Part shown: in pieces, positions 1 through 64,000 of the stretch
Layout of the letters: each line of letters begins with the position of its first letter
Numbering within the stretch: the first letter of the stretch is position 1
Assembly: GCF_013911755.1 (NCBI RefSeq)
Contig: NZ_JACESP010000008.1
Location: forward strand, 1-64,000
Origin: Sphingosinicella sp.
Lineage (GTDB): Bacteria; Pseudomonadota; Alphaproteobacteria; Sphingomonadales; Sphingomonadaceae
Direction: 5' to 3'
Length of the DNA: 64,000 nucleotides
The notes under the pieces: model-generated
Told to the model about the DNA's origin: nothing
Database searches by the model: none
Seen by the model: only the letters and a program-made list of their open reading frames with translations
Program-made: the position numbers and the translations under genes

Positions 1-1
1 C

Positions 2-313
2 AAGACGAGCGACCGCGCCTTCTACGACACCGCGCGCCGCGCATCCGGCATGGATGAGGTGATCTTCGAGCGCAGCGATGGCCGCCTCACCGAAGGCAGC
101 TTCACGAACCTGTTCGTGGAGCGGGACGGCCTGCTCCTCACGCCCCCCGCGAGCGACGGCCTGCTCCCCGGCGTCCTCCGCCGCCACCTTCTCGAAACCG
201 GCCGCGCGCGCGAAGCGTCTCTCACCCGCGCCGATCTCGAAGGCGGATTCCTGCTCGGAAATGCGCTGCGCGGACTTTTTCGTGCCGCGCTGGTTGCCCC
301 CGCAGGCGAGTGA
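2..313 (+). CDS. Aminotransferase class IV, aminodeoxychorismate lyase-like (3' end only)
   Basis: The gene enters from the left edge; about 103 C-terminal residues remain. The stretch LTEGSFTNLFV followed by DGLLPGVLRRHLLE is typical of fold-type IV PLP enzymes of the PabC group, which release pyruvate from 4-amino-4-deoxychorismate to give 4-aminobenzoate for folate synthesis. The catalytic lysine lies outside the window. In many alphaproteobacteria this domain is the C-terminal half of a PabB-PabC fusion; the missing 5' part prevents a decision. A branched-chain or D-amino-acid aminotransferase is the alternative. It ends 39 bp before the aspartate aminotransferase, on the same strand. Confidence 0.7.
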   Translation, partial: KTSDRAFYDTARRASGMDEVIFERSDGRLTEGSFTNLFVERDGLLLTPPASDGLLPGVLRRHLLETGRAREASLTRADLEGGFLLGNALRGLFRAALVAPAGE

Positions 314-319
314 CTTTAA

Positions 320-1558
<1,239 letters not shown>

Positions 1559-1559
1559 C

Positions 1560-2786
1560 CTAAAGCAATTCCGTCACGACGTGGATGGTGAGGCCGACAA
1601 GGCCGCCCACCAGCGTGCCGTTGATGCGGATGAACTGGAGGTCACGGCCCACTGCGGCTTCGACGCGCTCGGTGACGGTGTCCGCGTCCCAGCTCCGCAC
1701 GGTGTCGGAAACGATGCGCACAAGCTCGTCGCCGTAATCGGCAACAACGCCGACGATAGCGCGCCGCGCATATTTGTTGAGCGCGCCCCGTAGCGCAGGG
1801 TCGTTCTCGATGGTCTTGCCGATATGGCGCGCCGCCTCGCCGACACGCCCCGCCAGCGCCTGCTCCGGGTCGGCGAGCGACGCACGCAGCGATGTCTTGG
1901 CGTTCGTCCAGATGCCGTCGAGGAAACCACCGAGTTCGGGATTGTCGATCACCTCGAGCTTCAGCGTCTCGATGCGCGCCTGCGTTTCCGATTCGAACTG
2001 CATGTCGAACGCGAGGTCCTTCAGCGCCACCATCACCTTCAGGCGCAGCGGGTGTTCAGGATCGGCAGACATCTCGTTCAGCAGCCGCCGCAGCGCCTCG
2101 ATGATCGAGTTCGCCAGCCGCTCGTCGAGCGAGGCCAGCCGCAGCAGCCACATCGTGCGCGCCTCCACGAGATCGCGGATCAGCCCTTCGTTCTGATCGA
2201 GCACGCGCGCGAGCCACGTGATCCCGGAATCGACGAGCGGCTGCAGCCGGCCTTCGTCGATCGAGCGGTCGAGCACTCGGCCTATCAACGGCGCGAGTTC
2301 GAAGCGGCGCAGGTTGCCGCCGATCGCGCCGCGTATCCAGCCCGAGACGGCCTCGTTGTCGAGCGCATCGAGAAGCTGGATGCCGAGCTTGCCAATGCTA
2401 CCGCTGAGGCGCGTTTCGGCGGGCGGCGCGGAGAGCCAGCGGCCGACGGCGCCCGCCATGTCCACGCCCCGCATCCGGCGCGCAACGATCGCGGGTTTCA
2501 GGAAGTTGGTTTTCAGGAACGTGGCGAGGTTGTCGCCGAGCCGGTCCTTGTTCTTCGGGATGATCGCCGTGTGCGGAATCGGCAGGCCGAGCGGGTGACG
2601 GAACAGCGCCGTCACGGCGAACCAGTCCGCAAGTCCGCCGACCATCGCCGCCTCGGCGAAGGATTCGACGTAGGGCGCCCAGACATATGTTTCGCCAAGC
2701 AGGCGAGCCGCCACGAACACCGCCGCCATCAGCAGTAGCATTCCCGTCGCGACGACTTTCATGTGCCGCGCCGGGTCGGCGTTCAC
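1560..2786 (-). CDS. DUF445 family membrane protein
   Basis: A 408-residue protein of the DUF445 (YjiN-like) family. It has one hydrophobic segment near residues 10-27, then the family block GGLADWFAVTALFRHPLGLPIP (about residues 49-70). A long, mostly helical body follows, and a hydrophobic C-terminus (GGLVGLTIHVVTELL) could be a second membrane anchor. Function in the family is unknown; an envelope location is likely. It lies 30 bp downstream of the RND permease on the same strand and may be the last gene of that operon. Its stop lies next to the convergent aspartate aminotransferase stop. Confidence 0.85.
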   Translation of the reverse strand: MNADPARHMKVVATGMLLLMAAVFVAARLLGETYVWAPYVESFAEAAMVGGLADWFAVTALFRHPLGLPIPHTAIIPKNKDRLGDNLATFLKTNFLKPAIVARRMRGVDMAGAVGRWLSAPPAETRLSGSIGKLGIQLLDALDNEAVSGWIRGAIGGNLRRFELAPLIGRVLDRSIDEGRLQPLVDSGITWLARVLDQNEGLIRDLVEARTMWLLRLASLDERLANSIIEALRRLLNEMSADPEHPLRLKVMVALKDLAFDMQFESETQARIETLKLEVIDNPELGGFLDGIWTNAKTSLRASLADPEQALAGRVGEAARHIGKTIENDPALRGALNKYARRAIVGVVADYGDELVRIVSDTVRSWDADTVTERVEAAVGRDLQFIRINGTLVGGLVGLTIHVVTELL

Positions 2787-2816
2787 CCATGTGCGCGCTG
2801 AACCGATCGCCCCGTC

Positions 2817-5800
2817 CTACTCGGCGGGGGCAGCAGGCGCCGCCGCCGGCTTGCCCGGATGGTCGTGGGTCAGGAGCTTGCCAAGCTTGCCGCCGATCCA
2901 GCGCTCGAAGTCATCGGCAAGGCTGAAGCCCGCAGGAACGATGACCAGCGTCAGCAGCGTCGACAGGATAAGCCCGCCGATCACGGTGATGCCCATCGGA
3001 GAGCGCCACGCGCCGTCGCCCGTCAGCGAGAGCGCCGTGGGCAACATGCCCGCAGCCATCGCCACCGTGGTCATCACGATGGGCTGCGCGCGCTTGTGGC
3101 CTGCGTCGATGATCGCCGTCACCTTGTCGACACCCTTGTTCATCTCCTCGATCGCGAAATCGACGAGCAGGATGGAGTTTTTCGCAACAATGCCGAGCAA
3201 CATCAAGAGGCCGATCAGCACGGGCATCGAGATCACCTGCCCCGTGAGATGCAGCGCCAGCGCACCGCCGAGCGGCGCAAGCAGCAGCGACCCCATGTTC
3301 ACGAAGGGCGGCATGATGCGCTTGTAGAGCAGCACGAGCACCGCGAACACGAGCAGAATGCCCGAAACGACGGCGATCGTGAACTGCGTGACCAGTTCGG
3401 CCTGCATTTTCGATTCGCCGAATTCGACGCGCTCGACACCTGCCGGAAGGTTACGGAGGGTGGGCAGCGCAAGCGCCACCTTCAGGCCCTCGCCCTTCAC
3501 ATAGCCCTCGGCAAGGTCGGCACCGACGACGATACGGTCGCGCTGGTTGTAGCGGCGAAGGATCGACGGTCCCGCCCCGAAGCCTATATCGGCCACAACC
3601 TTCAGCGGTACCGATCCGCCGCTCGACGTCGGCACCGGCAGGTTTTCGATCGTCGTGATGTTCTTGCGCGAATCCGCCGGCAGGGCGACGCGGATCGGAA
3701 TCTGCCGATCCGACAGCGAGAACTTCGCCACGTTCTGGTCGATGTCGCCGATCGTGGCGATGCGGATCGTCTCGCTGAGGTCCGCCGTCGTGATGCCGAG
3801 CTCGGCGGCAAGATCGAAGTGCGGCGAGATGACGATTTCCGGACGCTGCAGATCGCCTTCGACGCGCGGCGCGACGAACATCTTCTGCCCGCGCATTTCC
3901 TCGACGATCTTCATTGCCGTATCATGCAGCAGCTCGCTGTCGTCGCCGGCGATCATCACCGTCACGTCGCGCCCACCGCTCCAGCCGTCCATCGACTGGA
4001 AGGTGATGCGGGCGTCGGGAATCTTCTGAAGCTCTGGCGTCAGCTGCTTCTGATACTCGATGCTCGTGCGCTTCCGCTTGTCGCGAAGCTGCGTGTAGAT
4101 CATCGCGTCGCCGGGCTTTTCGATATCGATGTAGCTGAGCTGCGTTTCCGGCTCCTTCAGAAGCACGGCGTTCGCGCGTTCGGCCACCGCGCGCGTCTGT
4201 TCGAGCGTCGTGCCCGGCACCATCTCGATCTTCAGCTGGGTCGAATCCTGGTCGGATTCGGGCTGGAAGGTGAACGGCAGCGTCGAGAACGACACGACCG
4301 TGAGCAGCAGCGCGAGTGCGCCCATCCCCATCACCCAGACACGGTGATCGGCAAGGCGCCAGAAGTGGCGTTTCCAATCCTGCCGCGCCCGCGCCTTCTC
4401 GGCCTTCCGCGTGTCGAGCGACCAGTGCAGCAGCGCGAGGTAGCGGTCCATCATCGGGCCGTCGCCGTGATTCTGCTCGCCGTGCGCCTTCAGGAAATAG
4501 GCGGCGATGAGCGGTGTGATCATGCGCGCGACCGCAAGGCTCATCAGCACGGCGACGACGACCGTGAGCCCGAACTGCTTGAAGAACTGACCCGTAACGC
4601 CGCCCATCAGGCCAACCGGCAGGAACACCGCCGCGATGGCAGACGTGGTCGCCACAACGGCGAGCCCGATTTCGTCGGCCGCATCCATGGAGGCCTGATA
4701 GGCCGTCTTCCCCATGCGCATGTGGCGCACGATGTTCTCGATCTCCACGATCGCGTCGTCGACAAGCACACCCGCCACAAGGCTGAGCGCCAGCAGCGAC
4801 AGGTTGTTCAGCGTGAAGCCCATCAGGTCCATGAACCAGAACGCCGGGATCGCCGAAAGCGGAATGGCGGTCGCCGAGATCAGCATGGCGCGCCAGTCGC
4901 GCAGGAACAGGAACACCACGATCACGGCAAGCACGGCGCCTTCCAGCAGCGCCGCCATCGAGGCTTCATACTGCTGCTCGGTATACTTCACCGTGGTGAA
5001 CATCGGCGTGATCTTCACCTTCGGATATTCTTCGGCGAGCTGGTCCATGACCTTGAGCGCGTCGTTGTAGACGGTGACGTCCGACGAGCCCTTGGCTTTG
5101 GCAAGGCGGATGCTCACCACCTGCCGCCCGTCGATCAGACCGAGACCACGCTGCTCCCCATAGGAATCGCGCACGTTCGCGACATCGGAAAGCCGGAGCG
5201 TGCGTCCGCCGACGCTGAGCTGCGTCGCACCGAGCGCCGCGGCGTCGGCCGCGTTGCCGAGCACGCGCACCGATTGTTCGGCGCCCGCGATTTCGGCGCG
5301 GCCGCCCGTTGCGTTGAGGTTGAGCTGGCGGAGCTGCTGGTTGACCTGCGCGGCGGTGATGCCCTGCGCCTGCAGCTTCATCGGATCGAGCTCGACGCGC
5401 ATCTCGCGCGAAACGCCGCCGCCCCGGCTTGCCACCGCCATGCCGGGCACGGAAAGCAGCCGTTTCGAGGCAACGTTATCAACGAACCACGACAGCTCCT
5501 CGAGCGTCATGTCGACCGACTGCACCGTCCAGTAGGCGAGCACGCCGTCGATGTCCTCGCGCACCACCTGTGGTTCTAGGATGCCCTGCGGCAGGTCGCC
5601 GCGAACCTTCTGCACGGCGTCGCGCACGTCGTTGACGGCGCGGTCGATCGGCGTGCCGATGTCGAACTGCACCATCGTCGTCGATGTGCCCTCGGTCACC
5701 CACGAGGTGATCTCGTCGACGCCGCTCACATTCCGCACCGACGCTTCGACGATCTGCGTAATCTGCGTCTTCATTTCCGAAGGCGCGGCGCCCGGCTGCG

Positions 5801-5951
5801 TGATGATGATCTGTGCGACCGGAAAGCTCACGTCAGGGTTCTGGTTGATGTCCATGCGGATAAAGCTGACGATGCCCGCCAGCGTCAGCGCCACGAACAG
5901 CACGATCGGCGGAACCGGGTTCCGGATCGACCAGGACGAGATATTCCGCAT
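2817..5951 (-). CDS. RND-family efflux permease (AcrB/MexK-like)
   Basis: A 1044-residue inner-membrane proton-drug antiporter of the resistance-nodulation-division family. The first transmembrane helix follows SSWSIRNPVPPIVLFVALTL. Two large periplasmic loops and two blocks of membrane helices fit the family duplication, and the helix-4 acidic motif GVLVDDAIVEIEN is present. It would work with the adaptor encoded immediately upstream and an outer-membrane TolC-type channel that is not next to it. The chosen ATG (5951) has AGGAAG just upstream; a longer frame from 6035 overlaps the adaptor gene and adds a non-family N-terminus. Substrates are not predictable. Confidence 0.92.
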   Translation of the reverse strand: MRNISSWSIRNPVPPIVLFVALTLAGIVSFIRMDINQNPDVSFPVAQIIITQPGAAPSEMKTQITQIVEASVRNVSGVDEITSWVTEGTSTTMVQFDIGTPIDRAVNDVRDAVQKVRGDLPQGILEPQVVREDIDGVLAYWTVQSVDMTLEELSWFVDNVASKRLLSVPGMAVASRGGGVSREMRVELDPMKLQAQGITAAQVNQQLRQLNLNATGGRAEIAGAEQSVRVLGNAADAAALGATQLSVGGRTLRLSDVANVRDSYGEQRGLGLIDGRQVVSIRLAKAKGSSDVTVYNDALKVMDQLAEEYPKVKITPMFTTVKYTEQQYEASMAALLEGAVLAVIVVFLFLRDWRAMLISATAIPLSAIPAFWFMDLMGFTLNNLSLLALSLVAGVLVDDAIVEIENIVRHMRMGKTAYQASMDAADEIGLAVVATTSAIAAVFLPVGLMGGVTGQFFKQFGLTVVVAVLMSLAVARMITPLIAAYFLKAHGEQNHGDGPMMDRYLALLHWSLDTRKAEKARARQDWKRHFWRLADHRVWVMGMGALALLLTVVSFSTLPFTFQPESDQDSTQLKIEMVPGTTLEQTRAVAERANAVLLKEPETQLSYIDIEKPGDAMIYTQLRDKRKRTSIEYQKQLTPELQKIPDARITFQSMDGWSGGRDVTVMIAGDDSELLHDTAMKIVEEMRGQKMFVAPRVEGDLQRPEIVISPHFDLAAELGITTADLSETIRIATIGDIDQNVAKFSLSDRQIPIRVALPADSRKNITTIENLPVPTSSGGSVPLKVVADIGFGAGPSILRRYNQRDRIVVGADLAEGYVKGEGLKVALALPTLRNLPAGVERVEFGESKMQAELVTQFTIAVVSGILLVFAVLVLLYKRIMPPFVNMGSLLLAPLGGALALHLTGQVISMPVLIGLLMLLGIVAKNSILLVDFAIEEMNKGVDKVTAIIDAGHKRAQPIVMTTVAMAAGMLPTALSLTGDGAWRSPMGITVIGGLILSTLLTLVIVPAGFSLADDFERWIGGKLGKLLTHDHPGKPAAAPAAPAE

Positions 5952-5976
5952 CGTTTCGCTTCCTGCCGGCCGTAAG

Positions 5977-7155
5977 TTATTTCTGCGGCTTGTGCAGAAC
6001 CGGGCTGACCTTCTCACCCGGATTGAGGAACGCACCGGCCGACAGCACGACCTGCTCCTTGCCGGTCAGACCGCTGGCAATGCCCACCCCGGCGGATGAG
6101 ACCATGCCCACTCTGACCTCGCGGCGCTCCACCGTGCCATCTTTCGCCACCACGTAGACATAGCTGCTTTCGGCGTCGCCCATCACGGCGGATTCGGGCA
6201 GCAGCGGCCGGTCGGCCTTGCCCACCTCGATCCGGCCCGACGCAAAGCCGCCGGGACGCAGCGCCCGGTCGCCGGAAAGCGAGACGCGCACCAGTCCCTG
6301 ACGGGTCTGCGGATTGATCACCGGCTCCACCATCCAGACCTGCCCGGCATACTGCGTCCGCGATCCGATCATCTGCACCGTCGCAGCCTGGCCGACCTCG
6401 ATGGCGGCAAGGTCCTGTTCGGCGACGAGGGCGCGCATTTCCATCGCACCGTCCTGCGCCATGCGAAATACCGCCGGGCTGCCGGAGCTGACGACCTGTC
6501 CGGGCTCGACATTGCGTTCGAGGATGAGGCCGGCCTCCGGCGCGCGGATATCGAGCCGTCCGAGGCGTGCCTGCGACTCCCGAAGCTGCGCGGCGGCGAC
6601 GCCCACGGAAGCATTGGCGCTGTCCCGGGTGGCCGTGCGCCGCTCGATGTCGGCTTTCGAGATGAACCCGCGCGCCACCAGCGACTGCGCCCGGTCGAGT
6701 TCGGACTGTGCGAGCGCCGCATCGGCGCGGGCACGCGTCAGGGAGGCCCTCAGCTGGTTCACTTCCTGTTCGAGCACCGAACGGTCGATGCGCGCCAGCA
6801 CCTGTCCCTTCTGCACATAGTCGCCGGCATCGACGAGAACCGCCGTCACGGCCCCGCCCTCGCCCTGCACGCCGACCGGCATGTCGCGGCGCGCGGCAAT
6901 GCTGCCGACCGCCTTCACGCTGTCCGCCACCTGCGTGACGCCGGGCACGATGACCGTGATCGAGGGGCGGCTGACTTCCGGGTTCTCGGCGGGCGCGTCG
7001 GCGCCACCGCCGAAGAACAGCCACGCCGCGACAGCCGCCGCGACGAGCACCGCCGCAACGATCAGCAGACGGCGACGACCGCCATCATCGGCCGATGCCC
7101 ACGACCGGGAAACGCTGCTCTTGAAAGAGCTATCGACGGGTTGATGCATGTTCAT
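5977..7155 (-). CDS. RND efflux periplasmic adaptor (membrane fusion protein)
   Basis: A 392-residue HlyD/AcrA-type adaptor that bridges an RND pump and an outer-membrane channel in the periplasm. It has a cytoplasmic head of about 30 residues, one N-terminal membrane anchor (LLIVAAVLVAAAVAAWLFF) and a biotinyl-lipoyl-like half-motif (VDAGDYVQKGQVLARIDRS). A coiled-coil hairpin, the matching second half-motif (ERNVEPGQVVSSGSP) and a beta-barrel domain follow. The permease gene begins 25 bp downstream on the same strand, so the two form one transcription unit. Two in-frame ATGs (7155 and 7149) are equally plausible starts. Confidence 0.9.
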   Translation of the reverse strand: MNMHQPVDSSFKSSVSRSWASADDGGRRRLLIVAAVLVAAAVAAWLFFGGGADAPAENPEVSRPSITVIVPGVTQVADSVKAVGSIAARRDMPVGVQGEGGAVTAVLVDAGDYVQKGQVLARIDRSVLEQEVNQLRASLTRARADAALAQSELDRAQSLVARGFISKADIERRTATRDSANASVGVAAAQLRESQARLGRLDIRAPEAGLILERNVEPGQVVSSGSPAVFRMAQDGAMEMRALVAEQDLAAIEVGQAATVQMIGSRTQYAGQVWMVEPVINPQTRQGLVRVSLSGDRALRPGGFASGRIEVGKADRPLLPESAVMGDAESSYVYVVAKDGTVERREVRVGMVSSAGVGIASGLTGKEQVVLSAGAFLNPGEKVSPVLHKPQK

Positions 7156-7518
7156 CGCCAGTGACTGTGCCTGTTTTGTATCGAAAGGTGTATTACCTGA
7201 ATAGGTCAGTTAGCGCAAGGTCCGCCCGACAGCATGAAAATTCGAGTTGCGCTCGAAAATCGTGTAAAGTCAGCGGCGATTAGCACGTTTCCGGCAGTCA
7301 AACGAGCCAATAACCGAATATTTCGAGACACGTTGCGTAGACTCCACACCAAGTTTCGGCTCGACAGCAATTCGATAAACGGATTTTATCATCGACGAAC
7401 GCACGACAGGAGGATGCGTTCGCGGATCGCCTGTGCGGCATCCAGCCGCTCGGGCCCGCCCGCAGGAAACGTCAGGCACATCTACGGTTGTTCTGAAAAC
7501 AACAGAAGGAGTGAGCAG
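7156..7518. other. Intergenic region, divergent promoters expected
   Basis: These 363 bp separate the leftward efflux operon from the rightward GlsB-like gene, so promoters for both should lie here. I see no convincing RNA gene, repeat or conserved operator. Reading frames upstream of the small membrane protein extend into this stretch but have no family-like sequence. Confidence 0.5.
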
Positions 7519-7773
7519 ATGGACTACGGTTTTCTCGGTTGGATCGTCGTCGGCCTCATCGCCGGCGCGCTCGCGAAGTGGATCATGCCGGGCAAGGATC
7601 CCGGCGGCATCATCGTCACGATCCTGATCGGCATCGCCGGTGGTCTCCTTGGCGGCTACATCGGCAGTATGCTCGGTCTTGGCGGGGGCAATCTCGTCAA
7701 TATTCTTCTCGCCACGGCAGGCGCGGTCCTGCTTCTCTGGATCTATCGCATGATCAAGGCCCGGCAGGCGTAA
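7519..7773 (+). CDS. GlsB/YeaQ/YmgE family small membrane protein
   Basis: An 84-residue protein made of three hydrophobic helices with many glycines (GLIAGALAKWIMPGKDPGG, then GIAGGLLGGYIGSMLG). This is the signature of the transglycosylase-associated / GlsB stress-response membrane family. Members sit in the inner membrane and are often induced by general stress; the biochemical role is not settled. The ATG at 7519 is preceded by AGAAGGAG, which fixes the start. An in-frame upstream extension to 7234 would add about 95 unrelated residues and is rejected. It is probably transcribed alone. Confidence 0.9.
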   Translation: MDYGFLGWIVVGLIAGALAKWIMPGKDPGGIIVTILIGIAGGLLGGYIGSMLGLGGGNLVNILLATAGAVLLLWIYRMIKARQA

Positions 7774-7874
7774 GCACCTTCCAGTTCTTTCAACTTCGGT
7801 TCATGTCAGGCGGCGGATAGGGCAACCTGTCCGCCGCTGATCCGTTGGGGCGGAAAACGAAAGGAATGAAACAC

Positions 7875-8591
7875 ATGCGTACTGCAACGCTTCTCGCCAT
7901 CGGCGCCCTCGCCGCTGCCGCGACCCCGGTCGCTGCACAGACGGCGCCGAGCGTCCCCGCCGAAACCCTGCTGTCGCTGACGGCGACCGGCGAGAGCACC
8001 CGCGTTCCCGACATCGCCGTGATCTCGGCGGGCGTCGTCACGCAGGCCGTGGAGGCGCGCGCCGCGCTTACCGCCAACAACAACCAGATGACCCGCGTCG
8101 TCGCCGCGCTCAGGAAGGCAGGCATCGCCGACCGCGACATCCAGACTTCGAACATCAACCTCAACCCGCAGTATACGTATGAGGAGCGCAAGGCGCCGCA
8201 GCTGATCGGCTATCAGGCGAACAACACCGTCACCGTGAAGCTGCGCAAGCTCGCGAGCGCCGGCGACGTGATCGACGCGCTCGTCACCGAGGGCGCCAAC
8301 CAGGTGAACGGGCCGACATTCGGTCTCGACAAGCCTGAGGAGGCCAACAACGAAGCCCGCCTTGACGCCATCAAGAAGGCCCGCTCGCGCGCCGACCTCT
8401 ATGCGGGTGCCGCGGGAATGCGCGTGAAGCGCATCGTCTCCATCACCGAAGGCGGCGGCTACCAGCCGCCCTACCCGATGCCCAAGATGATGGTCCGCGC
8501 CGAAGCCGCCGACATGGCGGCCGCGCCGCCGGTCGAAGCCGGCGAGGTCGGCACCAACGTCAGCGTGACGGTGGTGTTCGAGCTACAGTAG
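7875..8591 (+). CDS. SIMPL (DUF541) domain periplasmic protein
   Basis: A 238-residue protein with a clear Sec signal peptide (LLAIGALAAAATPVAAQ). The mature part has the SIMPL pattern: LSLTATGESTRVPD at its start, NNNQMTRVVAALRKAGI, the block DIQTSNINLNPQY, and a C-terminal NVSVTVVFEL strand. Homologues (E. coli YggE, BP26 of Brucella) are periplasmic and form ring- or channel-like assemblies; physiological roles are linked to oxidative stress and remain vague. AAGGAA ends 8 bp before the ATG at 7875, favouring it over the ATG at 7866. It is a single gene followed by a palindromic repeat. Confidence 0.88.
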   Translation: MRTATLLAIGALAAAATPVAAQTAPSVPAETLLSLTATGESTRVPDIAVISAGVVTQAVEARAALTANNNQMTRVVAALRKAGIADRDIQTSNINLNPQYTYEERKAPQLIGYQANNTVTVKLRKLASAGDVIDALVTEGANQVNGPTFGLDKPEEANNEARLDAIKKARSRADLYAGAAGMRVKRIVSITEGGGYQPPYPMPKMMVRAEAADMAAAPPVEAGEVGTNVSVTVVFELQ

Positions 8592-8626
8592 CCTCGGATC
8601 GCCCGACGAAGCGAGGGTACGCCATT

Positions 8627-8706
8627 GTGCGTCCCTCGACTTCGCTCGGGATGGTGGATGTAGCGCGAAAAAGGGTCTTCCTCCCGAGCGAGGTCGAGGG
8701 ACGCAC
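8627..8706. repeat. Dispersed intergenic palindrome, copy A
   Basis: The left arm (8627-8650) begins GTGCGTCCCTCGACTTCGCT. The right arm (8683-8706) is its reverse complement with one mismatch over 24 bases, and 32 bases lie between. The same unit occurs at 18026-18102 as a perfect inverted repeat. Both copies are between genes, so this is a dispersed repeat family of REP type; the RNA could fold as a long hairpin after the SIMPL gene. Confidence 0.9.
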
Positions 8707-8721
8707 AACCCCGCTACAGCC

Positions 8722-9498
8722 CTAAACGACGGTCGCACCGCCGTCGATCACGAAGCCCTGCCCGCTCGTGAACCCGCCCGCCTTTGCGGCGAGAAACACC
8801 GCCATCCCTGCGATCTCATCGGGCTCGCCGATGCGCTGCAGCGTCGAATGCGCGGTCGCCTGCTTCAGGATTTCGGGATTGTCCCACAGTGCCTTTGCGA
8901 AATCGGTCTTGATGAGGCCGGGGCAGATCGCGTTCACGCGCACGTTGGCGGGGCCGTATTCGGCGGCGTAGTTGCGCACGAGCTGCAGGTCCGCCGCCTT
9001 CGAGATGTTGTAAGCGCCGATCATCGTCGAGGCCTTGAGCCCGCCGATCGACGAAATGACGATGATCGCCCCGTCCTTGCGCTCAACCATCTGCGGCGCG
9101 GCCATCTGGATCAGCCAGTGGTTCGAAACGATGTTGTTGTGCAAAATCTTGGTAAACTGGTCGTCCGCGATCCCCGCCATCGGCCCGAAATACGGGTTCG
9201 ACGCGGCGTTGCAGACGAGGATGTCGACCTTGCCGAGCTTCGCCGTCGCACCGCTGATCAGCGCCTGAAGCTCTTCCTTCACGGAAATGTTCGCGGGGAT
9301 CGCGATCGCCGCGTCGCGGCCCACGGCGGCATTGATCTCCGCCACCGCCGCCTCGCACGCGTCCAGCTTGCGGCTGGAGACGACGACACTCGCGCCGTGT
9401 TCCGCCATGCGGTGCGCGATCGCCTTGCCGATCCCCCGCGAGGAGCCGGTGATGACGGCAACCTTGCCGGTCAGGTCGAAAAGTGCGGGTATGCCCAT
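8722..9498 (-). CDS. Short-chain dehydrogenase/reductase, SDR
   Basis: A 258-residue classical SDR enzyme. The nucleotide-binding motif TGSSRGIG is at residues 17-24, the NAAS variant of the NNAG motif near 97-100, a catalytic Ser near 149-150 and YxxxK at 163-167 (YNISK). Arg42 after the second strand favours NADP(H). The C-terminal GGFTSGQGFVIDGGATV is typical of the family. These enzymes oxidise alcohols or reduce ketones in the cytoplasm; the substrate is unknown. It is a single leftward gene, divergent from the phospholipase D gene. Confidence 0.9.
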   Translation of the reverse strand: MGIPALFDLTGKVAVITGSSRGIGKAIAHRMAEHGASVVVSSRKLDACEAAVAEINAAVGRDAAIAIPANISVKEELQALISGATAKLGKVDILVCNAASNPYFGPMAGIADDQFTKILHNNIVSNHWLIQMAAPQMVERKDGAIIVISSIGGLKASTMIGAYNISKAADLQLVRNYAAEYGPANVRVNAICPGLIKTDFAKALWDNPEILKQATAHSTLQRIGEPDEIAGMAVFLAAKAGGFTSGQGFVIDGGATVV

Positions 9499-9647
9499 GG
9501 TGTGTCTCCCTCAGACGCATTCAATGATGATCGCAGGCGCCGCTCTAAAGGAAAGCGCGGGCGTCCGGATACGCTTCAAACTCACAGCCTGTTTGCATCC
9601 TTCCCGCCTTTGGGCCACGTTCGCGCTTGAAACCGCTGGGAGAGATC

Positions 9648-11186
9648 GTGCGCCGGTTCAGACGCCTGCCGCCCCTTGAACCGCGCCTCCAGAGCGAAGC
9701 GCTGTCCGATACCGAAGGCACGCGGCTCGGGCGCAGTATCGAGCAGGAAGCCGCCGCGAGGCCCGGTCTATCGGGCATCCATTTGCTTGCCGACGCGCAT
9801 CAGGCCTTCGCCGCGCGCATCCTGCTCGCTCGCGCCGCCGAGCGCAGCCTCGACGTGCAATATTATATCTGGCGCGGCGACCTTTCCGGGATGTTGATGC
9901 TGGAGGCGTTGCGCGAGGCGGCGGACCGGGGCGTGCGTGTCCGTCTGCTCCTCGACGACAACGGCATCGCGGGGCTCGACAACGTGCTCGCCGCGCTCGA
10001 CGTTCATCCGATGATCGAGGTACGGCTGTTCAATCCGTTCTTCTTCCGCCACCCCAAGGCGCTCGGCTACCTCACCGATTTCAAGCGTCTCAACCGGCGG
10101 ATGCACAACAAGAGCTTCACCGCCGATTGCCAGGCGACGATTATCGGCGGGCGCAACATCGGCGACGAATATTTCGCCGCGCGCGACGGCGACCTCTTCG
10201 CCGATCTCGATGTGCTCGCGATCGGCGCTGTGGTGAGCGATGTGTCGCGCGATTTCGACCGCTACTGGAACTGCGCCTCGGCATGGCCGGCGTCGCGCGT
10301 CCTCCCCGTCGTCGGCGCCGCGCAGCTTGAAGAGCTCGCGCAGCGCTCCGCCGCCGTCCACGCCGACCCGCGGGCGCACAGCTACGTGGAAACCGTCCGC
10401 TCGCTGCCTTTCATCACCGATATGCTCAGCGCCTCGCTGCCCTTCATCTGGGCGCCCGTGCGGATGGTGAGCGACGATCCCGCGAAGGTGCTCGATCGGG
10501 CGCGGCCCGGCACCTCGCTCGGCGAACAGCTGCAGGAAGCGATCGGCCGTCCGTCACGCCAAATGGGCCTCGTTTCCGCCTATTTCGTGCCCACCGCCGC
10601 GGGCGTCGAAGCGTTCGCCGCGCTCTCGCGCGAAAACATCGAGGTGAGCGTGCTGACGAACGCGCTTGAATCCACCGATGTCGCCATCGTCCACGCGGGT
10701 TACGCGAAGCGCAGGCAGGCGCTGATCCGCGCCGGGGTCCGCCTGTTCGAAATGCGGCGTCTCCGTGTGGGCACGCGCCGGAAGCGCCGCCTGCCGCTCG
10801 GTGTCGGCGGATCGGGCGCGAAGTCCGTCACCGGCTCGATCCTGCGTTCAAGCGGCTCGATGCTGCACGCCAAGACCTTCACGGTGGACCGCGCGCGACT
10901 CTTCGTGGGCTCGTTCAATTTCGACCCGCGCTCGGTCGCACTCAACACGGAGCTCGGCTTCGTCATCGAATGCCCCGAGCTTGCCGCCGACGTGCAGGAC
11001 GCCTTCAAAAGCGCGATCCCCATGAGCGCCTACGAGGTAACGCTCAGCGACAAGGGTCGGCTGCGCTGGATCGAACGCGAGGAAGACGGCGAGATCGAAA
11101 TCCACGACGTTGAACCGGGCACGACCCTGCTGCAACGCCTCGCAATCCGGGTTCTCTCCCGCCTGCCGATCGAATGGTTGCTTTAG
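9648..11186 (+). CDS. Phospholipase D family protein, cardiolipin synthase ClsC-like
   Basis: A 512-residue protein with two HKD motifs: HNKSFTAD (about residues 153-160) followed by [10 protein letters not shown], and HAKTFTVD (about 407-414) followed by GSFNFDPRS. This pattern is that of bacterial ClsC/YmdC-type cardiolipin synthases, which transfer a phosphatidyl group between phospholipids at the inner membrane. No transmembrane helices are evident. No ATG fits: GTG at 9648 has GGGAG just upstream, and a TTG at 9627 would add seven residues. A phospholipase role cannot be excluded, but the pattern favours phospholipid synthesis. It converges with the formaldehyde dehydrogenase gene, overlapping it by 4 bp. 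Confidence 0.85.
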
Positions 11187-12295
11187 AAAACCACCACGCT
11201 GCGGATCGATTTGCCCGCGTGCATCAGGTCGAAACCCTGGTTGATCTCCTCAAGGCCCATGACATGCGTGATCATCGGATCGATCTCGATCTTGCCGCTC
11301 ATGTACATGTCGACGATCTTGGGAACATCGGTGCGGCCCTTGGCCCCGCCGAACGCCGTGCCGCGCCAGTTGCGCCCGGTGACGAGCTGGAAGGGCCGCG
11401 TGCTGATTTCTTTGCCCGCCTCGGCCACGCCGATGATGATGCTCGTGCCCCAGCCGCGATGGCAGGCCTCGAGCGCCGTGCGCATCACGTCGGTATTGCC
11501 GGTTGCGTCAAAGGTGTAATCCGCGCCGCCATCCGTCATCGCGACGATCTTCGCGACGACATCCTCTCGGCTCATCCCCTTGGAGTTGAGGAAGTCGGTC
11601 ATGCCGAAGCGGCGGCCCCATTCCTCGCGATCGGGATTGATGTCCACGCCGATGATCTTGTTGGCGCCCGCCATCCGCGCGCCCTGCAGCACGTTGAGCC
11701 CGATGCCGCCGAGGCCGAACACGACGACATTGTCACCGACCTGCACCTTGGCCGTATTGATGACCGCGCCGACGCCGGTGGTCACGCCGCAGCCGATGTA
11801 GCAGCTCGACTGGAACGGCGCGTCTTCGCGGATCTTCGCCACTGCGATCTCCGGCAGCACGGTGAAGTTCGAAAAGGTCGAGCAGCCCATGTAGTGGTAG
11901 ATCGGCTGGCCCTTGTAGCTGAACCGCGTCGTGCCGTCGGGCATCAGTCCCTTGCCCTGCGTGGCGCGAATCGCGGTGCAGAGGTTGGTCTTGCCCGAAA
12001 GGCAGCTTTTGCACTGGCGGCATTCGGGCGTGTAGAGTGGGATCACATGATCGCCCGGCTTCACGCTGGTGACGCCCTGCCCCACCTCGCGCACGACGCC
12101 CGCGCCTTCGTGGCCGAGCACGCTCGGGAAGATGCCTTCGCTGTCGAAGCCGTCGAGCGTGTAGGCGTCCGTGTGGCAGATGCCCGTCGCCATGATCTCA
12201 ACCAGAACCTCGCCCGCCTTCGGGCCTTCAAGATCGAGTTCTACAATCTCAAGAGGCTTCTTCGCCTCGAAAGCCACAGCCGCGCGCGTCTTCAT
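11183..12295 (-). CDS. frmA: S-(hydroxymethyl)glutathione dehydrogenase, class III alcohol dehydrogenase
   Basis: A 370-residue zinc-dependent medium-chain dehydrogenase. It oxidises S-hydroxymethylglutathione, the spontaneous adduct of formaldehyde and glutathione, to S-formylglutathione with NAD; it can also reduce S-nitrosoglutathione. Catalytic-zinc ligands are in GICHTD (Cys40) and GHEGAG (His62); the structural zinc cysteines are at 92, 95, 98 and 106 ([15 protein letters not shown]). The Rossmann motif GLGGIG follows. Length and the motifs are those of class III enzymes. No S-formylglutathione hydrolase gene is adjacent, so the next pathway step is encoded elsewhere. Confidence 0.95.
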
Positions 12296-12345
12296 GAATC
12301 ACCCCTCCGTCAGCGTATTGGTCACCCGTCTAGAGCCTGATCGTC

Positions 12346-12375
12346 TCAGATGGAAGCGCGTGCGCTTTCATCTGA
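12346..12375. repeat. Intergenic palindrome with 14-bp arms
   Basis: TCAGATGGAAGCGC (12346-12359) and GCGCTTTCATCTGA (12362-12375) are reverse complements with one mismatch, separated by two bases. It sits between the frmA 5' end and the astD 3' end. It could help terminate astD transcription or be one copy of a dispersed palindrome. Confidence 0.75.
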
Positions 12376-12400
12376 AACGTGAATCAGTCTCTATTCAGAG

Positions 12401-12426
12401 GCTTAGATCCCATCAGGGATCTAAGC
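12401..12426 (-). terminator. Hairpin at the end of astD
   Basis: GCTTAGATCCC (12401-12411) and GGGATCTAAGC (12416-12426) pair perfectly around a 4-base loop, overlapping the last codons and stop of astD. No T-run follows closely in either direction, so termination is likely but not certain. Confidence 0.6.
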
Positions 12427-13819
12427 CGGGAACCTCCACCGCGCCAACCCCTTCCGCCTCGAAACTGGCGATGGGGTACGCGCAATAGTCCGCTGCGTAA
12501 TACGCACTCGGGCGATGATTTCCAGAGGCTCCGAGTCCCCCGAACGGCATATTCGCCGCCGCGCCCGTCGTCGGCCGGTTGCGATTGACGACGCCCGCGC
12601 GACTTTCCTCGATGAAACGCGCCCAAAGCCCTGCGTCTTCGCTGATGAGCCCGGCGGAAAGCCCGAACATCGTGTTGTTGGCAGCGCGCATCGCCGCGTC
12701 GAAGTCGCGCACGCGGATCACCTGCACCACCGGCGCGAAAATCTCGGCGTCCGGTACATCGATGCCGGTCACGTCGAAGATTCCGGGCGTCACGAACGCC
12801 GCGGGACGTCCCCCAATGCCTGCGAACGGCCGAATCACCTTCGCCCCGCGCGACACGATCCCGTCCGCCGCCATCCTTGCCCCGGCCGCAGCCGCATCGG
12901 ACACGAGCGGCCCCATGAAGGCACTGCCCGGTTCGTCCCAGGCGGCGATGCGCAGCCGCCCGGCCATCGCGTCCACCGCTTCGACGATCGCGTCGCCCAC
13001 CTTGCCTTCGGGCACGATCAGCCGCCGCGCGCACGAGCAGCGCTGGCCGGTCGTCACAAAGCTCGACTGCACGATGATCGATGCGGCAGCGTCGGGCGAA
13101 TCCCACGCGACAAGCGGGTTGTTGCCACCAAGTTCAAGCGCGAGGCTCACATGCGGACGGTCGATGAGCGCGCGCCGCAGTGCCGCGCCCGCCCCCGCCG
13201 AGCCCGTGAACAGCAGCCCGTCGATATCGCCTGCAACGAGCGCCTCGCCCGTCGTCCGCGCGCCCTGCACGATATTGAGAACGCCGTCCGGAAGCCCAGC
13301 CTCCGCCCACACCGCCACCATCGCCGCGCCGATGGCGGGTGTGATCTCGGAGGGTTTGAACACCACCGTATTGCCCGCGATCAGCGCCGGAACGATGTGC
13401 CCGTTCGGCAGGTGGCCGGGGAAGTTGTACGGCCCAAGCACCGCCATCACGCCATGCCCGCGGTGGCGCAACACGGCGCGGCCGAACGGCATGTCCGCCG
13501 CCCGCTCGCCGGTACGCTCGGCATAGGCGCGGACCGAAACCTCGACCTTGCCGACCATCGAGGCGATCTCCGCCTCGGTTTCCCAAAGGAGCTTGCCCGT
13601 CTCACGCGAGATCAGCCGCGCCAGCTCCGCCTTGCGGCTGCCGAGCACCTCGGCATAGCGCCGCGCGAGTGCGATCCGCTCGTCCACCGGGCTCGATCGC
13701 CATGCGCCGAGCGCAGCGCGCGCGCGTCCGATGGCAGCATTGCAGTCGTCCGCGCTTGCGGCGGAGCCTTCCCAAACCACTTCACCCGTGGCTGGATCGA
13801 TCGATTGGAAAGTGGTCAT
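12413..13819 (-). CDS. astD: Succinylglutamate-semialdehyde dehydrogenase
   Basis: A 468-residue aldehyde dehydrogenase that oxidises N-succinylglutamate 5-semialdehyde to N-succinylglutamate with NAD, step four of the arginine succinyltransferase (AST) pathway. The motifs fit AstD: YNFPGHLPNGHIVPAL, the base ELGGNNP (Glu229), and the nucleophile in TTGQRCSCARR (Cys261). It overlaps the end of astA by 4 bp and lies in the order astC-astA-astD, which gives the assignment much of its strength over other aldehyde dehydrogenases. The stop codon lies in a hairpin, marking the end of the operon. Confidence 0.93.
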   Translation of the reverse strand: MTTFQSIDPATGEVVWEGSAASADDCNAAIGRARAALGAWRSSPVDERIALARRYAEVLGSRKAELARLISRETGKLLWETEAEIASMVGKVEVSVRAYAERTGERAADMPFGRAVLRHRGHGVMAVLGPYNFPGHLPNGHIVPALIAGNTVVFKPSEITPAIGAAMVAVWAEAGLPDGVLNIVQGARTTGEALVAGDIDGLLFTGSAGAGAALRRALIDRPHVSLALELGGNNPLVAWDSPDAAASIIVQSSFVTTGQRCSCARRLIVPEGKVGDAIVEAVDAMAGRLRIAAWDEPGSAFMGPLVSDAAAAGARMAADGIVSRGAKVIRPFAGIGGRPAAFVTPGIFDVTGIDVPDAEIFAPVVQVIRVRDFDAAMRAANNTMFGLSAGLISEDAGLWARFIEESRAGVVNRNRPTTGAAANMPFGGLGASGNHRPSAYYAADYCAYPIASFEAEGVGAVEVPGLDP

Positions 13820-14817
13820 GCCGATACCCTCACCGGATCGCCATTGCCGAGCTTCAGCGCGTCGGCGGCTTCCTTGCTGATAGTCACGGCGGTCTCGCCA
13901 ACACGCGCGGCAGCACGAAGCGAACGAAAACCGTCGATCTGCGTCGTCGAAAGCAGCGCCTGCGCCTCGCCGGGCTCCCCGATTTCAAGCCGCAGCGTCC
14001 GCGTCGCGCGGATCGTGGCCACCTCGGCCGCCGGGCAGGTCATTGTCGGCCCACCGTCGAAAATGTCGATCAGACCCGAGCGTTCGAAGCCTTCCTTCTC
14101 CAGCAGCGCCAGCGCCGGCTCACCGTCGCGGTGCACACGGCCGATCGCCGCGCGCGCGTCCGCGTCGATGAGATCGACGTAGATCGGGTGGCGCGGCGCG
14201 AGATCGAGGATGAACTGCCCGTCGGTGGAGGTCACCATTCGGTCCGCCTCCTCGAAGGGCAGGCGGAAGAACTTGGAGGCGACGCCCTCCCAGAACGGCG
14301 ACTTGCCGTTCTCATCGAACCAGCCGCGCAGCTCGGCCATGATCGTGTGCGAAAAGCGCGTCGGCTCGGCGCCGATCAGCATGTAGCGGGAGCGCGCGAG
14401 CAGGCTTCCCGCGCCGCCGCTCCGCCGCTCGGGCCGCAGGAACAGCGAACCGACCTCGGTCCAGCCGCCGCATTCGTTCACCAGCACCAGCGCCTGATGG
14501 TCGAAGCGCGTGGCCGTGGCCGACGAATATTGCGCGAGCGTCATCACGCGGAACGAGAAGTGCGGGCGTTTCAGCCCCACGGCGGCACGAACCCCGGCCA
14601 GCCCTTCGACCCGCCCGGTCTCCGTATCCTCAAGCATGATCGTGTACCACGCCTCGGCGGGCGCCACCGCGCCCGTGAAGCTCGCCTCGGCGAGTTCGAG
14701 ACGCGCGGCAAGCGTCGCCTCGTCATCGGGCAGGCTGGTGAACCCGCGGCCCGAAAGCACCGCGAGTTCCATCATCACATCAAGATCGGCCGGCCGCGCC
14801 GGCCGGATCACCAGCAT
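13816..14817 (-). CDS. astA: Arginine N-succinyltransferase
   Basis: A 333-residue enzyme with a GNAT-like fold that transfers succinyl from succinyl-CoA to the alpha-amino group of arginine, the committing step of the AST pathway. Family features visible are the N-terminal MLVIRPARPADLDVMMELA, the block LFLRPERRSGGAGSLLARSRY (about residues 126-146), RGWFDENGKSPFWEGV, and the C-terminal DIFDGGPTMTC. Its start overlaps the astC stop by one base and its end overlaps astD by 4 bp, so the three are translationally coupled. Confidence 0.93.
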   Translation of the reverse strand: MLVIRPARPADLDVMMELAVLSGRGFTSLPDDEATLAARLELAEASFTGAVAPAEAWYTIMLEDTETGRVEGLAGVRAAVGLKRPHFSFRVMTLAQYSSATATRFDHQALVLVNECGGWTEVGSLFLRPERRSGGAGSLLARSRYMLIGAEPTRFSHTIMAELRGWFDENGKSPFWEGVASKFFRLPFEEADRMVTSTDGQFILDLAPRHPIYVDLIDADARAAIGRVHRDGEPALALLEKEGFERSGLIDIFDGGPTMTCPAAEVATIRATRTLRLEIGEPGEAQALLSTTQIDGFRSLRAAARVGETAVTISKEAADALKLGNGDPVRVSA

Positions 14818-16013
14818 CAGGCCGCCTTGGCGAGGCGCGTCCGCGCATCGGCGAACGCCGCGTCGAGCCGCGTCACGACCTCCGCCGCCTCGGCGCTGGA
14901 AAGCAGCAGCGAAGGCAGCAGGCGCACGCAGTTCTCACCGCCGCCCGCAACAAGAATGCCGTGATCGCGCGCCAGCGCCATGAACTCGCGGTTGTTGGGC
15001 ACGAGCTTCAGGCCGATCAGCATCCCCTTGCCGCGCACTTCGACGATCAGATCGCTGTGCTTGTCCTTCAGCGCGTTCAGCTGCTCCACGAGTTCCGCCG
15101 CGATCGCGCGGGCGTGCGCCAGCGTCTCTTCTTTCGCGATCTCGTCGAACGCCGCGATGCCCACGGCCATCGCCAGCGGATTGCCGCCGAAGGTCGAGCC
15201 GTGCGTGCCGACGACCATGCCCTTTGCGGCTTCCTTGGTGGCAAGGAACGCGCCGATCGGGAACCCGCCGCCGAGCGCCTTGGCGATCGCCATGATGTCG
15301 GGTTCAACGCCTTCGAACCACTGGTGAGCGAACAGCTTGCCCGTGCGCCCCATGCCGCTCTGCACCTCGTCGTAGATCAGCAGCACGCCGTGCTGCGTGC
15401 ACAGGTCGCACACGCGCTTCAGCCACTCGCCCGTCAGCGCCCGCGCGCCGCCTTCGCCCTGCACCGGCTCCACGATCACCGCGGCCGTCGTCGGCCGCGC
15501 GATGGCCTCCGCGATGCCCGCTTCGTCGTCGAGCGTCAGTTGCACATAGCCCGGAAGCCGGGGACCGAACCCTTCAAGGTACGAAGCATTGCCCGATGCG
15601 TTCACCGCCGCATAGGTGCGACCGTGAAAGGAGCCTGCAAAGCCGATCACGTCGATCCGCTCCGGCGCGCCGTTCACGAAATGATAGCGCCGCGCGGTCT
15701 TCAGCGCGCCTTCGATCGCCTCGGAGCCCGAGTTGCCGAAGAACACGACGTCCGCGAAGGTCGAATCGATCAGGCGCTGCGCCAGCGCCTCCTGTCCCGG
15801 AATGCGGAAGATGTTGGAGACATGCCACAGCTTCTTCGCCTGCGCTTCCAGCGCCGCGACCAGCTTCGGGTGCGCGTGGCCGAGCCCGTCGGTGGCGATG
15901 CCCATCACGCAGTCGAGCCAGCGGTTGCCGTCGACATCATAGAGCCACGACCCCTCGCCGCGATCGACGACGAGCGGCGCCCGATTGTAAACCCCAAGCA
16001 AATTGTCGGACAT
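14817..16013 (-). CDS. astC: Succinylornithine/acetylornithine transaminase
   Basis: A 398-residue class III PLP aminotransferase. The PLP lysine is Lys245 in DIMAIAKALGGGFPIGAF, and GNSGSEAIEGALKTAR and YDEVQSGMGRTGK are also present. Proteins of this type act on N2-succinylornithine in arginine breakdown (AstC) and on N2-acetylornithine in synthesis (ArgD). Position just before astA and astD favours the catabolic role; dual function is common. The ATG at 16013 has GGAGAAG upstream; an in-frame ATG at 16025 is less well placed. Confidence 0.88.
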   Translation of the reverse strand: MSDNLLGVYNRAPLVVDRGEGSWLYDVDGNRWLDCVMGIATDGLGHAHPKLVAALEAQAKKLWHVSNIFRIPGQEALAQRLIDSTFADVVFFGNSGSEAIEGALKTARRYHFVNGAPERIDVIGFAGSFHGRTYAAVNASGNASYLEGFGPRLPGYVQLTLDDEAGIAEAIARPTTAAVIVEPVQGEGGARALTGEWLKRVCDLCTQHGVLLIYDEVQSGMGRTGKLFAHQWFEGVEPDIMAIAKALGGGFPIGAFLATKEAAKGMVVGTHGSTFGGNPLAMAVGIAAFDEIAKEETLAHARAIAAELVEQLNALKDKHSDLIVEVRGKGMLIGLKLVPNNREFMALARDHGILVAGGGENCVRLLPSLLLSSAEAAEVVTRLDAAFADARTRLAKAA

Positions 16014-16053
16014 GATCTTCTCCATCAAAAACTGTTCGGCGCTGCTTACCGCG

Positions 16054-17046
16054 TTACGCTGCGCGCGTCATCGCGAAGATGCCGGTCGCGTTGCCGCTGT
16101 CGAAGCGGAGGTCAAGAGCGCCGCTCGCGGGGTCCGCGTCGCGTGTGATGAACTCGTAGAACGAGCCCGGCACGGTGCGGCGCACACCGCCCGCGAACCT
16201 GCGCTCGAAGCTGTCGGCGCGAAACGCCGTCTGCCGTACGCGGCCGCTGCTCGACACCTCCACCGTGTCCTTCATCGGCCGGCCTTCGGCCTTCAGCCGC
16301 GCCGCGAGCGCATCGACATCAGCCACGCGGTCGGTCGCATGGTTGAAAGCGTTACCCTCCGTCGCGATCCACGCCGCCTCGCCCGAGCGCGCCAGCAGCG
16401 CCTCATAGTCGCCGAGCGTCACGAGATCGTGGTGGCAATCGAAACAAGCGACGATCGCGGGTAGCGCGACCAGCGCATCGGCAAACGGCACGCTGCCGTC
16501 CGTCGCGAACGCCGCGAGCACGTCCTGAGCGTCGGCGTTCAGCGGGTCGCGCGTCGTGCCGAACACGCGCTCGGCGACACGCACGAAACCCTCATCGAAA
16601 CGCTCGACATGAAGCTCGCTCACGAAGAACTGCGGGATCGCCTCCGGTGCGTCCAGATGGCAATAGGCACGGCCCGTCATGCGCAGCGCGGGCAGCGGAT
16701 ACGTGTCGGCAACCCGGTAGCCGAGCGGCTCCAGAATGCGCTGAAACGCATCCTGCCCGGCGGGAAGCGCGCCGGTCGGGCCTTCGCGGAAGCGCACGGT
16801 GCGCAGTGCGCCGTGGTCGAAGGTGATGCGCTCGCCGCGCGCCACCGTGTCCGCCACATAGGCCGCGCCGCTCGGCACGCGCTTCAGCAGGTCGTCGAAC
16901 AGCAGCACGTTCAGCGCCATCGCGAACGCCGCGCGCGAAACCGTCTCGCCGGTTTCGGCGAGCAGCGCCGGATCGATCGCAAGCGCGCCCAGCGCCCGCG
17001 TCCCCGTCACCAGCCGCTCGATCGCTCCTTCATTCGCATTCGACAT
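16054..17046 (-). CDS. DUF1338 / 2-oxoadipate dioxygenase-decarboxylase family protein
   Basis: A 330-residue protein. Three blocks line up with the metal ligands of the DUF1338 family, whose Pseudomonas member HglS converts 2-oxoadipate to 2-hydroxyglutarate in lysine breakdown. They are FDHGALR (His78), FNHATDR (His236) and YEFITR (Glu298); the RQTAFRADSF stretch also fits. It is shorter than the roughly 450-residue HglS. It lies directly upstream of astC on the same strand, in the place where a pathway enzyme would be expected, and divergent from a LysR gene. The ATG at 17046 has GGGAG 7 bp upstream; a longer frame to 17328 would run into the LysR gene. The substrate is inferred only. Confidence 0.75.
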   Translation of the reverse strand: MSNANEGAIERLVTGTRALGALAIDPALLAETGETVSRAAFAMALNVLLFDDLLKRVPSGAAYVADTVARGERITFDHGALRTVRFREGPTGALPAGQDAFQRILEPLGYRVADTYPLPALRMTGRAYCHLDAPEAIPQFFVSELHVERFDEGFVRVAERVFGTTRDPLNADAQDVLAAFATDGSVPFADALVALPAIVACFDCHHDLVTLGDYEALLARSGEAAWIATEGNAFNHATDRVADVDALAARLKAEGRPMKDTVEVSSSGRVRQTAFRADSFERRFAGGVRRTVPGSFYEFITRDADPASGALDLRFDSGNATGIFAMTRAA

Positions 17047-17134
17047 GACAAGACTCCCTGCGTTCCAGCGCCGATTGTCAGGAAATAAACGATATGGCAA
17101 ACAAGGAGCCTTCATTTGTTCATGCGAGTTTGGA
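17047..17134. promoter_or_regulatory. Divergent control region between the DUF1338-ast operon and the LysR gene
   Basis: An 88-bp gap separates the two divergent starts. LysR-type regulators usually bind such a shared region to control themselves and the opposite operon. No operator could be defined by eye; only the layout supports the call. Confidence 0.5.
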
Positions 17135-18019
17135 ATGAGCGAACGCCGCCACCTGCCGCCCATCGGCGCCCTCGCCAGCTTCGCCGCCGCCGCACGGCAC
17201 GGCAGCTTTTCGCGCGCGGGCGAGGAGATCGGCCTCACGCAAAGCGCCGTCAGCCGCCAGATCGCGCTCCTCGAGGACTGGCTGCAGACGCCGCTGTTCG
17301 ACCGCGCCGGCCGCCGCGTCGCACTCAACGCCGATGGTCGCGCCTATGCCGACGAAATCGCCCCCGCGCTCGATCGCATCCGCCGCGCCACCGCTCGCCT
17401 TGCGACGAAGCGGCCAGATAATGCTCTCAGCATCGCCACCCTGCCCAGCTTCGGGATGCGCTGGCTCGCGCCCCGTTTGCCCCGCTTCACGGCGGAACAC
17501 CCCGACCTTGTCGTCAATTTCGCCGCGCGGTCGGACACGTTCGATTTCGCCGAGGAGGATTTCGACGCCGCGATCCACTTCGGCCTGCCCGATTGGCCCG
17601 GCGCCGCGCACGATTTCCTCTTCCGAGAAACCTCGATCCCCGTCTGTTCGCCCGCCTGGCTCGCCGCAAACCCGCTCGCCGCGCCCGCCGACCTCATCGG
17701 CAAGCCGCTCCTGTTCCAGACCTCGCGCAAGGACGCATGGACACGCTGGTTCCGCCTCGCCGGCGTCGCCGCGCCGGTTGCGCCCGGCCCCACCTTCGAG
17801 CATTTCCTGATGCTCGCGCAGGCCGCCGCGGCGGGCGCGGGCGCCGCGCTCATCCCCAGCTTCCTTATCGAGCCGGAGCTTGCATCAGGCACGCTCGTCT
17901 CGCCCTTCAATTTGCCGCTCGCCACCGACGACGCTTATTATCTCGTCTCGCCCGAAAGCGGCGGCAGCGAAGCCCTCGCCCGCTTCCGCGACTGGGTCGT
18001 GCGTGAGGCCGCAGCTTAA
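17135..18019 (+). CDS. LysR-family transcriptional regulator (GcvA-like)
   Basis: A 294-residue LysR-type regulator. The winged helix is at the N-terminus (IGALASFAAAARHGSFSRAG, then LTQSAVSRQIALLEDWLQTPLF), followed by a two-lobed effector domain starting near LSIATLPSFGMRWLAPRL. That pattern is typical of the GcvA/AmpR subgroup. It faces away from the DUF1338-astCAD operon across 88 bp, so it is the likely regulator of that operon, with an amino acid or pathway intermediate as a possible effector. The ATG at 17135 is family-like; a longer frame starting at 17045 would overlap the divergent gene's start codon. Confidence 0.9.
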   Translation: MSERRHLPPIGALASFAAAARHGSFSRAGEEIGLTQSAVSRQIALLEDWLQTPLFDRAGRRVALNADGRAYADEIAPALDRIRRATARLATKRPDNALSIATLPSFGMRWLAPRLPRFTAEHPDLVVNFAARSDTFDFAEEDFDAAIHFGLPDWPGAAHDFLFRETSIPVCSPAWLAANPLAAPADLIGKPLLFQTSRKDAWTRWFRLAGVAAPVAPGPTFEHFLMLAQAAAAGAGAALIPSFLIEPELASGTLVSPFNLPLATDDAYYLVSPESGGSEALARFRDWVVREAAA

Positions 18020-18025
18020 ATGCCC

Positions 18026-18102
18026 TGCGTCCCTCGACTTCGCTCGGGATGAAATACCTTTGAACTCTGCGATCATCATCCCGAGCGAAGTCGAGGGACG
18101 CA
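18026..18102. repeat. Dispersed intergenic palindrome, copy B
   Basis: The left arm 18026-18052 and right arm 18076-18102 are perfect reverse complements over 27 bases, separated by 23 bases. The core TGCGTCCCTCGACTTCGCTC is the same as in copy A at 8627-8706. It lies just downstream of the LysR stop codon and before ctaA. Confidence 0.92.
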
Positions 18103-18166
18103 CGACGATCTCCCGCGACCGAATGGCCGCTTGGCCTGCGCTGCGCCTTCGCCTAATCCGCAGCGT

Positions 18167-19189
18167 ATGACCTCCGCTGCCCGCCCCCGCGCCATTGCGC
18201 TCTGGCTTTATGTCGTCGCCGCGCTCGTCTTCGCGATGGTCGTCGTCGGCGGCATCACCCGGCTCACCGAATCCGGCCTGTCGATGGTGCGCTGGGAACC
18301 GATCTCGGGCGTCGTCCCGCCCTTGAACGACGCCGAGTGGAACACCGAGTTCGAAGCCTACAAGGCCTATCCCGAATACCAGAAGGTCAACCGGGGTATG
18401 GCGCTTGCCGAGTTCAAGGCGATCTTCTTCTGGGAGTATCTGCACCGCGTGCTCGGCCGCTTCATTGGCCTCGCCTTCGCCTTGCCGCTCGCGTGGTTCT
18501 GGGTCCGCCGCGCAATTCCCGATGGTTACAAACCGCGCCTGCTCGCACTTCTCGCGCTCGGCGCCTTGCAGGGTGCGATCGGCTGGTGGATGGTCGCCTC
18601 CGGGCTTATCGACCGGCCGGACGTGGCGCACGATCGTCTCGCCGTCCATCTCGGCACCGCGCTTTTCATCCTTGGCGGCCTCGTCTGGACCGCGCGCGAT
18701 CTCACCGCCCACGCGCGCGGCGAGCGCCGTGCGCGGCTCACCGGCTTTGGCGCGTTCACACTGCTGGTCCTCGCGGTCCAGATCGTCCTCGGCGCCTTTG
18801 TCGCCGGCCTCAACGCGGGCCATGCCTTTGCCGAATGGCCGCTGATGGGCGGGCATTTCTTCCCCGAAGGCGTGCAGTGGCTGGAGCCCCTCTGGCGGAA
18901 CGCTGTCGACAATCCCGTTGTCGTGCAATGGATTCACCGTTGGTGGGCATGGATCGCCGCTGCGTTTCTCATCGCCCTCGCCCTCCGCACGTCGCGCGAA
19001 AGCGGCGGCGGTGCGCCGCGTCTCGTCCTGCTGCTGCTCACCGCGCAGATCATCCTCGGCATCGCCACATTGCTCACCGGCGTCGCGCTCCACGTCGCGG
19101 TCGCGCATCAGGCCGTGGCCGCGCTCCTGGTCTGGGCGGCGGTCGCCTGCGCGCATGGACTCGGCAGGCCGGGGCGTCGAATGCGCTGA
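18167..19189 (+). CDS. ctaA: Heme A synthase, COX15/CtaA type 2
   Basis: A 340-residue membrane protein with about eight hydrophobic helices that oxidises the C8 methyl group of heme O to give heme A for aa3-type cytochrome oxidase. Family marks are GGITRLTESGLSMVRWEPISG in helix 1 and its loop, FFWEYLHRVLGR (heme-binding His), GALQGAIGWWMVASGL, and QWIHRWWAWIAA and AVAHQAVAALL in the second half. The ATG at 18167 matches the family start; 12 earlier in-frame residues are not family-like. It is a single gene upstream of rplM. Confidence 0.93.
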   Translation: MTSAARPRAIALWLYVVAALVFAMVVVGGITRLTESGLSMVRWEPISGVVPPLNDAEWNTEFEAYKAYPEYQKVNRGMALAEFKAIFFWEYLHRVLGRFIGLAFALPLAWFWVRRAIPDGYKPRLLALLALGALQGAIGWWMVASGLIDRPDVAHDRLAVHLGTALFILGGLVWTARDLTAHARGERRARLTGFGAFTLLVLAVQIVLGAFVAGLNAGHAFAEWPLMGGHFFPEGVQWLEPLWRNAVDNPVVVQWIHRWWAWIAAAFLIALALRTSRESGGGAPRLVLLLLTAQIILGIATLLTGVALHVAVAHQAVAALLVWAAVACAHGLGRPGRRMR

Positions 19190-19247
19190 TTCCGCACGCA
19201 AATTTCCTTGAATACTATAATACCCCACGCCTAAGCACCTATTTCGC

Positions 19248-19312
19248 TTGACGCTTTTGCGGCGCTCCATCATATGCCGCGCCGTTCACGCGGGCGGCTT
19301 CATGCGGCCCGC
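19248..19312 (+). promoter_or_regulatory. Likely rplM promoter and leader hairpin
   Basis: TTGACG (19248-19253) and TCATAT (19270-19275) are 16 bp apart, a plausible housekeeping -35/-10 pair. The transcript would include GCGGGC (19290-19295) pairing with GCCCGC (19307-19312), followed by CTTTGTTTTGGG, resembling a small terminator or attenuator before the rplM start at 19333. Seen by eye; not tested. Confidence 0.5.
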
Positions 19313-19332
19313 CTTTGTTTTGGGATCGAACC

Positions 19333-19806
19333 ATGCACACCAAGTCCACGGTCTCGGCGAAGCCCGCCGAAGTCGAAAAGAAGTGGCTGCTGATCGATGC
19401 CGATGGCCTCGTCGTGGGCCGTCTTGCTTCGATCATCGCCAATCGCCTGCGCGGCAAGCACAAGGCGATCTACACGCCGCACGTCGATTGCGGCGACAAT
19501 GTCATTGTCATCAACGCGGGTAAGGTCCGTTTCACGGGCAACAAGCTCAAGGACAAGACCTACTACCGCCACACCGGCTATCCGGGCGGCATCAAGGCCG
19601 TCACCGCCGGCAAGATTCTCGATGGCCGCTTCCCGGAGCGCGTGCTCGAGAAGGCCATCGAGCGCATGGTTCCGCGCGGGCCGCTCGGCCGCGCGCAGAT
19701 GCGCAACCTTCGCATCTATGCGGGCGCAGAGCATCCGCATGTCGCACAGAATCCGCAGGTCGTCGACGTCGGGTCGATGAACCGCAAGAACAAGGTGGGT
19801 GCCTAA
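19333..19806 (+). CDS. rplM: 50S ribosomal protein L13
   Basis: A 157-residue ribosomal protein with the L13 core [48 protein letters not shown] and [11 protein letters not shown]. It is part of the large subunit and binds 23S rRNA early in assembly. rpsI follows after 3 bp, the conserved bacterial pair. The ATG at 19333 matches other alphaproteobacterial L13 starts. Confidence 0.98.
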
Positions 19807-19809
19807 GTC

Positions 19810-20316
19810 ATGGCTGAAGAGAAAATGGGTCTTGAGGATCTGAAGGATCTCACCGTCGAGACCGTGGCGAGCGCAGGCAGCCCCGTGGCTGTTTCCTCCG
19901 CGCCGTTGCGCGAGAAGGAAATCGACGCGCAGGGCCGTGCCTATGCGACCGGCCGCCGCAAGGATGCCGTCGCCCGCGTCTGGATCAAGCCGGGCACCGG
20001 CAAGATCACGGTCAACGGCCGCGATCAGACCGTGTATTTCGCACGTCCGACGCTGCGTCTCGTCATCAACCAGCCCTTCGACGTGTCGGAGCGCGGCGGC
20101 CAGTTCGATGTGATCGCCACCGTTTCGGGCGGCGGACTTTCGGGTCAGGCCGGCGCGGTGAAGCACGGCATCAGCCAGGCGCTCACCAAGTTCGAGCCGG
20201 AGCTGCGCGGTGTCGTCAAGGCTGCGGGCTTCCTCACCCGCGACAGCCGCACAGTCGAGCGCAAGAAGTACGGCCGCGCCAAGGCGCGCAAGAGCTTCCA
20301 GTTCTCGAAGCGCTAG
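19810..20316 (+). CDS. rpsI: 30S ribosomal protein S9
   Basis: A 168-residue S9. The conserved part begins at [18 protein letters not shown] and ends with the basic tail [17 protein letters not shown], which reaches the P-site tRNA in the ribosome. The first about 45 residues ([18 protein letters not shown]) are an extra N-terminal extension, common in alphaproteobacteria and absent in E. coli. It is the second gene of the rplM-rpsI operon, followed by a strong terminator. Confidence 0.98.
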
Positions 20317-20337
20317 TCCGCTCTCAAAAGCACGTTC

Positions 20338-20365
20338 AAAGGGCCGGCCGCAACGCCGGCCCTTT
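20338..20365 (+). terminator. Intrinsic terminator after rpsI
   Basis: AAAGGGCCGGC (20338-20348) pairs perfectly with GCCGGCCCTTT (20355-20365) around a six-base loop, 22 bp after the rpsI stop, with TTT at the 3' side. Confidence 0.88.
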
Positions 20366-20399
20366 CCGTTTGCGGACAGTGCCATTAAGCCTTGGCGCC

Positions 20400-22454
20400 A
20401 TGCTTCGAACCGCGCTTCTGTTCCTGATCGCCTTCGCGGCGCCCGCGCTTGCCGCGAGCGCTGTGCAGAACCCGCACACGCGTGTCGAACTGATCGCGGA
20501 AAGCACGGCGCCCGCACCGGGCAAGACGGCTGCGCTCGCGATCGTGACGACGCCGCGTCCGGGCTGGCACACCTACTGGAAAAACCCCGGCAGCGCGGGC
20601 ATCGAAACGCAGGCGGCGTGGACGCTGCCGGGCGGCGTCACCGCGTCACCGATCCGCTATCCGGTGCCCTCGACGTTTACGGTCTCGGGCATCATGAACT
20701 ATGTGTTCGAAGGCGAAGCGGCGCTGCTCGTCGACCTTTCCGTGCCTCAGCTTGCCCCCGGCACGCCACTCCCCGTGGCCGTGCGCGTCGACTACCTCGT
20801 CTGCGACGATGAACTCTGCGTCCCCGAAAGTGCCGACCTCGCGCTCGACCTCACGGTCGGAGACGGCGCGGCGGACGCCTCTACACAGCCCCGCTTCGAA
20901 AAGGCGCGCGCCGCTTTGCCCCGCCCGGTCGACTGGCCCGCGCGCTACGCCCATGCGGATGGCAAGTTCCGCCTCTCGGTCGATACCACCGGCGCGGGCA
21001 ACGTCAGCCGCGCCTATTTCTTCCCCGAAGCCGACGGCGTCCTCGATTACGATGCCCCTCAGGCGGTGAGCCGCAGCGGCGACACGCTCATCATCGAAAC
21101 CACGGCGGGCGCCAATGCCGATCCGGGCGCGGTAAGCGGCGTGCTGCGCCTCGACCGCGCCGACGGCAGCCATTTCGGCGCCAGCCTCACCGCAAGCGCG
21201 GGCGAAGTTGCGCCGGCGGGCGCGCCGCTCGCCTCCGCCGGACACGACCAGCATCAGCCGGGCCTTCCCTCCGCGCTCACCGCCTTCGCACTCGCCGTCC
21301 TCGGCGGCTTCATCCTCAATGTGATGCCGTGCGTGTTCCCGATCCTCGGCCTCAAGGCGCTCAGCCTGGCGAACGGCGGCCATTCCGAAAGCGCCGCACG
21401 CCGCGAAGCGCTCGCTTATACGGCGGGCGTCGTCGGCACCTGCGTCGCGCTCGGCGCGGTCATTCTCGCGCTTCGCGCGGCGGGCGCGCAGGTCGGCTGG
21501 GCGTTCCAGCTCCAGGATCCGCGCGTCATCTTCCTGTTGCTGCTGCTCGTCACCGCCATCGCGCTCAACCTCGCCGGGCTGTTCGAAATCAGCGCACCCC
21601 GCGTCGGCGGCGATACGCTCGCGGCGCGCGGCGGCACGCAGGGCGCGTTCTGGACCGGCGCGCTCGCCGCGATCGTCGCCACGCCCTGCACCGGGCCGTT
21701 CATGGGCCTCGCGCTTGGCGCCGCCATTCTACTGCCTACCGCGCTCGGCCTGCTCGTCTTCGCCGGGCTCGGGCTTGGCCTCGCCCTGCCCTTCATACTG
21801 ATCGGCTTCATCCCCGCGCTCCGCCGCCGCCTGCCAAAGCCCGGCCCGTGGATGGTGACGTTCCGCCGCGTCATGGCGCTGCCGATGTTCGCGACCGCCG
21901 TCGCGCTCGCCTGGGTGCTCGGGCGGCAGGCGGGCGTTGCGGGCATGGCCTTCGGGCTCGCCGCCGCCGTGTTTCTCGCCGCCGGGCTCTGGTGGGTCGG
22001 CATCCGCCAGCACGGCGGGCGCCCCGCCACCGTGCCGCTCGCGGTTGCGGCGCTCTCTGTGGCAATGATCCTGCTCATCACGCCACGCGCGGAAGCGCCG
22101 GTCGCCAATGCGGCGCTGCCGAATGTCGAGCCCTTCACCGAAGCCCGCCTCGCCGCGCTTCGCGCCGAAGGCCCGGTGTTCGTCTATTTCACCGCCGACT
22201 GGTGCATCACCTGCAAGGTCAATGAAAACGGCGCGCTCTCCGCCCCCGCCGTCACCGCCGCCTTCACGGACGCCGGTATCCCCACGCTCGTGGGCGATTG
22301 GACCAACGCTGATCCGGCGATCACGCGCTTCCTCGAAAGCCATGGCCGGGCAGGCGTTCCGCTCTATCTCTTCTACGCGCGCGGCAAGGATGCAGAGGTG
22401 CTTCCGCAGCTTCTGAGCGAGGCGCTGATGCTGGAACTCGCCCGCCGCGCCTGA
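20400..22454 (+). CDS. DsbD/ScsB-like protein-disulfide reductase
   Basis: A 684-residue protein with a signal peptide (LLFLIAFAAPALA), then a periplasmic DsbD-like N-terminal domain to about residue 280 with a cysteine pair in YLVCDDELCVPE. A membrane block from about 290 to 560 carries helix cysteines in NVMPCVFPILGLK and ATPCTGPFMGLAL. A C-terminal thioredoxin-like domain has the redox pair DWCITCK (Cys602, Cys605). It carries electrons from cytoplasmic thioredoxin to the periplasm. A redoxin gene follows within 40 bp and may be a partner. Confidence 0.9.
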   Translation: MLRTALLFLIAFAAPALAASAVQNPHTRVELIAESTAPAPGKTAALAIVTTPRPGWHTYWKNPGSAGIETQAAWTLPGGVTASPIRYPVPSTFTVSGIMNYVFEGEAALLVDLSVPQLAPGTPLPVAVRVDYLVCDDELCVPESADLALDLTVGDGAADASTQPRFEKARAALPRPVDWPARYAHADGKFRLSVDTTGAGNVSRAYFFPEADGVLDYDAPQAVSRSGDTLIIETTAGANADPGAVSGVLRLDRADGSHFGASLTASAGEVAPAGAPLASAGHDQHQPGLPSALTAFALAVLGGFILNVMPCVFPILGLKALSLANGGHSESAARREALAYTAGVVGTCVALGAVILALRAAGAQVGWAFQLQDPRVIFLLLLLVTAIALNLAGLFEISAPRVGGDTLAARGGTQGAFWTGALAAIVATPCTGPFMGLALGAAILLPTALGLLVFAGLGLGLALPFILIGFIPALRRRLPKPGPWMVTFRRVMALPMFATAVALAWVLGRQAGVAGMAFGLAAAVFLAAGLWWVGIRQHGGRPATVPLAVAALSVAMILLITPRAEAPVANAALPNVEPFTEARLAALRAEGPVFVYFTADWCITCKVNENGALSAPAVTAAFTDAGIPTLVGDWTNADPAITRFLESHGRAGVPLYLFYARGKDAEVLPQLLSEALMLELARRA

Positions 22455-22492
22455 TTATGGCATCCTCGCCCTTCACCAAAGGGAGACGAGAC

Positions 22493-23098
22493 ATGAAAAC
22501 AGCCATCGCCGCTTTCGCTGCCATCGCCTTCGCGGGCACAGCCGCCGCAGCCCCGCAAGTCGGCAAGCCCGCCCCGGCCTTCACCGCGCAGACGGCAGCG
22601 GGAAAGACCGTCAGCCTCAAGGATTTCGCCGGGAAGACCGTCGTTCTCGAATGGACGAACAGCGGCTGCCCGTTCGTGAAGAAGCACTACGAGTCGGGCA
22701 ACATGCAGAAACTGCAGGCCGATGCGAAGGCGAAGGGCGTCGTCTGGCTCACCGTCAACAGCAGTGCGCCGGGCAAGCAGGGTCACGTCGACGGTGCGCT
22801 CGCCGCGAAGGAGATGAAGGACTGGACCTTCCAGCCGACCGCTTACCTCCTCGATCCGGCAGGCAAGATCGGCAAGGCCTATGATGCGCGCGCGACGCCG
22901 CACATGTACGTCATCGACGGCAAGGGCGTGCTTCGCTACGCGGGCGCGATCGACGACAAGCCGACCGCGAACCCGGCGGACATCAAGGCCGCGAAGAACT
23001 ACGTCACCGCCGCGCTCGCCGATGTCGCCGCCGGCCGCGCTGTCGCCGATCCGGTCACGCGCGCCTACGGTTGCTCGGTGAAGTACCCGGAGGCTTAA
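22493..23098 (+). CDS. Exported thioredoxin-fold redoxin (AhpC/TSA-like)
   Basis: A 201-residue protein with a signal peptide (AIAAFAAIAFAGTAAA) and a thioredoxin fold: VGKPAPAFTAQTAAGKTVSL, the single active-site cysteine in SGCPFVKKHY, and a cis-proline strand near RATPHMYVIDGKG. The CPFVKKH pattern fits the redoxin/thiol peroxidase-like group found in periplasmic redox modules. A second cysteine lies near the C-terminus (YGCSVKYPEA). It follows the DsbD-like gene on the same strand, which suggests that reductase keeps it reduced. The ATG has GGGAGACGAG upstream. Confidence 0.82.
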   Translation: MKTAIAAFAAIAFAGTAAAAPQVGKPAPAFTAQTAAGKTVSLKDFAGKTVVLEWTNSGCPFVKKHYESGNMQKLQADAKAKGVVWLTVNSSAPGKQGHVDGALAAKEMKDWTFQPTAYLLDPAGKIGKAYDARATPHMYVIDGKGVLRYAGAIDDKPTANPADIKAAKNYVTAALADVAAGRAVADPVTRAYGCSVKYPEA

Positions 23099-23168
23099 AG
23101 CGCCCTTAACCAGCGCGGCCCCACCATGACCCTCGCGTACGTGTATCTGTCTCGCGGGGTCGTGGGTC

Positions 23169-24041
23169 GTGATTATCTTTTTCGGGCTGGCCATAGTGCT
23201 TGTCTGCGTGTTCGGCAGTTTCCTGATCGCGGGCGGCGAACTCGGCATCATCGCCGGGGCGTTGCCGCAGGAACTGCTCGTCATCGCGGGTGCGGGCGCC
23301 GGTGCGTTCATCATTGCGAACAGCAGCACGACGCTGCGCCGCGCCGCCGCGGGCGTGCGCCGCGCGTTCGAAGGCGAGCGCTGGGGGAAGGCCGATTACC
23401 GCGATCTGCTCTGCCTGCTCTTCCTCCTCATCAAGACGCTGCGCACGCGCGGCGTCGTCGCGATCGAAAGCCACATCGAATACCCGGAAGAATCGCGCCT
23501 CTTCGCCGCCTTCCCCCGCATCGCTGCGGACCCCGCGCTCGTCTCCTTCATCTGCGACTACGTGCGCATGATGGCGATGAACTTCGAGGATCCGAACCAG
23601 ATGGCCGACGCGATGGAGGCTGATCTCGATCGCCACATCGCCGAGGAGTATCAGGCGCAGGGCGCGCTCCAGACGCTCGCCGACAGCCTCCCCGCGCTCG
23701 GCATCGTTGCCGCCGTGCTCGGCGTCATCAAGACCATGGGCGCGGTCGATCAGCCGACCGAGGTCTTGGGCGCCATGATCGGCGGCGCGCTCGTCGGCAC
23801 CTTTCTCGGCGTGCTGCTCAGCTACACCGTCGTCGGCCCCATCGCCTCCCGCCTCGCGCAGGTGATCGACGCCGAGGCGAAGTACCTCAGCCTCGTGAAA
23901 ACCGTCATCGTCGCCCACCTGCAGGGTCAGGCCCCGCAGGTCGCCGTCGAACTCGGCCGCCGCACCACGCCTTCGAACCACGCCCCCAGCTTTGCCGAAA
24001 TGGAAGCCGCGCTCGACGCCCTGCCGCGCGACCTCGTCTAG
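23169..24041 (+). CDS. motA: Flagellar motor stator protein MotA
   Basis: A 290-residue membrane protein closely matching MotA. It has an N-terminal helix (IIFFGLAIVLVCVFGSFLIAGG) and a second helix with IAGAGAGAFIIANS. The cytoplasmic loop carries the rotor-facing charged residues (RGVVAIESHIEYPEES). Two later helices include DSLPALGIVAAVLGVI, with the conserved proline, and ALVGTFLGVLLSYTVVGP. With MotB it forms the proton-driven stator. The start is GTG. No motB or other flagellar gene is adjacent; argC follows after 39 bp. Confidence 0.92.
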   Translation: MIIFFGLAIVLVCVFGSFLIAGGELGIIAGALPQELLVIAGAGAGAFIIANSSTTLRRAAAGVRRAFEGERWGKADYRDLLCLLFLLIKTLRTRGVVAIESHIEYPEESRLFAAFPRIAADPALVSFICDYVRMMAMNFEDPNQMADAMEADLDRHIAEEYQAQGALQTLADSLPALGIVAAVLGVIKTMGAVDQPTEVLGAMIGGALVGTFLGVLLSYTVVGPIASRLAQVIDAEAKYLSLVKTVIVAHLQGQAPQVAVELGRRTTPSNHAPSFAEMEAALDALPRDLV

Positions 24042-24080
24042 CGCTGGAATCCCCCCGGCATATCCGCTAAGCCGCGCGCC

Positions 24081-25121
24081 ATGTCGCAAAAAATCCGCAT
24101 CGCCGTGCTCGGAGCGTCGGGATACACCGGCGCCGATCTCGTTCGCCTCGCGCTCACGCATCCCAACATCGAAATCGCCGCGCTCAGCGCCAATGCCAAG
24201 GCGGGGCAATCGATGGCGGACGTATGGCCGCATTTCGCCCACGTGCCTTTGCCCGCGCTGGTACGCGCCGAGGAGATCGACTGGGCAGGCATCGACGCCG
24301 TGTTCGGCTGCCTGCCGCACGCCGCCTCCGCCGCACTGCTCTCGACGCTCATCGGCCCGCGCATCATCGATCTGTCGGCGGATTTCCGGCTGAACAGCGC
24401 CGAGACCTACGCCGAATGGTATGGCAACCCGCACCCGGCGCCCGAGCTGCTGCCCGATGCGATCTACGGCCTCACCGAATATGCCGCCGAGCTTCTGCCC
24501 GCCGCGCGCATCGTCGCCTGCCCCGGCTGCTACCCCACGGCGGCGCTCCTCGCCCTGCTCCCGCTCCTCGAAGCCGGCCTCGTCGGCCACGAACGGATCA
24601 CGATCAACGCGCTTTCGGGCGTCTCCGGCGCAGGCCGCAGCCTCAAGGAGGCGAACCTCTTCGCCGAGATCGCGGAGGCCGTGCACCCCTACGGCATCGG
24701 CCGCCACCGCCACATGCCGGAGATCGAGCAGGAGCTTGCGAAGCGCGCGAACGGCGCCGTCACCATCAGCTTCACGCCGCATCTCGTGCCGATGAACCGC
24801 GGCGAGCTTGAAACCATCACGGTCGAGCTGATGCCCGGCAAGCGCGCATCGGACCTGCGCGCCGCGCTCGGCCACCGCTATGCCGCCGCGCCGTTCGTGC
24901 ACCTTCTGCCCGAAGGCAAGGCCCCGTCGACGCGCATGGTGCGCGGCTCCAACCACTGCGTGATGAACGTGTTCGAGGATCGCATCCCCGGCCGCGCCAT
25001 CGTGATCGTCGCGATCGACAACCTCGTGAAGGGCTCGTCGGGTCAGGCGATCCAGAACATGAACCTGATGTTCGGCCTTCCCGAAACCACCGGACTCCTG
25101 CAGGCGCCGCTTTTCCCATGA
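24081..25121 (+). CDS. argC: N-acetyl-gamma-glutamyl-phosphate reductase
   Basis: A 346-residue enzyme of arginine synthesis that reduces N-acetylglutamyl-5-phosphate to the semialdehyde with NADPH. The nucleotide-binding GASGYTGADLVRL is at residues 11-23, the catalytic cysteine is Cys150 in ACPGCYPT, and GIGRHRHMPEIEQEL supplies the catalytic histidine. The length fits the type 1 enzyme. Its stop overlaps the start of the next gene by 4 bp, so a four-gene coupled run begins here. Confidence 0.96.
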   Translation: MSQKIRIAVLGASGYTGADLVRLALTHPNIEIAALSANAKAGQSMADVWPHFAHVPLPALVRAEEIDWAGIDAVFGCLPHAASAALLSTLIGPRIIDLSADFRLNSAETYAEWYGNPHPAPELLPDAIYGLTEYAAELLPAARIVACPGCYPTAALLALLPLLEAGLVGHERITINALSGVSGAGRSLKEANLFAEIAEAVHPYGIGRHRHMPEIEQELAKRANGAVTISFTPHLVPMNRGELETITVELMPGKRASDLRAALGHRYAAAPFVHLLPEGKAPSTRMVRGSNHCVMNVFEDRIPGRAIVIVAIDNLVKGSSGQAIQNMNLMFGLPETTGLLQAPLFP

Positions 25122-25657
25122 TCGTCACCGAACGCCTGAAACTCCGCCCCTGGCGCGAGTCCGACCGTCTGCCGTTTCGGATGCTCTGCGCCGACAAGCG
25201 CGTCATGGAGCATCTCGGCGGCCCCCGCAGCGCGGCAGACGCCGACGCCGCGATGGAGCGCATGATCAAGAGCGAGAAGGAGCGCGGCCACTGCTTCTGG
25301 GCGGTCGAGCGCAAGTCGGACTTTTCGTTTATCGGCTTCTGCGGGCTTCTCGTCTGCGAAAAGCCCGGCACGCCCGTTGACGGCGAGATCGAGATCGGCT
25401 GGCGTTTCCGGCACGATTGCTGGGGCCAGGGTTTCGCCAAGGAAGCCGCCTACGCGAGCTTCGACTGGGGCTTCGCCAATCTCGATGTGGAGCGCATCAT
25501 CGCGATCACCATGTCGGAAAACACGCGCAGCTGGGGGCTGATGGACCGCCTGCGGATGCGCCGCAAGCCCGAGCTCGATTTCTACGAAACCTCCGCCACC
25601 ACGGGCGGCAAGGAAATGCGCATCATCACCTATTCCCGCTCGCGAGCGTGGGACTGA
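25118..25657 (+). CDS. GNAT N-acetyltransferase, RimJ/RimL-like
   Basis: A 179-residue GNAT of the RimJ/RimL group: IVTERLKLRPWRESD at the start, GEIEIGWRFRHDCWGQGFAKEA (acetyl-CoA pyrophosphate loop) and ITMSENTRSWGLMDRLRM. Such proteins acetylate N-terminal or small-molecule amines in the cytoplasm; the substrate is unknown. The ATGA overlap with argC indicates co-translation. Any link to arginine synthesis is only positional. Confidence 0.85.
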   Translation: MIVTERLKLRPWRESDRLPFRMLCADKRVMEHLGGPRSAADADAAMERMIKSEKERGHCFWAVERKSDFSFIGFCGLLVCEKPGTPVDGEIEIGWRFRHDCWGQGFAKEAAYASFDWGFANLDVERIIAITMSENTRSWGLMDRLRMRRKPELDFYETSATTGGKEMRIITYSRSRAWD

Positions 25658-26184
25658 TGCCGGTCTACAGCTACGAGGGCGCCGTGCCCGAAATCGCCGA
25701 GGACGTCTTCATCGCCCCGGGCGCGCACGTGATCGGCAATGTGAAGATCGGCGCGGGCTCCAGCGTCTGGTACAATTGCGTGCTGCGCGGCGATGTCGGC
25801 ACGATCACCATCGGCGAATTCACAAACATTCAGGATGGCACCGTCGTCCATGTCACGGGCGGCGCGTACAACACCGTGATCGGCAGCCACTGCCTCATCG
25901 GCCACACCGCGACCATCCACGGCTGCACGCTTGAAGACAACGCCTTCGTCGGCCTCGGCGCCATCGTGATGGACGGCTGCGTCATCGAAGGCGACGCCAT
26001 GCTCGCGGCGGGCGCGATGCTCACGCCGGGCAAGCGCATCCCTTCGGGCCAGATGTGGGCGGGCCGCCCCGCCAAATACGTGCGCGACCTGACGCCAGAG
26101 GAAATCGCCGGAAACCGCAGGGGGCCGAAGCACTACGCAAGGCTGGCGGAGGTCCACCGGAACCTGCCCGTCATCCGGCCCTGA
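25657..26184 (+). CDS. Gamma carbonic anhydrase family protein
   Basis: A 175-residue left-handed beta-helix protein with hexapeptide repeats (VFIAPGAHVIGNVKIGAGSS, then NTVIGSHCLIGHTATIHGC). Zinc-binding histidines are in GTVVHVTGG, GSHCLIGH and GHTATIH. It matches the YrdA/PaaY-like gamma carbonic anhydrase group; many members have weak or no hydratase activity. The stop of the GNAT and this start share one base (TGATG). Its own stop overlaps the beta-lactamase start in the same way. Confidence 0.9.
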   Translation: MPVYSYEGAVPEIAEDVFIAPGAHVIGNVKIGAGSSVWYNCVLRGDVGTITIGEFTNIQDGTVVHVTGGAYNTVIGSHCLIGHTATIHGCTLEDNAFVGLGAIVMDGCVIEGDAMLAAGAMLTPGKRIPSGQMWAGRPAKYVRDLTPEEIAGNRRGPKHYARLAEVHRNLPVIRP

Positions 26185-27065
26185 TGTCCGCCGCGATCAC
26201 GCGCCGCCTCGCCGTTTCCGGGCTGGCCGCGACCGCGCTTGCGGCGTGCCTGCCCCGCCGCGATGCAGAAGGCGCTGCGGCGCGCATCGCCGAAATCGAG
26301 GCGCGAAGCGGCGGCCGCATAGGCCTTTTCGTGCGCGATACCGGCAGCGGCCGCACGCTCGCGCACCGCGCCGATGAACGCTTCGCCATGGCCTCCACCT
26401 TCAAGGCCCCGCTCGCCGCCGCGGTGCTTGCCCGGGCGGAGGCCGGAGCGTTCCGCCTCGATCGCCCCGTCCCCTACACCGCCGCCGATCTGCTCGCTTA
26501 TGCCCCCGTCACCGCGCGCCATGTCGCGGAGGGGGCGATGAGCGTCGAGGCGCTCTGCGCCGCGACCGTGGAGCTGAGCGACAACACCGCCGCGAACCTG
26601 TTGCTTCCGCTCGTCGGCGGCCCCGCCGGGCTCACGCGCTGGCTGCGCGGCCTCGGCGACAGCGAAACGCGCCTCGATCGCACCGAGCCGACGCTCAACA
26701 CCAACATCCCCGGCGACCCGCGCGACACCACGACACCGCGCGCGATGGCCGGAACGCTCGAAAAACTGCTGCTGACGGACGCCGCGCTCACGCCGGCCGC
26801 CCGCGCGCGCCTCACCGGCTGGATGGTCGCCTCGCCCACCGGGAAAGACCGACTCCGCGCCGGCCTCCCGGCAGACTGGCGCGTCGCAGACAAGACCGGC
26901 ACGGGCATGAACGGCGCCGCCAACATCATCGCCGTCCTCTGGCCGCCCGCAGCAGCCCCGCTCGTCGCCGCCGTCTACATGACCGGCTCGAAAGCCCCCG
27001 TCCCCGACCTCAACACCGCCCACGCCGCCCTCGGCCGCGCAATCGCCGCCTGGCAAAACCCCTGA
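26184..27065 (+). CDS. Class A beta-lactamase, probable lipoprotein
   Basis: A 293-residue serine beta-lactamase. The active-site motifs are all present: STFK at residues 71-74, SDN at 132-134, EPTLN (the Glu166-type general base) and KTGTG at 237-241. The N-terminus has an arginine pair and a hydrophobic segment ending in the lipobox LAAC, so the mature protein is probably anchored to a membrane in the periplasm. It hydrolyses beta-lactams; the spectrum is not predictable by eye. It is translationally coupled to the carbonic anhydrase gene and no AmpR-like regulator is adjacent, which suggests constitutive low expression. Confidence 0.9.
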   Translation: MSAAITRRLAVSGLAATALAACLPRRDAEGAAARIAEIEARSGGRIGLFVRDTGSGRTLAHRADERFAMASTFKAPLAAAVLARAEAGAFRLDRPVPYTAADLLAYAPVTARHVAEGAMSVEALCAATVELSDNTAANLLLPLVGGPAGLTRWLRGLGDSETRLDRTEPTLNTNIPGDPRDTTTPRAMAGTLEKLLLTDAALTPAARARLTGWMVASPTGKDRLRAGLPADWRVADKTGTGMNGAANIIAVLWPPAAAPLVAAVYMTGSKAPVPDLNTAHAALGRAIAAWQNP

Positions 27066-27094
27066 ATCCCTGAAGCGGAGGGCAGAACGCCCCT

Positions 27095-27116
27095 CCTCTC
27101 CCGCCCGCGGGAGAGG
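27095..27116. repeat. Intergenic palindrome, possible bidirectional terminator
   Basis: CCTCTCCCGC (27095-27104) and GCGGGAGAGG (27107-27116) pair perfectly with a two-base loop. A second imperfect hairpin (GCCTTGGCC and GGCCTAGGC) follows just downstream. The unit sits between convergent genes, so it may act as a terminator or be a dispersed repeat. Confidence 0.75.
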
Positions 27117-27161
27117 ATACGAAGCCTTGGCCAAAGGCCTAGGCGAAGTTGGTGAGGGACG

Positions 27162-28118
27162 TTACCCGACCGGAGACCAGCCCAGCCCGTCCCCGTCCTC
27201 GCCCACCGGCAGCCGCCGCAGCACCTTGCCGCTCGGCCATTCGACCTCCGCGACCGTGTTCGTCCCCGTCTCCGCGACGAACAGCCGCTTGCCGTCCGGC
27301 CGGAACAGGATCGTCACCTGCATCGCCTCGGCCTTGCCGCTCACCGGGATCGACCGCACACGCTTGCCCGTCTCCACGCTGTAAACGCCGAGCGCGCCCG
27401 CCTGCAGCTCAGACGTCACCGCGTGCTTCCCATCCGGGCTGATCGCGATGCGGATCGGAAACGGCCCCGTCTCGATGCGCCGCACCAGCGTATCGGTCGC
27501 CGTGTCGTAAACATGGATCTCGTTCGAGGCGCGGCTCGAAATCCACACCTGCTTGCCATCGGGCGTGATCGCGATGCCCTCCGCCTCGCGCCCGGCGGGC
27601 AGATGCGCAACCGTGCGCCCGCTACCCAAATCGATCACGCTCGCGTTGCCGCTCTTCATGTTCGCCGTGTAGGCGCGCGGCCGCGTCGGGTGCACCGCCA
27701 CCATGTGCGACCCCTCCGCCTCCGTCGGGATCGATTGCAGCACGCGGCCGTCCGTGCCGTCGATCACCACCAGCGTCTTCGAAGCCTCAGCCGTCGCCAA
27801 CAGGCGCCCGTCCGCCAGCCAGATCAGCCCATGCGGCCGCGAATTCGGCCCGATGTCCCACGTCGCGAGCCGCTTGCCGTCCGCCACCCCGTAAACGTCG
27901 ATCGCCGCGCCGCCATAATTCACCACCGCCGCCCGCGCCCCGTCCGGCGACAGCGCCACCTCATGCGGATTGGCCCCGCTCGCCACCCGCGCGTGCTCCT
28001 TGCCGGTGGCAAGATCGATGAAACTCACCGTATCCTCGCCCTTGTTCCCCACAATGAGCGTCTCGGCCGAAGCCGGAAGCGCCGCAATCAGCAGCGCGGC
28101 GGTGAAGATGGTACGCAT
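27162..28118 (-). CDS. Exported beta-propeller protein (YVTN/YncE-like)
   Basis: A 318-residue protein with a signal peptide (IFTAALLIAALPASA) and a run of blades with the repeated pattern SPDG/TPDGK...V (for example VALSPDGARAAVVNYGGAAI, IAITPDGKQVWISSRA and IAISPDGKHAVTSEL). This fits a seven-bladed YVTN-type propeller in the periplasm or on the cell surface. Functions in this group vary and none can be named. The ATG at 28118 has GGGAG upstream; an extension to 28226 adds residues without a signal peptide. Confidence 0.85.
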   Translation of the reverse strand: MRTIFTAALLIAALPASAETLIVGNKGEDTVSFIDLATGKEHARVASGANPHEVALSPDGARAAVVNYGGAAIDVYGVADGKRLATWDIGPNSRPHGLIWLADGRLLATAEASKTLVVIDGTDGRVLQSIPTEAEGSHMVAVHPTRPRAYTANMKSGNASVIDLGSGRTVAHLPAGREAEGIAITPDGKQVWISSRASNEIHVYDTATDTLVRRIETGPFPIRIAISPDGKHAVTSELQAGALGVYSVETGKRVRSIPVSGKAEAMQVTILFRPDGKRLFVAETGTNTVAEVEWPSGKVLRRLPVGEDGDGLGWSPVG

Positions 28119-28213
28119 GAAGCTCTCCCGATGGTTCGGAGCATATTGGCTTAGGTGGGGCGGGAGGTCACGTGATCGTCCAGATTTCCCAAAAGAATCG
28201 AAATCTACGTGCT

Positions 28214-29305
28214 CTATTTGCGCCACCCTTCAATAGCTTTGCGAAGCCAATCCAGCTCTAGAGACCTTTTCGGCGTCGGTTTCACAATTTCCCTTAAACG
28301 TGAACAAAAAAGATCAACATCTAGAAAGTAATTTGGGTACGCCGTCCGCAGATCGGCTGCCCGGTCAACTTCAACAAGAACAGTATTATCACCCTCATTT
28401 TTCTCAGCATACTCATATCCTGTCATCGAAACACCTCTCGAAACAGGAGACACTGAAACAGTATTCTTCTTAGAATCAAACGTAATAAAGTAAAATTTGG
28501 ATCCGGGTTTGATTATATTTTCCGCTATTTTAAACGCCTTATTATAACTAGAGAGCGTTTCTAATGCCCGCAATTTCCTATCTAAGTTAACAATTTCAGA
28601 TTTTCGCTCCCCACCGTCTTCGGGCGTTCCAGGAACAATGCCGCACCCCTCCTCTCTCGCAATTTCAGACGACATAAGCGCGAAAAGGCGGAGCCAATCT
28701 TCGTTTCCGTACCCTCCTTTATTATCTTCGCCATTGACCATTCCAACAGCTTCGACAGCAGTGGCCCAAGCATGCTGTAATCGGGTACGAATCTGAATTT
28801 CAATAATAATAGGCTTCTTATTTAAAGAAACATATTCTCCAGTACCGACATATCTATATATAAGATGATGTGATCTGTACCCAGTTTCTCGAGGACTACT
28901 AATATAATCGTCCTCGCCTCTATATTCGTGAATTCCTTTTTTCTTATATATTCCCGATATATCCTTAACCTGCTGAACGCTGTCGACAATTGCGCGGCAT
29001 CCAGCGATATCTTGCATCTGAAAAAAGGTATATGGAGCCGAACGCAGCTTTCTTCGAATAGATAGCAAGCGTTTCATACGAGCTGCAGTAGTAGCACCAC
29101 TACAAACGCTTCCTGCTTTTCCAATAAGCTCTCGCCTCATGTGCTGCATGGGCAAAAGGTGACATGCGCGCCAGTTGTGAATAACGTTAAAAACTTCTTT
29201 GGCTTCGTGGAGGCGGTCCGGGTCATATGGAACACCATCACGAATGGCCTTGCCCGCTTCGACAATTTGACGTTTCGAATAGATAGGAGCGATTAAATCG
29301 GCCAT
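28214..29305 (-). CDS. RelA/SpoT-domain protein, possible alarmone synthetase or toxin
   Basis: A 363-residue protein whose N-terminal half carries the RelA/SpoT nucleotidyltransferase motifs: DIAGCRAIV (residues 99-107), GYRSHHLIYRY (142-152) and EIQIRTRLQHAWATAVE (169-185). There is no HD hydrolase domain and no TGS/ACT, so it would make, not break, (p)ppGpp-like or pyrophosphorylated products. The C-terminal half is unassigned. Base composition is strikingly AT-rich against all neighbours, with codon use to match, which indicates recent transfer. It lies just beyond a lysis gene pair on the same strand. The ATG at 29305 gives a family-like N-terminus (IAPIYSKRQIVEAGKAIRDG); a GTG at 29353 is possible. 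Confidence 0.82.
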   Translation of the reverse strand: MADLIAPIYSKRQIVEAGKAIRDGVPYDPDRLHEAKEVFNVIHNWRACHLLPMQHMRRELIGKAGSVCSGATTAARMKRLLSIRRKLRSAPYTFFQMQDIAGCRAIVDSVQQVKDISGIYKKKGIHEYRGEDDYISSPRETGYRSHHLIYRYVGTGEYVSLNKKPIIIEIQIRTRLQHAWATAVEAVGMVNGEDNKGGYGNEDWLRLFALMSSEIAREEGCGIVPGTPEDGGERKSEIVNLDRKLRALETLSSYNKAFKIAENIIKPGSKFYFITFDSKKNTVSVSPVSRGVSMTGYEYAEKNEGDNTVLVEVDRAADLRTAYPNYFLDVDLFCSRLREIVKPTPKRSLELDWLRKAIEGWRK

Positions 29306-29473
29306 TTCGTAAAAAGTCGATCGCCCGCCCCAGAAATTTAAGAAGTGGAACACTTACCACGGCTCCCAGAAAATTGGGTACGCGAATATTATCATTCACC
29401 GTTAAAACGGAGTGCGATCGGACAGCCTCATCTTGCCCACTTTGATCGGCAAGAAGAGAACTAGAACTGCCCC

Positions 29474-29887
29474 CTACCGATCCGCCCCCTTCGCCTTCCC
29501 CCAGCTCCGCGCTGCCGTGTACCCAAGGTAGCCCGTGCCGAAGAGCATGTAGAGCGGTTCGGGGATCGCCTCCAGGTAGGCGCCCATCCCCGCGCCGATC
29601 GCCTTCGCCATCGCGGGGTCGGCGGCGGCGATGAGGCCCATGGGGATGGACCAGAGCAGCAGCACGTACATCACGTAGAGGAAGCTTGGGCGCGCGCGGC
29701 TCGTCCACGGGTCCGCCGCGTTCGCCTCTGCGACGATCGCGGCCATGCGCGTTTCGATCAGCTTCAGTTCGTGGCTCCCTTCCAGCTGGATCAGCTCCAG
29801 CTTGGCGCGTTCGCGCGCCTCCTTGTCGGGGATGATGCGGTCGAGGAGCTTGGCGACGGGCGCGATGATGCCTTCCACGAGCGACAT
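29474..29887 (-). CDS. Holin family protein (GTA-type, 3TM)
   Basis: A 137-residue small membrane protein. An amphipathic N-terminal part with a charged helix (PDKEARERAKLELIQLEGSH) is followed by at least two hydrophobic helices (FLYVMYVLLLWSIPMGLIAA and EPLYMLFGTGYLGYTAA). This is the layout of the holins linked to gene transfer agents and related prophages. It would make lesions in the inner membrane so that the endolysin encoded just upstream reaches the wall. The ATG has GGAAG upstream. The gap to the endolysin stop is 23 bp, same strand. Confidence 0.78.
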   Translation of the reverse strand: MSLVEGIIAPVAKLLDRIIPDKEARERAKLELIQLEGSHELKLIETRMAAIVAEANAADPWTSRARPSFLYVMYVLLLWSIPMGLIAAADPAMAKAIGAGMGAYLEAIPEPLYMLFGTGYLGYTAARSWGKAKGADR

Positions 29888-29910
29888 GGGGGTCTTCCTT
29901 TCGTGCGGGT

Positions 29911-30465
29911 TCAGGCGTGGAAATCGCCGATGCGGCCGGCGAGCCAGCCGAAGGTGAAGCTTTCGTTCGCGGGGCGCGCCTCGGCGAGTTCGATGTAGCG
30001 GGCGCCCTGCAGCGCTTCGAGCGCGCGCAGCAGCACGGTTTCGCCCGCCTTGCCGCGCGTCTGGATGATCGCTTTCAGCGCGGCGAGCGTCGCGGTGTCG
30101 ATGCGGCGGCTTGGCGGGATGTCCGGCCAGTCGCGTTCGCGGCGGTTGAGCGCGTTGAGTGCGCGCTGGAGGAAGCCCACCGCCACGGCTGGCCCCATGT
30201 TGACGCCCGTGTCGAATAGCTCCGCCGCGATGCGCGGGGCGAGCGCGTTCACGCGGTCGAAGCCGGTGTCGTGCCAATAGCGTTTCCGGTAGATGTCCGC
30301 CGCCGCCGCGCGCGGCAGGTCGCGCATGGCGCCGCCGTATCCCGCCGCGCGCGCCGTGGCCTGCGTAATGCCGAAGTTGGTGGGGCCGCCGCGGTCGTCC
30401 GGGTGGTCGATGTAGCCGCCTTCGCGGCGCAGCAGCATTTCGATGAGATCGTCGATGGACGCCAT
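29911..30465 (-). CDS. Glycoside hydrolase family 108 endolysin (N-acetylmuramidase)
   Basis: A 184-residue lysozyme of GH108. The catalytic region is REGGYIDHPDDRGGPTNFGI (residues about 14-33) with the active-site glutamate in EGGY. The C-terminal half contains the peptidoglycan-binding-like domain with AELFDTGVNMGPAVAVGFLQ. No signal peptide is visible, consistent with release through the neighbouring holin. GGAGAG precedes the ATG at 30465. Enzyme-holin pairs like this are the lysis cassettes of phages and of gene transfer agents. Confidence 0.88.
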   Translation of the reverse strand: MASIDDLIEMLLRREGGYIDHPDDRGGPTNFGITQATARAAGYGGAMRDLPRAAAADIYRKRYWHDTGFDRVNALAPRIAAELFDTGVNMGPAVAVGFLQRALNALNRRERDWPDIPPSRRIDTATLAALKAIIQTRGKAGETVLLRALEALQGARYIELAEARPANESFTFGWLAGRIGDFHA

Positions 30466-30576
30466 GATGGGGCTCTCCTGCCTTGGGCGGCAGAACGAAC
30501 CTATCCGGTTCCTATTTGTCAAATCCTATCGCGAAACCGGTACGCGACGGGTAATTTCGTCTACTTCGGGAAAATC

Positions 30577-30653
30577 TGGTCGGAGCGACAGGATTCGAAC
30601 CTGCGACCCCCACACCCCCAGTGTGATGCGCTACCAGGCTGCGCTACGCTCCG
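30577..30653 (-). tRNA. tRNA-Pro (GGG anticodon)
   Basis: The acceptor stem CGGAGCG pairs with CGCTCCG, followed by ACCA encoded in the genome. The D-arm GCGCAGCCTGGTAGCGC and T-loop GTTCGAATC are present. The anticodon loop CTGGGGG gives GGG, read as Pro (CCC codons). Length is 77 bases with CCA. Confidence 0.97.
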
Positions 30654-30714
30654 ACCGTGGCCCGCACTTAAGGGCCTTGGCGGGCAAAGGCAAGCCTTGC
30701 CCGCCGGTTTCTGC

Positions 30715-33522
30715 CTAGCTGCCCTGAAGGCTCGTCAGCAGCTTCTGCGCCGCCGGGCGGCTGTCGAACTTCGGCGCCTTCAGCGCTGTTTCCAGCGCCT
30801 CCACCGCCTTGCCCCGCTGCCCGTTCATCGCATAGGCGACCGCGAGGTGGAACCGCACGTCCGGGTCGTTCGGCGATCCCGCCGCCGCCTTCTGCAGCAG
30901 GCTGAGCGCGAGCTTCCTGTCGCCCTTGTTGCGGATCAACAGCCAGCCATACGTGTCCTGCACCGCCGGCACATTCGGCCCCACCGCATAGGCCTGCTTC
31001 CCCGTCGCGAGCGCCCGCTTGTCCCCCGTCAGCGAATAGGCCCAGGCAAGGTTGTTGAGCACGGTCACGCTCTTCTCGGCGTTCGGCAGTTTCCGCAGCG
31101 CCTCGTAGTTGGCGATCGCCGCCTTGTATTGCCGCTGGTTCATCTGCAGCTCGGCGATCGCGGCGAGTGCGATCGGATCGCGCGGGTTCGCCTTCTGATA
31201 GGCCTGCATCATGGTCACGGCCTGAGCGGGCTTGCCGGTCTGCACATAGGCCTGCGACAGCGCGCGCGCCGCCGCGATGTTGAACCTCGTCTTGCGCGCC
31301 GCCTCCAGATACGGGAGCGCCGCAGCGGCCTTGTTCTGCGCAAGATAGGCGCGGCCGAGCGCGAGGTCGGCGAAATTCTCCTTGGGCGCATGCTTGCGAA
31401 GCCGCTCCGCCCACTGCTTCGCCGCGTTCCAGTCGCCCTGCCGCGCCTCGAAGAACACGAGCTCGGAATAGACCGGAGTCGGATCGACTCGGGGCATCGT
31501 GAGGATACGCTGGTAGGTCGCGCGCGCGGCCGCGATCTTCTTGTTGGTCTCCTGCGCACGGGCCAGCATCACGCGCGGCTGCGGACTGTCCGGCTGTGCG
31601 TTCACGAGCCGGTTCAGGGCTGATTCGACCTGGTTCTTCTGTCCCGCCGCTTCATAGACGCGGGCCGCCGCCGACAGGGCCTGCGGCTGTTCGGGGAAGT
31701 CGCGCAGGATCGAGGCGACCTCGTCGAGCGCGCGCTTGTTCTGGTTCGTGTCGAGATAGGCGTCGGCAAGCTGCACACGCGGGCCGAGCTGCTTCGCGTC
31801 CACCGCAGCAGCCTGACGCAGCCATTCGACGCGCGCGGTCGCATCACCGCGCCGCGCCGCCGTTACGGCAAGCAGCGTCAGCGCGCGGCCATCGCGCTTG
31901 TTGTATTCAAGCAGCTGCTTCAGTTCACGCTCGCCCTCGGGGATGCGGTTCGTCGCGATCAGCACCTGCGCGAGGTTGCGCCGCGCTTCGGTGTAGTCGG
32001 ACTTCTTCTCCAGCGCCGTGCGGAAGCTCGCTTCGGCCTTCTTCGTCTGTCCAAGGCCAAGCTCCGCCCCGCCGCGGATGTTGTAGCCCACCGGCAGGTT
32101 CGGATAGAGCGTGATGATCCGGTTGCTGGTCACGAGCGCCTTGTCAAACTCGCGGTCGCGAATCTGGATCAGCGTCAGCACCATCAGCGCCTGCAACGAC
32201 TTGCTGTCGTCCTTCAGGACGTCCATCAGCCCTTCTTCGGCGGACTCGGCGTTGCCTTGCAGGAGCTGCGTCATCGCGAGCTGGGTTTTCAGTTCACCAG
32301 CCTTCGGCGCCTCTGTGACGGCCTTTTGCAGGTACTGCTGCGCTTCGGCCATCTTGCCCTCGCGGGCGAAGGCCGCGCCGTAGAGCGCGTAGGTACGGCC
32401 ATCGGCGCTCCCGGAATCGATGATCGGCTTCAGCGTCTCGATGGCGCCGCGCGTATCGTTGCCCTTGAGCTGCGAGGCTGCATAGAGCTTGCGGGCAAGC
32501 ACGGCATTCGGCGAGGCGCCGACGACCTTGCCAAAGAAGTCGGTGGCCTGTGCTATGTTGTTTGCCTGATAGGCGAGCATACCCTGCAGCATCAGCGCGG
32601 GCACATAATTCGAAAGCAGGCCCTTCGTGCGCGTCATCAGCTGGCGCGCCTTCTCGTACTGCCCGGCACGGGTTTCGAGCACGGCCTCCAGATAAAGCGC
32701 GAGGGGGTGATCGGGCACCAGTCCGTTAATACGCTTGAGATCAGCGCGCGCCTGGACTTCGCGCTTGAGGTCACCGAGCGTCGCGGCGCGCTCCAGCAGC
32801 GCCTCGATGTTGTTGGGATCGACCTCGAGCGCGCGATTGAAATAGGTGAGCGACGGTTCGAGCCCCTGTGAACGGCGCACAAGGTCGCCCTTCAGCATCA
32901 GGCCCTTCACGTTCGTCGGCTTTGCCGCAAGCACCTGATCGGCAAGCGCAGAGGCTTCCTTCAGCTTGCCGTCGGACGCATAGAAGCGCGCGACATCAAC
33001 CAGTGTTTCCGGGTCGTTGGGCGCGATGCGGCGGGCACGCTCGAACTCCGCGCGCGCTTCGGGAACATTGCGCTGTTGGGTCAGTATCTGTCCGCGCAGC
33101 CGCGCTGCATAGGCGGCGAACTGCGGCTCGATCGTCCGTGCGTCGAGGAGATCCATCGCCTCGCCGTACTTGCGCTGCATCATCAGCGCGTGTGCGCGCA
33201 GGTGGCGGACCTTGGCCGAAGGAATACCCGCCTGCATGGCGCGCTCCAACTCCGTCTGCGCCTGAATGCCCGAGCCGAACTCCAGCGCGACACGCGCCTG
33301 AAGCAGCCGTGCGAGCCCGTTGTTGGGGTTCGCCTTCAGCGCCTTCATCAGCTGGATGCGTGCACTGCGGTAGTCGCCTGCCTGAAAGAGGCGGAAGCCC
33401 TGGACGTAGGCGTCGTTCGATTCGCTGCGGGCGTCGGCCTGCGCGGGAAAGGCGGCAATGCCGATGGGAGCCGCAAGCGCAAGGGTCGCCGCTGCAAGCT
33501 TGAAGAAGGTCTTGTTCAACAT
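30715..33522 (-). CDS. prsT: PEP-CTERM system TPR-repeat protein PrsT
   Basis: A 935-residue exported protein with a signal peptide (LAAATLALAAPIGIAAFPAQA). At least twenty tetratricopeptide-like helices follow (for example RLFQAGDYRSARIQLMKALK). This is the PrsT architecture, an accessory protein of XrtA/PEP-CTERM exopolysaccharide systems thought to act in the periplasm as an assembly scaffold. Members are often lipoproteins; no clear lipobox is seen here. It is followed upstream by prsR and prsK in the same direction, the usual cluster order. Confidence 0.9.
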   Translation of the reverse strand: MLNKTFFKLAAATLALAAPIGIAAFPAQADARSESNDAYVQGFRLFQAGDYRSARIQLMKALKANPNNGLARLLQARVALEFGSGIQAQTELERAMQAGIPSAKVRHLRAHALMMQRKYGEAMDLLDARTIEPQFAAYAARLRGQILTQQRNVPEARAEFERARRIAPNDPETLVDVARFYASDGKLKEASALADQVLAAKPTNVKGLMLKGDLVRRSQGLEPSLTYFNRALEVDPNNIEALLERAATLGDLKREVQARADLKRINGLVPDHPLALYLEAVLETRAGQYEKARQLMTRTKGLLSNYVPALMLQGMLAYQANNIAQATDFFGKVVGASPNAVLARKLYAASQLKGNDTRGAIETLKPIIDSGSADGRTYALYGAAFAREGKMAEAQQYLQKAVTEAPKAGELKTQLAMTQLLQGNAESAEEGLMDVLKDDSKSLQALMVLTLIQIRDREFDKALVTSNRIITLYPNLPVGYNIRGGAELGLGQTKKAEASFRTALEKKSDYTEARRNLAQVLIATNRIPEGERELKQLLEYNKRDGRALTLLAVTAARRGDATARVEWLRQAAAVDAKQLGPRVQLADAYLDTNQNKRALDEVASILRDFPEQPQALSAAARVYEAAGQKNQVESALNRLVNAQPDSPQPRVMLARAQETNKKIAAARATYQRILTMPRVDPTPVYSELVFFEARQGDWNAAKQWAERLRKHAPKENFADLALGRAYLAQNKAAAALPYLEAARKTRFNIAAARALSQAYVQTGKPAQAVTMMQAYQKANPRDPIALAAIAELQMNQRQYKAAIANYEALRKLPNAEKSVTVLNNLAWAYSLTGDKRALATGKQAYAVGPNVPAVQDTYGWLLIRNKGDRKLALSLLQKAAAGSPNDPDVRFHLAVAYAMNGQRGKAVEALETALKAPKFDSRPAAQKLLTSLQGS

Positions 33523-33600
33523 CTTTTTATCCTCAGTAGGACGGTTCGACTTGCCGTGGCCGCGTGCGACCTTTTTGTGTGATCCACGGCATTATGAACG

Positions 33601-34956
<1,356 letters not shown>

Positions 34957-37038
34957 TCAGCCTTCTCGCCTGTTCGCCAGCGGCGCCGCAGCCGCCGGCA
35001 ACTCGATCGTAAAGCAGCTTCCCACGCCCGGCTCGCTTTCAACCAGGAGTTTGCCACCCATGTCCCGTGTCATTTCCCGTGCCTCGAACGCGCCTATACC
35101 AAAGCCCCCGGATTTGGTCGACTTGAAGGGGGCGAAGAGTTCGTCACGAATGAAGTCGGCGCTCATGCCTCGACCACAGTCGCGCACGCGCACGCGCACG
35201 ACGTCGCCGGGCTCCACCGCGATCACGACCGGGCTTCCCGTTTCGCTTGCATCGACGGCATTCTGGACAAGATGGGTCAGCACCTGTTCGAAACGCTCCG
35301 CGGTGCCCTTCACCATGACATCCTGCCCGCAGCGATCGACGGTCAAGCCAGGCCATGAGCGGCGCGCCGTATTCGCGACCGCCTCCACAGCACAGCAAAC
35401 ATCAAATGTGTCCCCGGAAGGAACCGCCTGCACGCTTTGCTGGGAGAGGCGCGCCAGCAAATCGTTCATCTTGGCAACCGAGCTTTGTAGCGTTGCGATC
35501 ATATCCGCCCGGAACTCGGGATTCTCGGCATGGCGTTCGGCGTTGCGCGCGACGAGGCTCAACTGGCTCACAAGGTTCTTGAGATCGTGCATGATGAAGG
35601 CGAAGCGCCGGTTGAACTCGTCGAACTTACGGGATTCCGCTATCTTCGCGAGCGCCGCCGCCTCGGCAACATAGCTCGCCGCCTGCCGCCCCACGGTACG
35701 GAGAATGTCGAAGTCCTCCCAGTTGAGCTCGCGCTGGGTGAGTGGCCGCTCGATGAGGATGAAGCCGATCGCCTCGTCGATATGAATGAGCGGCACCATC
35801 AGCCATGCCTGGGGGTCTTCAATCAGCCATTGCGGCAGCCTCAGCGCTGCATTCTCCCGCCCGCCCCGATGCTCCTCGATATCGAGGACACGGCCGCTCG
35901 CTTCAAAATGCGCCTTGAGGCGGGCCGCGCCTTCGATCCGTCCCGGCCGCAGCGTCCGGTAGTTCCAGCGGGCCAAGTGGGCGAAGCTATCGTCTTCCGC
36001 CGCGATGAACAGCGCACCGCCGGGCGAATCCACCGGCTGGCAAGCGGCCTGCACGACGCGCAGGTGCAGTTCGCCAAGCCCCGGCCCTGAACTCGAGACC
36101 GTGTTCACGAAGCGCAGCCATTCCTGTCGGTAATCGTACTTGTAGGCGAAGAAATGCTTGTTGATCTGAACACGCAGCCACGCGCGCGCGCGGCCCGAGA
36201 ACAAGATGACAGCCGCGAGCACGGCCGCCGCGAAGATGAAGCTGATCTGGAGCAGCCGCCCCCAGTCCCCCCCCACCAGTCGCAGGCCGTAACCCGCGAG
36301 CGACATCAGCACGAGATAAAAGCCGATCGCGCCGAGCGACAGCGTATGGAACGCCGCCTGCCGTGAAACCTGCAGCTTCAGCCCCCTGTTGCGCGCGGCG
36401 GACAGATAGATGAGCGGCACGACAAACGCATTCACGAGCCCGCGCACCTCGACGAGGTCCGGTCCCATGTTCGGATCGAGCAGAAACAGCGTGTAGAGAT
36501 TGAGGTCGTAGGCGAAGATACCGGCGAGCGCGATGCAAAGCAGGCGGATGCTCCAGCGGTTCGCGGGCGCGGAGTTCACATAAACGTTGTGCGTCAGCAC
36601 CAACCCGCCGATGGCGACGGCGAGCCGCCCCATCGTATAGAAGTACTGCAGCCATCCCGGGACAGCGGCGCCCCGCATGAGGCTCCAGACGTCCCCCGCC
36701 AGCTGTAGCGCCACGACGACGCCAAGCGCGATAAGCACGCTTCGCGAAGGATTGTGCTCGGTATCCTGCCAGTTGCTGATGACGAGAACCGCCGCGAAAA
36801 CGGCCCACGACGCCGAACGCAGCGTCTCCGCGATCGAGACGAGCACCGAATAGGCCGGATCGACGATGGGAACGAGCACGACGAGCATCGCCCACGCCGC
36901 CGTCGCCAGCGCCGCGCCGACCAGCCACATGTCCGCGCGCGACTGCAGTCGCCGATAGATCAGCAGCCCCGCGAGCAGCAGATAGCCGATCGCCGCCACG
37001 CTGTGGCTGAAGGCGCTGACATCGCTGTAGGCGGGCAC
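34957..37038 (-). CDS. prsK: PEP-CTERM system sensor histidine kinase PrsK
   Basis: A 693-residue membrane kinase. About eight N-terminal hydrophobic helices (to near residue 290) lead to a GAF-like region. The phospho-acceptor histidine is near residue 482 in FAFIMHDLKNLVSQLSLV, and the ATP-binding domain has N, G1 (RVRDCGRGMS), F and G2 (GGFGIGAFEAREM) boxes. It is the partner of PrsR. The start is GTG at 37038. The sugar transferase upstream ends 4 bp before it, so the genes are co-transcribed. Confidence 0.93.
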   Translation of the reverse strand: MPAYSDVSAFSHSVAAIGYLLLAGLLIYRRLQSRADMWLVGAALATAAWAMLVVLVPIVDPAYSVLVSIAETLRSASWAVFAAVLVISNWQDTEHNPSRSVLIALGVVVALQLAGDVWSLMRGAAVPGWLQYFYTMGRLAVAIGGLVLTHNVYVNSAPANRWSIRLLCIALAGIFAYDLNLYTLFLLDPNMGPDLVEVRGLVNAFVVPLIYLSAARNRGLKLQVSRQAAFHTLSLGAIGFYLVLMSLAGYGLRLVGGDWGRLLQISFIFAAAVLAAVILFSGRARAWLRVQINKHFFAYKYDYRQEWLRFVNTVSSSGPGLGELHLRVVQAACQPVDSPGGALFIAAEDDSFAHLARWNYRTLRPGRIEGAARLKAHFEASGRVLDIEEHRGGRENAALRLPQWLIEDPQAWLMVPLIHIDEAIGFILIERPLTQRELNWEDFDILRTVGRQAASYVAEAAALAKIAESRKFDEFNRRFAFIMHDLKNLVSQLSLVARNAERHAENPEFRADMIATLQSSVAKMNDLLARLSQQSVQAVPSGDTFDVCCAVEAVANTARRSWPGLTVDRCGQDVMVKGTAERFEQVLTHLVQNAVDASETGSPVVIAVEPGDVVRVRVRDCGRGMSADFIRDELFAPFKSTKSGGFGIGAFEAREMTRDMGGKLLVESEPGVGSCFTIELPAAAAPLANRREG

Positions 37039-37042
37039 GGCG

Positions 37043-38431
37043 CTAGCGCACCCCGTCTTGCCAGACGACGACGCGGACGGTCTGGATCAGGATGAGCAGG
37101 TCGAGAAACAGGCTGTAGTTCTTAATGTAGTAAAGGTCGTATTCGAGCTTGTGGCGTGCATCCATCACGCTCGCGCCATAGGGGTAGTTGAGCTGCGCCC
37201 ACCCTGTGATGCCCGGTTTCACGATGTGCCGTTCCCGGTAGTACGGGATTTCCGCCGCCAGCTCCTCCACGAACACCGGCCGTTCCGGGCGGGGGCCCAC
37301 GAAGCTCATGTCGCCTGTGAGCACGTTGTAGATTTGCGGAATTTCGTCGATTCGCGAGGCGCGGAGGATGCGGCCGACCGGCGTCACACGCGGATCGCCG
37401 GACTTCGCCCACTGCGCTTTCCCGTCCTTTTCGGCATCCGCCACCATTGAGCGGAATTTCACGACGTTGAAGGTCTTGCCGAACTGCCCCACCCGCTCCT
37501 GCCGGTAGAAGATGTCGCCCGGGCTGGTCAGCTTCACCGCGAGCGCGGCCACAATGAGGATCGGCGATGCGAGCAAGAGCAGGATGAGGCTCGCCGTGAT
37601 GTCGAACAACCGCTTGAACATGATTGCAAGCGGCTCGGCGCCCAGAAAACCGTCCGAATAGATCAGCCAGGAGGGCGAGATCGAGCGCAGATCGACGCGC
37701 CCTGTCTGTCGCTCGAGAAAGCTGCTGATCTCCGAGACTGGAAAGCCCGCCAGCTTCACTTCGAGAAGCTTTTCGCTTGGTGCCGCGCCTCGGCGCTCAT
37801 CGAGCGCCAGCACGACCTCATCGATCCGCAACTGCTCGCACAGATCGACAAGCGATGGCACCGAATCGATGGCCATCGCATCATCGATCGCGTTGCTGGT
37901 ATCGGTGAGCCGCACCACACCGGCGGCTGTGAAATTCGAATCGGGCGCCTGCGCCGCGCGGGCGAGCCGCGCACCCCGCTGTCCCGCACCGATGATGAGC
38001 ACACGGAATCGGAAGCTCTTCCACTTCACGATCCGCGACATGAGGACCCGCCATGCGAAGATCACGACGAACGTGAGCGCGATGGCATAGAGAACGACCG
38101 ACCGCCAAAGATCGACATCCGGGAAGAAGAACAGGATCACCGAAATGGCCGTGATGCTGACCAGCATGGCCACGGCAAGCCGGCTCATCGCCATGCGCAG
38201 CGACCGGAAACAGTCCATCTGGTATGCGCCGATGCCGAGCATAACGAGGTACACGGTCAGCGAATAAAGCGCGAACTGCGGCGCCTGCTCGGCGATGCTG
38301 CCCGGGTCCATACCGATCTGTTGCGCCCGGAAAAGCCAGGCGGCCTGTGCCGAAAGATAGATCAGCACGATCTCGACAAGGCCGAGGATGAGCAACGGAC
38401 GCGGGAGATAGTGGTTGAAAAGTCGAATCAA
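37043..38431 (-). CDS. TIGR03013-type PEP-CTERM/XrtA system sugar transferase
   Basis: A 462-residue polyprenyl-phosphate sugar phosphotransferase. Four N-terminal membrane helices, a Rossmann-like middle domain (RVLIIGAGQRGARLARAAQ), a fifth membrane segment (LILLLLASPILIVAALAV) and the catalytic C-terminus are present. Catalytic motifs include FNVVKFRSM, LRASRIDEIPQIYNVLTGDM and VGPRPERPVF. It starts exopolysaccharide repeat units on an undecaprenyl carrier at the inner membrane. The family (EpsB-like) occurs in genomes with XrtA and PEP-CTERM proteins. It is the first gene of the leftward prs run. Confidence 0.93.
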   Translation of the reverse strand: MIRLFNHYLPRPLLILGLVEIVLIYLSAQAAWLFRAQQIGMDPGSIAEQAPQFALYSLTVYLVMLGIGAYQMDCFRSLRMAMSRLAVAMLVSITAISVILFFFPDVDLWRSVVLYAIALTFVVIFAWRVLMSRIVKWKSFRFRVLIIGAGQRGARLARAAQAPDSNFTAAGVVRLTDTSNAIDDAMAIDSVPSLVDLCEQLRIDEVVLALDERRGAAPSEKLLEVKLAGFPVSEISSFLERQTGRVDLRSISPSWLIYSDGFLGAEPLAIMFKRLFDITASLILLLLASPILIVAALAVKLTSPGDIFYRQERVGQFGKTFNVVKFRSMVADAEKDGKAQWAKSGDPRVTPVGRILRASRIDEIPQIYNVLTGDMSFVGPRPERPVFVEELAAEIPYYRERHIVKPGITGWAQLNYPYGASVMDARHKLEYDLYYIKNYSLFLDLLILIQTVRVVVWQDGVR

Positions 38432-38497
38432 ACGTGGCCACCCCTGCTCATAGGCTTCGACTACCCCCCTGCTTTGCCGACAGTTTACAATAGCTTG

Positions 38498-38512
38498 CTA
38501 GGAACACGCCAG
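38498..38512 (-). promoter_or_regulatory. Possible sigma-54 promoter of the sugar transferase-prs operon
   Basis: Read on the minus strand the bases are TGGCGTGTTCCTAGC. GG and GC are separated by ten bases, as in the -24/-12 consensus, with three mismatches elsewhere. It lies about 67 bp before the sugar transferase ATG. PrsR is a sigma-54 activator encoded in the same operon, which makes such a site plausible. Confidence 0.35.
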
Positions 38513-38607
38513 CGACGGATTTATGGCGTGGATGCGCCAGACCGTGTTCGGCACCGCTTGTGACTGCCTTAACCCGGGCCTATTGGCTGTGCAGGTAGAG
38601 CAAGGCG

Positions 38608-39678
38608 GTGAACAAAGTGCAAACCACGCCCGTTATCCTTTCCGGGGGCGCCGGAACCCGCTTGTGGCCGCTGTCCCGCAACGCGACCCCAAAGCAGCTC
38701 CTCCGCCTCCTTGGTTCCGAAACGCTGATTCAGTCGGCCGCGCGGCGCGCGCCGGCCGAAAACGGCTTCCGAGCGCCGCTTATCGTCGCTGGAGAAGCGC
38801 ATCTTACGGAGATCGAAGCGCAGCTCGCCGAGATCGGCGTTGCGCCGCGCGCGATCGTCCTGGAGCCTGCGGGTCGGAACACGGCGCCAGCAGTGGCGCT
38901 GGCCGCGCTCATGCTTCCAGAGGACGAGCTGATGCTCGTGATGCCGTCCGATCACATCATCAACGATGTCGACGCCTTCCGCGCCGCGATCGCACGCGCC
39001 AAGCCCCTCGCGCAAGACGGCTGGCTGGTCACCTTCGGCATCACGCCCGATCGCCCGGAAACCGGCTACGGTTACATCGAAACGGCCGAATCAATTGCAG
39101 AGGGCGTGCATCGCGTCGCCCGTTTCGTCGAAAAGCCGCCGCTGGAGACGGCGAAAGCCTATCTCGAAACCGGCCGTTTCTACTGGAACGCAGGTATCTT
39201 CCTGCTTCGTGCCGGCAGCTTCCTTGCCGAACTGCGCCGCCATGCCCCCGACATAGACGCCGCCGTGCGCCACTCAGTCGCGGACGCTGCCCATGAAGGC
39301 CCGATCCTTCGCCCCGACCGCGCGAGCTTCCTCGCCTCCCCGTCCGACAGCATCGACTATGCCGTGATGGAGAAGGCCGAGCGAGTCGCCGTCGTTCCCG
39401 TCGAGATGGGCTGGTCGGACATCGGGGCCTTCAACGCGCTTCTCGAACAGCTTCCCCGCGACGCGGCCGGCAATGCCGTGGGCGGCGACGTCATCGCACT
39501 CGATACTGCGGATTGCCTCATCCGCAGCGAAGGCCCCCTCGTTGCGGCCATCGGCGTCTCCAACGTCACCATCATCGCCACCGGCGACGCCGTCCTCGTC
39601 GTTGCGAACGAGCGCGCCCAGGACGTGAAGCGTATCATCGACACGCTAAAGGCGAACGGCCGTCACAACATGAGTTGA
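38608..39678 (+). CDS. manC: Mannose-1-phosphate guanylyltransferase
   Basis: A 356-residue nucleotidyltransferase that makes GDP-mannose from mannose-1-phosphate and GTP for polysaccharide synthesis. The signature ILSGGAGTRLWPLSRNATPKQ is at residues 10-30. LEPAGRNTAPAVALAAL, VEKPPLETAKAYLETGRFYWNAGIF and EMGWSDIGAF also match. The C-terminal phosphomannose isomerase domain of bifunctional ManC/AlgA proteins is absent. It is divergent from the sugar transferase with a 176-bp gap and fits the same exopolysaccharide locus. The start is GTG. Confidence 0.92.
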   Translation: MNKVQTTPVILSGGAGTRLWPLSRNATPKQLLRLLGSETLIQSAARRAPAENGFRAPLIVAGEAHLTEIEAQLAEIGVAPRAIVLEPAGRNTAPAVALAALMLPEDELMLVMPSDHIINDVDAFRAAIARAKPLAQDGWLVTFGITPDRPETGYGYIETAESIAEGVHRVARFVEKPPLETAKAYLETGRFYWNAGIFLLRAGSFLAELRRHAPDIDAAVRHSVADAAHEGPILRPDRASFLASPSDSIDYAVMEKAERVAVVPVEMGWSDIGAFNALLEQLPRDAAGNAVGGDVIALDTADCLIRSEGPLVAAIGVSNVTIIATGDAVLVVANERAQDVKRIIDTLKANGRHNMS

Positions 39679-39716
39679 ACGCGGCGAACGGCTTCGCTAT
39701 AGCCGCGCCTTCGGCT

Positions 39717-39808
39717 GGAGACGTGGGTGAGTGGCTGAAACCAGCGGTTTGCTAAACCGCCGTACGGGGATACCCGTACCGAGGGTTCGAATCCCTCCGT
39801 CTCCGCCA
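39717..39808 (+). tRNA. tRNA-Ser (GCT anticodon)
   Basis: Acceptor arms GGAGACG/CGTCTCC, discriminator G and encoded CCA. A long variable arm (TACGGGGATACCCGTA) is typical of serine tRNA. The anticodon loop TTGCTAA gives GCT, reading AGC and AGT codons. Its last 15 bases are the left attachment site of the mobile element that follows. Confidence 0.98.
39794..39808 (+). repeat. attL, left direct repeat of the mobile element
   Basis: CCTCCGTCTCCGCCA forms the 3' end of tRNA-Ser(GCT), including its CCA. The identical 15 bases occur at 62968-62982 in the same orientation. An integrase gene begins 146 bp downstream, so this is the integration site. Confidence 0.88.
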
Positions 39809-39901
39809 CCGAGCGCCTTCGAGGATGCTCAAAAAGTCCCAGAAAACCTTGCTTTTCAGCCGATTTCCGGCTAGCCTGTTCTCTCATTTAATCCCTTTGG
39901 A

Positions 39902-39942
39902 TGCCCCCAAATCCCATGCTGTACGGGACAGTTTTGGGGGCA
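39902..39942. repeat. Inverted repeat upstream of the integrase
   Basis: TGCCCCCAAA (39902-39911) and TTTGGGGGCA (39933-39942) are perfect 10-bp inverted repeats 21 bases apart. A third partial copy (GGGGGCAC) begins at 39957. Placement between attL and the integrase start suggests integrase arm-type or regulator binding sites. Confidence 0.6.
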
Positions 39943-39954
39943 CCGGTTTGAGAG

Positions 39955-41280
39955 ATGGGGGCACTCGTGCTGACGGACCTCCAGGTGAGGAAAGCCAAAC
40001 CCGCCGAGCGGGACTACAAAATCACCGATTCTGGTGGGCTGTACCTCTACGTGACGCGCAAGGGCGCGAAGTCCTGGCGCCTCAAATACCGATTCGCAGA
40101 CCGGGAAAAGCGGCTGGTGTTCGGCCTCTACCCCGAGGTGTCTCTGGATGCGGCGCGGAAGCTGCGCGACGAAGCGCGGCAGCAGCTCCGCGACTTCCGC
40201 GACCCTGCCGTCGAGAAGCGCAAGCGGAAGCTCGCGGCGTCTGCCGCGGCGATGGAGACGTTCGAGAAGCTGGCACGCGCGTGGCACGCGCTGCAGGCGC
40301 CGCGTTGGGCACCGGTACATGCGGCAGACGTGATTTCCAGCCTTGAGAACGATGTCTTCCCGCACCTCGGCAAGCTTCCGATCCCGGCCATCGACAGCCG
40401 GGTGATCCTCGCGACCTTGCGCAAGGTCGAGGCACGGGGTGCGATCGAAACGGCGCGGCGGCTGCGCCAGCGCATCTCGTCGATCTTCTGCTACGCGATT
40501 GCCGAAGGCGTCGCCGATCATGATCCCGCCTCCGGCATCGTGAAGGCGATGAAGCCGGTGCCGAAGAAAGGCCGGCAGCCGGCGATGTTGCGGATCGAGG
40601 ATGCGCGCGGCGTGCTGCTGGCGGCGGAAACCTCCGATGCAACGCCCGTGGTGAAGCTCGCGTCGCGGCTGCTCGCGCTCACCGCAGTGCGGCCCGGCGT
40701 CATCCGCGGGGTGACCTGGGACGAGTTCGAGAACATCGACTGGGATAGGTTCGATCCTGTCGTCAGCGGCGAGCTGCCGCTGTGGCGTATCCCCTCTGCG
40801 CGAATGAAGCTGGTGCTTGCGCGCAAGGACGAGACGGCGTTCGATCATCTGGTGCCGCTCTCCCGGCAGTCTGTTGCCGTGCTCCGCGCCATGCGAACGC
40901 TCACGGGCAGGAACCGGCTGGTGTTCCCGTCGCAGCGCCATGCGCATCGGCCGATGAGCGAGAACGCCATCGGCTATCTTTACAACCGCGTCGGCTTCCA
41001 CGGCCGTCATGTGCCGCACGGCTGGCGCGCGAGCTTCTCGACGATCATGAACGAGGTTGCCGAGCGCAGCGCCCGCGAGAGCGGCCAACGCATCCTTGCC
41101 GAGCTCGATGCCAAGGTCATCGACCTGATGCTTGCGCATGTTCCTGCGAACACGGTGGAAAGCGCCTACAACCGGGCGGCGTTCATGGATCGCCGCATCG
41201 AGATCGCGCAGGACTGGGCGGACCTGCTGTGCGAGGGGCTCGCCGAGCCTGTCGATTTGCTGGAAGGCAACCGCCGCTAG
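39955..41280 (+). CDS. int: Tyrosine-type site-specific integrase (P4-like)
   Basis: A 441-residue integrase with an N-terminal arm-binding DUF4102 domain (LTDLQVRKAKPAERDYKITD and LYLYVTRKGAKSWRLKYRF). The core-binding domain is followed by a catalytic domain with Arg246 (TAVRPGVIRG), the HxxR pair His355/Arg358 (HGWRASFST) and the nucleophile Tyr405 (ESAYNRA). Enzymes of this type insert elements into tRNA 3' ends. The adjacent tRNA-Ser and matching repeat at the far end show where it acts. Its stop overlaps the end of a convergent AlpA-like gene by 4 bp. Confidence 0.95.
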   Translation: MGALVLTDLQVRKAKPAERDYKITDSGGLYLYVTRKGAKSWRLKYRFADREKRLVFGLYPEVSLDAARKLRDEARQQLRDFRDPAVEKRKRKLAASAAAMETFEKLARAWHALQAPRWAPVHAADVISSLENDVFPHLGKLPIPAIDSRVILATLRKVEARGAIETARRLRQRISSIFCYAIAEGVADHDPASGIVKAMKPVPKKGRQPAMLRIEDARGVLLAAETSDATPVVKLASRLLALTAVRPGVIRGVTWDEFENIDWDRFDPVVSGELPLWRIPSARMKLVLARKDETAFDHLVPLSRQSVAVLRAMRTLTGRNRLVFPSQRHAHRPMSENAIGYLYNRVGFHGRHVPHGWRASFSTIMNEVAERSARESGQRILAELDAKVIDLMLAHVPANTVESAYNRAAFMDRRIEIAQDWADLLCEGLAEPVDLLEGNRR

Positions 41281-41459
41281 CGGATCTCTGCGATCCATGC
41301 GTCGATCTCGGACTCATACCAGCCAACGCACGTCGCGCTGAATCGAACCGGCGCCGGGAATGATCCGGCCTTCACAGTGCGTGCGATCGTCGTGCGGCTG
41401 AGGCTGGTACGCCGGGTCACGTCACGGATCCCAACAAACCGGTCGGTGAGCAGCGGCAC
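41277..41459 (-). CDS. AlpA-family helix-turn-helix regulator (first)
   Basis: A 60-residue excisionase-like protein. VGIRDVTRRTSLSRTTIARTVKAGSF is the MerR-like helix-turn-helix of the AlpA family, and the C-terminus WYESEIDAWIAEI matches as well. AlpA proteins control integrase expression or directionality in P4-like elements. It is convergent with the integrase and overlaps its stop by 4 bp. It lies 3 bp downstream of the second AlpA-like gene, same strand. Confidence 0.85.
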   Translation of the reverse strand: MPLLTDRFVGIRDVTRRTSLSRTTIARTVKAGSFPAPVRFSATCVGWYESEIDAWIAEIR

Positions 41460-41462
41460 GCC

Positions 41463-41669
41463 CTACTCCGCCGGCAGGTCGTCGACATGGAAGAACATCG
41501 GGCTCTTCATCCATGCGCTGACGGCGGACTCGCGCCAGCCGGTGCAGCGCGTGGCGATCCGGACCTGGCGTGGGAACGTGCCGCTTTGCATCTTCCTGTA
41601 GAGTGTCGAGCGGCTGAGCCCGGTGCGGTCGAGGACGGCGTGCAAGCGCAGGATACGGTCATGGGACAT
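41463..41669 (-). CDS. AlpA-family helix-turn-helix regulator (second)
   Basis: A 68-residue AlpA-like protein: RILRLHAVLDRTGLSRSTLYRKMQSGTFPRQVRI is the DNA-binding part, and GWRESAVSAWMKSP matches the C-terminus. It is a paralogue of the gene 3 bp downstream, with clear sequence divergence. Two tandem copies suggest separate roles, for example one controlling excision and the other transcription of the element. Confidence 0.87.
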   Translation of the reverse strand: MSHDRILRLHAVLDRTGLSRSTLYRKMQSGTFPRQVRIATRCTGWRESAVSAWMKSPMFFHVDDLPAE

Positions 41670-42028
41670 GGCTGGTCCTTCCTTAAGCGGTTGTCAGCCC
41701 CCCTTGCGAAGATCAGGAAGTCCAGAATTGGCGCACGCGTCAAGAGTGCCAAAACAGTGCGCAAACAGGGAGATAGTACGTTCTGGAAGCATACGGACGC
41801 ACGTGAACGCCGATTGATGCTTATTGACGCAAAGATATTTTTGATAGGGGCTGATAATTACCATCTCAGGAGGTTCCGCGGTGCAAAAGTCACGCGAATC
41901 ACTTCGCGTCAAAAGTATAAAATCATGGAACCGGATGTCATTTCAGCAATTCCGCGTTCATGCGCATTGGTGTAGGCAGCGCGCAAGTCCGGCAATACAG
42001 CGGGACGCAAAGAACAGGGTCTTTTCTC
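41670..42028. other. Intergenic region between AlpA and mucR
   Basis: These 359 bp hold the divergent promoters of the AlpA pair and mucR. The middle (about 41740-41960) is noticeably AT-rich for the neighbourhood. AGGAGG at about 41869 precedes a GTG at 41881, but the frame behind it has no recognisable protein. No RNA gene was recognised. Confidence 0.5.
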
Positions 42029-42463
42029 ATGACAGAACAGAACACGGCGCATCAGGAACTCCTGATGCTCACCGCCGAGATTGTCTCATCGCATGTCGCC
42101 AACAACACGGTCGCGGTCTCCGATCTGCCGATCCTCATCGCGAACGTCTACGCGGCGCTCGCGAAGCTCGGCGGCGTGGTTGAAGTGGAGAAACCCAAAC
42201 AGGAGCCTGCCGTCTCTGTCCGTTCGTCGGTGAAGCCCGACTTCATCACCTGTCTCGAAGACGGCAAGAAACTCAAGATGCTGAAGCGCCACCTGATGAC
42301 GCACTTCAACATGACCCCCGACGAATACCGGGCGAAGTGGGGTCTTCCCGCCGACTATCCGATGGTCGCACCGAACTACGCGCTGCAGCGCCAGGAACTG
42401 GCGAAGAAGATCGGGCTCGGCACCAAGCGCACGACGCCGGGGCGTGGCAAGAAGAAGGTCTGA
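42029..42463 (+). CDS. MucR/Ros family zinc-finger regulator
   Basis: A 144-residue regulator with the Ros/MucR zinc-finger block: FITCLEDGKKLKMLKRHLMTHFN (residues 73-94), then MTPDEYRAKWGLPADYPMVA. These proteins bind AT-rich DNA, often as repressors of exopolysaccharide, conjugation or virulence genes. A basic C-terminal tail (TTPGRGKKKV) is present. It is located in the regulatory end of the element, so it may silence the element's genes. It is followed by a strong hairpin terminator. Confidence 0.92.
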   Translation: MTEQNTAHQELLMLTAEIVSSHVANNTVAVSDLPILIANVYAALAKLGGVVEVEKPKQEPAVSVRSSVKPDFITCLEDGKKLKMLKRHLMTHFNMTPDEYRAKWGLPADYPMVAPNYALQRQELAKKIGLGTKRTTPGRGKKKV

Positions 42464-42470
42464 GGCTACA

Positions 42471-42502
42471 GCCCCGCGCCGCCGCGTGCGGCGGCGCGGG
42501 GC
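42471..42502 (+). terminator. Terminator hairpin after mucR
   Basis: GCCCCGCGCCGCCGC (42471-42485) and GCGGCGGCGCGGGGC (42488-42502) pair perfectly over 15 bp around a two-base loop, 7 bp after the mucR stop. TTCCTGATT follows. Confidence 0.85.
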
Positions 42503-42769
42503 TTCCTGATTATGTGACGCCAAGCGTCGAAGCGGATAGCCACCCCGCCCTCACGGGCGGGGTGTTGTCGTTTGTACCGTCCTGAGGATCGGGAGCGGGC
42601 GTCACGGGCTTTAGGCGGGCCTCGCCGGCCTGCAACCTGCCTGCGGCAGGTCTTCCACTCGCGTTCCAGCCCTTCGGGTGCACGCCGCCTCATGCGGTCC
42701 GCCTCTCCCCGTTCCTGCCGCCCGCCCCGCCCTCCGGCCGGGGCCGCGGCTGTTGGCAGGAGAAAGACG
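42503..42769 (+). other. Hairpin-rich leader before the sigma-like gene
   Basis: There is no convincing protein here. Hairpins are dense: CACCCCGCCC/GGGCGGGGTG (42541-42550 and 42555-42564), ACCTGCC/GGCAGGT (42635-42641 and 42645-42651) and GCCCCG/CGGGGC (42724-42729 and 42739-42744). The first is followed by TTGTCGTTTG and looks like a terminator or attenuator. The rest could be a structured 5' leader or a small RNA. Confidence 0.5.
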
Positions 42770-43171
42770 ATGAACGGCAAATCTGTACCTGAACCCAGTG
42801 TGCCCCTTGAGCGCGACCGGCACGCGGTGATGCGGGCATGGCTGCGGAAGCTGCCCGAGCGGACTTTGATGGTGTTCATCGCCCACAGGGTCGAGGGCAA
42901 GGCCTACGCCGAGATCGCCGGTGAGCTGAGGATCGGCGAGTGGCGGGTGCGCTGGCATATGCGGAAGGCCATCCGGCACATACTTAAGATCGGCAAGCCC
43001 TACCGGGAAGCGTTCGCCGCGCTCGACCCGGTATCGCAGCAGGTCATGGAGCTGGCCTGGGACGGGCTCCTCAACGACCGGATCGCGCTGCGGCTCGGCC
43101 TCTCTGTCCGCGATGTCGAGACGCGCATGGCGGCGGCGCTGGTGGCGCTGCACAAGGCCGCAACCCTCTGA
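42770..43171 (+). CDS. Sigma-70 region 4-like protein with two HTH segments
   Basis: A 133-residue protein with two sigma-region-4-like helix-turn-helix stretches: AHRVEGKAYAEIAGELRIGE with RVRWHMRKAIRHIL (about residues 40-75), and LAWDGLLNDRIALRLGLSVRD with VETRMAAALVALHKA (about 95-130). No region 2 is visible, so it is not a full sigma factor. It probably binds DNA as a regulator of the element. The ATG has GGCAGGAGA upstream. No known family name could be assigned beyond the HTH type. Confidence 0.7.
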   Translation: MNGKSVPEPSVPLERDRHAVMRAWLRKLPERTLMVFIAHRVEGKAYAEIAGELRIGEWRVRWHMRKAIRHILKIGKPYREAFAALDPVSQQVMELAWDGLLNDRIALRLGLSVRDVETRMAAALVALHKAATL

Positions 43172-43255
43172 TCAGGGGGTTGCGGCGTCCCTACTCGCGG
43201 CAACAGCCTGTTCTTGCAGTGCAAAGTCATGTCTGAGTTGCTAGGAAGGTCTCCT

Positions 43256-44179
43256 ATGCGCACGAGCCTCGATCATCTTCCCTTGCCCAAGCAGCGCGAG
43301 CTCGAACGCGTCGTTGAGATTCTGTTCGAGGAGTTTGGTGACACCCTCGCGCTTGCCCAGCACCAGTGGAAGAAGAAGGGCCGCATCACCAAGGTTATCC
43401 TCTACGGCAGCTACGCGCGCGGCGGCTGGGTCGACGAGCCGCACACCGCCAAGGGCTACAAGTCCGACTTCGACCTTCTCGTCATCGTCAACGACAAGCG
43501 GCTGACCGACTATGTGACGTACTGGGCGAAGGCCGAGGAACGCTTCCACCGGGAGTACGGCATCACCAAGTCGATCAAGACGCCGGTCAACTTCATCGTG
43601 CACACGCTGCAGGAGGTGAATGACGGCCTTGCCCATGGCCGGTACTTCTTCATGGACGTCGCGAAGGACGGCATCGCGCTCTACCAGAGCGACGACAGCG
43701 TGCTCCATACGCCGAAGCCCAAGACGCCGAAGGATGCGCTCAAAATGGCGCAGGAATACTATGAAGAATGGTATCCAAGTGCCGGTGAGTTTTACGATGA
43801 TTTTCGTTCAAATGTAGAACGGCAGCGTTTCAAAAAAGCGGCTTTTGAACTGCATCAGTGTGTAGAACGCCTCTATCACTGCGTCCTTCTCGTCTGCACA
43901 TTCTATACGCCCCACGTTCACAACCTCGGTTTCTTGCGGTCGCAGGCCAACCTGATCGACCGCCGATTGATGTATGTCTGGCCCGAGGACAACCGCAAGC
44001 AGCGCGCGATGTTCGAGAAGCTGAAGCAGGCCTATGTCAAAGCCCGCTACTCGAAGCACTACCGGATCAGCGAAGAAGAACTAACATGGCTGGGGGAGCA
44101 GGTCGAGGAGCTCGGCCGTGTCGTCCATGCCGTATGCAGCGAGCGGATTGCGGAGCTGAAAGGGACGGCAAAGGGGTGA
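43256..44179 (+). CDS. Nucleotidyltransferase-HEPN domain protein
   Basis: A 307-residue two-domain protein. The N-terminal nucleotidyltransferase has the motif GSYARG (residues 51-56) and the metal-binding acidic pair in KSDFDLLVIV (70-73 SDFD). The C-terminal domain (FELHQCVERLYHCVLL, then YTPHVHNLGFL) is HEPN-like, of the kind used for substrate binding in MNT-HEPN fusions. The RNase-type RX4-6H motif is not evident. Such proteins transfer nucleotides to small molecules, tRNA or proteins, and some act as antitoxins. AGGAAGG precedes the ATG. Whether it is resistance, toxin control or defence is unknown. Confidence 0.78.
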   Translation: MRTSLDHLPLPKQRELERVVEILFEEFGDTLALAQHQWKKKGRITKVILYGSYARGGWVDEPHTAKGYKSDFDLLVIVNDKRLTDYVTYWAKAEERFHREYGITKSIKTPVNFIVHTLQEVNDGLAHGRYFFMDVAKDGIALYQSDDSVLHTPKPKTPKDALKMAQEYYEEWYPSAGEFYDDFRSNVERQRFKKAAFELHQCVERLYHCVLLVCTFYTPHVHNLGFLRSQANLIDRRLMYVWPEDNRKQRAMFEKLKQAYVKARYSKHYRISEEELTWLGEQVEELGRVVHAVCSERIAELKGTAKG

Positions 44180-44267
44180 GTTTACCCTGTCTCGATTGCC
44201 CCCGTTCTCCACGATCCGGCACAGAGTGCAGCCTTTCAGTCTTGCAGCGGAAAAGCTGCCCGGTAGA

Positions 44268-46142
44268 TCATGTCCGCGGCAAGGGACTGTCGGGCTCCTG
44301 CGTCTGCTTCGCGGCCGGGTCCTCATCATCCTCGTCTTGGTCATCGGGTGTCTGAAAGGTCGGTGCTGTGGGAACCGTGTCGTCAATCGGCGCGGCATCG
44401 GGGAGCATGTCGAACTCGTTGTCCATCGCCTGATCGCCCACCAGCATGAACCCGAAGAGCACGGCAGCGGCCAGTTCTGGCCTGATCGACCAGCGACGTG
44501 CAGATGCTGCGCGTGCCGGGCGAACCGCCGGCTGCGGCTCGCGGAGGGGCTGTGGCTGCGCGCGATTGAGCCGATCGGCCACGGCATCGCCCGTGCGCTT
44601 GGCGAGCGCGACGATGGTGAGGGTCGGGTTTGCCCAGCCCGAGCTGGGGAACAGCGAACTTCCGGCGACATAAAGGTTTGCGACGCCGTGCACGCGGCCT
44701 TCGGGGTCGCACACACCCTCGGCAGGGCTTGCGGCCATGCGCGTCGTGCCGATGTGATGGTAGCCGCCGATCGGATGCGAACTGATGAGCGGGTCGGTCG
44801 TCCAGCGGCGCCCGCTGCCGAGCAACCACTCGGCCACCGCGACGCGGCCCATGCCGAGACGTTCGAGTTCGTGCCCGAAATCCTCCACGAGTACGGCGAC
44901 GCTTTCGACGTCGAGTTCGGTGAGGCGCCAGTCGAGCTTGATGCGCGGCACGCCGAGGGGGTCGCTTTCCGTGTCGAGCTGCACGCGGCTATCGGGGTTC
45001 GGCGCTTGCTCGGCGCGCACGAGGAGTGCGAGATCGAGGCCGCCCATCTTGTGGAGCAGCCATGGACGCAGCGGGTCGGCGTGTTCCTGAACGAACGAGG
45101 CCGCGCGCTTGGTGAGCATCCAGAGCCCGCGCCCGGCGCGGGTCGGCGCCGTCTTGTGCTTGAGGCCCGAATAGGCGCGCATACCGATGAACTGGCGCGC
45201 ATCCGCAGGCTGCCGTCCCGCGACAATCATCGAGGTGTTGAGAATGCGGCGCTCCGCCTGCCGCGCGGCGCTCGGCGCGATGAGCGCGGCGACCTTGCGG
45301 CCGTTCAATCGGTGCCGCCGCGCGAAGCCCTTGAGCAGCGTCCATGCGGCGCCCTCCACCACGCGTCCGCCGCGCGCGTGCGGATGCTCCATGAAGAAGC
45401 GGCCGACAAGGTCGCGGTCGTTGCCGAGGCGATTCGCGAGCAGCAGGCGCGGGTTTTCAAGACCGCCAGCGGCAAGCACGAAGTAGCGGGCGTGGACGCG
45501 AAGCGTGCGCCCGGTGAGACTTTTCGCCTCGACATGCGTGACGGCGCCCGCTCCGCCGGCCGCGATGCGGGTGACAGTGGCGTGGGTGACGATGGTGCAG
45601 CGCGGATGCTCGCGGAGGTCCGCGCAGGCATCGAACGTGAAGCGATTGAAGCGCTCGTCGAACTGCCATGTGCCAAGCGTGAGCCGGGCAGGGTCGAGGT
45701 CGGGGAGCGGTACGCCCGCGGCCTTCATCGACTCGGCCGTATCCGGGCCCTGTGGGAAGCCCAGTTCCGCCCACGCCTCGCGGTAATAGGGTTCCAGCGT
45801 TTCGCGAGAGATCGGCCAGCCCGAGTGGGGCACCCAGTCGCGGTGTTCGAAATCGATGGGATCGAGTTCGGCACAGCGGCCGCCCCAGATCGCCGTGGTG
45901 CCGCCGAAGAAGCGCAGGCGCGAATCTTCGAGGTCGTAATAGTCTTCGCCGACATTGCGGCCCGCGCCGAGGCCCGCCGTGTCCGGCTCGTAGTCGAGGC
46001 CGCCGCTTTCGAGGAGGACGACGCTGCGCCCTTGCGCGAGCAGGCGGCGGGCAACACCTATGCCCGCCGCGCCTGCGCCGATGATGCACACTTCCGTCAG
46101 CCGCGTGGCCGGAATATCGTCATGTTCAAGGTCGAAGTGCAT
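44268..46142 (-). CDS. GMC family FAD oxidoreductase
   Basis: A 624-residue flavoprotein. The FAD-binding GAGAAGIGVARRLLAQGRSV is at residues 22-41, then GGTTAIWGGRCAELDPIDF, AAGGLENPRLLLAN and the C-terminal YHHIGTTRMA (active-site histidine region) with PSSGWANPTLTIVALA. It oxidises an alcohol or sugar, with electrons passed to oxygen or an acceptor; the substrate is unknown. The last about 90 residues, with an acidic tail (DDQDEDDEDP), are an unusual extension. It is a single gene, convergent with the HEPN-domain gene. Confidence 0.87.
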   Translation of the reverse strand: MHFDLEHDDIPATRLTEVCIIGAGAAGIGVARRLLAQGRSVVLLESGGLDYEPDTAGLGAGRNVGEDYYDLEDSRLRFFGGTTAIWGGRCAELDPIDFEHRDWVPHSGWPISRETLEPYYREAWAELGFPQGPDTAESMKAAGVPLPDLDPARLTLGTWQFDERFNRFTFDACADLREHPRCTIVTHATVTRIAAGGAGAVTHVEAKSLTGRTLRVHARYFVLAAGGLENPRLLLANRLGNDRDLVGRFFMEHPHARGGRVVEGAAWTLLKGFARRHRLNGRKVAALIAPSAARQAERRILNTSMIVAGRQPADARQFIGMRAYSGLKHKTAPTRAGRGLWMLTKRAASFVQEHADPLRPWLLHKMGGLDLALLVRAEQAPNPDSRVQLDTESDPLGVPRIKLDWRLTELDVESVAVLVEDFGHELERLGMGRVAVAEWLLGSGRRWTTDPLISSHPIGGYHHIGTTRMAASPAEGVCDPEGRVHGVANLYVAGSSLFPSSGWANPTLTIVALAKRTGDAVADRLNRAQPQPLREPQPAVRPARAASARRWSIRPELAAAVLFGFMLVGDQAMDNEFDMLPDAAPIDDTVPTAPTFQTPDDQDEDDEDPAAKQTQEPDSPLPRT

Positions 46143-46490
46143 GGGCGTTGCTGCGATGGCAGATGATATCTGAACCAGCGATCAATGGGGAGAGAAGATT
46201 TCCAGAATCTGCATCGCGCATGGTGATGCGTACTTTTTTACGAAACGCAGAAGTGGCCGAAATCAGCCGCAAAGCTGTCATTGCCTGTGGCTTCTAGCCT
46301 GCCATGTGAGAGTTTCGGAAACTTGCCGTCACAATGAACGATCCGTCGCCGGCGCATCGCCACGGGGGTGAGGCTGTTACCAACCTCGGCACGGACGAAG
46401 CTCGCACTGCATAATGGCTACGGTCAGCACAGTGGCGAGAATAAGATACATATGTTTCATTGAATGATTTTCTATGATACATATGCCACT
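46143..46490. other. Intergenic region upstream of chrB
   Basis: This 348-bp gap has no convincing gene. Divergent promoters for the GMC gene and the chr operon should be here. The right end, from 46430, is AT-rich and contains the direct repeats described separately. Confidence 0.5.
46445..46485 (+). promoter_or_regulatory. chrB promoter with paired repeats, candidate ChrB operator
   Basis: GATACATATG occurs at 46445-46454 and again at 46476-46485, 31 bp from start to start. TATGAT (46473-46478) is a plausible -10 box overlapping the second copy, and the first copy lies over the -35 position. chrB starts at 46491, so transcripts would be nearly leaderless. ChrB family proteins are chromate-responsive regulators, so these repeats are good candidates for the operator. 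Confidence 0.5.
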
Positions 46491-47450
46491 ATGTCGCATT
46501 CAATCGGCTCCGAACACTGGTTGGCGCTGCTCCATCAGCTCCCGGCGAAGCCGCCCTACCTGCGCGTGAAGATTTGGCGCCGCCTGCAGGCGATCGGCGC
46601 CGTGCCGCTCAAGAACGCAGTGCATGTGCTGCCCCGGCAAGAAGAGAATGAAGCCGCCTTCCGCGAACTGCTCGCCGAGATCGAGTCGAGCGGCGGCGAG
46701 GCCGTCCTGATCGATGCGCGGATGATTGAGGGTCAGAGCGATGCCGATCTGCGCGGCCTTTTTGATGCGGGACGCGACGCTGACTATAATGAGTTGACAC
46801 AGGCCGCGCGCCGCCTGCTCGAGACAGGGCCGCCCTCGGGCGCGGAAATCGCGAAGCTCCAGCGACGGCTCTCGGACATCATCCGACTCGACTTCTTCGG
46901 CGCGCACGGCCGCCAGGATGCCGAGGCGACCCTGCGTGAGCTGGACGCGCAGCGTTATGTCCATCCGGACGTCGGCCGCACAGGCGAGCAGGCACCCTTG
47001 TCTACCGCCGACCTCAAGAACCGCGTCTGGGTGACACGGCGCGGCGTCCATGTCGATCGTATTGCCAGCGCGTGGCTGATCCACCGGTTCATCGACCCCG
47101 AGGCGTGTTTCAAGTTCGTCGACGGCAAAAGCTACGCACCGCGGCCGGGTGAGCTGCGCTTCGATATGGTCGATGCAGAGTTCACACACGAAGGCGATCA
47201 GTGCAGCTTCGAGACCCTGTTGCTGCGCGCTGAACTGGAAAGCGACCCGGCGCTCGTCGCGATTGGCGAGATCATCCACGATCTCGACATTGGCGACGGC
47301 AAGTTCCGGCGCCCGGAGACGCCGGGTCTCGGCGCGATGCTGTCGGGGGTTTGCGCGTCGACTGACGATGACCTGCAACGCATTGCCAGTGGCGGTGACG
47401 CGCTCAACCAGTTCCACGCCTTCTTCAGTAATCGAAAAGCCGAGCGATGA
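46491..47450 (+). CDS. chrB: Chromate resistance regulator/protein ChrB
   Basis: A 319-residue ChrB. The N-terminal domain has PPYLRVKIWRRLQAIGAVPLKN (winged-helix-like) and the C-terminal domain has WVTRRGVHVDRIASAWLIHRFIDPEACFKFVD, typical of ChrB. In Ochrobactrum tritici ChrB senses chromate and controls the chr operon. chrA begins in the last codon (ATGA overlap). An ATG at 46464 in frame exists but overlaps the promoter-like repeats; the 46491 ATG is preferred. Confidence 0.93.
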   Translation: MSHSIGSEHWLALLHQLPAKPPYLRVKIWRRLQAIGAVPLKNAVHVLPRQEENEAAFRELLAEIESSGGEAVLIDARMIEGQSDADLRGLFDAGRDADYNELTQAARRLLETGPPSGAEIAKLQRRLSDIIRLDFFGAHGRQDAEATLRELDAQRYVHPDVGRTGEQAPLSTADLKNRVWVTRRGVHVDRIASAWLIHRFIDPEACFKFVDGKSYAPRPGELRFDMVDAEFTHEGDQCSFETLLLRAELESDPALVAIGEIIHDLDIGDGKFRRPETPGLGAMLSGVCASTDDDLQRIASGGDALNQFHAFFSNRKAER

Positions 47451-48847
47451 CCGTCACAACCGAGCTTCAGGAGAGCGCTGCCACGCCAGCGAAAGATCAT
47501 GGCATCCCATTCGGCGATGCCGTGCGGGTGTGGGCGCGGATCGCGTCGCTGAGTTTCGGCGGCCCCGCGGGGCAGATCGCGGTCATGCACCGCATCCTCG
47601 TCGAGGAGAAGCGGTGGATCGGCGAGGAGCGGTTTCTGCACGCGCTCAACTATTGCATGTTGCTGCCCGGCCCGGAGGCGCAACAGCTCGCCGCCTACAT
47701 CGGCTGGCTGCTGCACAAGACCAAGGGCGGGCTGGTCGCGGGCGCGCTGTTTGTGTTGCCCGGCTTTCTCGCGATCCTTGGGCTCAGCTTCGTCTACGTG
47801 TTGCTCGGGCAAACACCGCTGATCGAGGGGTTGTTCTTCGGTTTGAAGGCTGCGGTCCTCGCGGTCGTGCTTCAGGCGGTTGTCCGGGTCGGTTCGCGGG
47901 CACTCAAGAACAACGTGATGCGCGGGATCGCGGTTGCGGCCTTCGTCGCCATCTTCTTCCTTGGCGCGCCGTTTCCGCTGATCGTACTGGCGGCCGCGCT
48001 TGGCGGCTATGTCGGCGGACGCCATGGCGTTCCGGCCTTCAAGGTCGGCGGCGGGCATGGCCCGGCGAGCGGCGATGTGGTCCACGATCGCGACACTGCC
48101 CTCGGCGAAGGACTGCCAGACCATGCCCGCCCCGATCTTGCATGGTCGCTCAAAATCTCCGGCACGCTGCTGTTTCTTTGGCTGGCACCCGTCGCGGCGA
48201 TGCTCGCGCTGTTCGGGCCGGATGACGTATTCACGCGCATCGCGACATTCTTCAGCCAAATGGCGGTGGTTACCTTTGGCGGCGCCTACGCGGTGCTTGC
48301 ATACGTCGCGCAGGAAGCGGTCGGCACCTATGGCTGGTTGCAGCCCGGCGAAATGCTGGACGGACTCGGGCTGGCGGAGACGACGCCGGGGCCGCTGATC
48401 ATGGTCACGCAGTTCGTCGGTTTCCTCGCGGCATTTCGGGATGCGGGCGATTTGCATCCGCTGGTCGCCGCGACGCTCGGCGCGATCCTGACAACCTGGG
48501 TAACGTTCGTGCCCTGCTTTCTGTGGATTTTCGGCGGCGCGCCCTTTGTGGAGCGGCTGCGTGGTAACCCGGCGCTTTCAGCCGCGCTCGGCGCAATCAC
48601 TGCGGCAGTGGTCGGTGTGATCCTGAACCTCGCGCTCTGGTTCGCGATCCACACGCTGTTCAACGAGGTGCGGACGGTGAGCATCCTGGGCGGCGCTTTC
48701 GATGCACCGGTGCTCGCCTCGCTCAACCTGCCCGCCTTCATTCTCGCAGCCGGGGCGGCAATCGCGGTGTTCCGCTTCAAGGCCGGAATGATCCCGGTGC
48801 TGCTGGCCTGCGCCGGTCTCGGCGCGGCCTATGTATTCATTGCCTGA
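47447..48847 (+). CDS. chrA: Chromate efflux transporter ChrA
   Basis: A 466-residue two-domain (long-chain) CHR transporter. The first half starts with RVWARIASLSFGGPAGQIAVMHR and EEKRWIGEERFLHALNYCMLLPGPEAQQL. The second half repeats this pattern: FFSQMAVVTFGGAYAVLAYV and LGLAETTPGPLIMVTQFVGF. It exports chromate across the inner membrane. About ten to twelve hydrophobic helices are visible. The 4-bp overlap with chrB and the 14-bp gap to the SOD-like gene show an operon. Confidence 0.95.
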   Translation: MTVTTELQESAATPAKDHGIPFGDAVRVWARIASLSFGGPAGQIAVMHRILVEEKRWIGEERFLHALNYCMLLPGPEAQQLAAYIGWLLHKTKGGLVAGALFVLPGFLAILGLSFVYVLLGQTPLIEGLFFGLKAAVLAVVLQAVVRVGSRALKNNVMRGIAVAAFVAIFFLGAPFPLIVLAAALGGYVGGRHGVPAFKVGGGHGPASGDVVHDRDTALGEGLPDHARPDLAWSLKISGTLLFLWLAPVAAMLALFGPDDVFTRIATFFSQMAVVTFGGAYAVLAYVAQEAVGTYGWLQPGEMLDGLGLAETTPGPLIMVTQFVGFLAAFRDAGDLHPLVAATLGAILTTWVTFVPCFLWIFGGAPFVERLRGNPALSAALGAITAAVVGVILNLALWFAIHTLFNEVRTVSILGGAFDAPVLASLNLPAFILAAGAAIAVFRFKAGMIPVLLACAGLGAAYVFIA

Positions 48848-48860
48848 AGGAGACGCTCCA

Positions 48861-49571
<711 letters not shown>

Positions 49572-49637
49572 GCCGCGTGGAGGGCGCGCCGGGCTCAGAC
49601 GCTCATCCGTATTGTCAATGTGCGGCGCGCTGAGTAC

Positions 49638-50072
49638 ATGGCAATCGTGCTCGAACTGTTCGCCTCCCGCGCGCGGCGCTTTATCGCCGCACTTTGTGCA
49701 GCGCTCATGCTGCTGTACGCAGGGGCCGTTCCTGCAAAAGCGCTGAACAACATCCAGCACGCGTCGTCTGCGACAATCGACCATGAGCATGCGGCGCCTG
49801 GCACGCTTTCATTCGATGCGGTCCATGAACACGATGACGCACACCATGATCAAAGTGACGAGGCAGGGCGTGAACAGCCCGGTGATCATATTGCCGGTGG
49901 TCCTCACCATCATCATGGCGACAATGGCTCTAGCCTGATATTCCCAAGTCTCGCACGTTACCTCGAAATTGATTTTTCAGGAAAAATGCACGGTCTCCGC
50001 GCGGACCGACCGATCGCCGGTCTTGGCGCACTTGGACAAGAGCGCCCTCCCAGAACCCCGCTGAACGCCTGA
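49638..50072 (+). CDS. His-rich exported protein of the metal efflux operon
   Basis: A 144-residue protein with a hydrophobic N-terminal signal (FIAALCAALMLLYAGAVPAKA). A histidine- and aspartate-rich segment (HEHDDAHHDQSDEAG and GPHHHHGDNG, about residues 63-98) probably binds metal in the periplasm. The C-terminus resembles small proteins found ahead of czcC. It is the first gene of the efflux operon. Role inferred: metal storage, sensing or delivery. No named family was recognised. Confidence 0.7.
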   Translation: MAIVLELFASRARRFIAALCAALMLLYAGAVPAKALNNIQHASSATIDHEHAAPGTLSFDAVHEHDDAHHDQSDEAGREQPGDHIAGGPHHHHGDNGSSLIFPSLARYLEIDFSGKMHGLRADRPIAGLGALGQERPPRTPLNA

Positions 50073-50134
50073 GTTCCTGCGCCGCATCGTGAGGCGCGGG
50101 GTGTTTCCACGCCTTTCAGCGAGGCCGTTATCTC

Positions 50135-51411
50135 ATGTTTTCCCAATATCGAGCGCGCTCCGGCGCGTGTGCCGTCCGTAGAGCGCTGCTCTTCGGCGTT
50201 CTGCTGGCCGCAGTCGCGCAGCCCGCACGGGCGCAGACCCTAACTCTGGACGAGGTTCTTTCCCGGGTCGCAAGCAGCGACCCCGCCGTTGCTGCCAACG
50301 CAGCGAGACTTGAAGCCGTGGATGCCGGCATATTGCAGGCTGACGTCCGGCCACGCGACGTGATCGGTCTCGATGTCGAGGATTTTGTGGGCACCGGTGC
50401 CTATTCGTCGCTCGACCGGCCGCAAACGACCGGCTGGTACGAGCGGACCTGGGAGCGCGGGGGCAAGCGGGAAGCGCGCATCGGCGCGGCGCGTGCCGAT
50501 GTCGAAGTCGTGGCACAGCAAAACAGCGTTCGCCTGCTCGATCGCCTTGCGCGCGTGCAGGCGGCCTGGGTCGAGGCGCTGGCCGCCGAAGCGGCGATAC
50601 CCGTGGCCGAAGCCCGCCTGACCGACCTTCAGCATGTCGAACGCGATGTGGTGAAGCGCGTGCGGGGGGCACTCGATCCACAGTTCGCGGCCGAGCGGGC
50701 GCGGACCAATGTGGCACAGGCCGAGATCGCACTGGAGCAGGCACGGGAAGCAGCGCAGATCGCCCGCGCGAACCTCGCGGCCTGGTGGGGCGGTTCGGGC
50801 GACTTCAAACTTGATCCGGCAACATTTAAGGCGCTGGACGTCACTGTCCCACCTCGCGGGGAGTCCGCCGATATTGCCTCTCTCCTCGCGGAACGCGCGG
50901 CCGCGGACGCGAAGGTGAAGCTCGCCGAAACCGGCAATGTCTCCGACCCGAGCGGTCGCATCGGGCTACGCCATTTCGGCGATGGCAATGATGTCGCCGT
51001 GATGATCGGCGGCTCGATACCGATCGGCGCCAAACGTGCCAATCGCGGCAATGTGATGCGGGCCGAGGCCGAACGACGCGCGCTGGAAGCGGATATCGCC
51101 GTGACGCGCGTCGAGATTAGTCGCGAGATCGACAAGCTCGCCGCCGATCGCCGGCTGATCGCCGCCGAGATCAGGCGGATCGACGCTGACGTGCTTCCCA
51201 GCGCTGAACGCGCGGTGCGGCTGATCCGTGACGGGCTCGCGCGCGGGGGCACGGCCTTCACCTTTCTTGAGTTCAGTCAGGCCCAGACCGTTGCCCACGA
51301 CGCGCGCGCGCGTCGCGTCGACCTGCTTCGACGCTTTCATCTTCTGAGCGTGCGCCTCGACCGCCTGGCCGGCCGTCATGCGCCCCTGCTCGCAACCCTG
51401 GAGACCGTTCG

Positions 51412-51415
<4 letters not shown>
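50135..51415 (+). CDS. czcC: Outer membrane efflux protein, CzcC-like (TolC family)
   Basis: A 426-residue TolC-type outer-membrane channel protein. A signal peptide (ALLFGVLLAAVAQPARA) is followed by TLDEVLSRVASSDPAVAANAARLEAV and long coiled-coil helices. WYERTWERGGKREARIGAARA is a CzcC-like stretch. It forms the exit duct for the RND pump encoded downstream. The ATGA overlap with czcB (51412-51415) shows coupling. The subfamily is metal-efflux type by neighbours. Confidence 0.9.
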
Positions 51416-55894
<4,479 letters not shown>

Positions 55895-55910
55895 TTCAGG
55901 AGACTATTGC

Positions 55911-56633
55911 ATGTTTACTCGCACGATCGCGCCGCCGTGGATGTCCACCCGGAGGCTCCTGCTCGGCGTCAGTTTGATCCTCCTGACCCTCGCTGCGGGC
56001 GCGGAGGCCTGGGCACATAATGTCGCCGAAGGCGACAAGGGCTATATTCAGGAAAGCACCGGCTTTCTCTTCTGGCCCTTCGTCTATCTCGGCGCCAAGC
56101 ACATGGTCACCGGCTACGACCATCTGCTCTTCCTCTTTGGGGTCATCTTCTTCCTTTACCGGATGAAGGATATCGGCCTCTATGTAACGCTGTTCGCGAT
56201 CGGTCATTCGACGACGATGCTGTTCGGCGTCCTGAGCGGCATCAGCGCCAACGCCTATATCATTGATGCGATCATCGGCCTTTCGGTCGTTTACAAAGCG
56301 CTCGACAATCTCGGTGCCTTTCAGCGCTGGTTCGGCTTTCAGCCGGACACCAGGGCCGCGACGCTGATCTTCGGATTCTTCCATGGCTTCGGTCTTGCAA
56401 CGAAGATCATCGAGTTCGAGATCGCGAACGATGGGCTGATCCCGAACCTCCTTGCGTTCAACATCGGGGTCGAGATCGGGCAATTGCTCGCGCTCGCCGC
56501 AATTCTCATCCTCATGGGCTACTGGCGCCGAACCTCAAGTTTCATGCGTCACGCCTTCGCCGCCAATGTGCTGCTGATGACCGCGGGCTTCGTGCTCGTC
56601 GGCTACCAGCTCGCCGGCTACGCAATCAGCTAA
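55911..56633 (+). CDS. HupE/UreJ-like membrane protein
   Basis: A 240-residue membrane protein with a cleavable or anchoring N-terminal helix. The HupE/UreJ_2 pattern follows: YLGAKHMVTGYDHLLFLFGVIFF, GHSTTMLFGVLSGISANAY and IFGFFHGFGLATKI. Conserved His and Asp residues in these helices suggest metal handling. Related proteins are linked to nickel or cobalt uptake or efflux. Context in a czc-like operon favours metal transport. TCAGGAGA precedes the ATG at 55911. Confidence 0.8.
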   Translation: MFTRTIAPPWMSTRRLLLGVSLILLTLAAGAEAWAHNVAEGDKGYIQESTGFLFWPFVYLGAKHMVTGYDHLLFLFGVIFFLYRMKDIGLYVTLFAIGHSTTMLFGVLSGISANAYIIDAIIGLSVVYKALDNLGAFQRWFGFQPDTRAATLIFGFFHGFGLATKIIEFEIANDGLIPNLLAFNIGVEIGQLLALAAILILMGYWRRTSSFMRHAFAANVLLMTAGFVLVGYQLAGYAIS

Positions 56634-56649
56634 TTCAAAGGAATCCGCC

Positions 56650-57282
56650 ATGTTCAATTCCCAGCGCCCCCGTCTCGAAGACCTGCCGACCACCGGCCAG
56701 CTCCTTCGCGCAACTGGCCTTGCCATCATCAGTGCAGGTGCGATTCTGATCGCAATCGTTCTTCCCAGCGAATATGCGATCGACCCGACCGGCGTCGGGC
56801 GACAGCTCGGCCTGACGAAGATGGGCGAGATCAAGACTCAACTCGCAGAAGAAGCGGCACGTGATGCCGTGTCCGAAACCATGGCCCCTACGACCACGGC
56901 CGTACCGGCTGTGACCGAAGCCCCCACCGCCGCTGCGTCGACCGTTGCCACCGCGCAGCGGTCCGACACGATGACGCTTACCCTTGCGCCCGGCGAGGGC
57001 GCCGAGATCAAAGCGAAAATGACGAACGGTGCGCGTCTCGCCTTCGACTGGTCGGTTGAAGGTGGTCATGTCAATTTCGACACGCACGGCGATCCCGAAA
57101 ATGCGCCGCGCGGTTTCTATCATGGCTACGGCAAGGGGCGTGAGTCGACCGGCGAGAAGGGGGAACTCGTCGCCGCTTTCAACGGCACGCATGGCTGGTT
57201 CTGGCGCAACCGCTCGGGGAGTCCGGTGACCATCACGCTGCGTACCGAAGGCGCCTATAGCGAAATTCGCCGCGTCGTCTGA
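56650..57282 (+). CDS. Membrane-anchored periplasmic protein of metal operon
   Basis: A 210-residue protein with one N-terminal membrane helix (ATGLAIISAGAILIAIVLPSE), a Thr/Ala/Pro-rich linker (about residues 75-105) and a folded domain with MTLTLAPGEGAEIKAKMTNG and WSVEGGHVNFDTHGDP. Such transmembrane anchor proteins occur near HupE-like and czc genes in proteobacteria; function unknown. It lies 16 bp after the HupE-like gene, with similar strand and spacing. Confidence 0.75.
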   Translation: MFNSQRPRLEDLPTTGQLLRATGLAIISAGAILIAIVLPSEYAIDPTGVGRQLGLTKMGEIKTQLAEEAARDAVSETMAPTTTAVPAVTEAPTAAASTVATAQRSDTMTLTLAPGEGAEIKAKMTNGARLAFDWSVEGGHVNFDTHGDPENAPRGFYHGYGKGRESTGEKGELVAAFNGTHGWFWRNRSGSPVTITLRTEGAYSEIRRVV

Positions 57283-57342
57283 GGACGCAGGCGTGACCTC
57301 CGGCCGGCCGGCTCGGCCGGAGGCATAGCAAGGACCAAAGCC

Positions 57343-58677
57343 ATGCTCGATGTGCTTTCGAACCGGACGTATCGCCACCTCTTCCTCGCGCAGATCATCG
57401 CGCTCGTCGGCACGGGCCTCGCAACGGTCGCGCTCGGGCTTCTCGCCTATGAAATCGCGGGGGCGGATGCGGGCGCCGTGCTCGGCACCGCGATGGCAAT
57501 CAAGATGATTGCCTATATCGGCATCGCTCCTGTCGTCGGTGCCTACGCGAACCGCCTGCCGAGGAAGACCTTCCTTGTCGCGATGGATGTGGTTCGCGGA
57601 CTTGTCGCCTTGATACTCCCCTTCGTCGACCAGGTGTGGCAAATCTACATCCTGATATTCATTCTCCAGTCCGCGTCGGCGGGGTTCACGCCGTCCTTCC
57701 AGGCAACGATCCCCGATGTCCTGCCCGACGAGAAGGCGTATACGAAAGCACTGTCGCTCTCGCGGCTTGCTTATGACATGGAAAGCCTCGCAAGCCCCCT
57801 GCTCGCTGCGGCGCTGCTCGGCATCATGAATTTCCACTGGCTCTTCTCGGGCACGGCGATCGGCTTTGCCGCCTCGGCGCTACTCGTGCTGTCAGTGACC
57901 TTTCCGCAGTCCGAAGCGAAACCCGCAAGCGGCGGCATCTACGACAGAACGACGCGCGGCGCCCGCCAATATCTGAAAACCCCCCGCCTGCGCGGCCTTC
58001 TCGCCGTTACGCTTGCTGCTGCCGCAGCGAGCGCAATGGTCATCGTCAACACGCCGGTGCTCGTTCGCGGCGCGCTTGGACTCGGTCAAAGCGAGGTTGC
58101 GATCACGTTTGCAGCCTTCGGCGGGGGCTCAATGATCGCAGCGTTACTCCTGCCGCGCCTTCTCGACCGCACGACGGACCGCAGCGTCATGATCGCCGCG
58201 GCAGCTTGCATGAGTGTCGTGCTCGCACTGCTTGCCGCCTCATGGTCGCTTGCCAATGCACCGGGCCACTGGCCGACCGTCCTCGCGGGCTGGTTCGCGC
58301 TGGGGCTCTGCTATGCCGCGAGCATCACCCCAGGCGGCCGGCTGCTGCGGCGCTCGTCAGGCGCAGAGGGCCGCCCCGCATTGTTCGCAGCACAATTCGC
58401 GCTCAGCCATGTCTGCTGGCTCATCGCCTATCCCCTCGCTGGCCAGTTCGGTGCGCGCGCCGGCTTGGGCACGGCGTTCGGCGCAAGCGCGGCGATGGCG
58501 TTCGTCGGCACGTTGGTCGCGTGGTGGATCTGGCCACGGAAAGATCCCGAAATCATCGAGCATCGTCACGACGACTTGTCCGCCGACCATCCGCATCTTC
58601 GAAAAGAACACGCCGGAGGCACCGCTGGGCATCCTTACATCATTGACGAGCTGCACCGCAGTTGGCCTGATCACTGA
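57343..58677 (+). CDS. MFS transporter, metal-operon type
   Basis: A 444-residue major facilitator with twelve hydrophobic segments. LFLAQIIALVGTGLATVALGLLAYEIAG is the first helix region, and the loop NRLPRKTFLVAMDVVRG is the MFS signature. The C-terminal tail is histidine-rich (EHRHDDLSADHPHLRKEH), as in metal exporters such as NreB. It is the last gene of the efflux run. Nickel or cobalt export is possible but unproven; substrate unknown. Confidence 0.83.
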   Translation: MLDVLSNRTYRHLFLAQIIALVGTGLATVALGLLAYEIAGADAGAVLGTAMAIKMIAYIGIAPVVGAYANRLPRKTFLVAMDVVRGLVALILPFVDQVWQIYILIFILQSASAGFTPSFQATIPDVLPDEKAYTKALSLSRLAYDMESLASPLLAAALLGIMNFHWLFSGTAIGFAASALLVLSVTFPQSEAKPASGGIYDRTTRGARQYLKTPRLRGLLAVTLAAAAASAMVIVNTPVLVRGALGLGQSEVAITFAAFGGGSMIAALLLPRLLDRTTDRSVMIAAAACMSVVLALLAASWSLANAPGHWPTVLAGWFALGLCYAASITPGGRLLRRSSGAEGRPALFAAQFALSHVCWLIAYPLAGQFGARAGLGTAFGASAAMAFVGTLVAWWIWPRKDPEIIEHRHDDLSADHPHLRKEHAGGTAGHPYIIDELHRSWPDH

Positions 58678-58783
58678 TTGCAGACGCATGCTACGTTTGG
58701 AGCGTCGAATGCAGATGCTTGTTGGAACGATTTTTCCGCTTTCCGGATGTGACCAGCTCAGAAAAGCGGGTGCGAAGTCGATG

Positions 58784-58999
58784 TCATGTCTGGTTCTGCT
58801 CGGCTTCGAACGCCCGTTTCCCCTTGCGCCGCCACAGCGCAACGACCGCGCCGCGCCGCTCCCTGTCCGCCTGCTGCACGAGCCCGAGCAGCGCCCCGTA
58901 GATCGCCGCCCTGTCATCCTCGACGAGCACGTCGAGCCTGGCCTTCACGACGAGCCCGCCGAGTTCGATGAGCCGGCGCGTCCGCTCGCGGCGCTTCAC
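58784..58999 (-). CDS. traD: Conjugal transfer protein TraD family
   Basis: A 71-residue protein from a GTG start: KRRERTRRLIELGGLVVKAR matches the Ti-plasmid TraD family, followed by AAIYGALLGLVQQA. The open frame continues upstream into the traC region, with residues such as RAEKRLRVLRNRLQ that resemble a longer TraD N-terminus, but without an ATG. The true start is therefore uncertain. In Ti plasmids traD is followed by traG; here no traG exists. Confidence 0.75.
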   Translation of the reverse strand: MKRRERTRRLIELGGLVVKARLDVLVEDDRAAIYGALLGLVQQADRERRGAVVALWRRKGKRAFEAEQNQT

Positions 59000-59015
59000 G
59001 ACCCAGTCCCGCGTA

Positions 59016-59339
59016 TCAGCCCGCGTCCGCCGCGCCTGTAGCCGATTGCGGAGAACGCGGAGCCGCTTCTCGGCGCGCAGTAGCCTTCGCAGTGCCAGCC
59101 TGAGCCTGTTTCCCGCGCAGAAAGAAAGCCGCGCCCGCCGTGCGCCATTCCTCCCTCTGTACCATGTCGGTGGCCGCGGCGGCGGTGATCAGCACGCCCG
59201 CAAGCACATCGGCCCCAAGCGTATCAGCACCAGTCGCGGTGACGAGCTGCCCAAGCTCTCTCAGCTTCCGGTCCTGAAGCGCCTTGGCCTTGTCAGCAAG
59301 CAGCTTCATCTCAGCATCATAGTCACGGGGCCTGCGCAT
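59016..59339 (-). CDS. traC: Conjugal transfer protein TraC family
   Basis: A 107-residue protein: RRPRDYDAEMKLLADKAKAL and LGQLVTATGADTLGADVLAG match TraC of Agrobacterium-type mobilization systems, an accessory protein of the relaxosome. It is divergent from traA, with the likely oriT between them. GGAAGGA precedes the ATG at 59339. An alternative upstream start at 59357 is less likely. Confidence 0.82.
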   Translation of the reverse strand: MRRPRDYDAEMKLLADKAKALQDRKLRELGQLVTATGADTLGADVLAGVLITAAAATDMVQREEWRTAGAAFFLRGKQAQAGTAKATARREAAPRSPQSATGAADAG

Positions 59340-59455
59340 GGGATGTAGTCCTTCCATTTGCGGTGATGTGCCCGAGGCTACGAGTCGTTCTGGCGCGCGG
59401 TAAAGAGGCCGAACCTTGGTGAGACCACCCGGTCCCTCGCGAGATTCGATCTTGT

Positions 59456-59484
59456 GAGGGCGCGCTTATACGTCGTGCCGACGT
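59456..59484. other. Candidate oriT nick region
   Basis: GAGGGCGCGCTTATACGTCG (59456-59475) resembles the oriT core of the Ti-plasmid and RSF1010 family; its complement reads ATAAGCGCGCCCTC. A short inverted repeat ACGTCG-TGC-CGACGT follows at 59470-59484. The site lies between divergent traC and traA, where the oriT of Ti-type systems is found. Confidence 0.68.
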
Positions 59485-59513
59485 GGCTTGCCGGGTGTAG
59501 ATCGTGTGCCGCC

Positions 59514-62381
59514 ATGGCAATCTATCACTTCAGCGCGAAGGTCATCAGCCGGAGTACCGGCGCGAGCGCGCTTGCGTCCGCCGCGTACCGCTCGGCCTCG
59601 CGGCTGCACGACCAGCGCCTCGATCGCCATCACGACTTCACGAACAAGGCCGGCGTCATCCACTCCGAAGTGATGCTGCCCGAGAACGCCCCTGAGCAGC
59701 TTCGGAATCGCGAAGCGCTCTGGAACAGCGTCGAGGCCGCCGAGGTGCGCAAGGACGCGCAGCTCGCCCGCGAGGTCGAGTTCGCGCTGCCAAGGGAGCT
59801 GGAACAGGCGGACGCCGTTCAGGTGGCGCGCGAGTTCGTGCGAACCGAGTTTGTCGAGCGCGGCATGTGCGCAGACCTCAATGTCCACTGGGACATCGGC
59901 GCCGACGGCATGGCGAAGCCCCACGCCCATGTCATGCTCACCATGCGCGAAGTGGACGCGGACGGCTTTGGCGCCAAGGTGCGCGACTGGAACAGCACGC
60001 AGCTGCTGGAACATTGGCGTGAAGCCTGGGCTCAGCACCTCAACCGCGCGCTCGCCGAGCGCGACCTCGACATCACCGTCGATCACCGTAGCCTCGAGGC
60101 GCAGGGCATCGATCTCGAGCCGCAGAACAAGATCGGCCCGGCAGCATCGCGCATGGCGGACGTAGGGCTCACCGGAGAGCGTCTCGACGAGCACCGCGCC
60201 ATCGCGCGCGCCAACGGCGAACGTATCCTCAAGCAGCCCGAGGTGGCGTTCGATGCGCTGACGCACAGCCAGGCGACGTTCACGCGGCGCGAGCTTGCGA
60301 TGTTCGTGCACCGACACAGCGAGGGCAAGGACCAGTTCGACCGTGTGCTCGCCGCCGTCGAAGCCTCGCCGGAGCTTGTCGCGCTCGGGAAAGACGGCCG
60401 CGAGCAGGAGCGGTTCACATCCCGCGCGATGCTGGAGACCGAGCAGCGGCTCGAGCAGGCCACGGAACGCCTACAGAAGCAGGACAAGCACGTCGTCCGC
60501 GACCTGTTCCGCGACCATGCTGTCGCGCGCGCCGAGCGGCACGGTCTTGTGCTCTCGTCCGAGCAGCGCGCAGCGCTCGACCATGTCACCGAGCCCAAAG
60601 GCCTCTGTGTCATTGTCGGCTATGCCGGAACGGGAAAGTCGGCGCTGCTCGGCGTGGCGCGCGAAGCGTGGGAGGATGCCGGCTACCGCGTGCGCGGGCT
60701 CGCGCTCTCCGGCATCGCCGCCGAGAACCTCGAAGCAGGGTCGCGCATCGCGTCGCGCACGATCGCCGCGCAGGAGCACGCCTGGGCAAACGGCACCGAT
60801 CGCCTGACGTCCCGCGATGTGCTCGTTATCGACGAGGCCGGGATGATCGGCACGCGGCAGATGGAACGCGTGCTGTCACATGCGAGCGAGGTCGGTGCGA
60901 AGGTGGTGCTCGTCGGCGATCCGCAGCAGCTGCAGGCGATCGAGGCGGGCGCGGCGTTCCGCTCCATCCATGAGCGTCACGGCGGCGTCGAGGTCACCGA
61001 GATCCGCCGCCAGCACGACGCCTGGCAGCGCGACGCCGTGCGGCAGCTGGCGACGGGCAGAACCCAGGAGGCGATCCAGGCGCTCAAGGAACATGACCGT
61101 GTCCATGCAGCGCCGACCGAGGCCGAGGCAAAGAAACAGCTCATCGACCGCTGGGACAGGGACCGGAAGGCGCAGCCGCAGAAGAGCCGGCTGATCCTCG
61201 CGCACACGCGCGCCGACGTCGCATCACTGAACCCACTCGCGCGCCAGCGCCTGCGGCTTGGCAAACAGCTCGGTGATGACGTCCGCGTCGAGACCACCAA
61301 GGGGCCAAAGCCGTTCGCGCGCGGCGACCGGGTGATGTTCCTGCGGAACGAGAAGAGCCTAGGGGTGAAGAACGGCTCGCTTGGGCGGGTCGAGAGCGTG
61401 GGCCCCGCGCGCATGGCGGTGATGCTCGATGACGGTAGGCCCCTGCAGTTCGACACGAAGCTCTACACCGACATCGACCATGGCTATGCCGCCACGATCC
61501 ACAAGGCGCAGGGCGTCACCGTGGACCGGTCCTATGTGCTCGGAACATCAGGCATGGACCGGCACGGCGCCTATGTGGCGCTGTCGCGCCACCGCGAACG
61601 GGTCGATCTCTACTACGGCAAGGAGACGTTCAAAAACGAGCAGCAGCTGATCCGCACGCTCGGCCGTGACCGCGGCAAGGACATGGTCGGCGACTATGGG
61701 CCGGTCGCAGACAAGGCCGAGGCGTTTGCCGCGAGACGCGGCATCACGCTCCGGGAGCGGGTCAAGGCGATCACGGTCAAGGTCCGCGACATGTTCGAAG
61801 GGCTGCAGCTCAAAAGCACGCCGATCCAGGCTCCGCAGCCCCAGCTGGAGCCGGCGGTCGAGCAGTATGCGCGCACCGTGCACAAGGTCCGCGAGATGGG
61901 CATCGCAGGCGTGCCGATGAGCGAGCCCTTGCGCGCCATGCACGAACGCGACGAGGCCGCGCTCGATGCGATCCGGCCCGTCGCGGCGCGCGACCTTCGG
62001 AATGCATGGCGCGCGGACCTGAAGCTCCTCGACACGATGGCGCGCGGCGATGTGCGGCAGGCGCGTGCTATCCTCGATGAGGCCGAGCGTGTCCGCAGCG
62101 ATCCCGCGTACCGCGCCGACCGGTTCGTCGCGGAATGGACAAAGCTCAGGAAGCAGCAGGAGCACGCCCGGTTCTGGGGCGAGGAGCACAAGCTCCCGAA
62201 GATCAACGCGGGCATGGCGGGACTTGCGAAGAGCCTCGAACGCGATGCGCAGATGGAATCCCTGCTGCGTCCTCGTGCCCGCGAACTCGGGCTCGGTATC
62301 GGCATGGAACCGGCGCGCGGGCTGTCCCGGGAGCTCTCAGACTGGTTCGGCCTCTCGCGCGGGCGGGGTCTTAGCCGTTAG
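59514..62381 (+). CDS. traA: Ti-type conjugative relaxase/helicase TraA
   Basis: A 955-residue bifunctional protein. The N-terminal MobA/MobL relaxase has AIYHFSAKVISRSTGASALASAAYRS (residues 2-27) and the metal-binding HAH at 137-139. The TraI-like helicase half has Walker A GYAGTGKS (369-376), DVLVIDEAGM and the UvrD-like C-terminal block HGYAATIHKAQG. It nicks oriT and unwinds the strand for transfer. The ATG at 59514 is the family start. It lacks the long C-terminal extension of some TraA proteins. Confidence 0.95.
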   Translation: MAIYHFSAKVISRSTGASALASAAYRSASRLHDQRLDRHHDFTNKAGVIHSEVMLPENAPEQLRNREALWNSVEAAEVRKDAQLAREVEFALPRELEQADAVQVAREFVRTEFVERGMCADLNVHWDIGADGMAKPHAHVMLTMREVDADGFGAKVRDWNSTQLLEHWREAWAQHLNRALAERDLDITVDHRSLEAQGIDLEPQNKIGPAASRMADVGLTGERLDEHRAIARANGERILKQPEVAFDALTHSQATFTRRELAMFVHRHSEGKDQFDRVLAAVEASPELVALGKDGREQERFTSRAMLETEQRLEQATERLQKQDKHVVRDLFRDHAVARAERHGLVLSSEQRAALDHVTEPKGLCVIVGYAGTGKSALLGVAREAWEDAGYRVRGLALSGIAAENLEAGSRIASRTIAAQEHAWANGTDRLTSRDVLVIDEAGMIGTRQMERVLSHASEVGAKVVLVGDPQQLQAIEAGAAFRSIHERHGGVEVTEIRRQHDAWQRDAVRQLATGRTQEAIQALKEHDRVHAAPTEAEAKKQLIDRWDRDRKAQPQKSRLILAHTRADVASLNPLARQRLRLGKQLGDDVRVETTKGPKPFARGDRVMFLRNEKSLGVKNGSLGRVESVGPARMAVMLDDGRPLQFDTKLYTDIDHGYAATIHKAQGVTVDRSYVLGTSGMDRHGAYVALSRHRERVDLYYGKETFKNEQQLIRTLGRDRGKDMVGDYGPVADKAEAFAARRGITLRERVKAITVKVRDMFEGLQLKSTPIQAPQPQLEPAVEQYARTVHKVREMGIAGVPMSEPLRAMHERDEAALDAIRPVAARDLRNAWRADLKLLDTMARGDVRQARAILDEAERVRSDPAYRADRFVAEWTKLRKQQEHARFWGEEHKLPKINAGMAGLAKSLERDAQMESLLRPRARELGLGIGMEPARGLSRELSDWFGLSRGRGLSR

Positions 62382-62390
62382 GTTCAGACC

Positions 62391-62897
62391 ATGGCAACCG
62401 ACTCATCCCCGGCAGAGGCGTTCGAGGCGCTCAGGCGCGAGGTGGCGCTGCTCCGCCGCGCGCTCGAAGGGCTCGCCGCCGAGCAGAAGGCGCAGCCCGA
62501 TTACAGCGGCGTGCTCACGGGCATCGGGGAGCGGATCAAGGAACAGAACGCAACGCTCGGCGCTATGGCCAAGGCGCCTGCGCTTCAGCTGACCCCCGAG
62601 GCGATCGGACAGCACATCCTGCGCGCCAGCCAACAGGTGCGCGCAGAGGAAGCCCGGCTGCTCGGGCACGCGCAGAACGGTATGGCGGCAGCAGCGCGTC
62701 AGATCGAGAGCGCGCTTGCCACCGCGCGGACGGCGCAGGACCAGCAGCGAGCCGTCAAATGGTACGCAGCGGCCGGCGCTTTCGTCGGCGCAGTGCTTAT
62801 GCTGTTGGCATCGCTGATTGCGCCGGTTCTAGAGGCGCAAATTCAAGACGTCGCAGTCACCACCAATGCGATTGATGCCTCATATCGGGGGCATTAG
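62391..62897 (+). CDS. DUF6118-like protein, possibly truncated
   Basis: A 168-residue protein with an N-terminal charged coiled coil (AFEALRREVALLRRALEGLA, then YSGVLTGIGERIKEQNATLG) and one hydrophobic helix (WYAAAGAFVGAVLMLLASLI, about residues 124-143). The layout fits DUF6118 proteins encoded next to traA in sphingomonad mobile elements, which are longer. The C-terminus after the helix may be cut at the element boundary, 71 bp away. Function unknown. Confidence 0.65.
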   Translation: MATDSSPAEAFEALRREVALLRRALEGLAAEQKAQPDYSGVLTGIGERIKEQNATLGAMAKAPALQLTPEAIGQHILRASQQVRAEEARLLGHAQNGMAAAARQIESALATARTAQDQQRAVKWYAAAGAFVGAVLMLLASLIAPVLEAQIQDVAVTTNAIDASYRGH

Positions 62898-62967
62898 GAG
62901 GGACATCTTGTACAAATACATTCTTTAAATATTTGATTTTACATTGTGATTATTAAAATTTCACTTT

Positions 62968-62982
62968 CCTCCGTCTCCGCCA
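62968..62982 (+). repeat. attR, right direct repeat of the mobile element
   Basis: CCTCCGTCTCCGCCA is identical to the last 15 bases of tRNA-Ser(GCT) at 39794-39808 and in the same orientation. The bases before it (TTT) differ from the tRNA (TCC), so this is only the core repeat. The AT-rich stretch just upstream (about 62898-62967) is inside the element. Confidence 0.85.
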
Positions 62983-63439
62983 AGAAGGGACTGTAAGCAT
63001 TTGCTTTTTCACAGAAACTTGTAATTTCGGTCTGTAGTGCCAACTTGGCGCCAACTCTCGCGCCTCGTCGCAGGTTTTAGTGGGAGGGTCCCACACGCAC
63101 TGATTCGCGCTTTAGTTTTTATTTTAATCGTCCGCACATATTGTTCAGTCGAGTGTGGACTCCAAGCGGGCGCGGAACTGGGGCAAGGCTCGCCCGAAAT
63201 CAGCAAGACCGGCAAACTTCTCCGCTTCGCGAGCTCGGTAGTGGACGTGAGAGCGGCATTGCTTGCGCCCGGGCGCGTTCTCATCTGCGCACGACGGAAA
63301 TTTCCGGTTGTTTCGCTGGATTCCTGCTCCAACTTCGGAACTCTTCGACGTCCCCCAACATTGAACGACGGATGGAACAGCCCAACCTACTCGACGGCTC
63401 CGCAATGCTCTGCAGCGCGCGGCGTTACTAGGGTTCGCG
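62983..63439. other. Region right of the element, no gene recognised
   Basis: These 457 bp lie in the chromosome beyond attR. Frames of about 100-170 codons can be opened on both strands, but their sequences show no family pattern and look like antisense or chance. A promoter for the extensin-family gene is expected near 63400. Confidence 0.5.
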
Positions 63440-64000
63440 TTGCGCCCCGTCATTCTTTTTACGGTTCTTTGTGCGGGCGCCTTGCTCGCCGTCAGCTATT
63501 TGTCGGAACGTTACCCCGAGCATTTGCCTTGGACCCCGCTTAAACTCACACAGCCGATCGGATACTTCACGCCCTTCAAGCTCGCTCAGAGCCGGACGGA
63601 TTTTGCCGCGTGTCGTGAACTGCTCACAGAAGCAGGCGTCCCTCACATGATTTTGCCGCCCGTCCACCAAGGCTCAGTGTGCGGTTACACAGATGGAGTT
63701 CGCAGCACTGGCAGGGTCGGTATTCGCTATTCGCCCACCGTTTCTGCATCCTGTGTGGTTGTGGCAGGGCTTCACGTGTGGGAGCGCGAGGTCGTACAGC
63801 CCGCTGCGAGGCGACATTTCGGGCGACCAGTTTCCGACGTAAAGACATTTGGAACCTACGCTTGCCGGCGTATCGGCGGCGGCTCCCGAGGCCGCTACTC
63901 CCAACACGCTCACGCTAATGCGATCGATATTGCCGCTTTCACCCTTGAGAATGGGCCGGATGTGAGCATTGCCGCCGACTGGCACGGGGGCGGAGCAGAA
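63440..64000 (+). CDS. Extensin-family protein (partial, runs off the window)
   Basis: A partial reading of 187 codons from a TTG at 63440 (no ATG in frame after the stop at 63362). A hydrophobic N-terminal segment (VILFTVLCAGALLAVSYL) is followed by an extensin-like C-terminal domain. That domain has VCGYTDGVRSTGRVGIRYSP, LHVWEREVVQPAARRHFGRP, FGTYACRRIG, and QHAHANAIDIAAFTL with conserved His/Asp residues. These proteins are probably cell-envelope hydrolases of unknown substrate. The gene would have adjoined tRNA-Ser before the element inserted. Confidence 0.85.
   Translation, partial: MRPVILFTVLCAGALLAVSYLSERYPEHLPWTPLKLTQPIGYFTPFKLAQSRTDFAACRELLTEAGVPHMILPPVHQGSVCGYTDGVRSTGRVGIRYSPTVSASCVVVAGLHVWEREVVQPAARRHFGRPVSDVKTFGTYACRRIGGGSRGRYSQHAHANAIDIAAFTLENGPDVSIAADWHGGGAE

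Follow-up and report, generated by a model that had tools for sequence, protein, structure and literature searches.

The window, a 64,000 bp stretch at the start of a Sphingosinicella sp. contig, contains an island of ~23 kb behind a tRNA-Ser(GCT) gene, which we interpret, with a probability of about 90%, as an integrative and mobilizable element (IME) that depends on a helper for its transfer and carries metal-resistance genes as cargo. This reading is based on a relaxase with a conserved oriT and the absence of coupling and secretion genes, on an exact two-copy repeat at the island ends, an empty site in a same-genus genome (G003) and a sister element in that genome (contig C5), and also on two AlpA-like genes, the dN/dS values of the integrase and TraA, the TIGR02768 and MobQ scores of the relaxase, and VirD4 and VirB4 genes on other contigs of the host. 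In a general account (PMC5704250), IMEs are described as having their own integration functions and their own relaxase, with MobQ among the relaxase families, and no type IV secretion genes; the island has an integrase and direct att repeats for site-specific integration, its own relaxase and oriT, and lacks a complete type IV secretion system. The genes were scanned with Pfam, NCBIfam, PADLOC and PHROGs, the subset of genes differing between scans, and the features are as follows.

39717..39808, + strand: tRNA-Ser(GCT), the target gene, left whole
39794..39808, + strand: attL core, the last 15 bases of the tRNA (exact repeat; empty site in G003)
39955..41280, + strand: tyrosine integrase (PF22022 and PF13356 above cut-offs; 96% aa identity to G003:C5)
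41280..41462, - strand: AlpA-like excisionase candidate 1, an open frame (PF05930, 9.4e-13; phrog_2790 excisionase)
41466..41669, - strand: AlpA-like excisionase candidate 2 (PF05930, 2.8e-17; phrog_2790 excisionase)
41960..42463, + strand: MucR/Ros regulator (PF05443; unmatched in the G003:C5 sister stretch)
42572..43171, + strand: sigma-region-4-like DNA-binding protein (Pfam; 76% aa identity in the G003:C5 sister element)
43214..44179, + strand: nucleotidyltransferase-HEPN protein (Pfam)
44268..46142, - strand: GMC-type oxidoreductase, part of the cargo (Pfam)
46464..47450, + strand: ChrB (PF09828, PF20229)
47447..48847, + strand: ChrA chromate transporter (PF02417; TIGR00937 above cut-off)
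48831..49571, + strand: Fe/Mn superoxide dismutase in a ChrC-like position (PF02777)
49620..50072, + strand: histidine-rich small protein without an assigned family, ahead of the pump operon (no Pfam match)
50135..51415, + strand: CzcC-type outer-membrane protein (PF02321)
51412..52662, + strand: CzcB-type membrane-fusion protein (PF13437, PF16576)
52652..55894, + strand: CzcA/CusA-type heavy-metal RND pump (TIGR00914, 1557 bits, cut-off 701)
55833..56633, + strand: HupE/UreJ-family protein (PF13795)
56650..57282, + strand: protein without an assigned family (no Pfam match)
57343..58677, + strand: MFS transporter (PF07690)
58787..59188, - strand: TraD-family gene, an open frame with approximate start (PF06412, 2.2e-18)
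59016..59357, - strand: second small TraD-family gene, in place of TraC (PF06412, 3.6e-13)
59436..59485, + strand: oriT, with inverted repeat 59436-59444/59450-59458 and conserved core 59460-59485 (sequence comparison with relaxase relatives)
59514..62381, + strand: Ti-type TraA relaxase-helicase, MobQ, with its most likely start (TIGR02768 and NF041496 above cut-off; longest frame from 59454)
62391..62897, + strand: small protein downstream of TraA, weakly DUF6118-like (PF19613, 0.0026, below cut-off)
62968..62982, + strand: attR core (exact repeat; right flank directly behind the core in the empty site of G003)

A preliminary description of this DNA had reported a tyrosine integrase beside tRNA-Ser(GCT), an exact 15-base repeat 23.2 kb away in the same orientation, and a relaxase, regulators and metal-resistance genes in between, and all of these are confirmed by the profile matches listed and by the properties of the repeat. 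The 15 bp 3' end of the tRNA has its exact second copy at 62968-62982, with 23,174 bp from attL start to attR start, and the identity between the two breaks off immediately on either side of the repeat. There are two copies of the core in the whole window, both strands counted, with none inside the island, and it is absent from all 100 dinucleotide shuffles; these counts, together with the empty site, exclude a chance origin of the repeat.

The comparison with the genus used six genomes, including the window's own (G000). The left flank with tRNA-Ser(GCT) is present in five of these, the window's own among them, and was unmatched in G005 when the six were searched. One of the five, G003, has a resolved empty site: its contig C40 aligns to the window's left flank with 91.5% identity over 9184 aligned bases, ending at window base 39808, the last base of the tRNA, and its next 60 bases align to the window from 62983 with a score of 52 (1000 shuffles had a mean of 21.9, sd 5.2, and none as high), against 25 for the island's left inner side and the same bases. 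Additional right-flank matches are found downstream in G003 (window 63160-63278 and 64248-64371). The right flank at the empty site is diverged from that of the window, and the entire 23 kb is missing from G003 at tRNA-Ser(GCT). Because the G003 sequence behind the tRNA aligns with the window from 62983, the segment at 62968-62982 is the right junction of the island, and the earlier prediction that in a relative the tRNA would run directly into the right flank is borne out. An open frame just past the empty site in G003 (L058:9577-10575), presumably encoding a type IB topoisomerase, is kept in the window only as a fragment behind attR (63145-63453, - strand).

The tRNA-Ser(GCT) site is an insertion hot spot. 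Behind the same tRNA, G004 carries an integrase of 52% identity and G002 a different sequence. The 15-mer occurs twice in G001, once at the tRNA on C58 and once on C39, where 62 bp from the 3' part of the tRNA accompany it, compatible with an island there.

The integrase core domain (PF00589) scores 24.3 bits, just below the cut-off of 27.1. Between the window and G003, dN/dS is 0.059 in the integrase gene and 0.118 in that of TraA, values that fit purifying selection acting on both genes. The two AlpA-like genes adjoin the integrase and probably have a role in excision, as judged from their profile matches and position. The reading of this segment as a mobilizable island, put forward in the preliminary description, gains support from the empty site, the sister element, and the relaxase and oriT; its mobility we still infer, and the excisionase-like genes at 41280-41669 had been overlooked.

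The relaxase is strongly matched by TIGR02768 TraA_Ti (893.7 bits, cut-off 590.45) and by the MobQ profile NF041496 (245.8 bits, cut-off 200), both from NCBIfam. Its presence had been correctly noted, and the start at 59454 probably needs correction: both matches begin at residue 21 of the longest frame, corresponding to the ATG at 59514, and because the TIGR02768 match begins there this is most likely the start, which places oriT outside the relaxase frame. The relaxase gene is divergent from the TraD-family genes, with the oriT core between them. The inverted repeat precedes the core, and both of its 9-base arms pair fully in the window (G-T pairs counted); in some relaxase relatives the best pairing is shorter, with 5 or 6 pairs.

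Scanning genome contigs yielded 84 relaxase relatives, of which 80 were kept. Fifty loci (L068-L117; 52-91% identity) were analyzed, 49 being labelled Alphaproteobacteria and L096 only Proteobacteria; the other 30 (L118-L147), whose matches are confined to the N-terminal part at 35-40%, were left out. The oriT core is present at 47 of the 50 loci, in agreement with the oriT-like site proposed earlier, and the three loci without it also have no relaxase start, as the contigs of L087 and L094 start within the relaxase and L109 (an S. soli record) contains just the C-terminal part of it, at 87% DNA identity to the window. L084 has one extra, unrelated copy of the oriT 9-base motif. TraD-family matches are found at 44 loci, and relatives of the small gene downstream of TraA at 29. 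The core, which we take to resemble the oriT of Ti plasmids, provides a simple marker for related modules. We note that in one Sphingomonadaceae contig (L069) two complete modules of this kind, both having an oriT core of their own, face each other within 9 kb.

Relatives of the nucleotidyltransferase-HEPN protein are encoded at 12 of the 50 loci (L071, L074, L076, L079, L081, L085, L091, L105, L106, L107, L112 and L116), as a single chain within ~10 kb of the relaxase and on either strand. The L079 copy has an internal stop, and the nucleotidyltransferase motif aspartates vary in the 13-row alignment. The protein may accompany the relaxase for addiction or defence; a specific defence reading was abandoned, the PADLOC matches being weak (best E 2.7e-6).

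The absence of secretion and coupling genes, also reported earlier, is upheld: a search at E 1e-6 with the host's VirD4 and VirB4 proteins, three of each, found no match in the island or in the rest of the window, and these families do not appear in the Pfam results of the 20 genes scanned in the window. VirB4 and VirD4 are encoded together on host contigs C23, C25 and C34, with IncP-type TraG and TrbE above cut-off on C23 and C34 and VirB4 above cut-off on C25; C34 and C46 also have weaker matches to the VirD4 family. Ti-type TraG is above cut-off for none of the three host coupling proteins. From these matches, the genes on C23, C25 and C34 are a candidate helper for transfer of the island. 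The absence of these genes would also suit an immobile remnant, derived from a larger integrative and conjugative element by loss of the type IV secretion genes, and one relaxase relative (L076) has VirB4 nearby; however, the other 49 relaxase loci, in stretches of at most 23 kb each, likewise have no VirD4 or VirB4 match, showing that the module commonly stands alone. The integrase, TraA and both cores are intact, with the two genes apparently under purifying selection, and we consider a remnant improbable.

The chrB, chrA and superoxide dismutase genes are all in one direction; the last is presumably ChrC by name, and we take the three to be a chrBAC-type chromate operon (TnOtChr). Of 397 family genomes, 180 contain at least a weak match to this block. 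A Novosphingobium pentaromativorans plasmid matches the czc operon together with HupE at 77% identity. Among plasmid records no near-identical copy of the island was found, the best one covering 23% of it at 77% identity and none covering 80%. The chromate block and the czc-type pump are predicted from their families to raise tolerance to chromate and divalent metals, and the island would be a cleanly bounded, helper-dependent element uniting these two operons, with an empty site and a sister for comparison.

The sister element in G003 is on contig C5 behind tRNA-Ser(GGA), and has the integrase (96% aa identity), sigma-like gene (76%), TraD-family gene (82%), relaxase (90%) and downstream gene (77%) in the same order as in the window. 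Its cargo differs, with a MerR regulator, a cation-efflux protein and a CzcA-type pump that is 53% alike, and the 19.4 kb searched contains no match to the MucR, nucleotidyltransferase-HEPN, GMC, chrB-chrA-superoxide dismutase or MFS genes. The attR of the sister is unmatched in this stretch, the contig ending before the sister's right end. A second relative in G003, on C78 behind tRNA-Ser(CGA), is a broken integrase with pieces 88-91% alike.

Several observations are in keeping with a pile-up in which an integrase island received the metal and mobilization blocks separately and does not act as one unit. G001:C16 has the chromate block at 91% identity, and the 35 kb examined there contain no match to the rest of the island; no relaxase match lies near the integrase relatives of G003:C78 (36 kb) or G100 (40 kb), which counts against a single travelling backbone; and among more distant relatives the relaxase goes with other integrases, as just 13 of the 50 relaxase loci have an integrase match within their flanks, 12 of these at 26-58% identity. 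We nonetheless find this account very hard to sustain, as G003:C5 keeps the integrase, the sigma-like gene and the TraD-TraA-small gene block in order downstream of a tRNA-Ser gene, a third copy of the core is lacking in the window, and the 23 kb are absent from G003 as one whole.

For the IME, we propose that the integrase would recombine the 15 bp core in which tRNA-Ser(GCT) ends, keeping the tRNA whole, the insertion point being evident from the empty site. Excision, presumably helped by an AlpA-like factor, would yield a circle with one core; TraA and the TraD-family proteins would nick oriT at 59460-59485, and a resident conjugative element, for which there are candidates in the genome, would supply the coupling protein and type IV channel by which the strand leaves. 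Excision, transfer and resistance are all predictions of this kind, and the single empty site, the PF00589 score, the lack of a Ti-type TraG above cut-off among the three host coupling proteins, the lack of a near-identical copy among plasmid records and the position of the sister's right end off its contig count against the IME reading.

The closest published elements are the traACD IMEs of Mesorhizobium of the IMEMl R88B type, which as described (PMC8627217) have Ti-like traACD genes with traA and traC divergent around oriT, are in some cases at tRNA-Ser genes, and have a putative recombination directionality factor (RDF) gene downstream of traA. The island resembles them in having traA and small tra genes arranged divergently about oriT, a tyrosine integrase and no secretion system, but its excisionase-like genes adjoin the integrase, and the gene downstream of TraA (62391-62897) is not RDF-like by Pfam or PHROGs. 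Because the RDF gene downstream of traA is lacking, we file the island as an IME with a Ti-type traA module outside the R88B type, as compared with the published description. The relaxase classes come from different profiles, those of PMC8627217 giving MOBF for Mesorhizobium and NCBIfam giving MobQ for the window. Helper transfer has been demonstrated for some IMEs (PMC5704250), whereas for this island we infer it. Sphingomonad plasmids encode a 'Ti-type conjugative transfer relaxase TraA' with a nearly full-length match (~56-59% identity among the 30 matches listed), and unlike the island these copies are on plasmids with no tRNA-gene insertion. We found no published paper on this particular element in a search that left most subscription-journal work outside.

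Of more interest than the element itself is that near-identical integrases use different tRNA-Ser genes. Integrases were taken from 59 relatives, 397 family genomes (60 matched at 1e-120) and 11 relaxase loci to give 66 rows, and with 5 short rows dropped there are 61, picked by similarity among the matches listed and not as a census. Thirty-one are behind tRNA-Ser genes (13 CGA, 9 GCT, 6 GGA and 3 TGA), 16 are behind other tRNAs, and none was found for 14. The integrases of the window, G003 and G100 form one group with support of 100/100 and lie behind GCT, GGA and GGA respectively, that of G100 being 77% alike. Mapped on the tree of 61, the target labels require 32 changes, as compared with a mean of 40.9 when shuffled (0 of 200 as low) and a least possible number of 13; the labels are clustered but switch often, and we reject the idea of one tRNA target per integrase clade. 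Frequent switching of integrase targets is already known in general (PMC4383910).

The tRNA-Ser genes concerned all close their 3' ends with CTCCGCCA, and this shared ending makes tolerance of several tRNA-Ser genes plausible. We tentatively raise the possibility, to which we give less than even odds, that the integrase is a serine-tRNA generalist that would accept the shared 3' end of several isoacceptors, so that one lineage could settle at GCT, GGA or CGA; the alternative is repeated recent changes of specificity. Were several tRNA-Ser genes acceptable to these integrases, a single lineage could accumulate islands in one genome. A search of the window's genome with the G003 upstream region and tRNA did not find tRNA-Ser(GGA), only CGA, GCT and TGA genes, and the GGA gene may sit in a contig gap. 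In this genome (L064; G000:C1:1-20000) there is also a tRNA-Ser(CGA) gene with two more integrases nearby, 55-56% alike to that of the island. Outside the island, the G+C content of the window falls to 45% at 28001-29000, the rest being mostly 58-74%.
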